Source: Utricularia gibba (Eukaryota; Streptophyta; Magnoliopsida; Lamiales; Lentibulariaceae). Taken from it: a stretch of DNA of 64,000 nt. The notes under the pieces are model-generated. The model made no database searches and was not told the DNA's origin. It saw nothing but the letters and a program-made list of their open reading frames with translations. The position numbers and the translations under genes were made by a program. The stretch lies in contig CM007989.1 in assembly GCA_002189035.1 (NCBI GenBank), positions 372,001 through 436,000 of the forward strand, written 5' to 3'. This document shows, piece after piece, positions 1 to 64,000 of this stretch (positions are counted from its first letter, which is position 1; every line of letters starts with the position of its first letter).

Positions 1-463
1 TACAAAGGGAGAAAAAAATGAGATGACGAAATAAGAAAACAAATTGGAAGATCAGAAATGTCAGTGTGACAAATAGGTGAAACACCTATTTGTAGAAACA
101 CTAACTTCATAAGATAGTTCCAGGAAATTCTGCAGAAACACCTCATGTTAACTTAACATAACTAAGGAAACAAAGACCGGCGTTCGAAGTCTACACATGG
201 AGAAGAAGTTTCCACACAAAGACCTTGACCGCCATGCCGTTACGCGACCAACATCCACGAAAAGAGACGGAACCCACAAAGGAGGCCTGAGAGCACAAGG
301 CATACAGGTGCCTTAAAAAGTTGTACGCATCATCAGAGGGAAATTGTATCCAAATGATAAGGATAAGGAAATGAATTTTGAAAAGATACTGGAATTCCTC
401 ATCACCTCTACAACAGCTGCTGTAATAAACTCTGCTTCATCCGGGCGTCATGAAGCTTAAGTT
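1..463. other. Left-edge sequence without a recognised gene
   Basis: No supported coding region is visible here. It lies downstream of the minus-strand gene that ends at 464 and probably contains that gene's 3' UTR. Confidence 0.4.
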
Positions 464-1125
464 TCATCCCCTGTTTATCAAATATTCGTCAACATTTGCA
501 TCATCAGAACCCAACAGATCCTTTCCCTTGACACAGGAAACCATACACTTGCCACTAAATTCACCCCATGATTTGTTAAATCCGAGAATTGCATTACGAT
601 GACTTGCCCCATTCACAAAACAAACCCCAGAAATCAACCTAAAAGCCTCCTTCCAATCCTCAATTCCCAAATCCAACACACCCAACTGAACCAGGAAGTC
701 CTAAATGCAGGGGAGCACTTCTGCTTCGCAAAAAGCTCGCATTTTTCCTTTGCGGATGCGAAACACGCTTCCATTTCAACCGCCTCGCACTTGGCCCTTT
801 CAACTAAATCCTGTTTAGAAAAAATACCGAAAAAAGACTTCCACCAAGGAGGTTTGCATTTCTCTGAAGCGGATACGGAACAACCAATTCGAGCGCCCGA
901 TTCGCACTGCGAGATGATCTGGGCTTTGCAGCGACCGTAGGCTTCAACCCAGTCCCGTGGGCTCTTGAAAGCAAGACGATACGGACCCGTTGAGGAATTC
1001 TCTGGTTTGCATTCCTTGATCACCACTCGCAGAAGGGGAATTGGGCGCGGAAATTGGATTAGGGTCTTCTCCGCGGAATACTCGTCAGAGTCTAGAGGCG
1101 TGAGCGGCCGCGTGCTGCCGCCCAT
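464..1125 (-). CDS. Conserved plant Cys-rich protein of unknown function, one apparent frameshift
   Basis: The function is not recognised. An ATG at 1125 opens a frame whose middle part is rich in regularly spaced Cys and charged residues (motifs SPRDWVEAYGRCKAQI, EKCKPPWW, ERAKCEAVEMEACF, AKEKCELFAKQKC). This looks like a conserved small soluble or intermembrane-space type protein rather than random sequence. The frame drifts after SPAFR near 701. The neighbouring minus frame continues as DFLVQLGVLDLGIEDWKEAF and runs to a stop at 464. Restoring one base in the GG run near 700 joins both halves into 220 residues. No intron can explain the join, because the only upstream GT would give an intron of about 33 bp. 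I infer a base-calling deletion or a true frameshift. If the join is wrong, the protein ends at 634 with 163 residues. Confidence 0.6.
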
Positions 1126-1342
1126 GTCAGTGTGGCGCCTGAAACCCCCTTCGACTCGACGCGTCTATCGTTCGTTAAATCGTTGTTGAACAGTGTACAC
1201 GTGGTATCCAATTTTTTAATAATTTAAAACATTGTTATATTTATTATTGTTTTAATTTAATCATGCGTCATCACATACGTCATTAGTAATCTTCAGCTTT
1301 CCACACACAACCGTTGACCGACAGACAACGCGCGCGTTGACT

Positions 1343-2106
1343 TCAGTGGGACGAGGAAGACGAAGTGGAGGCCAGCAGCATCATTCGCACAAATTCCTCG
1401 AAACTCACCGAACCGTCGCCGTCGACGTCGGCTTCTCTAATCATCTGCTCCGCTTCTTCAAGCGTTAACCGCTCTCCCATATTCATCATCACGCTCATCA
1501 ACTGCACGAAAGAAGCAGAAAGCACTTGGCAGCTGAGCATGAAAATCCGATAAACAGACGATTACAGATGTTTCTTGAGCAGGAAACTTGCCTCGACGGC
1601 CGATATGTATCCATCTTGGTCCCGATCGAAGACCTTGAAGGCTTCTTTGAACTCTTCCACCATATCGTCCTGTCAAGGGAGACATGAGAATGCGATGGAG
1701 TTCAGTCTGTGCAGTCAAACCCATACTGCAACTCTAATGAACGAACGGCGGAGGTGGAATTTTGGGAAGACGATGGCATGATGAAACTACCTTGTTCATC
1801 CTCATCATGATGCCCACGAACTCGGGGAAATATATCCTGCCATCCCCATCAGGATCCACCACTCTGAACATCTCTTGCACCTCTTCTGTCGTGGGATGCT
1901 CCCTCAACGCGAGGATCACCGACGCCAACTCCTCCGTCGTGATCGCTCCTGCAGTAAGCATACCCAATCCTCTTATACTCGTTCTTCCCCACAACAATAA
2001 ACAAAAAAGAAAACTGAGAACGGAACTCGCCATCGCAGTCCTTGTCGATCACGGCGAAAGCTTCTCGTAGATCGGCGATTTGTCTGTCCGTTAAAGCATC
2101 CGCCAT
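1343..2106 (-). CDS. Calmodulin-like protein with four EF-hands
   Basis: This is a Ca2+ sensor of the calmodulin/CML8-CML11 type, 156 residues, expected in cytosol or nucleus. Exons on the minus strand are 2106-2031, 1948-1791, 1669-1592 and 1501-1343. All four EF-hand loops are complete: [36 protein letters not shown] and [12 protein letters not shown], each with acidic residues at loop positions 1, 3, 5 and 12. The tail is Ser-rich (STSSSSSH) with no prenylation box. The first intron interrupts the Gly-26 codon, the position conserved in plant calmodulin genes. Introns 1 and 3 must use GC donors (TG|GCGAGT and GAG|GCAAGT) to keep the EF loops in frame; intron 2 is GT-AG. The start ATG at 2106 gives the family N-terminus [17 protein letters not shown]; an in-frame ATG at 2136 would add ten residues. 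It is transcribed away from the cyclophilin gene on the right. Confidence 0.93.
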
Positions 2107-3121
2107 GGCTGCCTGCGACAATGGTAAATTTCTCAAGCTTAAAGGTGCACAATAAATAAGGAGTTATGGTACCCAAATGGGGAGGCGCTTCATTCAAACC
2201 GCCGCTTGACTATTTCCTCTGGTGTTGAACGAGTTCATGGTGACGAGTCGACTGCTGACGCGATCAGTGGCCGAGGCACCAAGTCACGGCAAAATTGACT
2301 TTGAATATGATTGTGTGTTGGGCCTGGTGGTAAAATTGGGCCTTCGGCCCTTCTAGTAAACGTAAGCCCAATAAGAAAGGGCCCAGAAATAATCCATCGC
2401 AAGTTATTTGTAGCTAGCTGCAAGAGTGACAACAAAGGAGAAACTATTTTGCTTTTTTCCAGCCGCCAAGGGCTTCCAACTGTCCGTGAGATTGCGTCGC
2501 GTGAGCGGTGTCGCTCCAGGTAGGAAATGTTTTAGCAGGGTTCTAGGGTTTTTTCTTGGACAATATGGTTTTGACTTGGATGCTGTATGAAGCCTGTTGT
2601 CTGCCTCGAAACTATGAATCCGGTAGACTATGTTTCTTTCCCAGGGTTTCGTCTTTTATGGATGGGTTTTCGACTTACTCGTTTTGGATGCTTTTAAACT
2701 GCTTTTGATTTGGGACATTTTGCAGCACGTGCTTCAGAGAATTTTTTTACTGTTTTGACTTGGATGCTGTATGAAGCCTGTTGTCTGCTTCGAAACTATG
2801 AATCCGGTAGACTGTGTATCTTTCTCAGGGTTTCGTCTTTTATGGATGGGTTTTCGACTTACTCGTTTTGGATGCGTTTAAACTGCTTTTGATCTGGGAC
2901 ATTTTGCAGCACGTGCTTCAGAGAATTTTTTTACTGTTTTACGTAATGTAGTGACTACTAACTGAAATAAGATAACAGATCTTTCTCCAGTTATATTCTG
3001 TTCCGTGTTTTGTGTCCTTTGTTTGGCGAATTGGTCATGGTTTTGCCAACAAGATAGCTTGTTTCATGTACACTCTGTCCGTTGTGATGCCTGCTCAGTT
3101 CAATTTTTGTGAGCAGAAAAT
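2107..3121. promoter_or_regulatory. Divergent CML/CYP63 promoter region with site II cluster and CYP63 5' leader intron
   Basis: TGGGCC is present at 2319-2324 and 2337-2342, and the reverse forms AGCCCA and GGCCCA at 2365-2370 and 2380-2385. These are site II type elements typical of housekeeping promoters. An untranslated first exon of the cyclophilin gene probably ends at 2519 (CAG|GTAGGA), and the leader intron ends with CAG at 3114-3116, five bases before the ATG at 3122. The intron contains a tandem 184 bp duplication, listed separately. Confidence 0.6.
2568..2938 (+). repeat. Tandem duplication of a 184 bp unit in the CYP63 leader intron
   Basis: The segment starting GTTTTGACTTGGATGCTGTA at 2568 recurs at 2752, a 184 bp period, and the two copies match along their whole length with only a few substitutions (for example tgcctcg/tgcttcg and ttcccag/ttctcag). 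Copy 2 ends where the ACTGTTTT tail runs into unrelated sequence near 2940. The high identity points to a recent local duplication. It is non-coding. Confidence 0.92.
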
Positions 3122-6100
3122 ATGAAGAATCCAAAGAACCCATCGGTGTTTTTGGATGTATCCATTGATGGTGGTGCTGCTGAAAGAGTTGCTATTGAGG
3201 TAATAATCATCTAGCACTAAACCCTTTTTTGTTTCTATGATGGAGTTCACTGACAACGTACATCCTTATTCTTACAATATGCTGACTACTTTCTCAATGC
3301 AGCTGTTTGCTGATACAGTTCCTAAGACAGCTGAGAATTTTAGGGCTCTCTGCACAGGTGAATGCAACGGAATCTGCACATTGAGAGCAGACTCTCTCTG
3401 AGACCTACTTATGACAATTTGAAATCTAGCGTGCACTTTGAGCTCACGGGCAATAATCTTTTTTACTGATCTCCGTTCCACCTTTTAGGTGAAAAGGGCG
3501 TCGGAGTTTCAACAGGGAAGCCACTGCACTACAAGGGATCAATCTTTCATCGCATAATCAAAGGATTTATGGCACAAGTATGTTTTTTCGTATAAATTTG
3601 TGAAAATAATTTGGCATATTCTGTGTCTCACCTTTAGGACAGGTCTGCATCTCATTCAATGACCATAAGAAGTCCATATGTTGCCTTAATGAGTAAATAG
3701 TGTTTTAATGCATCTCTCAATGCATAATAGTGAAATGTTTGGTTATTTTTATGTGTGTGTGCGGTCTTATCCTCGATCGTTACTCTTTACATATTCCATT
3801 TACACTTTTGAGCATATCTATGGTACATGGATGAAAGCCGAGCAGTCAATATGTAAATTCTAGCGCTTTTTCCAGAGCTCTGTCTCAATGTGGCATATCT
3901 GATATGTTTCAATACTTCGCAATGCATGTGTAGAAAGGCTAATGCTGTTTTTCGTTTTTTCTTTCTTTTGAAGGGTGGAGACTTCTCCAGAGGAAATGGT
4001 ATGAATTCCAAGATATTGTAATTTCAAGTCAGGAAGATGCTCAATATGGCTTCCATCTTCAGGCTCTACTCGTAAGAACCAAAATTTTATGGTTTGCAGG
4101 AACTGGTGGAGAAAGTATTTATGGAGGAAAGTTTTCCGGTAGGCCTTTTTTATATACATTATCGTTTATCTGAACCTTAGTTTACTATCTCACTTAACCT
4201 GTATTGGTTTTCTGTTGTACAGATGAAAATTTCAAATTGGATCATAGTGAACCTGGCCTTCTTTCAATGGCAAATGGTGGTCCTAACACAAACGGGTCTC
4301 AATTCTTCATAATTTTTAAACGGCAACCTCATCTAGATGGGTAATTGTCATATTCAGCATTGGTTACAGTACCTGATTAATTCAACAGTTTTAGTGTTTC
4401 CAGGTCTGCCTTTTTTAGCACAGTTACACATCATTAGCTACTTCGTTGTGCAGAAAACATGTCGTGTTTGGGAAGGTTGTAAAGGGAATGGATATTGTCA
4501 AGAAAATGGAGCAGTTGGGGACAGCCGATGGTAGAACATCTGGACTAGTAAAAATTGTGAACTGTGGAGAGATTTCCCATGCGGATGGTAGAATATCTGC
4601 GAAAGGTTTGCTAGTTGTCTTATAGAATGGTCTTGATCATTTCTAGAAGTGATCTAGAGAATATTATGTCCCTCTTTGTAGGGAAGAGCAAAAAATCAAC
4701 AAGTGCCGGACCTTCTAATGGTGGTTCCAAGGGCCAGGAGAAGGGAAAGCTGAGAGAACCAAAGAATGGAAGGAGAAAGAGGAGATACTCTTCATCTGAT
4801 TCATATAGCTCAGACTCTGATTCTGACTCTTACTCTTCAGAGTCTGATTCATCGTACGATTCTGACTCCGATGCTTCCCTGGATTCCTACACCTCATCAT
4901 CATCCAGTGATGGAAGACAAGGGAAGAAAAGGAGATCTACAAAAACTGGAAAGAGTCGTGGGAAAAGAAGTGACAAAAGAAGTGGAAGGAAAAAAATACA
5001 TCGTAGTAGAAAATCAAGGAGAAAGTCTAGGTAAATGATTTTTATTTGTAAATAAATGATTGTGTTATTCATTTGATTTATAGAATCTTGCTGCATTCCT
5101 GTGCATAACATTGTCGTTGGCGCAGATGTCAGAAATCATGCTAAGAATTTTATTATTTTTTATGATTTCAGTAGTGACTCTGGAAGTTCAAGCAATTCCG
5201 ATGACACCGACAGAAGTGGTAGATCTGATGAAGAAAACTCCAGAAAGGCCAAATCTTTATCAAAAACTAAGAATCCAAATGAGCATGGCGCTCAGCCTAC
5301 AACAAATATTGGTGCTTTATTTATGATTCCTTGCATATGAATTTCGCTTGCACTGAATGTTTTGTGAAGCGTTTTTTTTTTTGACTGATTTTTTTAAGGT
5401 AACGAGAAAGATTTTATAGCTCCTATTACCGGATCCGAAGAGCATCAAGATGGAATGAATGGCAAGTCCCCAGGCAATGACTCGATTAATGAAGACAGTA
5501 ATACTTTTCTGAAGAAGGATAAACATGCAACCACAGGGTTTGACAGCCGTGATCATGCAGCTATTCCGTCACACTCTCATGTTTCCAGGAGATCAAGGTT
5601 CGAGACAATTGGGGTGCTTGAATTGGGCTTGAATGCTGTTTTTTTATTACATTCCTGTTGATCACAACATATTTAATTTTTTAACAGGAGTCAAACACCT
5701 AGTTTTGGTGAAAGGGCTAAATTGATTCCTCAAGCGAAAGGCAATGCTCCTGAAGAAAATGGTCTGGAAGCCGCGAAACATCATGAAGAGGTTTCATTGA
5801 GCAAAGGTGCTCATACATCTGATTCTCATCGTGTTCAAGGTGCACCTGAAACCCATTCTCCAGGTGGAACACCGATCAGGGTTAGGAAAGGCCGGGGATT
5901 TACTGATCGGTATGCTTTTGTGCGAAAGTATCGAACACCGTCACCAGAAAGATCACCTGATAGATCATTTCACTATGGAGGGAGAAACGTTAGAAGGAAT
6001 GATGTTAGGTACTCCGTTTTTTTTTTTTTTCCTGAAGTGCCCTTCCCCACAAGTTATCTACTGTCGAAACGTTAGGAAGAAACACAGTTCATGGTGCTTT

Positions 6101-6735
6101 CAGTTGGAAGAATAATGTTGTCAAAGCTTTTCCTAGTGACTTGTGGATGCTGGTGTTGTAGGTTTCAGAACTACAGGGGCAGGTTTGAACGCTCACCCCA
6201 AAGACGTTACCAAAGCCCTCCAAGAAGAGGAAGGAGCCCACCGAGGTCTTAGCTTTTTCTACATCGTTTGTCATTTCTCTAGCCGTAATAGCTTCCTACT
6301 CACTTGAAAGTTCTTTGGTGTGCTATAACTCCCTTTGCTACCAGGGGAGCACTCCCTTCTTTAAAATTGCACTAATCTATAGCAATGGTGATGTTCAGAT
6401 ACCGTGGGAGGTGTAGGAGCAGGAGTGCTTCACGAAGTCCTAGACAACACCACGGCTACCACAAGTTGAACAGAAGCCCATTGCCAGGTGATAGGTTAAA
6501 AGATCGTGTTGGCCCAAAGAGAAAATCCTACTCCCGTTCAAGAAGCCGCAGTTCATCGAAATCGAGATCTGCCCATGGAAATGAGCCGAGAAAGCATTCA
6601 AGAAAGGTCTCTTCGCCTGGAACCAGAGACCCCTCCAAGAGGCGTGCCCGGAACCCTTCATCCTCTCCAAGAGGCATAGCCACCAGCCCCCCAAGGGGCC
6701 TGGTATCATACGAGGACCTCAGCCCTGCAGGTTAG
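3122..6735 (+). CDS. CYP63: SR-rich multidomain cyclophilin (peptidyl-prolyl isomerase), CYP63-like
   Basis: A 661-residue nuclear peptidyl-prolyl cis-trans isomerase with an arginine/serine tail, of the Arabidopsis CYP63/CYP95 class that contacts SR splicing factors. Thirteen exons: 3122-3199, 3303-3357, 3489-3577, 3974-3998, 4100-4138, 4223-4340, 4454-4605, 4682-5030, 5172-5311, 5399-5597, 5688-6008, 6162-6245 and 6399-6735, all GT-AG. The cyclophilin domain (about residues 7-172) keeps the active-site Arg, Phe and Gln in [15 protein letters not shown] and the NGSQFFI strand. The cyclosporin-contact Trp is His here (PHLDGKHVVFG), as is common in large plant cyclophilins. An acidic Ser/Asp patch (about 215-250) and an RS domain with RSRSASRSP-type repeats follow. 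Exon phases agree throughout, so the model is strong; the exact number of small exons in the RS part is the least certain element. Confidence 0.95.
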
Positions 6736-7131
6736 GCAGTGTACGTGGACTGATGATGGCTATGATGATTTTCCTCTCCGAAGTTTGATTTCTAGATTTG
6801 CATGACAGTTGCGGATTTCTAGTATTCTATCAATCATAACAACCATCAAAACATTCGGTTTCAGTAACTCCTGCTTGGAAGTGATTCTTTTGTCCAGGAA
6901 GTCAGTAGAAGGCGATAAAGATAGTAATCATACATCAATTACCGACTGAACAAGCAATAAGACAGGTACGTAAACATCCAAATCAGGGAATGCTGATACC
7001 TCTACGATCTAAAAAGCATCTAACTTCTCAAACTAAACTAAATCAGAGTAACACAGATAGACTACGCAGTACAAATGCTCACCTAAGCGAACTGAAGCAA
7101 AGAAACTCAAATGGGAAATGTTTTCAAGAGG
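6736..7131. other. Convergent 3' region between CYP63 and H2A.Z
   Basis: Tail-to-tail spacer of about 400 bp. It should hold the 3' UTRs of both genes. No coding potential is recognised. Confidence 0.5.
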
Positions 7132-7725
7132 TCATTCCTTGGTAGTTTTGTTGATGAGGGATTTGTGAATGTGAGGGATGACTCCGCCACCTGCAATGGT
7201 GCCTTTGATGAGTGTATCGAGCTCCTCATCACCACGAATGGCAAGTTGTAGGTGTCGTGGAGTTATTCTCTTCACTTTCAGATCCTTGCTAGCGTTTCCA
7301 GCCAACTCAAGGACCTCTGCGGTAAGATATTCGAGGATTGCGGCAGAGTAAACAGCTGCTGTTGCTCCAACTCTTCCGTGAGCAGTGGTTCTTGACTTGA
7401 GGTGACGGTGAATTCTCCCCACAGGAAACTGCAGGAGATACCAAAGATGAAGATCGAGTTTGGTACAAGTTTCTGATGTAATGTCATGGAAGGACTAAGA
7501 CTCTTGAGAGGCGCATGCAAGTGACAGGAAACCAGGTGTAGACGAATGAAGCACACTATTCAAATTCGAGAAACACGGCAAGAAAACTGAAAACAAGAAG
7601 CATTTCGCAACCTGAAGGCCAGCACGAGCCGACCGAGAGACAGGCCTTTTTTTATCCTTCTCCTTGGCAGCTGCAGCCGCAGTTGTCTTCCCAGCCACAA
7701 GCCCCTTACCTCCTTTTCCAGCCAT
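7132..7725 (-). CDS. Histone H2A.Z variant
   Basis: A 136-residue histone variant deposited by the SWR1 complex at transcription start sites. Exons are 7725-7612 (38 codons) and 7428-7132 (98 codons plus stop), joined in phase 0 at [17 protein letters not shown]. The Lys-rich N-tail ([13 protein letters not shown]), histone fold and the H2A.Z-specific C-terminal signature ([27 protein letters not shown]) are intact. Canonical H2A has different residues in this docking domain, and there is no SQ motif of H2A.X. A leader intron is likely: on the minus strand a GTAAGA donor follows CTCGAG near 7981, and an AG acceptor lies just upstream of the ATG near 7752. Confidence 0.97.
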
Positions 7726-9077
7726 TATGTTCCTTACAGTAGCACTAATCGTTCAAAACATAAAAATCAGGCCTTTATCCAAAAATACAAGTACACTCCT
7801 TTCTCAAACAAAAACCCCAAACACCATAGCATCAACGTTTTCCAAATCCAGACCACAAAACAAATCAACAGCAGCTAGGATGAAGATAACCAGAGCTAGC
7901 CGAAACCCGAGTTATAGCCAAACACGAAAAAGATTAGGAAGAGAACGAATCAGTCAACAACAACAAAAAAAAGAATCTTACCTCGAGAATGAGAGAAAAA
8001 CCGACGAACCCACGCGTAGAAAACCAGACCAGAGAAGCTTCGTAGTGGAATTTATTCCAAAATCAAACTGTACGGAGCGAAACTCTGGCGGTTATCTTTG
8101 GTGGGAAACCCAAATTCAACCAAAAATTTCGAGGGGGTGACTTTTTCGAATGAATTAATACTTCTATTGGGCCGCAGAAAACCTTCGTATCACTTCTTAC
8201 ATCCGGCCAAATAGTGAGTTAATAACAATAACTCTAACGGGCTTCTTACATCCGGCCCATTAGCCATTGACCCTGCCACGTGTAATGTTTGCTATAAACT
8301 TAAATCAGATTAAAATCCAAATAAATTGTCTGACTTGTCCCTTTTGTTATCCGCCCCGCCCAACAGGATCGGATGGCAAAGAGATGGTTCTAGAAGCTGT
8401 GCATCATCCGGATACGTGGACCGGGCGTCCCAGCTAAAGCATTTGGCTCAAGTGTCGCTCTCGACACGTGTGGGACACCGAACGTGCCGTGTCGTCATTC
8501 CCGCGGCCATATCCTCGACACCCACACAGTTGTTCCTTTCTCATCCTCGCACAAAAAAACTGTGATTTTGGCATAAAGATGCCGAGTGCTGGTTTTCCGG
8601 AATCGAAGCTAACCGCGCGCGGTGATCGAATCTCCGGTGACCGGGCGGGTAGCGTTACGGTGACGAATGTGCTTTTGCCGTAATCGAAATCCCTAAAGCG
8701 TATTCAATTCGAAAACGGTGATTGATTGGGTGACGGCGTTCAGGAGATATTCTTCTATTCCTTTCGTTGCCTTGCGAGTAGGATCAACATACAATCCAGT
8801 ATTAAACGCGGCGATGCTGGTAATCCAATCTCATAAAGGGTGCTAGGATGGATGTTCTGTTCTTGTCAGGCTTTTTGCAGATCTGCGAGCTCTCAGCCAA
8901 ATTATTGGATAGGTTTGAGTTTGCAGAATAGGTGATCAGTGGATCGGTAATTGATCTTGGTCGAATTTTTAGGGATCGGTTTCTGTGTTTTTTGGGTGGG
9001 TTCTAAAAGTCTTCTCAGTTGACTCAGTCCGTAAGCCCCGTTTCACATCTTCATGGATTCCGTTTGAAACTTCCGCC
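7726..9077. promoter_or_regulatory. Divergent H2A.Z / DUF506 promoter region
   Basis: Site II motifs TGGGCC (8168-8173) and GGCCCA (8254-8259) lie on the H2A.Z side. Two G-boxes CACGTG at 8277-8282 and 8465-8470 lie on the DUF506 side and resemble ABRE/bZIP-bHLH targets. Several short ORFs here show no family features and I read them as chance. Confidence 0.5.
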
Positions 9078-10293
9078 ATGAAAATCCAACCGCTTGATTT
9101 TGAAGAGCCGCCTCCGCCTCAACCGACGAAAAGTGACCCGTCGGCGAAGCTGGTGTTCCGGTCGAGATTTAAGCGCCTTTTCGAGCGTCCTTTTTCCGGC
9201 GTCTTGAAGATATCGTCGCCGGAAAAGACTGATAACTGCAACAGGGGGGATGCTACGGACGAGTTCGAGGCGAATACAGCTTCTCTGTCGAAGATGGTGC
9301 AGAATTTTATGGAAGAAGAGTACCATCACCAACAGAGGTGTGGAAGAAACCGCTGCAACTGTTTCAATGGGAAGTGCACAGATAGCTCAGACGATGAAGA
9401 TAACTATTATACGTCTTTTCTTAGCGAAGCATGTGAAGCTCTCAAGGTAAATAACAGCTCATCGACATGGTTTTTTTCTAGATTCTCATTGCGTAGATTT
9501 ACGTATTTGAAATGTCGGTGAACAGAATTTGGTACCCTGTTTTTCTGCCTCTGAAAGAAACCTGCTCGCTGATGTCTCGCATCTCGTTGAGAGGAACAAG
9601 ATGTGTAAGCTCAAGGATGAGACTTGCAGAGCAGGGGTCGTAGATGGGTTGATTGGCGTTGGCTATAAGGCATCAATCTGCAGATCTAAATGGGAAAAAT
9701 CATCGTCCATGTCCCCGCCTGGTAATCAATCCATCTTTCTCGCTGTTCTGTTTTCGGCAGCTAAAGTTCATTGATAAACCAGTGAAGCATTTTCCTGTGC
9801 AGGGGTACATGAGTATATAGAAGTGGTGATCCATGGCGAAAGATTGATAACCGATATATCTTTCAGAGCAGAGTTCGAGATGGCAAGATCAAGCAAGGGA
9901 TACAAATTCCTTCTGCAAATGCTCCCCAACATATTTGTGGGGAAACCAGACCGTCTTGAGAAGATAATCGACATCGTCTCCGAAGCAGCTAAGCTGAGCC
10001 TAAAGAAGAAAGGGATGTCACTTCCCCCATGGCGTAAAGCTGATTACATGAAAGCAAAATGGCTGTCTCCATCTCCCTACTCAAATTCATCATCCAAAGG
10101 CAAGCCCCTCCTCACCGAATCCGGTACTAAGGAGCGGCTGCAGAGCGTTGGTTTAGACCATGGGCTGCTAGAATTCAAACCCAGAATCCTGAAAACTCGC
10201 AACAGAGCCATGGTTAAGGTGAAGACAGGGTTGGCTTCAATGATGGAGGATCAACCCCAAACCTCGGTGGAGGTTCTGACAGATGCTCCCTGA
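9078..10293 (+). CDS. DUF506 (PDDEXK-like) family protein
   Basis: A 351-residue plant protein of the DUF506 family, whose biochemical role is not established; some members respond to phosphate status or stress. Exons are 9078-9446, 9526-9721 and 9803-10293, with consistent phases (0 and 1). Family hallmarks are the N-terminal basic/Pro part, the Cys-rich segment CGRNRCNCFNGKC followed by an acidic SSDDED patch (about residues 93-112), and the core EYIEVVIHGERLITDISFRAEFEMAR, whose Asp/Glu spacing has been compared with the PDDEXK nuclease fold. The motif LPPWRKADYMKAKWLS is typical of the C-terminal part. The start is the ATG at 9078; an in-frame non-ATG extension upstream is not supported. 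Two G-boxes upstream would fit stress-responsive expression, which is an inference. Confidence 0.9.
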
Positions 10294-10820
10294 AGCAAGG
10301 CGTGTGTGTGGTGCCATTTTTTTTGTGATCGGTATCTTTCCTTTCCATTTTGCGAATCCCCTTCGGCTTTTTAGTAAGGGCATTAGCCATCAGTCACCTA
10401 ATCAGTCCTGCCAAGTCCAGGCTTCTGCAACTCCCCTCCTATCCCATCCATCCCATGTCCTCGGGGCAGGAGAAGTGGGTTTTTCCTGGTGCTTGCTGCT
10501 TTTGCAAATACCCGTTTTATCAGGGGTATTGCTGCTAATATTTCTATGTATCCAGTCTGTAGTCTGTAACCTCCCATGTTAGTACAACACCGTCATACTA
10601 ATTAATACTATTGTCTGAATATTATTTATTGATGAATAGGTATTGGGGGGAAAAAAGACCACAGCAGCGGCAGCAGAAAGATGAAACGACGTCGTATTAA
10701 GTTAAAAGCAATTAAAGGCATGGCGCCTCAGGTCATTACACTCCACCGCCCTAATGCCATGTTTCTCGAGTAGGATTCATGATTTTTGTGCATTAACTTC
10801 GATTGACTCGCAATTAATCA
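10294..10820. other. Spacer downstream of the DUF506 gene
   Basis: Contains the probable 3' UTR of the DUF506 gene. No recognised gene or repeat. Confidence 0.4.
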
Positions 10821-11213
10821 ATGGTTCCTTCCAGTACTTGCGCTCCTAATTCATCCAGCCCTAGGCGCTTAGTAAGGGCTACGACATTAAATCCACGTTA
10901 TCCTGTCGAGGATGTGCAGCAGAAAAGAGTTTGTGTGTTTCGGATGTTTGGGCCTTTTGAAAGGGATGAGATTTGTGGCTTGCTGGGCCGGGTAGCTCCG
11001 CATCGGAGTTCGGGCTCATTATTCCTGGAGCCGACGGCGCTGCTAAGCACTGGTACTTTGGGGTCCTATTGGGTTAGGGTGTCTCTGGGTACTCTGAATC
11101 TTGGTATGTGTGCAAATTTGTTTTCCTCTGGTAGAACAAAAAAGTTGAAGATACTCCCCTCACAGGAACATCAATGGATATCCTTGTCTGATTCTGGAAT
11201 TTCAGAATTGTGA
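10821..11213 (+). CDS. Doubtful ORF of 130 codons
   Basis: An ATG-initiated frame of 130 codons without any family motif, membrane segment or signal peptide that I recognise. It lies between the 3' ends of two convergent genes, where no promoter features are evident. It could be chance, part of a 3' UTR or a gene fragment. No function is proposed. Confidence 0.12.
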   Translation: MVPSSTCAPNSSSPRRLVRATTLNPRYPVEDVQQKRVCVFRMFGPFERDEICGLLGRVAPHRSSGSLFLEPTALLSTGTLGSYWVRVSLGTLNLGMCANLFSSGRTKKLKILPSQEHQWISLSDSGISEL

Positions 11214-11436
11214 ACTCTTGTTGGGGTGCACCTTCATTCAAAACAAAAGGCATAAATCGGGGTGAGATACAAATTTGAAACCAGTTGGGGTTCGAATGCG
11301 CAGAAGGAACGTCATGTATATATGTAGTTTTGTACACAAACATGGAATGCTTTTGCTAAAATAGAAGCCGCCCATCGCCTTCCACTCTCGCCTTTAGAAT
11401 GGAAGATGTGGTCCACAGGGACTCTTTGCAGGTCTT

Positions 11437-12252
11437 TCATTTCCTGAACAGCTGTTGGATCTGCAGACAACCCAGTCCTTTAGCTTCGGAGCCCTTCATG
11501 ATTCTCATCCTCTTGCAGCAGGTTATGAACATTTCCCATGGAACATCTCCCATGAGCATCCAGTCCCCATCTTTGTCCTCGTACGTTGGTGCGTATTCTG
11601 ATGCGGTGTACCCTTCTCTCTCTGAGTAAGCACCTGAATCAAACGGGGTTCATTTGTTACAGTTTGTTCTTCCAATTTGACAAGGCAGAACAACAGCCAC
11701 AGGGAAACATGGGGACTACTTGCACAACTGATGCAAGTTGGTGAGAATAAGCAGAGTTAAGCTGGGGGATTATCAATCAATCAGGAGGGAATTGGAAAAC
11801 AAGCTTACCGAGATTGCACTTGAACATGTTCTCCAAGGCTTTGAGTAGATCAGCGTAGTTGTGGTAGAATTTGAGATCGATTTTCCTGAGATATGGAGCT
11901 CCATCCATGCTCACTTTCACAAACATCCCTGAAACATTGCTTTCCGTCTCGCTGCCCTTTTGAATCAAGTTTTTCCGGTACGATCTCACAGGCGGCCATC
12001 CAACCACTTGCTGTCTGGCATTTCATCGAACACGTTACAGGTTGTCCAATAAAAGAAAATTTCGCTGGGCAGAAGAACAGTCACAATAACTTACTTCTGA
12101 ACAGGGGAATCACCCCTTTTCCCGATCTCCGCAGAAGACCTCTTGCTGGTGGTAATGGTATTCAAACACGAAGACGACGAAGAAGAAGACCGCGTCTCGT
12201 CGGCGCCAGGCAGACCCAATCGAAGCTCAGTAGCGTCCAAATTCAGATCCAT
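11437..12252 (-). CDS. Aux/IAA auxin-response repressor (canonical, short type)
   Basis: A 186-residue nuclear repressor of auxin response factors that is degraded through TIR1/AFB when auxin is present. Exons are 12252-12095, 12014-11809 and 11633-11437, with phases 2 and 1. Domain I carries the EAR motif in TELRLGLPG. Domain II has a canonical degron ([14 protein letters not shown]). The PB1 domains III/IV are intact ([19 protein letters not shown], then [17 protein letters not shown] and [16 protein letters not shown]). The intron 1 acceptor must be CCAG|ACAGCAAGTG to keep the degron in frame. The C-terminus reads through as [10 protein letters not shown], slightly longer than usual for IAA1-4 type proteins. 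A TATA box (TATAAATA on the minus strand) is present at 12354-12347. Confidence 0.95.
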
Positions 12253-12610
12253 TTTCCCTTCTCTCCTGGATTTCAGTGAAGTCGAATATCCCAGACGAAG
12301 AAGAAACCAGAGTAGAACACGATGCACAATGTGGGCAGACGAGTATTATTTATAAAACGGGGTTAACGGAGTTAGCAAACGGCGTGAAACGCCCCCACGG
12401 CCGCTGGCGTGGTAGCGACTGTGAGGGCGTGTCCGGGGGATGAAGAGTCAGAAGTGGGGACACCGCTTTGATGCGGACACGTATCGCTGTCGGGAGCGGG
12501 AAAGAAAGAAAGAAAGAAAGGGCATCTTCACACCCGTCGTGATTCGCTACGGAGGTGAACACGGTGGGGACTACCCCTCCCCCCCAACTGCCGTTATTCA
12601 TTGATTGTGG
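12253..12610 (-). promoter_or_regulatory. Aux/IAA promoter with TATA box and AuxRE-type hexamer
   Basis: On the minus strand TATAAATA occupies 12354-12347, about 100 bp before the ATG. TGTCGG, the high-affinity ARF-binding hexamer, is present on the plus strand at 12489-12494, and a (GAAA)n tract follows at about 12500-12521. Auxin feedback on Aux/IAA genes is well known; use of this particular site is an inference. Confidence 0.45.
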
Positions 12611-15600
12611 GCCAGGAGAATCGACGGCTCAGATGCGATGTTTTACGCCGTGGGTTAAACGACAATCATGCTCTGCGTTTTACCTATGATTATTATTATG
12701 ATCATCATTATTATCTTTGAGTGGGCAGAATAATTGAGGAGGGCACCGCATGTGATAAGGAGCCATGGGCCCCGGACTGTCTGAAGTTGGCAAGAACGTG
12801 GGCTTTTATTGCAGGGGCCCAATTAGGAACCGCGGGGGCCCATCCCCCTACACCGTGACAACGCATAGGCATCTCTATCCACTCATCATACCTCCACCAA
12901 TCATGACGCAGGTGCAGCTACGCTATTTAAATTATATCATTCGTATATAAAAAAAATAAAACTCATTTTTTATCAATAAATAAATTTTTATTTTTGATGA
13001 TAAAAATATTTAATTTTGAGGTTAATTGATATTTTTGTTTTATATAATTATTAAAAAGATAAATTATTCATCATCAAATACATTGGTGACTTTCATTTAT
13101 AATCATTTGTAACGAGACATTATCGCCTTATATAATATTATCTATTGCGGTTATCCTATCTTCACAATTTTATATTTTATTTTTTTGAAAATTTTTTTTT
13201 TATGGAATATTAAAATTATATCTTCTTACTTTATACTTAGTTAATGTATTATACCATTACACAATTATTGATCTTATATTCTTCCCTTTTTAGAGTACTT
13301 TCATTTCATTATTGGTATGAGTTCAAGTTTGGCTCTAATATCAAATGTAACAATATACTCTCATCTTATATAATATTATTTAATTTTAATATCTAATTCA
13401 TATGATTTTATGTTATTCTCTTTTAAATAAAAAGTCTCATATAATATTAGAAGTATCTATCTATTTAAATACGTATCTTATTCCATATGTAATTAATATG
13501 AAATATTATTACAAAGTTTATGACCTTACATAATTGAACGTTCATAAATTATATCTTTTTTATAATTTCGATAATGAGTATTTGACTCGTTTAATATCTG
13601 TAACGAACTTCATAACCCTTTTGATTTCTTGATGTTGCTTGTACGGATATCTAAATCTTATGTTGATCTCAATGTGTGCGCATTGTGCTATCTCAACCTA
13701 TTTGACTGAGAAAACAGCTTAAAATACATGATTACAAAGAATACTGCTGTTCAGCACAGGAAGACTACCCTGGATCGTGAATTCCTGAAAGACGAGTGAC
13801 GAGTGTGTTTTCTTTTTTTTTTTTACAAGGCATCATGGAAGCTTCCGGGAGACTGCGGGGGTGTTGGTTGTAGCAGGGGAAACATGGGAACACAAAATGG
13901 TAGCTTTCGATGCGAATTGTTGGCACCAGCTACGGCGGAAAGGGAAGTCCATTGATTGGAGCTCATCGGGGAGTCACAGTTGCACCAACTCACCCCAAAT
14001 TTTGTCATTCACAGGCTCCTCCCTTGGACCACCGGCACAGCCACATCCAGAAGACAAACCCCCCAGTTTCGCCTTGCAAATTTCTCACCCTTCCCCACCC
14101 CAGTACCTATCTCCATAATGCATGCGTCGTCAATCCCCTGGTACCACTTGCCCTACCATCCTCGCATTTCTTATAGGCGTTGTAGACTCGGGGACTCTCG
14201 TTTTGGGGTAGAAACACACATACCTCTACACTACAAAACTCTTTTGATTACTAAACTATTGAAATTAAAGATTCGATGGATCGAACGATCACATTAAGAA
14301 TTGAGACACCGACAGGAAGGGAAGAATGAGCGTGTGGGGGTATGTATGTATGAATTTTAGGATCAAGAAGATCCGGGAGTGATGAGGATGTAATGCACAA
14401 GTTGATTGTGGTGGTGGACCGCTGCCCTGCAGCATTGAACCGGTGTCGGGGCGGGATATTTTGGACGACATTATTAATTAATTAATTATGTATTTATTAA
14501 ATTGGATTTTCACATTTTGGAAGAAAGGAACTCCTCCCCCGTCATGTCCCGCCAGCAAAGAACCCACTCCCATGTCATGTCCCCACTCCCCACACCAACA
14601 ATTAATTAATTAATTAATGAATTTTATTCCCGGAAAGTAAAAGGATGTTTATACGAATTCGATAATTTTGAGAGGAAAGGAACGAGGCGGCGGGCGGCAC
14701 CCGCACATTGTAATGAGGTGAATGGAAACGGGGGCAGCCGCACGTGGGTAGTACTCAACTGCCCGGGGCCCATCTCCATCAACAACAACTTATTTTTTAA
14801 TCACAAAAATAATCAAAATTTCGAAGATTAGTGCTTGTTAATGCCTTAATGGTCGTGTGTGTGTGTGTGACCATTTTGAAAAATGATCATTCTGTATTTT
14901 TATTTTTTATATATTAAATCAAAAAGATAATATTCAATATGACTATTTATATATTACTAAGAAAAGGCGGGGTCTCATGAACAAAACCAGTTAACCACAC
15001 AAAAGTTTCTGGTTTTGCCGGGCACCTAAACTGTTTCCATTGTATTGGATTTTTCTGAACCGGGTTGATGAAGTTGGGCCTTTATACCAGAAATGGGCCG
15101 GCCATTGGAATGGTGTGTCGTGGCATTTTGGGAATGCTTTGGGCTGGGTTGGGCGGGCCGACTTATAATGGAATTAATTAATGAATGGTGTCTTTGTTTG
15201 GCACCACGGGCGTCGTCGTACGCCGCCGTCTGAGTTCGATTGCTCTTCTACCTTCCTCCCCCAGGGATAGTCGCACCCGACGACGGCCGAGGTGATTGAT
15301 TGATTTCACACGGTTTGGAGTTTTACATTTGGTTGCATGTGTTTTCATAGGATGGATGCTTCTGGATACTCGCACCGATGATTTCCGCGTCTGTTTGCGG
15401 TGTATGCGCTATATTTGCATCTGGATGGTTTACCTTGCATTGGAGTATGCGTTTATTATGCGTGTAATGATGCCTCAATTTTTTTAACATTTAGGTGTGG
15501 GTTGCCTCTGGCTTCAAGGACTTGTTTACACCGAATGCGTTTCATATCGTGGGGGTTGTAGTCGGTGCATTGCATTGGCATCTTGATTTTTTTCCGGATC

Positions 15601-15714
15601 AGATAAATCAATTGGCAAGCTTGGACTTTCTTGCCCATCATCTGATTCAATCCCACCGGAATCTAATCATTTTTTGTTGTTGGGTTACTTGTGTGGATGT
15701 GATTCTCGCAGTCC
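12611..15714. other. Long AT-rich intergenic region with simple repeats and PPR upstream sequence
   Basis: About 3 kb with no convincing gene. From 12950 to 13720 the sequence is very AT-rich and resembles an eroded transposable element, listed separately. Short tandem ATTA/TTAA repeats occur near 14472-14490 and 14599-14620, and a (GT)n tract near 14857-14871. Site II motifs TGGGCC at 15075-15080 and 15094-15099 probably belong to the PPR gene promoter. Several 60-110 codon ORFs between 13820 and 14470 overlap each other in different frames and show no family signature. Confidence 0.5.
12950..13720. repeat. Possible degraded transposable element (AT-rich)
   Basis: The text around 13320 (TTGGCTCTAATATCAAATGT followed by AACA) and TGTAACGA motifs near 13110 and 13600 resemble the ends of plant LTR-type repeats that carry a variant of TGGCTCTGATACCA...TGTAACG. 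No reverse transcriptase, integrase or clear terminal repeats are seen, so this is only a suggestion. Confidence 0.25.
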
Positions 15715-17532
15715 ATGGTTTCCGGAGCTGTATCCCGCGATGCAGCTTCAAAGCTTGCGAGAACGGTTGAGCTGTTGCCTGTTTATCTAATCCCAAGTGA
15801 CTCTGCCCCCACAAAACTAACTGCTCACAGCGAGAGCAAGCTCCGGAAGAAGAAGTTCAAGAGAGAGGAGCCTTACAATGACGTCAACAGCGATGGTATG
15901 GAAAGACTTAATGAGATGCTACGATCCCAGCCTCTTCCTACCTCATCGTCGATCAATACTCTCCTGGGTAGCTTTGCCAAATCGAAGAATTACTCTGACT
16001 TGTTTGCTGCGTATGATAGAATGCTGGAAGTTAATTTTGTGCCTGATTACATTGGGTTGCATATTTTGCTCAACTGCTATTGCGAGCTGAAAAGGGTGGC
16101 TCTTGCGTTTGCGGTTGTTGGAGTGATTTTGAAAAGGGGCCATAAGCCAAATAATGTCACAATTGGATCTTTGATTAAAGGCTTATGTTTGGAAGGTAAA
16201 GCGGTTGATGCAGTTCAGCTGTTTAAGAAAATGCATACGATTGGATTATCTCCTAATGTTAACGTGTCGTCAATATTGATGAATGGCCTCTGCAGAACTG
16301 GGAATTCAGACATGGCACTTCTCTTGCATGAGGAAAATATGAATCAGGAAGGAGGACCTGGAGGTCGGTTCTATCCTAATAATATCTATTATGGTGGTTT
16401 CATTCATAACCTTTGTAAAGAGGGATCGGTTGCAAGGGCTAAGGAAATGTTTCTGGAAATGGAGAGTAAGAGAATTCCAGCTGATGTTGTTTGTTATGGA
16501 GCTCTGATTAATGGTTTTTGTAGAATGAATGAGTGGGAGCAGGCAATGGAGTTGTTTAACCAGATGGTGAACCGAGGCATCCGACCGAATGTTGTGACGT
16601 TTACTATTTTGATGGATTACTTATGCAAGATTGGAAAAACTAAGGAAGCAAGTGGATTATTGGATTTATTGATCAGAAAGGGCGGACGTCCTGATTCTAT
16701 CACTTTCAACACACTGATAGACGGCTACTGTTTGGAGGGCAGAACCAGAGATGCAAGGGAGCTGTTTTTGTCAATGGCTGCTAAGGGTTATGAGCGTAAT
16801 GTTCAGACCTACAACGTGTTGATAAATGGGTATTGCAAATGCCAAAGGATCGACAAGGCAAAGAATCTTTTGGAAGAAATGCTGCACAAGGAGATCAAGC
16901 CCACTGTTGTAACCTTCAACACTTTGTTAACAGGTTTGTTTGAAGGGGGCAAAGTTGAGGATGCACGTGATGTTTATTTGAATATGAAGGATCATGGCAT
17001 TGTTCCCAACTCTTTGACCTATAGCATCATGTTAGATGGTTTTTGCAAGAACAGCCGCCTGAAGGATGCAATGGACTTTTTCCAAACTCTTCAAGATTCA
17101 GGCTGTAAACTGGATACCACTCTTTGTAACTGCCTACTCGACGGACTGTGCAAGGCGGGTGAAATTGTTAAAGCCACTACAATGTTTGATAAGCTGCCGG
17201 AGATGGGTGTTGCAGCATGCCGATATACATACGGGATAATGATCAATGGGCTCTGCAAGGCTGGACAGCTGAAAGAAGCACATGATCTGTTCATACAAAT
17301 GGAAGCCAGAGGATGCCCTCCCGATGTAGTGGCCTTCAACACACTTATGCTGGGATTTCGAAATGCCGGCGATATTCCTAAAGTTATCGAGCTTCTGCGC
17401 ATGATGGCCGACAAAAAACATACACCAGATTCGTATACAATGAATATAGTGGTGGAGTTGATGCAGAAAGATGAAAACTGCTCGGAATTACTGGAGCTTA
17501 TTCCAAATTTTGTCACAGGGGGGAAAGGATGA
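15715..17532 (+). CDS. P-class pentatricopeptide repeat protein, RFL-like
   Basis: A single-exon 605-residue PPR protein. About fourteen tandem 35-residue P-type motifs run from near residue 80 to the C-terminus, with typical cores such as VVTFTILMDYLCKIGKTKEA, VQTYNVLINGYCKCQRIDKA and YTYGIMINGLCKAGQLKEA. There is no E/DYW extension, so it is not an editing deaminase. The motif style (NxLINGxCK) matches the Rf-like subgroup, whose members bind mitochondrial transcripts and act in RNA cleavage or stabilisation. The N-terminus (MVSGAVSRDAASKLARTVE) is moderately basic/Ser-rich and could be an organellar targeting peptide, but this is weak. It is convergent with INDH 224 bp downstream. Lack of introns is normal for this family. 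The exact RNA target cannot be read without aligning positions 5 and 35 of each repeat. Confidence 0.93.
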   Translation: MVSGAVSRDAASKLARTVELLPVYLIPSDSAPTKLTAHSESKLRKKKFKREEPYNDVNSDGMERLNEMLRSQPLPTSSSINTLLGSFAKSKNYSDLFAAYDRMLEVNFVPDYIGLHILLNCYCELKRVALAFAVVGVILKRGHKPNNVTIGSLIKGLCLEGKAVDAVQLFKKMHTIGLSPNVNVSSILMNGLCRTGNSDMALLLHEENMNQEGGPGGRFYPNNIYYGGFIHNLCKEGSVARAKEMFLEMESKRIPADVVCYGALINGFCRMNEWEQAMELFNQMVNRGIRPNVVTFTILMDYLCKIGKTKEASGLLDLLIRKGGRPDSITFNTLIDGYCLEGRTRDARELFLSMAAKGYERNVQTYNVLINGYCKCQRIDKAKNLLEEMLHKEIKPTVVTFNTLLTGLFEGGKVEDARDVYLNMKDHGIVPNSLTYSIMLDGFCKNSRLKDAMDFFQTLQDSGCKLDTTLCNCLLDGLCKAGEIVKATTMFDKLPEMGVAACRYTYGIMINGLCKAGQLKEAHDLFIQMEARGCPPDVVAFNTLMLGFRNAGDIPKVIELLRMMADKKHTPDSYTMNIVVELMQKDENCSELLELIPNFVTGGKG

Positions 17533-17756
17533 AACCCGGGAGGATCGGGTAATTATAACTGGATCCTAGTTCACTTTAGCATAATTTCTGTGCTAAATTT
17601 GTTGTTTTTTCATACAGACGCTCGCATGTTTGAGATGAAGGGATCCGCAGCTCAACAATATCTCTGTATAAATTACATGCTCCCAACTCTGGAAGGTAAA
17701 TGGATGCGGGAGTTTTTTAGTACTGATCTCTATGTTTGACAAGCTGAACGCTTACT

Positions 17757-19261
17757 TCACAACCGGATCTCAGGCCGGAGGTTTTGCTGCTTGCTCATTT
17801 GATGAAGCGCAGTTGTGACTTTCTCAGCTGCTTCTGCGTAAGCACAGGAGATGGCACAGTCAGGCTTTGATGTTACTATGGGCATGCCTTCATCACCACC
17901 ACTTCTTATCTCTGTCTCCAGGGGTATCTTAATGGATCAAGAAAACAGCATATCAGTACCAGTGATGCATGTACAATTGTGAAGAGGGGAGAGTTCGAAG
18001 AGATGGCCTTACCTCACCGAGAAACCTCACTCCCATTTCATCAGCTGTCCTTTGGGCTCCTCCCTTGCCAAAAATGTAATACGGCTCTGAACAGTTGGGG
18101 CATCTGAAGTAGCTCATATTCTCCAGGATCCCCAGAATCTGTAATCCAATGTGAGGAGCATGAACGATTCACATGAATGAATGATTTGGTTGATTTGCAC
18201 ATCTATACCGGTACATTGACTTGTGAGAACATTCTAATGCCTCTTCGAGCGTCTATCAATGCAACATCTTGCGGAGTTGAAACAATCACTGCCCCTGAAA
18301 TGCGAATAGACCAACAGTTGAGATACAACAACAATCCCTTCTGATAAGCAGAATATGGTGACGAAACAGAGCACGGGAGGCATTACAACCTGAAAGGTGT
18401 AACCTCTGAGATATGGAGATCTGGGCATCGCCTGTGCCAGGTGGCATGTCAACCAGAAGAATATCTAAGACACCCCATTGCACTCCTCTAGTCATCTGTT
18501 CGAGTGCCTTCATAACCTGCAACAGTATGCAAATAACAAGCTGCATCCTTCTCTCTTCAAAGGAAAATTTTCAATCAACTATGGATAAAAGAGTACATAT
18601 TTCATCATCAACCTTCTTGAAAACTAAACAATTAAATGCAGAAAAATAATCAATCAAGACTTGCCATAGGACCTCTCCACACAATGGCTTCACCTTGAGC
18701 TACAAGAGAGCCCATAGACATACACTTGACTCCATAACTCTCAATTGGAATGATTTTCTTATCTGCAGAAACGCAAAGATTTATAAAAAGCTCTTCGTTT
18801 TTTAAAAAAAAGGGTTCCTTCAATTCACCACACCTGCACTCACTTCAGGCTTTCCCTTGAGATTCATCATCATCTGAATTGATGGGCCATAAACATCAGC
18901 ATCCAGTAGTCCGACCCTCAAATTGTACTTCCTCGCCAGTGAAACCGCCAAATTCACTGAAAATTCACAAATCAAGGTTTGCAAATCCACCCCGTCTCAG
19001 AATTTATCATTACCAGCTGTTGTGGACTTGCCCACGCCGCCTTTCCCAGAAGCAACAGCAATAATGTCCTTAATCCCTTCAATTTCAAGACTTTTCGAGG
19101 CGAGACCCCTCGTCGCTTGAAGCTTCCATAAGAAATCACAAAGCAGTCCACCAGTAAGATGCAATGCAAAAGAGGCGAATGTTTCACCTTTGTGCCACAT
19201 TTAAGAAGAAAAAGAAACTTACGCGAAAAACACTCAGACGCCGAACTGAACTCAGAATCAT
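17757..19261 (-). CDS. INDH: Mitochondrial P-loop Fe-S carrier for complex I (INDH / NUBPL, Mrp family)
   Basis: A 292-residue Mrp/NBP35-type ATPase that delivers 4Fe-4S clusters during assembly of mitochondrial NADH dehydrogenase. Eight exons: 19261-19223, 19122-19014, 18956-18834, 18762-18665, 18516-18390, 18294-18209, 18138-18013 and 17927-17757. The deviant Walker A ([11 protein letters not shown]) spans residues of exon 2. The switch DADVYGPS, Walker B region [11 protein letters not shown] and the cluster-binding CxxC in SYFRCPNC are all present. Exon 1 encodes only [13 protein letters not shown], an Arg-rich start of a mitochondrial presequence. Intron 4 must use a GC donor (ATG|GCAAGT) to preserve [13 protein letters not shown]. 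The upstream region carries three site II motifs, as usual for nuclear genes of mitochondrial proteins. All phases agree to the TGA at 17757. Confidence 0.94.
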
Positions 19262-20296
19262 TTAGCCGCAACCCCTGCTCTCAGCGATCAACAAACGCCG
19301 GAGCCCTTCCGCGATCCAAAATCCAAAGCGCAGAAGTCCGATGCGACGGAGATTTATAAGTTCAACCGTGAGAACTGAGAAAGCACGAACTGACGCCGGC
19401 CCAATCGGACAATAAAGTACATTTACATTTGGGCCAACAGCCCATCTGCCATTGGGACCAAGATTCTGTCTTCATCATTTCCCAACGGATTGTCCGCTGC
19501 GTTGCCGTAGTGGTGGGGTTGAATTATTTTAGGTAATAATAAATTATTAATCTAAAAGAGAAGGAAATGAAATATGATTTAATTATAATCTAATTATAAA
19601 TTTTGAAATAATAATTTATTTTTTTATAATGAAAAACATAAATAAATTTTTTTAATAAAATAAAACGATTCAATCACGATTTAAATCATGTTCAAATCGT
19701 TCAAATTACAAACTATCGGTATAAAAGAAATTTGGTTTTTTAATTATTTAAAATATTTGTTAAATTATTCGAACTTTATTATCTAATTTAAAGATTCTGT
19801 TAATTATATGTAATTATGCGCGTACGGACATATGATATTTATATTTTATTAAAATTACGTGAAAGTGATAGCCGTGGGCTCTATAAAATAATGTAATATT
19901 CTGGATGGGGAAAAAAGAAGAGAAAATGAAATGAAACCTGCATGGGGATAGAGAGGAGAAGCTGCCATTCTTGAATCTCAGTTGTCTCCGACGGTCATTC
20001 AATTTCCTGGGGACCAACCCTGATTTGCATGATCCTAATTTATTGCCCACATTCCCCATTACATCTCCGGCGGCCGTTGATCTTTTTTTCATGATTGGCG
20101 AGGTACATTTTGGCTCCAAGAATTACCCCTTTTCGCGAATTGATTTTGGGGATTATTTAGCAAAACAGATTCAGGGCTTTTTTCGAATTGCTCGCCTAGT
20201 GTTTGTGAAAATGTGAATGAAGTTTCTCTTGATGTCGATCAAAACGTGCCTGTGTTTCCACAGCTAGAGTTTTTCTGTGATTGATGATCACGTACC
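19262..20296. promoter_or_regulatory. Divergent INDH / myosin-binding protein upstream region
   Basis: Site II elements at 19398-19403 (GGCCCA), 19430-19435 (TGGGCC) and 19439-19444 (AGCCCA) lie about 140-180 bp upstream of the INDH start. 19530-19860 is AT-rich without recognised features. The remaining 400 bp should contain the 5' UTR of the gene on the right. Confidence 0.55.
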
Positions 20297-22724
20297 ATGG
20301 CTAGGAAAGTATCATCTATGAGAGGAAAACCAAGGGGGGTTTTTGGCATTTTATCAGCTGCGACATGCGAATGGTTCCTAATGTTCATGCTGTTTATTGA
20401 TGGGGCGTTGTATTATTTCGCCATAAGATTTGCCGAGTTCTGTGAACTACAGACACCCTGTATGTTGTGCTCAAGGCTAGTGAAGACCAGGAATGGTTGT
20501 TGGTGGAGTTGGCTTTGTGATGATCACCGGGAAGAGTTATCTTCTTCTGTTTCTTGCCCCCTTCATTATAAATTTGCTGATGCGAGTGGGATGTGTGATG
20601 AATGTCTGACACCGATCGTGTCCAAGAGAAGCTCAAGCCCTCCTGAATCGTATGTACTTCTTGTGGGAAAATCATGGGTGGATGTTGATAAAAGTGCTGT
20701 ACAGACCTTGATGATGAACAAGAGCATACGTTTCTGCAGCTCAGGGCAGAGAGCATGTTGTTGTTGTGGGAAGAAAAGGATATTTAGAACAAGATCCAAT
20801 GCAGAAAAATTGCTTGAACTTGATACCATTGGCCTTGGGGCTTCCAAGGCTAATATGAAGCCACCTCTGCCTCGTGCTCCAGTTCGTAGTCGGTTCAGTC
20901 GAAGAGATGGAATTAGAAGGCCAAAGGATAAGTTCACAGGGCCAGTAAATCCACAGGATTCACTTTCTCATGCAGGGTACACGAAACTGAAAGTCTCATC
21001 AGATACTGAACCAGATTTCCTCTACTCAGAGGAAGAGGGGGCTCGGAGTAGAGACTTTTGTCACAAAAACTTCAGCGAAGAAGCCAAGAATATGACAAAA
21101 AGAGCACTAGAGAAGTTGCCAGTAGCAAACAATGATACTCGTGATCATGAAGCGATACCACCACCACTGCTTCTTGATCAACCTAATCTTCATGTATTGA
21201 CCGAGGCAAAGAATGAAAAATGCCTTTCATTTAACAGCACCATGGAGCAAATTTTTGTAAACTTCAAATGGGAAGATTTCACCAGTGAGGCAGCTGATCT
21301 CATTTCTTTGGTCGATAGCTCACATCAACCGGAGGTTGAACAAACATCGTCTGGTGCTATGCCAGATACTTGTATCCCTCAAGTTCATGCCATTTCTATA
21401 CTTTCTGAATTCCTTTCTCTCTGTGCAACCCCAAAAAAGAGTAGGTCCAGTTACTCATATACGTCGGTTTATCAAGGATGTTTTTTTTCTAATATGGTGT
21501 AGCTCCTTTGATGCAGATGACTCAGATGCAGCTGCATCTAGTAACTTAGACGCTGCTACGGGTGATTCCTCGCAGTTGAATGACTCCTTTGATGCAGATG
21601 ACTCAGATGCAGCTGCATCTAGTAACTTAGACGCTGCTACGGGTGATTCCTCGCAGTTGAATGATGTGAAGCACATGGCTATGGATTCTCAGGTGATCAA
21701 TGCCTCTGATTCTGATAACCCTGGAAATAGTTCGAACTCCACATTGGATTCGACGGCTTGTGATGCAGGTGTATCATGTAAGGATACTAGTAAGAAAGAT
21801 GAGGAGTTGAAAGAAGCTGAGGATCACAGTTCAAATATGCATCCTCTCACAACGTCTCTGAAAAATGATCCTGGAATTGAATCTTGGGATGGATTAACTT
21901 TGAGCCCTGTTGAGGGTGAAACTATCATCGATAGATTCAAGCGACAGATTGAGCATGACCAGAACTGCATGAATTCATTATACAAGGAACTTGAAGAAGA
22001 GCGAAACGCTGCAGCTATTGCAGCGAACCAAGCAATGGCAATGATAACAAGATTGCAGGAGGAGAAGGCAGGCCTTCAGATGGAGGCCCTGCAATACTTA
22101 CGAATGATGGAGGAACAGGCAGAGTACGATATGGAGGCACTGCAGAGAGCAAATGATCTGTTGGCTGAAAAAGAGAAGGAAATCCAAGACATGGAATATG
22201 AGTTAGAGTTCTACAGGAACAACCTTCCTGATGAACATGAAATTGCAAATATTGGCTTGGCCGCACAGACTGAAGGCATTCCTAGTACTTCCGGCAATCC
22301 CAAAGCTCCGGATTCAGCACCATCCAACTTCAATCAAAACCAAACTAGTTGTTCTATTTCAAGTTTGGAGGCAGAAAAGCAATCCATTTCCAAATCCTTG
22401 AACAACTTGGAGAGAATGATCCATCAAGCTTACCATGACGGAAACTTGAATATGGAGAATCCAACCAACGGCAATGAGAATGGGATGGTTGATGACGATC
22501 AAACAGACAGCTCTAATCAGCATAGCCACAGAGCAGCAGAAGCTGCACCATTTGAGAGGCAAATTGCAGAGCTTAGAGATCAGTTGGAAGCTCTTGAAAG
22601 TGACATAAGTTTACTGATGCACACCTGTGAATTGCTTCAAAACGGAGTAGAGGGATTAGAACTAGTTCAGGAAATAGCGCAGCATCTACAAGAGCTGAAG
22701 AAAATGGAAATCAAGAACCGATGA
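20297..22724 (+). CDS. DUF593 / GTD-binding myosin-binding protein
   Basis: A 789-residue membrane-anchored adaptor of the MyoB family, which recruits class XI myosins to vesicles through its DUF593 (GTD-binding) domain. Exons are 20297-21444 and 21503-22724, joined in phase 2. The N-terminus has a membrane segment (EWFLMFMLFIDGALYYFAI) followed by a Cys-rich patch (CELQTPCMLC, then CCCCGKK). The DUF593 coiled coil spans roughly residues 510-620 (FKRQIEHDQNCMNSLYKEL to EYELEFYRNNL). A second coiled coil lies at the C-terminus (FERQIAELRDQLEALESDI). Oddities: the intron is only 58 bp, and exon 2 opens with two identical 81 bp copies encoding a 27-residue acidic/Ala-rich unit (SFDADDSDAAASSNLDA...). 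The exon 1 frame would run on to a stop soon after the donor if the intron were retained. Confidence 0.9.
21504..21665 (+). repeat. Perfect in-frame tandem duplication, 2 x 81 bp, in the MyoB coding sequence
   Basis: The 81 bp block starting CTCCTTTGATGCAGATGACT at 21504 is repeated exactly at 21585, ending with GTTGAATGA at 21665. It keeps the reading frame and doubles a 27-residue acidic/Ala-rich linker. Complete identity implies a very recent event or an assembly artefact. Confidence 0.97.
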
Positions 22725-23399
22725 CGGCTAGAAGGAGCAATTGCAGGGAACCATGATGCCCTTTGCCTGTAAAAACTTGTTTTCAGCACAGAGGACCAAG
22801 AAGAAGAGCTTGATATTTTGAAAAGATACCAAATCGTGTAATACTGTTAACGACCGTTAAACTGAATTACCTCCCATAAATCGAATTACTAAAAGTGAAA
22901 AAAAAAAATTACCGCAAAAAGTGGCAGTAAAAAAAAAAGGAAAAAAAGAGGAAGAGGCGTAGAAGAAGAATATATCTGTTTCTCTATCTTCGTCTTCTTC
23001 TTATTCAGATCCGAAGCACATTGTAGGTCACATGATAAAGATTCACCAACTCGTATGTAGTTTCAGGTAATTTGCGTGGCGAATACCTGCGGGACATGCG
23101 ACTAATCTGCTCTTCACCGGTGCCCTTTCATTTTCCCCCTTTCTTTGTTGTTTGATTTCTGGGTGACGACGGACGCCGCTTGAAATAGAGGGTTTGTTTT
23201 TGTTTTAGCGTCTCGGTGACAGTTGACTGTGATTAAGGGCAGTGATGTGTGTGTTGATTGTTATTCAGTTTTTGCTTTTGTTTGGAATTTAATCTTTTAT
23301 GTCATGGGTTGTATTCTAAAGTGGCTTCGATGTGTTTTTAGGTGATTATTCGGTGTCTTTTCTGTTTCAAGGCTTTGGGAGTCTGCGCTATTTGCAGAA
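22725..23399 (+). promoter_or_regulatory. bHLH upstream region and probable leader intron
   Basis: After the MyoB 3' UTR a CT-rich segment (about 22975-23010) probably starts the bHLH transcript. A leader intron from CAG|GTAATT at 23067 to TTGCAG at 23397 would place the acceptor two bases before the ATG at 23400. Confidence 0.45.
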
Positions 23400-24828
23400 A
23401 TGGGGAGAAGCTTTGGACTACGGAGGAAGATAAGGCTATTTTAGAAAGTGTGTTGGGCCGTGAAACTTTAGAATACTTTGCCTGGTTGGCTTTGAATGAT
23501 GTGTTACCCGAATTCTCTGTTTCTGGAGGTTGTCTTGGAGTTCAGCAGGCTCTTGGCAATTTGGTCGATGGATCTGATTGGAATTATGTTATATATTGGC
23601 ATGTTGCGAAGTCAAGGTCCGGTAAATCAGCATTGGTATGGGGTGATGGCCATTTGAAAGATTCCCTAGAAGTTTCCAATGGAAGATGCAATGGTTTGGG
23701 GGTTGAATATACTACGGAAGGAGATTGTAGAAAGCAGGTGCTGCGAAAGATTCGTGCTTGCCTTGGTGGATCAGAGGATGATAATATTGCAACTAAGTTG
23801 GATCGAGTTTCTGATTTAGAAATGTTTTATCTGACATCGATGTGCTTTGTCTTTCCCTTTGATAAGCCTTCTGTGCCTTCTCAGTCCTTTAACTCTGGCA
23901 GGACAATATGGGTTTCAGGCAAGAAAGGCTGCTTAGAACGTTACCAAACGAGATCGCATTTAGCCGATATGGCTGGGTTTGAGACAGTGGTGTTCATCCC
24001 CTCTAAATCTGGAGTTGTGGAGTTGGGTTCTAGGAAGTCAATACTGGAAGATCACAACCTTATCAAATCTGCACAATCAGTAGTAGTAAAACTGAGTTCA
24101 GCAAGATCTTTGCCCAAGATTTTTGGGCAAGAACTCAGTCTTGGAGCCTCCCGGTCAGGACCAGTCAGCAGTACTTTTCCTCCAAAAGTGGAGGATGAAT
24201 ATGAACATGCAAATCCATCGAATGGACATCTAGTGGATGAAGGTGAAGTGAATAGGTTTCCACAGAGGAGTCATGTCCCTGTTGGGGGCATGAATCAAGG
24301 AAAGGAAGAAACTTTTGCCCTCTCTGATGACCAGAGGCCTCGGAAACGCGGTAGAAAGCCTGCAAATGGTAGAGACGAGCCACTGAATCATGTGGAGGCA
24401 GAGAGACAGCGACGGGAAAAGCTTAATCAGCGGTTTTATGCATTGAGAGCTGTAGTTCCCAACATCTCAAAGATGGACAAAGCCTCTCTTCTTGGTGATG
24501 CCATTGCCTATATCACAGATCTTCAAACAAAGATAAGGATCTTGGAAACAGAGAAGGGGATTTCGAACCCTTTGCATCAGCAATGTGTACCATCAGATAT
24601 AGATTTCCTGGGGAGGAGTGAAGATGCAGTTGTCAGGATAAGTTGCCCTCTGGATTCTCACCCTGCATCTGCAGTTGTGAGGACCTTGAGGGAGCATCAG
24701 TTGACAGCCCAGGAGTCATCCATCTCCGTAACAGAGACCGGTGAAGTTGTTCATACATTTTCTATTAAAACAGAAAGGGTGGCGCAGAAGAGTTGAAGGA
24801 TAAGTTATCTGCTGCTCTTTTGAAATGA
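23400..24828 (+). CDS. bHLH transcription factor, bHLH3/JAM-like (MYC_N type), two apparent frameshifts
   Basis: A MYC-related bHLH repressor of the JAM/bHLH3-13-17 clade, nuclear, acting on jasmonate-responsive promoters. The bHLH-MYC_N domain (about residues 5-180, [23 protein letters not shown]) is followed by IFGQELSLG, then [11 protein letters not shown] and the bHLH ([38 protein letters not shown]), then an ACT-like C-terminus. The conserved start MGEKLW is out of frame here: the ATG at 23400 is followed by GGGG where GGGGG is needed. The family C-terminus [14 protein letters not shown] sits in the next frame after AGGG at 24776-24779. Adding one G at each place gives 476 residues ending at 24828. 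Without repair the open frame has no ATG near the start and stops at 24796. Confidence 0.9.
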
Positions 24829-25172
24829 CTCCACACACGATGTAAGTTCCCTACCCACCTCCATGTGGCCATCACCTATCCTCGTACGCATTTCACATAC
24901 AAATTCTTGCATTGTACTGAGCATTACTCTATCTGATTGTAATTACATGAATTGTGTAGAATCCAAACTGATTGAGCCGAAATTTCTTCACTAAATAAGG
25001 CGTTTGTCTTTATTTTACAACTGAGCTTTGTCACCCCGTTATTGTGCAAGTGTTGAAAAACAAAGAACTACCTACACCCCAAAGTTTGTGTAGGAGAAAA
25101 AGCTTGAGCTATGACAATCTATGGTCTTCATCTTCTTTTGCAGTCACTAGCCTCCCCAATCTGCAACCAACC
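24829..25172. other. Convergent 3' spacer between bHLH and the small peptide gene
   Basis: About 340 bp, presumed 3' UTR sequence of both flanking genes. Nothing else seen. Confidence 0.45.
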
Positions 25173-25454
25173 CTATTTGGAAGAGAAAGAGGAGGGGGAT
25201 GTGGGAAGAATGTCTCTGAAACCGATCGAATTCAAACATGGGGGGCCGCCTCGCCCCGGTATCCAAGTACATCCGCTCGGAGCCGGAGGGCCGCCCGGTC
25301 TGCTCGGCCGCTGTTGCAAGGATGCCGAGAGAAGAGGCTCGGTTAGCATTGAGTGACCAAGTTTCTTCTCGAGGAATCTAGAAGCTTCACATGATGTTCC
25401 AAGAAGAAGCAAGAGAAAGAAGACAGTAGCAGTAGCAGCTCCTTGAATGCCCAT
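25173..25454 (-). CDS. Small secreted peptide precursor (93 residues)
   Basis: An intronless ORF with a clear signal peptide: the hydrophobic core ATATVFFLLLLLGTSCEA is followed by a probable cleavage site before SRFLEKK. The mature part is short, Pro/Gly-rich and ends in a Cys pair within GCTWIPGRGGPPCL. This layout (signal peptide, variable spacer, short conserved C-terminal Cys/Pro/Gly box) is typical of plant small secreted or signalling peptides, but I cannot assign a named family. A TATA box (TATAAAAA on the minus strand, about 25529-25522) lies about 70 bp upstream of the ATG and supports a real gene. The 22 residues after the Cys box look less conserved. Confidence 0.65.
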   Translation of the reverse strand: MGIQGAATATVFFLLLLLGTSCEASRFLEKKLGHSMLTEPLLSASLQQRPSRPGGPPAPSGCTWIPGRGGPPCLNSIGFRDILPTSPSSFSSK

Positions 25455-26181
25455 TGATTATGTATGGATGACCTCCACACAACTTGGCTTTGGCTGTGGA
25501 TGATGAAAGGCCTGGGGTGTGTTTTTATACGCAGAAAACGATGCCACTGCGTATTTCTTTTTTTTTTTTTTTTTATGAATTCCTACCTGAAACATAGACT
25601 TTGAAAAATTGACCGGTTTAATTAATAATATGCTTAATTATTGATGTTGAAATAAATACGCGTTCTATTTATGTAATATATAGTATATTTAATGGATAAA
25701 TTTTGTAAATAAATATATATTTAACATTAAAGAATGTTAAAATTCATTTAATTAATAAAATTCACGTGAATTTTTTTAAAAAACATATAATGAAGAGCTT
25801 ATGATTTTATTTACAAATCAAGTATATATTAAAAGCACAATTTAAATGATATTGAATTTATTTTTAAAAATCCATAGTGGAAAAATGAGTATTTTGTTTT
25901 CTTAATTACTATTATTGTTATAATTAATTAATTACCCATATCAGTTGTGAAATGTCGGCTTCTGGGTCAACGCCACTCGTTCCCTGAGAATTGAATTCCC
26001 CGACGCTTAACGGCTTACGCGCGGCACCGGAGTCGGTCAAATGTCAGCTCCCTGGTCTTGAAGCCGATACGCTTCCGTTGAACGATTCTCTCGTTTCTGC
26101 GCATTCGCAGTCAAATTCCCACAATATGCTCTTTGTATATGTGAAGGAAACAATAATAATAATGCGACGTACATTCGACAC
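25455..26181. other. AT-rich spacer upstream of the small peptide gene
   Basis: A T-run (25558-25574) and very AT-rich sequence to about 25940 with no ORF of interest, then the 3' UTR of the TPR gene. Confidence 0.5.
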
Positions 26182-28388
26182 TCAATTCACTGTTTTCAGA
26201 GGATCACGTTGGGGGCTCTCTGGGGCTCCGGTGTCTTCGTCTTGCGGCAAAGCTTGCATGAGGGTTTCAGCAACTGCTGCACTGGCCTTCTCCTTTAGGA
26301 GCTCCAGAACAGACACGGCATCCTTCAGTTCATCCTCTGCGCTTGCACCGTGGCCTTCGTAGGCCTCCACTACCTTCTCCTGAAAACTGAGCGCCAGGGG
26401 GTAGCTGGAATATGGAAAGAAAAATGGGTTGGAAACTAGTGATGGATTCCATTTGCAACCTAAATGCAATGGTAAACAGCAACCCATATAGAAGAAACGA
26501 TTCCCCTGTCGCCGGAATTCTATGCTAACACAAAAGAGGAACCTAAACAGAGCAGACGTTGAACCTAAGCCACCAAGAATTGTATTTAAGCATGCAAGAC
26601 CTTCATTTTACTGGCATGTTCGAGGACGAGGGTGCATTTGTGAACGTAAAACTAATTGAAAAGCAGCAGTTTTTATGGTCATTTCTTGTACCTTCCCATG
26701 GATGCGTAGGCTTTGGAAAGATTCTGGCAAGCTTCTATTGAGTCTACATGGTGAGGACCAAGAGAGACATCCATGATCTCTTTGGCATAAGCAAATACCT
26801 GTGCGGCTGACTGCGGTCTGCCTAATTCTAAATATGCAGCTCCTAAGTTATTGTAAACATAACCAACTCCATAATGGTTTGATCCGAAACTCTCCTTCAA
26901 TCTTTCAGCAGCATCTTCCAGATATGGAATTGCCTGATCCACCCTTCCAGTTAACAGAAGCAGCCAACCAACCCGGGCAGACACACTACCTACAGAATGC
27001 TGCTCTTGTGGAAGCTTATCCATCATCGATATTGCTCTCTTTAACAAAGATATAGCCGTTTCAAACTCATTCATCACTTCATATTGCATTGCAATTTCAG
27101 AATACGCTTCAGCAACGGAAAGAGGACAACTTCTCTGCTTACCAAGAATTTCACAGGCCATTTTTAAACATCCCTTGGCATCTGCAAACTTATCTTGACT
27201 GCAGAAAGCTTTTGCCATGGAAGTAAGTATCAATGCTCGATCCTCACTATCCTTATCCGTCTGCTGTAGAACACCCTTTAAAGCATCGATTGCTTCATCA
27301 TATCTCCCCAAAGCAATCTGCATATTTGCAGCATCAATTTCTGCACGAAGCAAATCAGGGCTACAACCCCATTTCTTCATTATCTTCTGTGATAACTGGT
27401 TCTGCTCTAACGCCTTCCCATGCTCTTCTAATCCACTATAAATGACTCCAAGAAGCTTCCTATCATATGCAACCTCCACTGAGTTATTACCTAAATGTGC
27501 TGTATGTATCTCTAAAGCCTTCAAACAGTGAACCAAAGCTTCGTTGAAATTTAAAACTGCAACATAAGCTTCTGCAACATCCCTGTTCGCTTTCCCAAGT
27601 TCTCTACTGCCTTCCTCCAAGCTCTTCTCTTTGATTTCCAAAGCTTTCTTAAGATGAAACAAAGCGTCTTCTCTCCTCCCAATAGCCGTCTTTACATTGA
27701 ACAATTCCAACTGAACAGCATGCAAAATTGGCAAAATTTCATCAGAAGCGCATGAACTCTCCATTTCCAATTTGCTTAGCACCCTATTGGCCTTATTCAA
27801 GTAACCTAGACTATCACTAAATTTTTTTAACTTAAAACAACAAGAGCCTAATAGCTGCAAAGCCATAGCTACCGGCAAAGAAAATTTGCTGCTGCCATCA
27901 GGATCGTCGCAACCACCCAATATTCTAAAAGCTCTTTGCGCAAAAGACAGAGTCTTTTCATGGTCCTCACTCTCACGGTCAAGCATGAGACCAACTTTCA
28001 AACAGGCCATGCCCAAATCCTTCTCTTCCACGGATAACTCCATTTCTTTAAATGCTCTAAGCATTTCATCAATTGTCTTGGCAGACTCAAAAGCCTCTTC
28101 AAGGGCGGATCTTTCTTTGATTTTTCTTTGTCTAGATGAAATCTGAGGTTCCCTATGGGCAACCGGGTCCGCAAGTGCGTGGAGACATCGATTTCCACAC
28201 TGAACCCGAGTCCAATTCATCACCGGGGAAGCGAAAAGTTCATTCCTGGGCAAGCGGTGGACATGGGATGTTGCAGCAGCTATAAAGAAGCAGTTTAAAT
28301 CGCTAGTAATTTCCCTCGGAAACAAAGGGACTGGGGTTTTACACCATGCCCTCTGAAAATGAAAGAAAAGCTTAGAAGACGTCCTCAT
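26182..28388 (-). CDS. TPR protein, kinesin light chain-related type, probably organellar
   Basis: A 639-residue tetratricopeptide protein. Exons are 28388-26692 and 26404-26182, joined in phase 2 (MG|SYPLALSFQEKVVEAY). Repeated TPR helices run from about residue 100 to 560, for example KFSDSLGYLNKANRVL, REDALFHLKKALEIKEKSL, NEALVHCLKALEIHTAHLG and GVGYVYNNLGAAYLELGRP. These resemble the kinesin light chain TPR pattern, although plant proteins of this group are not proven motor subunits. The N-terminus from the ATG at 28388 (MRTSSKLFFHFQRAWCK) is basic and hydroxylated with no acidic residues, suggesting a mitochondrial or plastid presequence. A longer frame begins with GTG and is not used. 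Three site II motifs lie upstream, consistent with an organellar or housekeeping role. Confidence 0.87.
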
Positions 28389-28852
28389 GATCCAGATTCC
28401 ACCTAACCAATGCAGAATTTCTGAGCGACGACGATTTTCAAGGCATACACCAGTCACCACTCATCCATTGGGTTAAACCCTAGCAAGAAAATCCTCCGCG
28501 TCAAAACCCAGGGAGCGTTTCCAATTTTCCATTTCCATCAAGAAGACGAGACGATTCAAGTGGGCCAGCTCACTTCAGAATTCCAGAGCTTGTAGGCCCA
28601 TTTTATTGCAACGAATTGGTGTGACTCCCCAAGGCCCAATTGATGTTAATTTAAAAACTTTTTTCTATTTAAATCCGAATTAAGCCCCAATTTTTTTAAA
28701 AAAAATTAGTGAATTTTAGCTATAAAAATAGTAATTCATTTAATTATAATAATTGAAATTCCAAGTATGAAAATAATATTTCGAGTAACGGAGGGAGGCG
28801 TTGCAATTTGCGTTGGTCCGTTACAGCGGGGGGCCGAGGCCTCGCTTACCGT
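28389..28852 (-). promoter_or_regulatory. Upstream region of the TPR gene with site II motifs
   Basis: TGGGCC at 28561-28566, and GGCCCA at 28595-28600 and 28633-28638. The rest (28650-28780) is AT-rich, adjacent to the 3' end of the GH9 gene. Confidence 0.5.
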
Positions 28853-30747
28853 TTACGGAACATCGCCGGAATCCAGTATACCTGTGGAGAGTTGTGCCAA
28901 AACTCCGACGAGAGGCGCATTGTTGGCTGTAGCGGGCTCAGCCTGCTGGTAATTATCTCTGGCATCGGAGTAATAATCGGCCTGATCGGGTCCGCCGACG
29001 ACCGCCCCCACGAGGATGTTGGGGTTATCGGCGTCCCGGTGGAACCACTGGTCGTAGCCTCCGTTGCAGGACACGGGCGTGGGGTTTTTCTTGATCGAAA
29101 CGATCGATGCTCCTCTGTGGTGGACTCTTCTCGGATACCTCGCCCCGAATCCCACCATGTAGCTCATTCCCTTCGGGTTAGCTCCAAGGATGTAGTCAAT
29201 CTGCGTGCCACGCATCGTAGGTTATAGTTTATCGTCGATGTTCTGTTTTTATAATGTCGAACGTGGAGGGTGGATACCTGAGCTCGAGTTTCTGAGATCA
29301 GATCCGCCGGAGATGCAGTTCCGGCGGGGCACTGAATGAGTTTCCCGGAAGCATGGAGGACTTGGGCGTAGGTTGTTAGTAGGAAAGAAGCACTGGTGAC
29401 GTACTGAAGATTGTTCCATTGGTTGAAATACAGGAGCCCGGCGTTGCTCCTGGGCACGTTGCCATTTCCTTTCTGAATGCAGTTGCAGATGAACTGCTCG
29501 GCGTCGTTCCTGAACTCGCTCCAAATGCCATTCCCTTCAAGTCTTCCTTCTGCTACACCCTGCACCACCATAATTCAACCAAACAGTCAAACAACTGCTG
29601 AAATACAGAATCCAATGAGTAGTACCAGTGCGCATCAGAAACCAAGTTCAACAATCACGATTAACCTATGCTCCAATGGATAACCTCATCTTGCCTTGGC
29701 GATTAGAACTTGAGCGCCCGTGTACTTGTCATCCCAAGAAAACATAGTTCTGGTTCCACCAGTGCTCCCCATGCTTGAGATGAAGGCCCAGTACCTGCTG
29801 TCTTCGGTCGCCGTCGCTAGCCATGCCGCCGCCCAGATCAACTCGTCCTGAGAGTCTCATTAATGCACGCGTGTGGATTGACTTCAAGCATAAGTATCTC
29901 ACTTTGTTAAACAGTACCTGATAGCCGCTGCTTGAATAGAACTGTCCGGCAGATGGGATGCTGTTCTGGTAGAGGCCAGTATGTGTTCTTGCAAATTCAA
30001 ACAACTGACAAGAACATTCACTAGAATCATCTCTCTGAGTGAAGAAAAAAAATCATGATGTTCCTCATGTGTTTTACCTGCTCTGCATGGTTGAGAAGGG
30101 TGCCGGAATATGCAGGATTCGAGGTTCTGAACGCAAGGGAGGCTGCCGCCATCGCGGCGGCGGTCTCCCCAGCAAGATCTGACCCGGGATTCTGAGCGTC
30201 GATCCTGTAAGGAGTTCTCGGCGTGGTCATGTCTTCGGGCCTCTGCCAACACTGGTGATCGGAGTTACCATCTCCGACTTGGCCGTACAAAACCTCCGGC
30301 TCAGTGTGGGCCTTCAGCAAGTAATCCGTGCCCCACTTAATCGCCGACAGTGCGTTCCACAGCTCTCCTCTGTCCTCGAGCTGCGGCCCAAAGTCCAGGA
30401 CGCTCCAGGACAGCATCGTCACCGTGAAAGCCATCGGAAGCCCGAACTTCACATTGTCCCCGGCGTCGTAGTACCCTCCCACCAGATCAATCTGCGCATG
30501 CAAGAAAAGAAGCCCACCTCCGTCAAATGACTGTATTACAAGTGCCCGTGAAACACACCAAGCAGTAGTACCCCCGCGTCGTGGCCGTCATCAAGGGCCG
30601 AATCGGATCTCCATTGGACCGCTGGCCAGCCGGCAGCTTCCCGGACCTCTGCGCTTCGTAGAACAACAGAGATTTAGTTAGAGCTTCTCCATAGCGGTCC
30701 ATGGAGGCAGCTCCATGATGCACCAGAGCCGCAACACACAGAAACAT
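28853..30747 (-). CDS. Secreted GH9 endo-1,4-beta-glucanase (class B), one apparent frameshift
   Basis: A cell-wall endoglucanase of glycoside hydrolase family 9 acting on cellulose or xyloglucan-associated glucan in the apoplast. Six exons: 30747-30572, 30491-30078, 30004-29918, 29847-29695, 29559-29278 and 29200-28853. A signal peptide starts [15 protein letters not shown]. Catalytic and signature motifs are present: [19 protein letters not shown] with the active Asp, [19 protein letters not shown] with the catalytic His, and the C-terminal Asp/Glu motif [15 protein letters not shown]. There is no transmembrane anchor and no CBM49 tail, so class B. In exon 1 the family sequence [14 protein letters not shown] is one base out of frame near 30613, and adding one T restores 486 residues. 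Intron 4 uses a GC donor (AAG|GCAAGA). A TATA box lies near 30832-30838. Confidence 0.93.
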
Positions 30748-32498
30748 GCACAATCTCCTCTGCTCCCGCTTCCCGCCGCCATAACTTCCCACTGAACCAG
30801 AGCTCCTCCTCCCTTCTGCTACCCATCATTCATTTATAGACAGACAGCCCGTTGAGTGAATAAGATTTCTCGAAAAACAAGAAGCATTCAAACACATTCT
30901 TCCTTTTTTGTTATTAGGTTCTCTTCATTTCCCATAACAAACAAGAAAATAATGAATCAAAAGGTAATTATCTCTTGTAGGGTTCATATGAATCTCATAA
31001 AGGAAATTATTTCAAAGCTGTTGCCAATTACTAAACCAAATTTGTTTTTGACTTTTCAGGGTATAAAAGGTTGAAAAAGTTTTCAAATTTAGGTTACAAA
31101 GACCGGAATTTGGTGAATATTTGTCTTTCGAAATTCCGAGATTTTAGGAAATTTTAAAATGTTGATTTTTATCATTGTTTTTCAAAAACGAGTTCAACTC
31201 ATTATCCAATTTATTCATGATTTTGAATAAAATTATTTTTAATCATCTTCAATTTATCCTAAAAAATAAAAAAATAATTAGTTAAATATAATATTTATAA
31301 AATTTAGTTTTTACTTTTTTAAAAAAGTCATTAAATCCAACAAAAAAATCATGATTTCGAATTGAATACTTTTTTAAAAAATATTTTTTTTAAAAAAACT
31401 AAATTAAAGAATGGATTGGGCTGAAGAAGGAAGGCCCAGCCCGTAAGGTGTGGGCGATTTTGGAGACGAAGTCCATCATGACGGTCCATTTATTTGTTGT
31501 TCGGAGCTAATAAAAACTAGCGGAGATTCGTCAATGGAGTCCTCTGCTTACGTCTCCGTTTGTTTCCTTGCTGATCAAGAGTAGGGATAGAAAGGCGTGA
31601 AATAGAGAGAGGTATTTGGCACGCGGTATATTACATTTGTGTAAAACCCACAACTATGACATGGAAGAGAAGAGTATAGCATATACTTCGGTATTTTGAA
31701 CAGCCGAAAAAAGGGAGAATTTTGAGCTTTCCACGCAACGCAACCCCGGGCCTTTCGTCTTTCAGTTGGTTGTTTTATTGAGGTTCAACGTTGCTAGGGG
31801 AAAAGAAAGCAAGATTACATTCATGACTAGCTGATGAATTCTGATTCTTTATATTTTTTTCATGTGATTTCGCCCAAAACTTGATTCGTATCTTGGGTTA
31901 CTGTTGCATGTAATATTGAGATTCGTGGGTCGGATTTTCTTGGTGATTTCTGGGGTAAAGTTTATTCTTTTAGTTCATGTTTTTATGGTATTTGTGATTT
32001 ATCGCTTGGGTTTATGTACTTTTGGTGTGGGTGAATGTGATCGTTTCGTATTCGGGGTTCCCATCAACGCTTTTTCTAATGGAGGGCAGAAATTAATTTT
32101 CGTCAACTTTGAGAGAATAATGTAATCGGATGAATTGCGGTTTTGTGAGGGCTTAATTTGCGGCGCATAAGAAGATTGATTTGCGAAGGCGATCAGACAA
32201 GTAGTCTCTCTTGCATAACCTTTTGTCGCTGCTGATTGATAAGCTTGCTCTTTTTCTCCAGATATCTCTTTTGCAAGCTCAAGGTTTTCAAGCTGCATTC
32301 GGTGATCTGGACACGTGGAAGTCTTTGTTGCATTTCTCGAGATCCTATCAAGGTACATAATTATTGATAGGGATAAGTAGCTTCAGCTTAGGGTCTTGTG
32401 CTCCTTTTTTTATTATCCTTTTTTTCTGCAGAATTCTATTGTGATTCATCTGCCTGCCGAATGGATTTTTGTGCTCATCTGCTGTTAGCTTATGAGTG
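30748..32498. promoter_or_regulatory. GH9 / ATG9 divergent upstream region and ATG9 leader
   Basis: The GH9 TATA (TATAAAT on the minus strand) lies near 30838-30832. From about 31150 to 31400 the DNA is AT-rich. TGGGCT and GGCCCA elements occur near 31410-31440. The ATG9 transcript probably starts near 31500-31600 and is spliced in the leader, with a clear acceptor CTGCAG at about 32431. The leader contains a short uORF that overlaps the ATG9 start, listed separately. Confidence 0.5.
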
Positions 32499-32499
32499 A
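32461..32499 (+). other. uORF with stop overlapping the ATG9 start (TGATG)
   Basis: The ATG at 32461 opens a 12-codon frame (MDFCAHLLLAYE) whose TGA at 32497-32499 shares its A with the ATG9 start codon at 32499. It follows the predicted leader acceptor, so it should be in the mRNA. A second, out-of-frame ATG at 32492 reads 13 codons into the ATG9 coding region. Confidence 0.6.
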
Positions 32500-35400
32500 T
32501 GTTCAGTTGGGAAAAAAGTTTTCAAGCTCTTAATGTCTTTAGATGGAAACAGCATAGTAAATCATCTCTAAGTTCTGGTCTTCTTGATTATCATCATCAT
32601 GAAATCGAATTGTCTGATTACCATAAGGCACCCAGCCCACGGAGTGAAAGCCCCTCCGGGTTTCTTGATGGGGAGACTTTGAATGCAGAATCTATTGATG
32701 ATTTGGATCTGTTCTTTGAGAGAATTTATTCATATTACTGCAACAGAGGCCTTTGGTGTATCATCGTTAAGTGGATAATTGAGCTTCTGAGCTTGGCCTT
32801 TACCATATGCTTTTCTGGATTTTTCTTACTCTTTGTGGATTGGAATGGGCTTAGGAATGCCAAATGTGGGATGGATGCTGTGGAATCTGGAATCAAACCA
32901 TGTGATTTGTCTAAAGAGGCTTTGCATCAGCATCCATTGGCTCCCTTTACCATGGGCAAAGCTATAATTGTTGGGTATTTGGGGATATTTTCTGTATATT
33001 GGGTCTTCTGCTTTTTTCGATTCTTTGCACAGCTGAAGGAAACTCTTAAGATCCGCCAGTTCTACAACAAGAGGTATGTATGTGTAGTTTAACTTTGATC
33101 ATGATTTTGCTCTTTGGGTCTGTCTTTCTATAATGGTTACTTATTAGGCATCAATTCTGCAGTCTCTGTGTAACAGACAGTGAGTTACAGACACTGTCAT
33201 GGTCATTGATCCTTGAAAAGGTTGTTCAAGTACAGCATAGACAGCAACTATCTGTGGTCAAGGACCTTTCTGTTCATGATGTGGTAATGAGATTGATGCG
33301 CAAGGAGAATTACTTGATTGGCATGCTCAACAAAGGAGCGCTTGCATTCCCTGTTTCAGAGTGGCTCCCTATTGCTGGGATAACGTACAGTGTAGGTGTT
33401 AATGGTGTTAAGGAGCGATTGATACTACCAAAGACCCTGGTATGGATATTGAATTGGTGCATACTACAGTGTATGTTTGACAGGTATGCTCCAGCAAATG
33501 ACATGAGTCATGCATCTATAATTTTGGGACCTCGTTTTGAATATTTTTTCTTCATGTTGGCTGATCTGCTTTTATCATCTTTCATCCGTTGACAGGAACT
33601 TTCTCATCCGAAGGGAATTTGTCTCTGACCCAGTAACATTAAGGAAAAGACTTAGGATAGTTGGCTTCATTCTCCTTTTTCTGTCCCCATTTCTTGTTAT
33701 TTTCATGGTGGTATATCTCTTTCTAAGGCATGCGGAAGAATTCTACAATCATCCAAGCACTGCCTCTTCCCGTAGGTGGTCGAATCTTTCTAAATGGATG
33801 TTCAGGGAATTCAATGAGGTATCTCCATAAAGTTATCACCCTATTTTTCTTTTGCACACGTTCAAGTTTTCTGAATATGTGAAATTTTTTGTACATTTAT
33901 TCCTCTTTGTAATCCAACATGAGAACTCATTTTCTCAGGTTGACCATCTGTTCAAGCACCGTATGAATAACAGTGTCGTGCATGCCTCTGATTATTTAAA
34001 GCAGTTTCCCTCACCCATCATGACTACTGTGGCCAAGTTTATTTCATTTATCTCGGGTGGCTTTGCTGCTGTGCTTATCATCATTGCATTCCTTGAGGAA
34101 TCTCTTCTGGAAGGCCATGTAATAATCTGTTACATATTTTGCTCTTAAATTTCTCATTTTCCTTACACCCTTTTTGTTTGAACTAGCAGATTTTTGGTCG
34201 GAACTTATTCTGGTATGCAGCTGTTTTTGGTACCATAACAGCGATAAGTCGGGCTGCGGTGGCTGATGAACTCCTTGTTCTTGATCCACAAGGAATGATG
34301 TCACAAGTAGTCCAGCATACGCATTTTATGCCCAAAAGATGGCGTAGGAAAGAGAATACAAAGGGTGTAAAAGAGGAGTTTGAGACTCTTTTTCAGGTAT
34401 GCTGGAAGATTTTTATTTCCCCAATCAAGTTTAAATTTCAACCAGGCATTTGGGGTCTGAAGCCTTTTTCCCCTGCTTGAGACCTTCGACGTGTGTATTT
34501 ACTTCAAATCGCAAGCAAACTCACAAGGAAATTATTATTGTTCAGTACACTGGAATGATGCTGTTGGAAGAGATGGCCTCGATATTTATCACTCCTTACC
34601 TGCTCATCTTTGTTGTTCCAAAGGTTTGACTGTGAGCATTTTCAGTTCATGAACCCCCTTTCGAAGCTGGAATTACACATTTATTTTATGTTGCAGAGAG
34701 TGGACGTTATTTTTCAGTTCATATTGGACTTCACAGTGAATGTTGAAGGTGTCGGTGACATTTGCAGGTATGCACGAAGGGAGTAAGTTTTTGTGCTGAT
34801 TTTACACTTCCTAGTTCTTAATCCTGTTCTTCGTTGCAGTTTTAGTCTCTTTGATTTTAGAAACTATGGAAACAAAAGATATGGTTCACCTTTTGACCTT
34901 CCTCGCGATAGAAGAAGTTCCCAAGGGAAAATGGAGAAGTCCTTTCTAAGGTAGAGTACTCATGTAACAACTGTGTTGCTCACCTTGTTATCTGAGGCAT
35001 TTTTGCTTTGCATCTCCACTGTGTGTGCAGTTTTCATTTAGCCTATCCTTCATGGGAGCCTAACCCAGAAGGAAGGCAGTTCCTGACAACAGTAAAGACT
35101 TTTGGAGACGAGAAGCTGTCTGGGCTTGGGATTATTCCCAGAAAATGGTCTTCCTCAGTGCAGTATCAGAACTTTGGTGGAGCCACGAACCGACGTAGCT
35201 TCCTTCCTGGAGACTTGCATCGCAGGGATGCTTGGGATTTCTCTCAAATGGAGTTGCTATGGCTGGCAGATGGACAGCAAAGGAGCTTCCCTTACATTCT
35301 TGACTTGTATTACACTTCCCATAACCAAGAGATGGACAATGGAACAAGGGAAGCAGCTCCATCCAGGCTTCATGGCGATCATCCTGAGGAGAACCCCAAA

Positions 35401-35880
35401 GATCCATGGCAGAAGGGAATGGACATGAGCCACATGGACATGTGGGATGCCAACCAGTTTGCAGACCGCATAAACAGTCACCTGCAAGCTTCTTCATCCG
35501 CCCCTCTTTTCCAAGAGAGCGTTCTCCGCCATGATGATGAAGCTGCGAGCCTCGCCGTGAACAACCGCTGGTGGGCTCGTGCACCAGCTGTAGCGGATGA
35601 TCATCAGCAAGCAAGCTTTCTAGAGCCGCCCAATTTCCTCGCCGGCACGGCCTCTCACCGGCTCGCAAGCTTCATCGAACCCCCAAACTTCTACAACAAG
35701 AACGCCGCTCATGACGATGGTTTCTCCGATTTATCGGAGAGAAGCTCGGAGGAATCGTCACATCTTCTTGAGCTTCGGAACTCAAGGGGCCTGTCTAGAA
35801 CATTCTTCATGGAAGATTTGGAAGCTGGAGATTTCGATCCTCCGTTCGGGGATGTGTACAGAACACCCTCCGGGGAGTGA
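32499..35880 (+). CDS. ATG9: Autophagy protein ATG9, phospholipid scramblase of autophagic vesicles
   Basis: An 871-residue multi-pass membrane protein that supplies lipid during phagophore growth. Exons: 32499-33073, 33163-33483, 33596-33818, 33939-34118, 34190-34396, 34546-34623, 34697-34767, 34840-34950 and 35031-35880, all GT-AG with consistent phases. Strongly conserved segments are NRGLWCIIVKWIIELLSLAF, VDWNGLRNAKCGMDAVESG, AHLMRKENYLIG-type core (VMRLMRKENYLIGMLNKG), RHAEEFYNHPSTASSRRW, FNEVDHLFKHRMNNSVVHA, SGGFAAVLIIIAFLEESLLE and YTGMMLLEEMASIFITPYL. At least four hydrophobic membrane segments are visible in the core. The long C-terminal tail (exon 9) is hydrophilic and keeps SFIEPPNF-like motifs and acidic DLEAGDFDPPFGDVY. 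The start ATG at 32499 gives MFSWEKSFQALNVFRW, matching the family N-terminus; translation may be tuned by the overlapping uORF. Confidence 0.96.
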
Positions 35881-36796
35881 TGCCTCTCGCCGGCGCCCTG
35901 CGTCATTCTTTGCTGTAAATATTTGTACATAAAATACGTTTCCAGAATTGGGCAGGTGATTATACACTGGTAATAGGCTGCCAAACGGCGCAACCAGGGG
36001 TGAATTTGGAATTCTCCATTATGCAGTTTGTTTTTTAATATGTTTTTTTATATATATAATTCCAAACAAACATAATGAAATTTGTTATTTATATTTTTTT
36101 TATTTTTGCGTCTACTAATTTACAATTTTTAATATTATACATTTTTACTTTAAATAGATTAATTTTATTTTTTATTTCAGAAAAAATTCGTTATTCAATT
36201 TGTCGGAAATTCAATTTTGACCCCAATTCAACATTTCAAATTATGTCGTTGGATCATTATAGAATATTAAAAAAACAAAAAAAATGTTAATTATTTAAAA
36301 TTGGGGATTCTAGGGCTGTTGAGTTCGGCTTCTGCAACAGTTTGCCCCTACGTGATTCGGGTGCTTGGTTTCTTTAAGGTTGTTTTTGGCCCTTGTTTCT
36401 GGAAGATTCTTGTTCTATTGGTGAGCGCTTTTTTTTTCTGAGGAAATTTGGAGGTAAATCGTAGGAGCAATGGTTCAATCCATGTTTGTAAATGTTGAGC
36501 TTTTAGTCCTTTCGTCAATGGATGGTTTTTGTGCAAGTTTTCATCTTTCAGGTTTTGCTCTAGGATTCCTTGAATTTTATTTTGTACAGAATGTTAATCC
36601 TATTCCGTGCCCTTTTTGCTCTAGGTTTTGTTATTCGTCATTGCAATGCTAAGAACGGAGATTTAATTTCGCTTGATACGATTCGTCTGTGATCGGATTG
36701 TGGACAGTAGGAAAATGGATAGCGAAGGGAAATCGATGAATAAGGAGGAGCATTTTGACTTCTGATCGCATCGGTAACCCTACCTCTCAATTTCCC
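35881..36796. other. Spacer between ATG9 and EAF6, AT-rich with EAF6 leader
   Basis: The ATG9 3' UTR is followed by AT-rich sequence (36030-36300). The right part contains the EAF6 5' leader, which may itself contain an intron. No other gene seen. Confidence 0.45.
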
Positions 36797-37741
36797 ATGG
36801 ATTCTGAAGGTCAGTAGCACGCTCTCATCTGTTTCGTCAGCCATTAAGTCTATTGGCTTCAGATGAAGTGATTTATGCTTCTATTGTGATTACTCTGGTG
36901 ATATTTTCTTAGGGCAACGAACTCCCACAAACCCTTCGGCTGTTCTCTCTGCTCTGTTAAGCAAGAGGGCCAAGCTTCATGAAGAACTCCGATCTATTGA
37001 AAAGCAGGTTCGGCTTTTTTTTTTACTTTCTGTATTTAGCCGTTATAAGTGCGAACTGACATGCCCTTTTCAAATTTCTGCATAGGTTTATGATATGGAG
37101 ACGAGTTATTTACAGGACCCGAGTCAATGTGGCAATGTTTTGAAAGGTTTTGAAGGGTTCTTGTCGTCCTCGAAGAACACTGCCCTGTAAATTCTTCTTT
37201 TTTTTTTGTACAGTTGATTCCTTCTTTTCATTTTCTTAGTTGAGAAATCGTTATTATGGTGCTTTATTTGTTTTGCTTTATTCGATTATGGAATTGGTTA
37301 TTTCTCTACCTCCTGGTCTTGAGATTTGAATTATTTGCAGCTTGAAACGATCCCGGAAGTTTCAGCTCGAAGATAGACTCTTTTCATTATCTTCGGTCAC
37401 TTCACCTGTTGTGAGACTCTTTTCATTATCTTTTCGTTACAGGGATTTATTTCTAAACTCAAGAATGTGTTATTGCACGTCTTTGTTTCAGGTTGATGAA
37501 ATTGCTAGAGATGGTGGTATATCTGCGAATGGACCGTAAGTGTCCTGACTGTTGTCCTCACTATCAGCGAGCTGTTGGCCATCCTAGTTGCAGATTCCGT
37601 TTGTTGAGAAACTAACACTTTGCCTTGAATTTTCTGTGCTGCAGTGGAAAATCAAAGAAAGTTGGTAGACCACGGGAGGCAAAGCGAAGACAATCGAGTG
37701 ATGTCGATTTCGACTATGATGATGATACTGATTTGATGTAG
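36797..37741 (+). CDS. EAF6: EAF6-like subunit of NuA4 histone acetyltransferase complex
   Basis: A 139-residue nuclear protein of the Eaf6 family, a small subunit of NuA4-type acetyltransferase complexes. Six exons: 36797-36809, 36913-37007, 37086-37186, 37341-37410, 37492-37535 and 37645-37741; all splice sites are GT-AG and phases agree. The conserved core is the coiled-coil VLSALLSKRAKLHEELRSIE followed by QVYDMETSYLQDPSQCGNVL and KGFEGFLSS. The tail is basic then acidic (KSKKVGRPREAKRRQ, DVDFDYDDDTDLM). The first coding exon is just 13 nt (MDSE plus one base). It converges with RGTA, leaving about 280 bp between the stop codons. Confidence 0.93.
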
Positions 37742-38024
37742 TGGCCCTAACAACATTGAGGTAGATGACCATGCCCTCCTTATCTGTGCATAATAATTAT
37801 GCCCTTGGGGCCAGATTTCTAGCTTCCTTACCACACGCTCTTTTTTTTTTGTTCAATATCTAAAGAGAGAAAAATCCATTGAATATATGCTCCTTCGATT
37901 GTTTAAATAGAAAAATGTGCATGAAAATCATCCACTAGTTATTCTTTTACAGAAGCTAAAGAGTAAAGGGGGAGGTATCTGGGAAAAATGGCTTCAAAGT
38001 GAACAAATGTTGTCTGGCTTTAAT

Positions 38025-40838
38025 TTACCTGATGTAATCCTCAGCATCCAGCCATCTGAGAGTAAGCATGATTTTAACTAGGAAGCTCCGCAACCTGTAA
38101 TCAGCTACTGGGTTCCCAGCGATGTCTAATTGAATCAGATTCAAATCCTTGAACAGCAGATAAGCATCCCAATCCTCTTTCTGTGTGGCATCGCCATCAG
38201 CAAGTTCATCCTGTCGCCTCTCATTTTCGACTGCATGCGTAAGAGGGGAAGCGCACAAATGTCTCCTTGTGTCTATGGAGTGGGCGCCTATCTCATTGTG
38301 CGATATGTCTAATACTTCAAGAGCACTCAGCATTTTCAGGGGCTCCAGGGATGTAAAGCTTCTGATTCTGTTGTGGCCAAGTTTCAAGCAGGCAAGGAGT
38401 TGCAGTGCCTCCAATCCTGCATCGGAAATAATGAAAATGAAGAAATCAGTCTCATTGCCTTTCAATGTCGAATCGATCACAGTGCATGCTTTCCAAAAAC
38501 AAAGTGAGTGTATGATGTCTAGGAAAGGAATAAGAAGCCTGGCGATGGGATGCACACAGTAGATCTTCGAACAAACCTTCGATGTTGGAGAGGTTGTTGT
38601 GGCTGAGATCCAACATTTGAACCCACAAGAAACTCTCCATGAAACCAATTCGTGATATGGAGAGGCCATTCAGATTAAGAAACAAATAGCAGTTTGAAGT
38701 TGCTGAAGACATTTCTCGGTATTTGCCGCAGCGCTTGGCTAAAGCTTCTGGATCAGAAATCAACTGCAGGCCAACGAAGCGTTTCATGAAGGATGACGCA
38801 TAACAATGCAGAAATGCATACCGAAAGAACAAAGACCAGAAATCGTCATTGTGAAGAAAAAGGAGATTCACCTGCTTCAGTAAGGATAAGCTGCACATGT
38901 CCTCGTAATAACAAACATGAGCAGGGTCCATTTGCTTCAAGTCATCATAGAGTTTTAGAATGTCTTCGTATCGACAATCATCCACGCTGCGGGCCATCAG
39001 GAGTCTCGCAAGGGTCAGCTTTCCGATTTTACTAAATCCATAGAGAGAAACATTATACACAGATGAGTGAAATACATTAAGTCGGCTTCTCGGATGTCTC
39101 ATAACATGCCAGAAGAGTTGAACTTACCAGTCCATGGCTAACAGTAGCTCCTGGCAATAAGCAACTTCATTGGATATAATATCCATTCTCCAATCAGAAG
39201 CAGCTTTGTTGCCTCCTTTTGGGACTCCATCTTCATGGATCGTGGGAAGAAAGCTCCCTTGAGAACTTTCAGAATGAACCATAAAATTTTCCTCACTCCA
39301 GGATATTTTATGATGACCATCAACCTCAGAATGCACACCACCATCCGAAGATGCAGTTACAGTGAAAGATAAATGATAGCACTTACTAAAAAACTTTCCA
39401 TTCAAGGATGTAATGTACGGGGCTCCACCAATGGCAACACTAACAGAACAAGCGTCTAAGGAATCAGTGTTATCTGGAAATTCAATGTAGGCCATCCAGG
39501 CTTGGGAAAACCCATGTGGATTTGATGAAAGAGGCTTCCAGATAAAATCGGCAAGAGTATGATGCTGACATTCAACTATTACAGTTGAGGAGCTTATGCC
39601 ACAAACTGGCTCACTGAAATATAAGACCAGAGGAAATACTCTTCTTTTAGACTGGAAACGCACTTCAGGAAATGGTTCTGGGTCACTTGAGTAAGCTCCC
39701 AGCGATAAATTCAAATTTGAGCCCTGGGGAGGCCATGAAGAAATAAGCGCAGGCTCATACTCCAGAGTTTTCTCCAGAAGCCAACGATGATAAAACCAAC
39801 CACTTTGATCATCAGGGTCTGTAAAAAGAGCACTGCGTACAAACTCATATTCGTCCTTCAAAACAATCTCTTCAGCATCATATCCTGTCACTTTTTTCTC
39901 CATTAACTTATGAAGAAGCACGCTGCCAGAGGAAAGAATCTCGATCAGAAACTAATACAAATCAAATTGAAACCTAAAACCATAGGCAAACCTTCTATAA
40001 TGCCAAGCAGAATAATTACTGAAATTCTCTTCTATGATCCCAGTTGTGTACTTCAATTCTTCCTCATCGGGCATCTTCCTTAATGATGCTATGAATCTAC
40101 ATAGAAATAAAGAAGGTAAACATTAATGGAGCAGCAACTAATAAGTTGAAATACATTCGACATCAGGCCTCTTGCGATCACCTCCTGTAGTTCCACATGT
40201 GAAAATTCCTGGAGTCCGACTTGCAGAACATATCCAGAAGCCGCAATTCCCTATCAGTTGATAAGTGGTCCTTGCTTAGGACCCATTTCCGGTGGTGCCA
40301 TGCCCGTATGACTTATAATTTCTACGCAAGGCATTCTCCACCTGAATATAAATCCAGAAACTAAAAAGACCATCAACAATATATAGTTAACATCAGCAAG
40401 CAAGCAAGTGTGTTACGGTTAAACATGAATGCAAAAGGGATTGATGTAAAACTTACAACTTTCAATTCGTCAGTAAGTATCGACTGTATGGCATCGGAAT
40501 CATCTCTATTTCCAGAGGACTGATCTATATGAAACTGCACTGCACGCTTCCGGTAATTCCATCCCGTATAATGCTCCGGATTGTATTCCAACATAGTCGC
40601 GCTGATTTCCATAGCTTCTTTCGTGTATCTGCATCGAAATTCATAAAAAAAAAAAATCATAAAACCCGAATTCCCAAAACTTGAGTGTCAATCAAGAAAC
40701 ACCGATATATGAGATGACACACATTTTATTGTGATGAAAGTTAAGCACTTGCGCATGGAGATCTCGAAGCTTAGCGGCTTTAAGAGAAGAAGCCACCTGA
40801 TCTTCATCGGTTGGGGGTTTCCGAGGTCTTCCGTGCAT
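38025..40838 (-). CDS. RGTA: Rab geranylgeranyltransferase alpha subunit, one apparent frameshift
   Basis: Alpha subunit of Rab GGTase (geranylgeranyltransferase II), which with the beta subunit and REP prenylates Rab GTPases. Exons: 40838-40723, 40628-40457, 40341-40182, 40096-39992, 39922-39128, 39031-38872, 38763-38577 and 38416-38025. PPTA repeats are visible as [46 protein letters not shown] and [14 protein letters not shown] plant-type inserted domain and C-terminal leucine-rich repeats ([42 protein letters not shown]) follow. In exon 3 the frame breaks after SYG: the run CCC at 40303-40305 (GGG on the coding strand) needs one more base to give SYGAWHHRKW. With it the protein has 695 residues and ends at 38025. 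Confidence 0.93.
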
Positions 40839-41817
40839 CTTGTTGCGTCTGTGCTGGAACCTGTGATTGAGAAAAATTACAGTTTTTTAATGGGAATTGA
40901 GATCTAGACCTAAACCTCAAGTCACGACACAAGAACAAAAGTATGCAGTTCCCGAAATTTCATGGATTGGACTGTGCCAACAAAAAACACAATTCAACTA
41001 TTAATAAACAGAAAGGGATTCAAACTCGCCGTTTACGGCGGGTTCCGACGGTGGCGGGAGGCGCTGAATGGGACGAGTGGAAACTGTAGTTTAAAGGACA
41101 CCCGGGAGAATCCGGAACCCGGATGTAACCCGGAGAAGCCGGGTCGAAACCCTGGGGTCCACACGATTACGAACCCGAGGGATCCGACCCGTCACCATGC
41201 TGCCGGTAAAGGATACCGACAGTACAGGAACAATAGACTGAAGGGGGGCAACCCTAATTCAGGCTGAAATTTCTGTGGAATTATAATAATTATGTAAAAA
41301 ATACTGAGAGCATTTAACAAAATAATTTAATTAAAAATGTATTTAAAATATTTATATTTAACATTAATAGCATAATCATGTTAAAATAATATATCTATCA
41401 AATATTTATCTTAAAAAAGTTGATACATTCTCTACAAAAACCCTCGTCATCACATGTACAAGGATTGGTACAAAAAAGGGGTGAGATATGAATGTATTAC
41501 AAAAAATGATCACTGTGTGATAAAATTAATAACTTTACATGTAAAAATTTAGCCTTATTACGTAAGTGAGAAAGCATAACTACTTTTCTAAATGATCCCT
41601 TAAAACATGGGAATAGAGTTGTCTGAAGATTACTAAATGGTAACATAAGGTAATAAATCTTTGGCCATCAAACCCTAATGAATCAATAACCAGTACCAGA
41701 AAACACCATTCTCCGAACACAAGCACAAGCTCTATCATCTACAGTGTCACCACCATTCACACACCATGCAATATGTATGTATATACAGATCTAACATCTT
41801 AGGGACACAAATCCGGT
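40839..41817. other. RGTA upstream / NAC downstream spacer
   Basis: About 980 bp. The left 430 bp should be RGTA promoter and leader. 41280-41450 is AT-rich. The right part is the NAC gene's 3' UTR. A 101-codon plus-strand ORF (40962-41267) looks like chance. Confidence 0.45.
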
Positions 41818-43028
41818 TCACATGAACACCGAGCTCCCATCATCTTCAAAGTTGGACGCATCATCCATCCCCAGGCCGTCGGGGGTGAAGAAATCCAGCA
41901 AGAACCCATACTCGTCCTCACACTTGGCATCCGCCATGATCTTGCTGACCGTGTAGCCGGTGTTGGGGCTCGAGAGGGGAGGGATGTCGTGCCCGTGGTT
42001 CAAACCTGTGGACAGGACGCTCGCACCCATGTCGAGATGAGACGAGGAAGCACCCTGAGGTTGATGATCGTTCAGGTACTTGCTGGTGTACTCAGCAGGG
42101 GATGATCTTGATTTGTGGAACACCCTGCACAGCACCCAATCCTCCTGCGGAGTTGACAGCACTCGTGAAGCAGATGAACAGGTTATCAGTTAGGGTTCAG
42201 AGAGGGTACGTACTTTAGGGGGCAAGTGAGGATTCTCCAGCCGAAATTCGTGCATGATCCAGCCCGTTTTGACGCCCTTTGGAGCTCTATTCCTGTAGAA
42301 AACCAAGGTCTTTCTCATCCCCACAACGCCGCTCACTCGCTTGTCGACCACCGGCCGGTCCTTCCCCGTCGCCTTCCAATACCCCGTCGTTGTAGCTCGA
42401 TTTGTTCGATACCCGGTGGCGTATTTCCGATCACGGAAACTGAAGAAATACCACTCGTTCGAGTTCAGCTTGGCAACATCTATCACATAACCAAGTAGAG
42501 ATAAAGAAAACACACATACATTTATATATAGATATCAATAACCGTTTGGGCAAATATGGTACGTATATGAGGTAAGCAAAGAGGCAAAACAATCGTTGCA
42601 TTATTATTATTATTCTCGAAAGAGTTTGCAGGCATATCATCTCATCTCATGTCTGAGATCAGGCAACTGCATGTGTTGGCATCAAGCCTATGTCACACTC
42701 GTTGTCTTCGCCTGCACAAAAATGATCGTGTACCGAGTACTTTCCATTACACGCACCGCAGAAGCCTTGTTCCCATCTACTCATATGTTTGGTTCCTTAA
42801 CCTCAAAGCAGCAAAGCTGTACCCGAAAGGCAAGTCGGAGTTGCGTAAAAGAAGCGTACCGGGAAGCATCCACGGCTCGCAGACGTGGAGATCGATCTCG
42901 ACGAGAGTTCCTCGAACAAGCTCCTCGTTGCGGGTCTTCTTGTAGAGGTAGTGGCAGACGAGCTCCTCGTCGCTGGGGTAGAACCGGAACCCCGGCGGTA
43001 GCGTCTGTCCGATGTCGCGCAGCCCCAT
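41818..43028 (-). CDS. NAC-domain transcription factor (NAC021/022-like)
   Basis: A 253-residue NAC factor of the NAC1/NAC021-022 type. Exons are 43028-42860, 42479-42214 and 42144-41818, with phases 1 and 0. Subdomains A-E are complete: [69 protein letters not shown] with the DNA-contact [28 protein letters not shown] and HEFRLENPH, ending with [12 protein letters not shown]. The C-terminal activation region is acidic ([20 protein letters not shown]). No transmembrane segment is present, so it is not an NTL-type factor. A TATATATATA stretch about 75 bp upstream of the ATG (near 43108-43099) could serve as TATA box. Confidence 0.96.
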
Positions 43029-45134
43029 TCCGGTTCCAAACACCCACCTGAAAATGATGCTATGGGAGGTTGAACCTTGGCGTAGACGATGGGAAGACAT
43101 ATATATATACACACACATGAGGGGTTCCTTAACCGACTAGAAATTCCTTTGGTGTGTGTCATGCCCATGTAGTAAGCCATAACAATAATTACATCTTCGT
43201 AAGCACGACGACAAATTCTACTGCAGTGCAAGGCTTCTGGCCATCTGCTCCCCACAATAAACAGTTACACCCAATAATACCTGTCACTATAAACCCATCA
43301 TCAAAAACCACACTGTAGATTAAACAGGATTGCTTTTAAGGGAGGCACTGAATGCACATATCATCCTGCTATTCTTTCTGATAAACGTTGCCCCCACGTT
43401 TCCGGAAGGCGGGTGCTTGTCGGCATTTCGTTACTCGCTACTTGGGGTGCGTATAACACAATTAGAGAAGGTGGGTAGGCAAGGGGAGCAGGAGGGGTAT
43501 GTTGTTTATCCAAGAAAGCGTACGCAGATTCGATGATCTGAGAAGGAATTCTAAAGCGCAGAATAATTGTTTTGGAAGGTAATGCACAAGGAAACAAGTG
43601 GATATCCTTGGCAGATGCAAAGAGACAGAAGCGAGGGCTTCACGTGTGGCATAAGTCAGGGAAACACATGGGGGCCAGGGCTGGGTATTCCACTCCCAGA
43701 TCATCAGCAAGCCCTACCAGGAATTATTGCAAACTCATTGCCGCTTGGGATCTTTTTGTGTTGTCCCCCCAATTTGCAAATAAACATGGCGCATTATCCA
43801 GGACACTTCAGGGGGGGGGGTGTGCCGTGTCCGATCCGCGTCCAAGCCACTCCCCCCTTCTCGCTCAGTGTTCGTTCACATACACACAGCTAAGCCATGG
43901 ATATGGGAGATGATGAGGCCCCCATGCAAGCATCTCAATGTTGAACAGGATAGTTGCAAATTTATTGTATCAGAAGATGAGTTTGATAAGCATATCTTGA
44001 TTTCGTACTCGTGTTTTTTTCTAAAAATAGAAATTATTACAAACACACATGAGTCACAAATGTAATGAACTCGGGTGTTGTACGGGCATTCCCCATCCCA
44101 CGCGCGCGCACACACACACAGACACCAATTCGTGGCGGTCTGTTCAAGTCGTTTTCCCGTCAACGTGAGTATGATGCATTTAATAGCTGTCCTTAACTCA
44201 ACAGATTCTCCTGACACATTTTGACAGCTCAGCCTCCTCCCTTTTCCCTTCATCATCACACTCGTGACAAATACCCGTGTTTTATTCCTGTGTTTAATCA
44301 TTGTTTTAAATCCTAAATCTTTATTAAATCGAGTTTTATTATTTTTAATTATATTCATATTGATTATATTTATTGAAAAAATTATTATATAAAAAACTCT
44401 TTTAATATAAATTGCGTAATTAAAAAAATTAATCTCCAAATTTTATACATATACATCATTAGTCTTTAAAGGTATATAATTAATCTCTTTTGATTTTGTA
44501 CTCTTTGAACATTGATTATGATTAATCTTTTTTTTCAAAAAAATACCATTTAAAAAAATGTTATCCTGACTTTATCTCTAAACACTACATTTAATTTTTT
44601 ACAAACATCAATTTTCTCCCACAATCACAGGAAGTCTAATCATCCTTATTTTAAAAAGAAAGGATTATTATAATTTTCCGTTTTTTTATTAATCATAACA
44701 AAAAGGAAAAATGAAACCAAAGACAACCCAAAACACAAGGGACTGGTTGCCGGGACGTGGAAATTTGCTTAGAAGCTCAACCAAATGATGGGGACGAAGC
44801 GTATGTAGAAGGAGCGTATTGGGACACAAACCTCGTCTACCAAGCTACTCAAATCAACAGCAGATATTTGCGTACATGCAACCAGCTCTCAATAGGGAAA
44901 AGGATTAGTAACAGAAAAGTGGACCTGATCTTCTGATGTTCCCAGTTTGGGAAGCAACAGAAGGAGATGAGCCATGCTTGCACTCATCGATCAGGGAGCC
45001 TGAGCATCGCCCTTGAAAATATATAAGTGGATCTTCTTAAACATGAGACTTGGTTGGTAACGATGAGGCAGAGAGTGGAGTCTGGGCCTAGAGCCTTCTG
45101 GAACAGAAGCCATCTTCTGAAAAGGGCCTACTGG
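43029..45134. other. NAC upstream region and AT-rich gap, no gene
   Basis: About 2.1 kb. It includes the NAC TATA and alternating AT/AC tract (43097-43118), a G-run (43811-43820), a CA/CG tract (44100-44120) and an AT-rich block (44280-44700). From about 44780 the DNA is the NOP10 3' flank. A 187-codon minus frame (43876-44439) has biased composition and crosses microsatellites; it is rejected as a gene. Confidence 0.5.
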
Positions 45135-45850
45135 TTAGTACTTGGGTGCTGGTTGTTGAGTTGGAAGCAGACCAAAGCGTTTCTTCAGTAGAACTCTCTG
45201 CCTTGAGTATTTATCATCAGGGGAAAAGCGGGCTGAAACGAGTTGCAGAAGGAAAAAAACGATGAAAAGTGTATAGAACATTCAGTTACCTACATAGCAA
45301 TGAAAACACTAGCCAGCATGGTCACAGAGATAAGTTCATGAAAAAGATTCTGGAACGCTCATTTGAGAAGATGAAAATAGTAGAACGTGAACTTTGTCTA
45401 CTGTAAAAATCCCATATTGAGAAGATGCACGGAGCATGCAAATAGCAAGATGATCACGTTGACAAACTCTTCAGGAAAGCCACTTCCATTAACAACTAGA
45501 GGCTGCAAATCATAAGCGCTGTTGGAAGGGAAATTACCAGGATGAGCAGACTGTGTAGCGAGCCCTAAAGGCGACTCCTTCTGCAAAACAGCACAAGTTT
45601 TCTAAGTTGATAAACACAAGAACCACACTGAATTCAAAAATCAAAATCTTCCAACAAAGAACACAAGAAACTGCAGTCACGGCAAGAGCATGGCACTAAG
45701 AAGTTTAGACCCCCCAACATCTCTAATCAGGAAAAAAAAAGAATCATTAAAAACAGAAAACCGAAAAGAAAACTGGAAACATGAGTAGCTAGGAACCTTC
45801 GTCGTGTAAACTTTGTCGCCGTTTTCATTGATGTAAAACTGGAGCAACAT
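45135..45850 (-). CDS. NOP10: H/ACA ribonucleoprotein subunit NOP10
   Basis: A 64-residue core protein of box H/ACA snoRNPs, needed for rRNA pseudouridylation in the nucleolus. Exons are 45850-45797, 45580-45538 and 45232-45135, with phases 0 and 1. The sequence starts [19 protein letters not shown], continues [20 protein letters not shown] and ends [14 protein letters not shown], matching the full family length. The usual N-terminal residue pattern YLQYYI is LLQFYI here. A 13-base G run lies in the leader at 45932-45944. Neighbour to eL14, another ribosome-related gene, on the same strand but with its own promoter. Confidence 0.95.
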
Positions 45851-46429
45851 CGTCGAATTCAAGAAAAGAACTTGCGAATGATCTACCGAAGAACTTTGGG
45901 AGCAGATGAAATACGAATTAGCACGCCGGCAGGGGGGGGGGGGGTGGCGAGTGGCGGAGGCAGCCAAGGACGAAGAAGACAAAGGAAGATTAGGGCACTA
46001 TAGAGCCCGATACCCAATTGAGAAGAGCAGCTCAAGGTCCATATAACCCAATGCCTTGAACCAATTCCTGGCCCGTTTTCTTTTTCAATTTGATGATACA
46101 TTCGCCTTGAAAGCGGAGACGACTGTTGTAAGGGAAGCTCATTCGTATCCTTTGATCAGGTACATTGCTGTAACCCTGGCGGTTTTCCGGTCACCGCGGG
46201 GCTCCTCTACGGTCAGTAGTTACCAGACTTGGTGAGACTAAACGCCTTCTTGGTGTATGATCTTGGTCGTGACATGACAATGAAGGTTGTTTTCAGTGCA
46301 AATGCACAAATTCTAGTTTGGGGGGGTAAAAACAGAGAATAAAGTAGCCATGAAACAACAGGAATGAAGGTTTGTTCTCACACTTGTTCCGGAAATCTAA
46401 ATGGCAAAAGCGTAACATTTTTTCAATTC
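45851..46429. promoter_or_regulatory. NOP10 upstream region
   Basis: Leader and promoter of NOP10, followed by the eL14 3' UTR. The G13 homopolymer at 45932-45944 is the only notable element. Confidence 0.4.
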
Positions 46430-47425
46430 TCAGGTAGAACTGCTTTTCTTGAGGCCGGCAAGCTCCCGCCGCACAACACCAGCTTTCTGAAAAGCCATAC
46501 ATGGGAATATCGAGTCAACAAGCAAAGACAAGATCAGCAAATCAAGATAACTGTTGCATTCGAGTGTTGGAGTATGATATAGAGGAAACGCAATTTCGGC
46601 CAACTTCTATGCTATCTATGAATCGAAAATGTACATGAAGATGCAACGGAAAACCTACCTTGATTTTGGCCAACATCAATTTGAACCGATCAAAGTCATT
46701 GAGGGCGGCCCTTCTCTTCTGAACAATCAGCTTCCTTCCCCAGCTGCTCTTCTCCCATTTTCCCTTCACATCTACAGATATAAGAGCGCGAGACAGTTAC
46801 CAATTTCATCATTTTAATCAAAACAGGATGGTATCCCCGTAACTGGATACAAACCAGCAGCCTCCATCGCATCTACAAGAGCCTTCTTCTTGGGAACCCT
46901 TTTGATATCGATCTTGATGTCCGTGAGAGAGAGCCTCTTGAAGTTCATCTGGCTCCGAACCATGTCGGGAGCATCAACAAGGGCCTGTGCCGGGGATGCC
47001 AGTTTTGAACATTATACAAACATCCCAAGTTACAGATAGTTGCAATTCAATTAAGTCCTCAGAAACCACACTATTGTAACAGAAACTTCTGTTGATAGCA
47101 CCCATGCTCTACAACGCAGAATGAGGTAGAAGCTAACACAACAAACACATGATGAAAAAAAAAATAACCTTGGCCCTAATAATGAAGAACAAAAGAAACC
47201 CAAATTAGAAAAGCATGAAACAAGCAAATTCATACCCGATTCTGGTCAATGACATCAACGATGACAACCAGCCTTCCATATTCCTTCCCGTAATTGACGA
47301 GGGCTACCCTCCCGATCTCCACGTACCTCTTGAACGGCTACAGAACACCCAAAAATCGCATTACCGTTTCCGCAAACAGAATAAATATTTACAGAGTGCG
47401 CATAGATTGCATAGAAGCTCACCAT
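46430..47425 (-). CDS. RPL14: 60S ribosomal protein eL14
   Basis: A 134-residue component of the large cytosolic ribosomal subunit. Exons are 47425-47423 (ATG only), 47337-47236, 46984-46855, 46771-46659 and 46486-46430. Family sequence is continuous: [77 protein letters not shown] and [20 protein letters not shown]. The start codon is separated from the rest of the coding sequence by the first intron (ATG|GTGAGC), so exon 1 is otherwise untranslated. The promoter carries a telobox (TAGGGTT at 47483-47489) and three site II motifs, the classical pair for plant ribosomal protein genes. Confidence 0.96.
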
Positions 47426-47902
47426 TTTAGGCGGCAAGCACCAGCAGGAGTGGGGAAGCCGGATTTGGGGAGAACCAAGAACTAGGGTTCTTAAGTTCGG
47501 TATATATATTGGGCTTTCAAATATTGAAATGGCTTAGGCCCATTCTAGACGAAAACTCGGCCCAACCATTCCTCTTTGTAATAAGGCATCAACATGATTG
47601 CTGATCTGAAGTTCCGATAATCATGTGCTCTGAGAACCAACAGTTCTCTATGCCTCTGAAAACGAAAGGCTTTGCATAAGCCACCATCAACCCTTTTCAG
47701 AATGTCATTCATTTGCTCTCATCCTCCTGCTACATTCCATTGACAGCAAATCAAAGGAAAGCCAGAAGGCATTCGTTCACCCCACCCGTTGGATTCCCCT
47801 TCCCATGGAGGAAGAATCTTAAGCCCATATAATGAAGCTGTGTTTACATTCACAGAGTCTGTTGATGTTCCTGTGCGTAGAGAGAATAGAGACTTGTAGA
47901 CA
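47426..47902. promoter_or_regulatory. Divergent eL14 / RIC promoter with telobox and site II elements
   Basis: The two start codons are 477 bp apart. Telobox TAGGGTT at 47483-47489, TATATATA at 47501-47508, TGGGCT at 47510-47515, and GGCCCA at 47537-47542 and 47559-47564. All site II elements lie on the eL14 side. The RIC side shows no matching cluster. Confidence 0.7.
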
Positions 47903-48787
47903 ATGCCCGCCAAGATGAAGGGCCTCTTCAAAGGGCTCAGATACATTTCTCAGATATTTGGTAAGCTTCATGCTGGCTCGTATTTGTCTCTGTAACTTAG
48001 ATCTCGTTCGAAATGATGATTGCAGAAGATGAGAAGGAAGAAGAGATGCAGATTGGGCTGCCTACAGATGTGAAGCATGTTGCTCATATTGGATGCGATG
48101 GACCCTCCGTTGATTCCAGCCCCAGTTGGGTACAATCACAACAAACACTCATCTTCTGTAGAATATTGTTTTCGTTTTCGCGTCCCCTGTGTGAATGGGA
48201 AAGTATGCTGCTCCAGATGAAGGAATTCAAATCCTCCGATGGACTCCAGTCTGGGCCATTGGACTCGTTTGGTGACAACAAAGGAGAAACAGGGACAAAA
48301 AGGGTTGCAGAAGGTAGTTTCAGAGATGCTTTTTGAAAATGCATTCATGGGAAAGATGCTTTATTTTTTATGAACCATCAAATTCGTTGACGTAGATTCG
48401 AGGAGAGGGAGCGGAGTAGCTAGGGATTTGCCGGAAGTGCCGAGATCATTCCGGCGCCACAGCGGTAAAAACGGCGATGAGTCACCGAAGAAGAAAGAAG
48501 GGTCGACGAAATCCAGGCATTCAAGGCGGAGCAATTCTAAGGAATCGTTAGAGGGTAGTGTCCGCTCCGCCCGGCTCTCGACCGAGCTCAGCCCTGTGCC
48601 GGAATCCCCTTTGCATGGCCTGCCGGAAATTCCCAAGAAATCCCGGAAAAAGAAGCCTAAAGATGCCGATGGGGGGTCGACCCGTTCGAAGTCCAAACCC
48701 ATCCCTTGCTCCTCCAACGCCGACTCCGATCGAGAATCCGCCGCCGGGACTCTCAACGATGAAGATACAATAGGAAGGGCTAATTAA
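47903..48787 (+). CDS. ROP-interactive CRIB motif protein (RIC)
   Basis: A 216-residue plant-specific effector of ROP/RAC small GTPases, acting at the plasma membrane or cytoskeleton in polar growth. Exons are 47903-47960, 48026-48129, 48217-48313 and 48396-48787, with phases 1, 0 and 1. The CRIB motif [19 protein letters not shown] is near residues 29-47; the usual Trp before Asp-Gly is Cys here (family HIGWDGP), which is unusual. The rest is basic and Ser-rich ([23 protein letters not shown]), without other domains, as in RIC5/6/7/10-type members. The N-terminus [19 protein letters not shown] is the conserved hydrophobic/basic start. Confidence 0.93.
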
Positions 48788-49097
48788 TCACTCAGATCAC
48801 ATTTTTTTCAGTTTCTTGTACACGATTCACAGAACTCTTGTATGGTATTCAGTTCTCGAACTGTCAGAAAACCCACATCAAATCTTCAGCCACAGTGCAT
48901 ATACAATTGAGAAGAAAGCTTTGATACCTCCAGAAAGGGCAGAAGCTACTGCATTTTTCAAAAGAAAATGAGCATAATGTGAAGGCAGAAGAAGATAGAA
49001 AACGCCAAATATGAAGCCATGAACGATGAAGATGCTTGAGAACCAGCAGATGATTGAAGAAGGGCATCTGGGGGGAGTTGCATTTGTCTGCAGACAT
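48788..49097. other. Convergent spacer RIC / PII-2-like
   Basis: About 310 bp. A minus frame in this interval encodes a hydrophobic stretch (SSIICWFSSIFIVHGFIFGV) which could be a C-terminal tail of the LRR protein if two bases are missing from the G-run at about 49103-49106. Otherwise it is 3' UTR. Confidence 0.35.
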
Positions 49098-50350
49098 TTA
49101 TTCCCCAATGGCGTTAACCTTGACAAGATGCAAGCTTTCTCCAATGCAAATGCCTGCATTGCCCTCCACGTTCAGTTTCATCCCAAGTCTTGATAGGAAT
49201 GCTGCAGAAAATGGAAGCCTCCCAGTTAATCTGTTGTTCTTCAGGTTGAGTTCATTCAGCTTCTCCAGAGTTTCGAATTCCTCAGGGATTGCACCTTCAA
49301 GGCTATTGTTTTCAAGCTCCAAGAAGCTTAAGTTTCTCAAACTTGAACCCATGGATTTTGGGATATTACCAACAAGCCCCATTGAGGACAACCCAAGTCC
49401 CTTGATTCCTCCGAGATTCTCCCATATTTCAGGAATCCTGCCTCCAACCAGATTGTTGCTCAAATACACCTCCTTCAAGGTGGGCATTTCAGACAAGAAC
49501 AAGGGAAAGCCAAACTGTCCAAAGTGATTGTGACTCAAATCTAAAAACTCTAGCTTTGTGAGATTCTTTAAGAACTCTGGCACTCTACCTGAGAACCCAT
49601 TGAAGCTCAGATCAAGCTTCAGCAGTTCACTGAGAGTCCCAACTGAATCTGGAACCTTTCCATGGAATGCATTGTGACGGAAGTCAAGAACTTTGAGTTT
49701 CTTCATGTCATCAAAAACGTTCATCTCCAATTCACCTTCAAAGTTGTTACCCGACAAGATAAGCTGCTCCAGATTCACCAACCCATGAAACTCACCCCAA
49801 GAAACACCATTTCCACTCAAAACCAGCTTTCTCAAGCTGCCCAAGTTACCGATTTTCCCTTCAATAGATCCAACAAGTTTCGGGTTACCCATAAAAACTA
49901 GCTCTTGTAACGCAGATGCTACCCTGTCGACAAATCCGGAAATGGGACTTCTTTCAAAGTGAAACATTTATAGAAAAATAACTTCCTGAGATAGGTAAAC
50001 GCCTTCAATAGCGAACCATCGAAGCTAGCGTTGAAATGGCACGCTGGGTTCGGCGAAAATTCAGAAACGTAACCGAAACTCAGCTCTGTAACATGTGTCT
50101 CCCCTGTTTCAAAAACGTCACAAACGACACCATGTGGAGCAGAGACGCAGAGATCGTCAGGAAACAGAGTTCTCCACTCAGTGCCGGCGCTTACAGCCTC
50201 CAACACCCTGTAAACGCCTTCTTGCTCAGCCGCTTGAAGCGGCTGAGACACAACACACCAACTTGAAACACAGAGCAACAACAGCAGAAAAGAAAACTCA
50301 AAACACGACATCGAATAATCAACACAAGACGACTCAATATCGGAGGTCAT
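49098..50350 (-). CDS. PII-2-like secreted leucine-rich repeat protein, one apparent frameshift
   Basis: A secreted or membrane-attached LRR protein of the PIRIFORMOSPORA INDICA-INSENSITIVE 2 / TOO MANY MOUTHS-like type without a kinase, 417 residues after repair. No intron is needed. A signal peptide lies in FEFSFLLLLLCVSSWCVVSQ; an internal ATG at 50311 gives a cleaner signal peptide than the first ATG at 50350. The N-terminal domain has AGTEWRTLFPDDLCVSAPHGVVCD. About ten LRRs follow (LGSLRKLVLSGNGVSWGEF, LSELLKLDLSFNGFSGRVP, LEFLDLSHNHFGQFGF). The frame breaks after FFYKCF near 49966-49968: adding one T in TTT joins it to ERSPISGFVDRVASALQELV. The C-terminus may be longer (see spacer entry). 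Confidence 0.88.
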
Positions 50351-52135
50351 ACGACGAGTATGTCTGTTTCAAAGCAATAGAAAACGGTTGAGCGTCCATC
50401 CAAGAACGATATAGATGCCATTCAGAGATATGCCGGCCATCCTCCTGCACCCTAGCCCAAATGACAGATCTGCCCTAACCGTACGATGACGGTTATAGAA
50501 GTAAAACTCATCCGTACAATGGGTGAAAGCGTCTTCTTACGACTGGATCCCAGAATTGGGTCCTTCGGCTGGAAATGGGCAAACACAGAGCCATAGGCTT
50601 TTCTGGTTGGGGTGAAAATGTAAAAATAAGAACTTTACCTTTTAACACGCGGTGAAAAGAAATCATTCGTTTGGGAGAATTTACTACAAACAGTAAAACA
50701 TTTACTTCTGCAATAAATTGATAATAATGCCTGGTGAAAACTTTTCACCCATTTATTTATTCGAATTTTCAACGAGGGATAATTATAGTTTTCCTTTTTT
50801 AGTTATTTTTTTATCCAGAATTTAAATTTAGAAATGATGCAAAATAGATTTAAATAATTCTCAAGTTGTATCATATAAAAAATAATATAATTTTGAAATG
50901 TAAATTATAAAAGTTGATTCAAAAAATTATTGTCACAGAGTGTGTTACTGGAGATCTACCCAGTTGGAGACAAAAGCTGAGACCGTGCGCCGCCGCCGCC
51001 GTCGTGTTTCCAGAAAGCGACACGTCGCTGCCGAATCTTGGCATACGCGCCGGAGTCGCAGTACGGAGGTGAACCCTGAGATCCGTCCGTCTACTTGAGT
51101 ACAGTGGGGCCCGGATAAAGTTAATGGGCTAATAAGAGGTAGCCGCCGTGTGCTGAATTATTGGGCCTGGGCTACAGCTCGGTTGAAGGAGTAAAACGTA
51201 CGGATGCTCGCTCCTCCAAATTTCAATTACAAGAAACCCAACGTTCGCCGGAAACGGGAATAAAGAGCGACGGCGCGTCGCTGGACATCATTGCTGTGGT
51301 TTAGGGTATGAACGAGTCTGTTCAACAGCTTTTTAACTAATAAGAATTCAGAGTTTAACTGATTTCAAAGGGACACGAGATCATCCTACAAGCGCACGCC
51401 GGCGAAGAAACGGCATCGATACCAAACGGGACGGTGAGGGTGGAATAAAAAATATTAATGAAATTACTGCGTAATTAATGTCGGGGGCTTTTCTGATTTC
51501 TGCAGAGATTCATCAGCCTAGGAAGCAATCGACAGGGAAGCGCAGAAATTGATGCGAGATTTAAGAGCCAATGGCGATGATCCATGATTGATGCCCTTTC
51601 AAAATTGTGCACGTGGCGCAGAGTTTGAGTACCCCCAAGTCAAAGCTTTTCACTGTTAGCTCAAGAACCTGTGATGTTGATGGTGGTTGATCCTTTCCTT
51701 TTTGTCAGATGACTATTATTTCGCACGCTTTCCATTGATCGACCCTACGAATTGAGGTTCAATCTGGGGTTTCTTCTGATCATTAGGATTTGCTGAATTC
51801 CTCCTCGTTTTTGGAGAATTCTTGTTGGTGTTGTATCGGCTATCGTTGTATTGTTCGTGCGCTGAGAGTTTTGGTTTTGGTCTTTCTCTGTATGTTGTGC
51901 TTTCGAAGCCGACGTGGGAAGATTACAAGGTAACCAACTCCATCTTCTGCTGCTTCATTTCCTTGGGTTGGTGTTGGTCAATAACTAGCATTCTTTGGTG
52001 TAGCATATGGGGTTTGCTCATTTGATTGATTGTGCAGGAGGGAATGGAGATTTTGGTTCATGATCCTTGAGAGATGCTTCTTAATAGAATTTCCCCTGTT
52101 TTGTGTTTTTTTATTTGTAAGGCTTTGAGAAAAGC
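50351..52135. promoter_or_regulatory. PII-2-like / NPGR divergent upstream region
   Basis: About 1.8 kb. 50750-50930 is AT-rich. Site II motifs for the right gene: TGGGCT 51125-51130, TGGGCC 51172-51177 and TGGGCT 51178-51183. The NPGR leader probably starts near 51200 and contains introns. Small ORFs in this part look like leader sequence. Confidence 0.5.
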
Positions 52136-54637
52136 ATGAGAAGTAGGAGGCAACTAAAAGATCCACTGAAGCGTAGAATATTTTCCAAGTTTTGTTTCTG
52201 CTATATGGAACCATCAAATGCTAAAGAAATGGTCTCCAACGCTCCTGGGGTGTCTCCTGGCACAGGAAATATTGAAGAAGCCGAAACTTCATTACGCGAG
52301 AGTGGTTCTCTAAACTATGAGGTTGTGATCTGAACACTTGATTTTGTTGCTTTCTTCATGACTATATGGGTTTGCTCAATGTGCTAGAAATGAATTCCGT
52401 TTTTCTCAAAATTTTCAGGAAGCAAGAGCTTTGCTAGGTAGGTATGAATATCAGAAAGGCAATATAGAAGCAGCTCTACATGTCTTTGAAGGAATAGATA
52501 CTTCTTCAGTCACAGTGAAACTAAAGATCGCACTTTCTAGATTAGATGTTCGCAATGAACCCTTTAATGACTATGCATCTTCTCCGCTGTCGATAAACGC
52601 AGCTGGGTTGCTCTTTGAGGCATTCTTTCTTAAGGCAAAATCATTACAAGCACTCGGGAAATACAGAGGTATCACATGTTCTAGTTCATGAATTCCTTTC
52701 CAAAAACGCTCTGTTGAATTTCTATGTTGCAGTATAAGTTACTGATTTTTCTTAATTCTTTTGTGCAATACTATGCTGCCTTTGCTTCCTTCCTCTCACA
52801 GTTATGACTTGCTTCTAATCATCTGTGCAGAAGCTGCTCAATCATGCACATTTATTCTGGATGTTGTTGAGTCTTCATTGCCAGCAGGATTTCCTAGCCA
52901 TTTTGCTACCACTAAACTGCAACAGATTCTAACAAAGGCTGTTGAGCTGCTTCCGGAGATATGGAAGTTTTCTGATTCTCGTCGTGAAGTTGTTTTGTCA
53001 TACCGTCGAGCTCTCCTGCACCATTGGAATCTTGATGCGAAAACAGTAGCTAAGATTGAAAAGGACTTCGCCATATTCCTTTTATACAATGAACCAGAAG
53101 TTGTTCCTCCGAATTTGAAAAGCCAAATAGAAAGTGCATTTGTACCCAAGAACAACATTGAGGAAGCCATTCTTCTTTTAACGTTACTTTTGATGAAGGT
53201 AGCACTGAAGCAAATTGAGTGGGATCCTTCAATTCTGGATCACCTTTCCTACATACTATCCGTATCTGGTGGGCTTAGAGCTCTTGCCTACCGAGTAGAA
53301 GAGCTCCCTCCTGGAGTTTTGGACGACAAGGAGAATGATCATATGTTAGCTCTCTGCTATAAGGGAGCTGGTTGTGACTCTGAATCTTTTGATCTATGGA
53401 AAAAGATTTTGCGGGCACCGCTGAAAAATATACAAGCTGTGTTGTTTGTTGCTAAGATATGTGCAGGAAGCGTCGAGTTTGCTGAAGAAGGGATCAAGTA
53501 TGCTCGATTAGCAATCGAAAACTCAAGTGCTGAATGTGATGAAGTTGTCGCCACTGCACATTTAATGATTGGTATGTCATATTCAGCCAGCAGCAGAACA
53601 GCACCAACTGAAAGTCAGCGGGAATTCAGACACTCAGAAGCGATCAAATGCCTTGAAATGGCTGCAGAAAAAACTAAAATGAAGGATCCCGTTATACTAT
53701 ACCAGCTGTCTTTAGAATATGCTGATCAGAGAAAGTTGGATGCAGCTCTGGATAGCACAAGAATGCTGGTTAAACTTGAAGGCTTCTCTAACATTGAAGC
53801 AATGATGTTGCTGGCTCGGGTATTATCTGCCCAGAAACGTTACTCAGATGCTGAAAATGTCCTAAATGAGGTCCTAGATCAGGTGGGAGCATGGGACCAA
53901 GGAAATTTGTTGAGGACCAAGGCTAAGCTCCAAGTTGCTCAAGGTCTACAGAAAGATGCCTTTGACACATATTCTCGGCTTCTTGCTATCATTCAGGTTC
54001 AGCGAAGAAATCGTGAGGTATGGTTGATCCCTCAATGCTTTTCATACACAGCTGTGATTTCCTGATTTATGGGTTGAACTCACAGGACAACAGAAATGAT
54101 ATTGACAAATTAGAGCTTGCAATGTGGCATGACTTATCCTTGATGTACATAAATTTTTCAAAGTGGAGTGATGCCGAAACCTGCATAGCTAAGCTATCTG
54201 GAATCAGTAGCTCCTCTCCATTGAGATGGCACGCTGCTGGTGATCTATGCTTAACCCTGTAGCCCTTGTCAATAATATCATTTATCATGTTCACCAAGTT
54301 CACATACACCATTGCAGGGTCGCTTCATGAAGCCAGGAGCCAGTTTAAAGAAGCCATAGCAGCATACCATCTCGCATTGGCAGCTGATCACGAGCATGTT
54401 CCCAGCCTGGTTTCCGTGGCCACAGCTCTGAGGAAGGAAGGCTGCCAATCTGCCGCCATACTACGCAGCTTCCTGACAGAAGCTCTGCGTCTGGATCGAA
54501 TGAATGCCGAGGCATGGCACAATCTTGGCCTGCTCTATAAAGATGGAGATGGTGGCTCTTCCAATGCCAAAGCTGCTGAGTGCTTCCAAGCTTCTGCCTT
54601 TCTTCAAGAGACTCAACCCATTGAGCCGTTCAGATGA
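52136..54637 (+). CDS. NPGR-type calmodulin-binding TPR protein
   Basis: A 698-residue TPR protein of the NO POLLEN GERMINATION RELATED group (NPG1/NPGR1/NPGR2), which binds calmodulin and, in complexes at the plasma membrane, scaffolds PI4K-alpha or pectate-lyase-like partners. Exons: 52136-52321, 52419-52668, 52831-54017, 54086-54239 and 54318-54637; phases agree. Conserved parts are EARALLGRYEYQKGNIEAAL, EAAQSCTFILDVVESSLPAG, SYRRALLHHWNLD, LLLTLLLMKVALKQIEWDPS, AHLMIGMSYSASSR and the C-terminal TPRs ending AEAWHNLGLLYKDGD. The start ATG at 52136 gives a basic N-terminus (MRSRRQLKDPLKRRIFSKF) common to the group. Confidence 0.93.
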
Positions 54638-55589
54638 GCAACAGATTGCGGTTGGCAGACACACTTCTTCTTCTTCTTCATACAGATCGTTGAACAGCAA
54701 AACGGTAAATGAATACAGACTTCAGCAACATTGAAACTTTTCATAGTGTCCTCTCCAATAAACAGAAGCTTTGGCAATTCTAACCATTTTTACTGAGCAA
54801 CTCTCCTCTTTAACTGTTTAGTAAATAAAATTACTGAAATCATTATTTTATGCAAAAAAATACTGATTGATTTGTGGAATATAAATTTAAAAATTAAAAA
54901 TAGTTTACATATGGAGTTAATCTAAACTAAATAAAATAAAAAGAAAAATAAGGTTGCGTATTATTTATTATTATTTCATCACATATTTTCCAAAAATAGA
55001 TTTAAAAATTTTTAGAGAATAATAATTTAATTATGACATCTATTTTTTGGTATTAAATAAAATGGAATTTAGAATTTTCCTCCCTCACTGATTTTTAAAC
55101 GGTTTTCAAACGGGTGACGTGGATTCAATGGAAGTGGGAACATCGAAAATCCCTAGAGGGGCAGGTGGGCCCACACCTTGTCGGTTTGTCACTGATGGGA
55201 CAATTACAACGCGTCTGCTTCCCCGTGCGGAAGATTGATGTTGGGTGTTTCATGTAAAGATGGCGTAAACACAGATAGTTGGCTAAGGGGAGTGTAGGCG
55301 GTGAGATGAAGGCAAAGGGGACCCAGTTCAGATGGGTGTATGTGGTGATGTTTAAGCACAAACCCGACAAGGATGCCCCCAATCCCACTGCAGTTTCCTC
55401 CCACTTTTCCTTCCAGCTTCGTCCGTTTTTTTTCCCTCAAGAAAAGGAGAAACACGGGTTCAGGATTCGCCCGCTTTTCATTCCCTTTCTTCCTTCTTTC
55501 TGGGCTTAAATTGCGAGTCTTGATGCAGAATAGCGTGGGTGGCTGGGTGCTTTTCAACTGGGTCGTCGGTGGTTAGGGAGGAGAGTGGA
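54638..55589 (+). promoter_or_regulatory. Upstream region of the second Aux/IAA gene with uORF
   Basis: The NPGR 3' UTR is followed by an AT-rich block (54790-55080) and then promoter/leader sequence. An ATG at 55523 opens a 17-codon uORF ending with TAG at 55574-55576, 13 bases before the main ATG at 55590. Whether it is transcribed depends on the start site, which is not visible. Confidence 0.45.
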
Positions 55590-56970
55590 ATGTTGATGAA
55601 GTCTGAGGAGTCTCGTGTTTATGCGGATGGTTCTGGGTTGGAATTGGGACTTGGGCTGAGTCTTGGTTCTTGTGTGAAGGCTAAGGTCAACGCCCCTGAA
55701 GGGATTTGTGTTTATGGGACGAAACTGACTGTTAAGAAGGATTTTGATTCTGAAGTTTCTTCATCATCGTCTTCTTCTTCCGTCTCCAGAACTGGCACAA
55801 AAAGGTCTTCTTCACCTCCAGCCCGGTAATCAATTGCGCCTGTGTTTTTTTGTATCAAATGCCTGGATCTGTTTCGGAATTGATTTCGCATGTCTTAATG
55901 AAAAGGGGAGTTTTCTTTCGTGTTTCGGTATCTTCACATCTGGCGATTTTTCTCTATACGAAGTGTTGTTCCCGTTGATTCTTTGGGACCGATGTCTGAT
56001 TGATCTACGATCTGCATTTTCTTGCATATAAATATCCATTGTCGGTTTCAGAATTGAGCTATCTGATATTCTAATCTCCGAAGCAGTCAGGTGGTTGGAT
56101 GGCCTCCGATCAGAACCTGCAGAACGAACAGCTCCGCTTACCTTTTCAAGCCATATGCCACTAGAGATTTTTTAGGCAAGACTGAAGTTGGGGCGAAGAC
56201 GAATGACTGTGTGGAGGCTAACCATTCTTCATGTGAAACGGGCCATCTCAAAAAGTCTTCTTTCGTGAAGGTAACCATGGATGGGATCCCCATCGGAAGG
56301 AAGGTGGATCTAGACGCTCATACTTCCTATAAGACTTTAGCACACTCACTGGATGCAATGTTTCAGCTCCATCACTCAGGTTGGACAAGATTTAGTTACC
56401 CTTTTTACCTTGTGTTGAGGCAACCATTCTTAAGTGAATCAGCTCTTCAGGAATGAACCAAGAACATGCTGTTCTTGCAAGACAGCCTCTGCGATTGCTG
56501 GAAGGCTCGTCGGAGTATGTAATAACCTACAAAGACAAAGATGGGGATTGGATGCTCGTTGGAGAGGTTCCGTGGGGGTAAGTCTTCATTCCGTTACTGA
56601 TTCTGCTGCTGCTTTTCCGATCCACTGATGTCATGTCTTCTTGCATCTGCAAGCATGTTCTTCAACTCGGTGAGGCGACTCCGGATCATGAAACGAGCAG
56701 ACGCCAACGGAACAGGTCAGAATCACCTCTAAAGCTATAAAAACAATGCTTAGCAGTAGCGTACATTCAGATCATCATATGCTTGTTGCACTGATCGTCA
56801 CAGCTCCGATGCCGGTCGACCCTCGGCGTAAGCAAGAGGGGATCAGGAGGTTCCTCATCGTTGCAACGAGGTTCCGGCGTGTTCTCCGTTTCGAGTTGGG
56901 ACGATGGCTTTGGCTGGTCCTTGGGGCTTGTTTGATATTCTTTTGTTTTACTGGGCAACTGTGGAAATAA
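55590..56970 (+). CDS. Aux/IAA repressor, IAA10/11-like, unusual C-terminus
   Basis: A nuclear Aux/IAA repressor. Exons: 55590-55825, 56087-56379, 56451-56577 and 56654-56715, and probably 56804-56970, giving 294 residues. Domain I has the EAR repeat [10 protein letters not shown]. Domain II is [15 protein letters not shown]: the GWPPI core is intact but the following residues differ from the usual RTYRMNS. Domains III/IV are present ([51 protein letters not shown]). Two 3' ends are possible: splicing at ACAG|GTCAGA onto CTCCGATG gives [14 protein letters not shown] and a long basic/hydrophobic tail, while no splicing gives GQNHL and a stop at 56732 (244 residues). The ANG(x)AP junction favours the spliced form. 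Confidence 0.88.
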
Positions 56971-57190
56971 AACATAGAATATACATGCAGTATAAGTGGG
57001 CCTAGCCCATTGGGCTAAAGAAAATCAGGTCCAATATCAGGATATAGGAAGGCCAGATGCCGTAAACAACCTAGTAAGACAGCAGTGTACGGACACGAAA
57101 CCTAGGAAACCAAGGGAACAGAAAGCTACACAAACAAAAGGAACTGCAGGAGCGGTAACTGCTAGCAATGTGTCGAACACCTTACGGGCA
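56971..57190. other. Short convergent spacer IAA10/11-like / MCTP
   Basis: About 220 bp between two convergent genes, presumed 3' UTR sequence. Confidence 0.4.
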
Positions 57191-60100
57191 TTACAGCATG
57201 CTGTCTGCTTTCGTCGGGAGTCGCTTGAAGAAGCTGACGGCGAACGATGGTAGCCGGTTCCGGAAGCGTGGCGGGCGGAGATAGAACGCCACCGACGACG
57301 CCACCACCCATCTGAAAGGAACCAAGTAGAAGCCGAAGGCAGCCACGAAACAAGCGATCACGAACAGGAAAGTAGCCCTAGGATCTCGCCAGCTGAGCAA
57401 CGCCTGAAATCTCTCCCCCTGGGTGGCCAAGTCCCCGACCACCGTCTGGATCCGTCCGGCGACGTTGCGTAGTCGATCGTATCTCATCCGGATGAGTTCT
57501 GCGCTCCGGCTGCTTGGAATATAGTCGAATTCCTCATCTAGTTCATCTGGATGCACGCTCTCGGCGTACGATAACCGCGTATCCATGTGCGGGGGTATCG
57601 TGGCCGGTGTCGGAATCGCCAGAGTCCCACGGCAGCCAATGTCAGTAGAGTACAGGGGATTATCAACTCCGGTGCCAAAACGAAGACTGTCAAGGCAGTG
57701 GAGAAGATTGTAGAGTAGAGAGGCTTTTGCCAGCTTCTCAGACCTTCAAGGAGCCTGCTCATGGCAACGAACCATCCAAGAACACTTGTGAGTCTGAGGA
57801 AATTGGCTTTACTTTTTCTCATACTCCACATATGTGAATCATGATCCAGCATGCACTCAACTACTTCTCTTCCCAGCGGCGGCTCCGCCCGGATAAGGCG
57901 GCTGGCGACTACACTCATTGCTTGATACCTCAGTGTGTCTAATTGGCTCACAGACAACGGCTGCACATAATGCATCTTGGGAAGAAGCGGCATAGTGTAC
58001 ATGTGAAGAAGATTGACCATATTTGTGCAGGAAAACCGAATTGCCAACTGAAGTTCACCCATTTTCTTGACTCCCGAAGGATGCAGCATCAGCAGAGGAT
58101 ATGAATGTGTGTAAACACGATCCGTTTCCAGGGTCGATAGCCTGATTCGAACCTTCCCAATTCGAGTATCCCTGCCAGAGTTTCCAGCCATGGTGTTTCT
58201 TTCAACACGGGAGTTGTCGAAGAGGCCGACTGTGATCACGGTGCAGGGATCAAAGACTTCCCAAGTGTACTGTTCATTCCATTTGGGGGATAAACTATCA
58301 ACCACAGTCCTGGTTCTGATCCACTTTTGACCATACTTGGCAACACAGTATGCATCAGTTGAGCCTCCGATGCCTTCTTTGATCTTCATTGGCATCAGAT
58401 TTGAGGCCCCTAGGATCCCAACTTCAAGAACTCCGATGTGTGGCTTCCACAGCTGCTTCGCTGTTGGGCGAGCGTCGCTGCTGTACATAGTGGCCTCATC
58501 GAGTACATGATACCCACCTTCCAAGGAGACACGCAGGTGGACGCGTGAAGCAAACCGGACAACAGCTTTCGACTGATTAGGAGCACTAAACTGAGTGTCA
58601 AGATTGAACCATCTTGACACAACAAGCTTGTCATCGAACCGCCTTTCAATGTTGGCTATGGGAAGAATCACTCTTCCTACTACCTCTTCTCTGTTGGGAG
58701 CCAACCGATCTTCAATGCTGATGAGCAGATAGTCCTCAAACGGTTCTGCAACAACGAACATCAGGTCTTCTTCCCACAAGGGATTTGACAGGCTCCTGTT
58801 TGGAGTAGGGGAAGCAATTCTTGTTCGAAGTAACTGATTTCCTACTTGAACTTTGGCAAAGAGCTCAGGATATCTAACCATGTTTACAGAGGATCCTCTC
58901 TCACGCAAGATAACATCTTGTGCTTCGATCACCCCAACTCTCAAGTACCACAGCCTTGGAGACAAGTATACTTTGGATTTAATGGAACAGAGGCCATCAA
59001 CATGTACATTTGCAGCCTTTGAGTGCCATGCTTCAGCGAAAGCCTCATCTGCCTGAGTGCCGAACCAGATAGCGACCATGACTTCCCCAGCTTTAGACCT
59101 GTCCCCTTTTCTATCATCCATTCTGTACCACTGGGGAGCTAACTGACTATCTGGGGAGCCCTACTGGGAACTTCATTCAAATCGAACCAAACCCGACCCA
59201 AGAACTCATCTTTGTGATTATTCTCCTTCACGAAGATTTCTACTGCAGAGGAGTGTATGCAATCCTTGGAAAAGGCGAAGACTTGGTCCCATACACCGTT
59301 TCCTAAAGGAACCCTCTTGGTAATCCCTTTGTAGTTGCCAAGTTTCACTTCAGCAATAACCTCCACATTTCCGCCGAAGACAGAAATGTCTTTAACTTTC
59401 ACAACCCTGACATAGAGATACTGCATCTGTTCAACGAGGTCATATGTGGAGCTTGTTTTATCTTTGCTCAAACCGCCGAGATGAGGACTGGTTTCCTTCA
59501 AAGTGTAGTCGCTTGGATGTCCGCCGCGAAAGGCGGCGACGCCACCCGGAGGGGGAGAACAGGGCCGGGAACTGCAGTAACAACGACAGGCTTTATATCA
59601 CCTACTGCAGGCTCAGCGGGTTTTACATGCCCCTGGTTCTTTAACCCCATTGACATTTTCCCAGTCTCTTGACCCAAGCCGAGACCCATCTGCTTAGAAA
59701 CCGCCATGTTCCCTTGCTGCTGAAGCTTCTTTGTTTTCTTGGAAGTTAATGCTCCATCTGCTCCATTGACGACCTGCTTCACAACCTCCTTAGCAGAAAG
59801 ATAGAGCTTTAAACTTATTTCCCCTCTCACGTGAGAAAAGAGGCTCCTTTTCTCAAGAGCGTAAAGCTGGGAGACTTCTTCTCCCTCCCTGGCGATGCTG
59901 GTCCCCGAAACACGAACCTTACCGAGAAAATTACGGCTGTTAGTTGACCTCCTCTCGTTGAAAACATTTACCTCAATGGTTCTGTAAGGGAGGTCAACGA
60001 CGTCGTTTACATGGAAAACCAGCTTCTCGTTCCACACTGGGTTAAGGTCTCTGTGCTTCACTTGGGTTCTTTGCCGTTGATTTTCAAACTCAACTTCTAC

Positions 60101-60192
60101 AAACGGCGAAGAGGAACCTTCCCATCTTTGGGCATAAGATTGTGCGCAGCGACAACCTCCACAACAAGCTTTTCTTTTCCGCCGTTATGCAT
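57191..60192 (-). CDS. Multiple C2 domain and transmembrane region protein (MCTP), four apparent frameshifts
   Basis: An intronless gene for an MCTP, an ER-plasma membrane tether often found at plasmodesmata (QUIRKY/FTIP family). The reading begins at the ATG at 60192 (MHNGGKEKLVVEVVAAHNLM). Four C2 domains follow: VKHRDLNPVWNEKLVFHV; then YLYVRVVKVKDISVFGG; then LRVGVIEAQDVILRERG; then LEVGILGASNLMPMK with AKYGQKWIRTRTVVDSLSPK. The C-terminal PRT_C domain has membrane segments (VLGWFVAMS.., ATFLFVIACFVAAFGFYLV) and ends LPTKADSML. Four single missing bases break the frame: near 60121-60123, 59565, 59153-59156 and 57589-57593. Adding one base at each gives exactly 1002 codons. Between C2A and C2B lies a Pro-rich linker running into the family motif DYTLKETSPHLGG. 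Confidence 0.95.
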
Positions 60193-61129
60193 GGCGGCTG
60201 CCGGATCTTAAGAGGCAACAGTAAGAAGCGAGGAATGGAGGAAGCAAGTGAAGTGAAATGAAAATGGAGGGTGGGGGAAGATGGCGGTCAAAAGAAGTAA
60301 AACGGAGACAGAGAAAAAGAATTGGAATTGATTGCAGAGCAGAAGACGCTCAGTTGCTTTTTCCTGAATATCGTGGTGGCCAATCCGCCATTAAATTCTT
60401 TTGGTGGTGAAGCATTTTGTCAATATCTGTTAATTGGCACGACACCCCAGTTCTTGGCCAGCGTGCTTAAGCCTTTAAGCAACAATGGCAGGCAGACCCA
60501 CTCCCCTTTGTGTGTCTCACGTCGCAACACCAAGTACATGGAAATTGCTCATGTTTAAACATCCAGGCAACATTTGCAGTTTACGTTTGAAAAAAGAAAA
60601 CCAGATTTTTTGTATTGTTATTGACTTCTCTGACCTGCGACGCCGGAGTAAATGAAGAATCTGTCCGAAGGAAGGAATCGCGCAGATACGGGAAAAAATA
60701 AATACGAGGGGCATCTTTTTTGGTTAGTTGCTGAATTCATTCACGTAACGCATTAAGGTTTTGTCCTTTTTCGTCTTCTTTTCTCCGGTAACATTTCGTG
60801 TTGAACGACAATGGGTTGTCTTCAAAATTTGATTCTTTTGCGAAATTTGATTGCTTTTTCCAGGTAAAGTTTTGTGGCTATGATAATGATACAACATAGA
60901 GTCAGACAACAGGAGGAGAGGAGAGGAGAGGCGATAATCTTGAAGAATGTGACATCGGCAATTGAGATGCTGCAGAGGGAAATATGTCAGGTAAATTTAA
61001 TATTTTGATATAAGAAGTGAAGGAAAAAGGTGCGATTTTGGGTTTTAGATTTGTTGGGATTTCCATGTGTGCCGCCAGGAAGCATGTCGGCGTCTTCCTC
61101 CCGTCATATCCTGTCCTCTTCTTTTGAGT

Positions 61130-61175
<46 letters not shown>

Positions 61176-61905
61176 TCTCAACATAAAGGAGGTGCAGGAA
61201 GAAGAAAGGGAGTCTTTGGGCTTTTCTGATTTATGGGCTTCGCCGAATTTGTAGTAACAGAAGATGGATTCGCGCTGGGTGTGTTTGGAGCCTCAGGAAC
61301 TGGGAGGGGAAGAAGGTGCGACTCATTCTCTATAGGTCCTGGGTTCTCTGAATTTTACCATTGATTCTTATTTGTTCTTTCACTTATGCCTTTTCGTTTT
61401 CGTAGACTTGGATTTGTCGGACTGAAATTATGCTGTTGCACTTCTGGACGCTATTGAAGCGTAGAGGAACATACTGATTCTGCAGTTCCAAGATTTTGGT
61501 TTATTTTCTGAGAAGATACTCCACAGACACAAAACGAGACACGGAAAGATTCAGAATCCTTGCCGATCCCTAGCAACCTGTTCTTTTAATGATTTGGTAG
61601 ATCCGTTTCTTTCTGGGTGCAGCCGCTGGTTCATAATTAGATTTGTGATCATTCCATTGTTCTTGTGGTGAGATGTTGCAATTGTGAAATTACTCCTTCA
61701 CTGAATTTAAAACCAAGATTCTGTTATCTGTTTTCACTGTTCATCATGAGGACTTTGAAACCGCTGCATGTTTTGATATTTACTGTGGTTGATGCCCAGA
61801 GTATTCGATTGCTCGTGTCACTAATTAGCGCCCTTTCATTTTCAGGATTGTTTGTCAGTTCTCATTTTAAGCCGCAAGGGTGACTCGTGTTTCATTTTGC
61901 TTAAC
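60193..61905. promoter_or_regulatory. MCTP / ataxin-10 divergent upstream region with (CT)n tract
   Basis: About 1.7 kb. A long CT-repeat spans about 61134-61180 in the presumed leader of the right gene. A small ORF from the ATG at 61264 ends its coding match at a GTGCGA donor, and splicing to the next exon would not keep the ataxin-10 frame, so it is treated as leader. Confidence 0.5.
61134..61180. repeat. (CT)n microsatellite
   Basis: An alternating CT tract interrupted by one G, directly visible. Common in plant 5' leaders. Confidence 0.95.
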
Positions 61906-63448
61906 ATGATTGATACAAAGCCTATTACCTCTCCTCTGTCTGATGATGTGCATGAAAAGCTTTTGGTGGTCTCTGGCTCTTCTAATCTGAGAGAGGCATT
62001 GGAGGGCCTCATCCAAACAGCGAAAACGTCGGAAGGGCGGTTAGATTTGGCATTCAAACGTATCATTTTGCCAGTCCTCGAACTCTGCCAATCTCCACCT
62101 CCTTTTTCTATTGAGCATCTTTCTTTAGCCCTTAAGCTACTTAGGAACCTATGTGCTGGAGAATCTAAAAACCAGAACTTGTTTATCGAACAAAGTGGTG
62201 TGAGCGTTCTTTCAAATCTCATCTCGTCGCTTGGCCCAACATTTGCTTTTCAAAATGGTATACTTAATGTGGTCCTGCAAGTGCTGGCAAATGTATCATT
62301 AGCTGGACAAAAGCATTGCGAAAGCATATGGCATCACTTCTTTCCTCATGGATTTTTGAATATTGCTAGATTCCGGAGCTGCAAAATTTGTGATCCCTTG
62401 AGCATGATTATCTATGTATGTTTGCAATCTCTGGATGAAGGGGTCAGCGAGCTAATGTCAGATCAAGGGAAGCAAATTGTGATAGAAATCATTCAGACTG
62501 TTGCAAAAGGTTATACCTTGTCTTCAATATTGATATCATTTTTTACCTTTGAGTTCTAATTACTTTCTTTCTTTTTCAGCTGGTTTTGAAGAGAATTGGG
62601 TGAAACTGCTTCTTTCTGGAATTTGCATTGAGAAGAATTTCTTTCAGTCAGTTTTCAATGTATTGTCTGAGGAGAAAATCGATAATTTATCTTCAGCTAA
62701 CCATTTTGGGGCCAATCAAGCTGCTTTGATGCGTGTTCTTGCAGAAGCAATAAATGATCATGTTGGAGAAGTTTCGGTTTCTACTGAATTTTCTCTTATG
62801 TCTTTCAACGTATTCAGAAAGGCTATTGAGATTGTTAATTTCGGTATGGTGCCAAAGCTGCCTACTCTTCCAACCGCTTCAGCTGATGTTGATGTTCTTG
62901 GTTACACCCTCTCCATTTTAAGGGACATTTGCGCTTGTGATTGTTCATCTGCTTCAAATCTTGAGAAACGGAATCCTGTGTCCATACTGGTTTCTGCGGG
63001 GATAGTTAAATTCCTGATAGAATTGCTTCGGGATTTAGGGCCACCAGCAGTTATTAGAAAGGCAACAATGCGTAACTCAGACAACGAGGCAGCATCTCAG
63101 ATGCCCACATTGAAGCATTGTCCTTACAAGGGATTTCGTAGAGATATTGTTGCCATTCTCGGGAACTGTAGCTACCGCTGGGCTCGTGTTCAGGATGAGA
63201 TTAGAGAGCGAGATGGTGTTTTTCTTCTTTTGCAGCAATGCGTCACTGATGAGGAGAATCCTTTCATGAGGGAGTGGGGGATTTGGTCACTAAGAAATAT
63301 TTTGGAAGGCAACACAAAAAACCAGCAATTGGTTGCTGAACTAGAACTACGCCAGGAAGTTGATACGCCTGAAACACGTGAACTTGGGATCAAAGTAGAA
63401 GTTGATCCTAACTCTGGACGTCCTAAGCTTGTGAACTTAACACCGTGA
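61906..63448 (+). CDS. Ataxin-10 domain ARM-like protein (MEE50 homologue)
   Basis: A 490-residue armadillo-like protein with a C-terminal ataxin-10 domain, homologous to Arabidopsis MATERNAL EFFECT EMBRYO ARREST 50. Exons are 61906-62509 and 62580-63448, phase 1. The N-terminal half has HEAT/ARM-like helices (LSLALKLLRNLCAGESKNQNLF, NVVLQVLANVSLAG). The ataxin-10 domain is very well kept: YKGFRRDIVAILGNCSYRW, VQDEIRERDGVFLLLQQC, DEENPFMREWGIWSLRNILE and VDTPETRELGIKVEVDPNSG. The ATG at 61906 (MIDTKPITSPLSD) aligns in position with the family start. An upstream coding exon cannot be excluded, because the frame stays open to the acceptor at about 61844. Confidence 0.92.
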
Positions 63449-64000
63449 TGGTAAAATTTTCGAGTGTTCGCCTTTTCGCCTCTCGTTTGAGTTTCTTGTG
63501 GTCATCTTATGATTTTCTGGTACTTCTGTAGGAACAAGAATATCATGGATCGAAACGCATGTCCTGACTTAGGGATGCTGGCATTCGGCATTTGTGCTGC
63601 TCGACACCTCACCAATACATGATCGACCGATAAGCACCCTTCGCTTGACGTTAAAATCTAAGCTTGCACCATTCATATTGGATCAATTTTGAGCTGAAGC
63701 TTAAGAAGTTGATAAAACTTCTTGTATGCCGTGTTCCACACAACAGTTCAGATACTGGGGGCAGTATTCAACTCTGGGTCGCAGGCTCCTGGACACCTCT
63801 TACTCTGGTGAAAATCTCATCGTTCAGTTCCTCCTGGGAGATCTAGAAATTCTTGGGAATTTCTCTCTCTTTCTCGTTTTTCGTGTGTATCCTCAGATGT
63901 CTTGTAGCTGCAGTCGCATACTTGAAGTTCGATTATTTGGGATCACAATTATTACATTTATGTTACTAGAATTCATTAATGAGTGGTGCACATATGTTCC
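63449..64000. other. Ataxin-10 gene 3' flank to the window edge
   Basis: About 550 bp of presumed 3' UTR and spacer. No other gene seen. Confidence 0.45.

Follow-up and report, generated by a model that had tools for sequence, protein, structure and literature searches.

Single-base losses in G and C runs of the Utricularia gibba assembly point to consensus errors rather than gene decay

Results

Reading-frame breaks in the window

The window, by which we mean the whole stretch of 64,000 nucleotides analysed here, carries genes for a Cys-rich protein, a bHLH-MYC protein, a GH9 endoglucanase, the Rab geranylgeranyltransferase alpha chain (RGTA), a PII-2-like LRR protein and an MCTP. An earlier note had proposed that all six lose their frame at single-base gaps in short homopolymers and had listed ten such positions. 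We compared the genes with material independent of the window, namely paralogs elsewhere in the same genome and the protein sequences of solved structures (PDB), using a protein-to-DNA aligner that was written for the purpose and penalises one-base losses and gains equally. Frame-aware alignment to these relatives shows that the MCTP, LRR, GH9, RGTA and bHLH genes have lost single bases, with no intron involved, and nine of the ten listed sites are frame breaks backed by relatives. Two of the listed positions have to be moved (49967 and 59565, see below).

The MCTP gene (57193-60184, minus strand) was aligned over its full length to its intact paralog L013. It contains exactly four breaks, at 60119, 59520, 59155 and 57596 in the coordinates of the aligner, all of which are losses and none a gain. 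Three of them lie in conserved sequence, with no residues missing around them and no room for an intron. On the coding strand these correspond to a G3 run in the motif MPKDG-GSSSPFVE (60121-60123) and a C4 run in SRA-PDSQLAPQWY (59153-59156), both located by frame-aware alignment to paralogs, and to a C5 run in RPR-PPHMDTRL (57591-57595), located by alignment to L010, L011 and L013. The fourth break is also real. It had been listed at 59565, but it lies in an unconserved linker, where the overlap of two open frames and the L013 alignment bound its location to 59498-59597. Six of ten MCTP paralogs are without any break.

In the LRR gene, frame-aware alignment to an intact paralog of 78% identity (L059) shows two losses on the minus strand. 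One, at about 49920 (49915-49930), replaces the listed 49967, which is the opening of the next reading frame and not the break itself. The other, in a G4 run of the coding strand at about 49105 (49100-49110), had been overlooked, so that the original list is incomplete.

The loss in the first exon of the GH9 gene falls in a 13-residue stretch (30613-30622, minus strand). Paralog L006 continues in one frame across this break (SNQRIQWRSHSALTDG), and the joined sequence aligns to GH9 endoglucanases in the PDB (E=9.5e-27). The RGTA loss (40303-40305, minus strand) is found in the motif KSYGAWHHRKW; once joined, the sequence matches RabGGTase alpha chains in the PDB (phmmer, E=1.8e-17) without a gap at the break, which lies inside SYGxWHHRxW. 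The bHLH gene, which carries MYC_N and HLH domains (Pfam), is affected at both ends, each time in a G run on the plus strand. Its ORF (23342-24796) opens without an in-frame ATG. Adding one base to the run at the start codon (23402-23405) yields an N terminus of 14 residues that resembles paralog L053 (MGFVGWNNEDSAV). Near the C terminus (24777-24779) the tail in the next frame, KTE followed by 16 residues, corresponds to the tails of the paralogs (KSQGSERLTKEKLIESMSL). Both ends agree with L053 and L054 only once one base is allowed for.

The Cys-rich gene (484-1164, minus strand) provides the weakest case of the set. A codon-usage Viterbi model, with intact genes of this genome as its training set, switches frame at 697/698, close to the listed 700 and in the direction of a loss, and codon usage is what this site rests on. 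The gene has neither a paralog in its own genome nor a Pfam match, and it possibly encodes a lineage-specific protein.

The broken genes had been described as adjacent, but two intact genes sit between them. A PPR gene (15703-17532, plus strand) with PPR domains has an open frame of 609 aa, and a TPR gene (26679-28460, minus strand) with TPR domains one of 593 aa; both serve as controls. We also considered the frame changes at 21371, 38478 and 62558 as additional breaks. They have plausible GT-AG junctions, and therefore not all frame changes of the window were read as errors; their absence from the original list was correct. In the regions concerned, which are zein-binding (20288-22724), RGTA C-terminal (38025-38669) and ATXN10-like (61825-63448), the frame changes have the look of ordinary short introns. 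Long runs do occur in the assembly: the window itself has G runs with 10 and 13 bases and a 17-base T run.

Losses across the assembly

We then searched the whole assembly (100,091,633 bases in 516 contigs). The GRAS family was chosen as the sample, since its domain is usually encoded without introns, and nearly all broken and intact copies were taken. There are 25 losses in 17 of the 39 copies (57.9 kb), a count of copies that includes L033, a redundant copy of L034. The affected copies are found on 14 contigs, so the losses are dispersed over the assembly rather than confined to one locus. Some copies have two or three breaks. The MCTP genes contribute seven further losses in 28.5 kb, four of which are those in the window. 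KCS and UDP-glucosyltransferase families were searched as extra samples, and neither was counted; conserved introns make the KCS table ambiguous.

The total thus amounts to 32 losses, those in L041, L042, L075 and, near the N terminus, L010 resting on weakly conserved sequence, versus six apparent gains. At most one of these gains is independent: those in L038, L051 and L075 mirror a loss in the reference gene, the two in L014 lie in a linker and cancel to a net loss, and the one in L069, in a divergent stretch, is unexplained. Three DELLA-type copies on different contigs (L048, L049 and L050 on C375, C142 and C2) share a site of damage: each has lost one base at or next to the conserved C-rich stretch that follows the WPALLQALA motif.

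The losses are tied to G/C runs. For 78% of the 32, a G/C run of at least 3 bases is found no more than 9 bases away, compared to 30% of background codon positions (p=3e-8); a run of at least 4 is near 47% of them, compared to 8% of the background. About a fifth have no G/C run of at least 3 nearby, and A/T runs are not enriched near losses (p=0.86). For inferred true G/C lengths of 3, 4, 5, 6 and 7 the loss rates are 0.2, 2.1, 10, 36 and 100% (4/4), with small numbers at lengths 6 and 7 (Fisher p=1e-5 for lengths of at least 5); each loss was assigned to the longest nearby run, which was counted one base longer, so that the association is somewhat inflated. At A/T runs the rate is 0 to 1% up to length 6. 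The earlier claim that the changes are losses, mostly in G/C runs, is borne out genome-wide, with losses greatly outnumbering gains. The effect is particular to G/C runs and is not limited to the window, and some of the runs are only 2-3 bases long.

Contigs that represent one locus allow a direct comparison. A GRAS locus is present on both C316 and C412; in an alignment of 4,128 bases C316 is short of bases at ten places and C412 at none, and there is one substitution. A second stretch shared by the two contigs was dropped because it is repeat-like and not alignable as one locus. Likewise, one sequence recurs at the end of C414, at the start of C416 and within C422 (L071, C414:3443900-3445080; L079, C416:1-920; and L042 on C422), and the assembly is therefore partly redundant. 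Relative to C422, bases are missing at three places and at one place, respectively, and none are missing in C422. Taken together, the redundant contigs show 14 deletions, no insertions and 1-3 substitutions; they are either small or the ends of contigs, places of probably low coverage. Between real alleles one would expect mostly substitutions, and differences in either direction. No other observation points as directly as these contigs to a loss of bases by the assembly process itself.

Finally, we looked for signs of relaxed selection. The restored frames, 86 kb in all, are free of stop codons; the aligner penalises stops, yet a single stop costs less than two shifts around it. On either side of the breaks, the LRR and MCTP genes differ from their paralogs preferentially at third codon positions. 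For the LRR gene and L059, third positions carry 43 substitutions before the break, versus 15 and 12 at the other two, and 72 after it, versus 41 and 27. Since decaying genes are expected to show neither stop-free frames nor a third-position bias, decay is disfavoured: both the nonsense changes and the relaxed selection that mark pseudogenes are missing from these genes.

Discussion

The frame breaks are almost certainly consensus errors of a long-read-only assembly, in which G/C homopolymers have lost one base, and do not reflect gene decay. According to this reading of the sequence, one base would be dropped from a G or C homopolymer during base calling and consensus, with a probability that would climb steeply with the length of the run, and the genes most likely remain unbroken in the plant. 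We infer that the platform was PacBio CLR with HGAP/Quiver; the chemistry or the consensus caller may be behind the sparing of A/T runs. The changes have the marks of homopolymer errors, in that they are mostly single-base deletions, become more frequent with run length and leave contigs of one locus with runs of different length. The systematic under-calling of homopolymers that the earlier note preferred over six decayed genes is thus supported by the genome-wide bias towards losses, the dependence on G/C runs, the redundant contigs and the signal of selection.

The most serious competitor is true pseudogenization: the genes would be decaying, in a plant lineage whose loss of genes following genome duplication is known. 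The many duplicated genes of the genome and the few GRAS copies with two or three breaks would fit such a scenario, which we nevertheless consider very improbable. It does not account for the stop-free 86 kb, the restriction to losses, the dependence on G/C runs or the third-position bias that persists across breaks. Moreover, it would have to include RGTA, an enzyme of the essential type, and would need more than 40% of the GRAS genes to be dead. Plant pseudogenes that arise after whole-genome duplication also present frameshifts in otherwise recognisable genes, but here there are no nonsense changes and almost no gains, and coding constraint is kept on both sides of the break.

Even less credit can be given to the idea that real introns or exon boundaries were mistaken for breaks. 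Three other frame changes of the window do show GT-AG junctions, but at the conserved sites the protein alignment simply runs on, with at most one codon affected and no room for an intron; the Cys-rich site, whose gene has no relatives, lies outside this comparison. Length-dependent slippage in G/C runs occurs in living cells too, which lends some plausibility to the view that real alleles or somatic changes underlie the deletions and are tolerated by means of transcriptional slippage or ribosomal frameshifting. Against it stand the near absence of gains, the fact that paralogs of one family are hit at different sites, and the redundant contigs of one locus, which differ in the same one-sided way. 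A programmed frameshift would be expected at a site conserved among relatives, whereas at the conserved broken sites a single frame is kept in the MCTP paralogs and in that of the LRR gene. We hold this explanation to be just as improbable as mistaken introns, and it would be equally surprising if the plant truly had widespread one-base G/C-run deletions in functional genes, with full-length proteins made through slippage or recoding.

Consensus error is in line with what is known of such assemblies. The U. gibba assembly was produced by HGAP from PacBio reads and has a contig N50 of 3.4 Mb (PMC5793159); a stated figure for its base accuracy was not found in the literature searched. Residual homopolymer-length errors are known in long-read-only assemblies, where they fragment reading frames and can be removed with short reads (PMC8812927, PMC12007338). 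The breaks described here are of the same kind, single-base errors of homopolymer length that fragment reading frames, but they are to a strong degree confined to losses in G/C runs, with runs of 3-5 bases already affected, and they occur in a plant assembly. In the PacBio assembly of Sciara coprophila, errors likewise remained after Quiver and were fixed by Illumina polishing, with Pilon correcting 60-90 errors per Mb genome-wide (PMC8419958). A point against our reading is that the figure here is several-fold higher: GRAS coding sequence, a sample rich in G/C runs, has about 430 losses per Mb (about 0.4 per kb).

Published claims that were checked on cDNA are unaffected. The RNase III genes were searched because the truncated DCL3 of U. 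gibba might have been such an error; this candidate was dropped, since the truncation has already been tested and confirmed by 5' RACE (PMC8333044). The breaks in L048, L049 and L050 may lead automatic annotation to report this plant as lacking intact DELLA proteins. The artefact is of a known kind and tells nothing new about the biology of the plant; it is a data-quality warning to users of the assembly. With more than 40% of the sampled GRAS copies broken, gene-loss, pseudogene and gene-family counts that are based on the assembly alone are unreliable until it has been polished with short reads.
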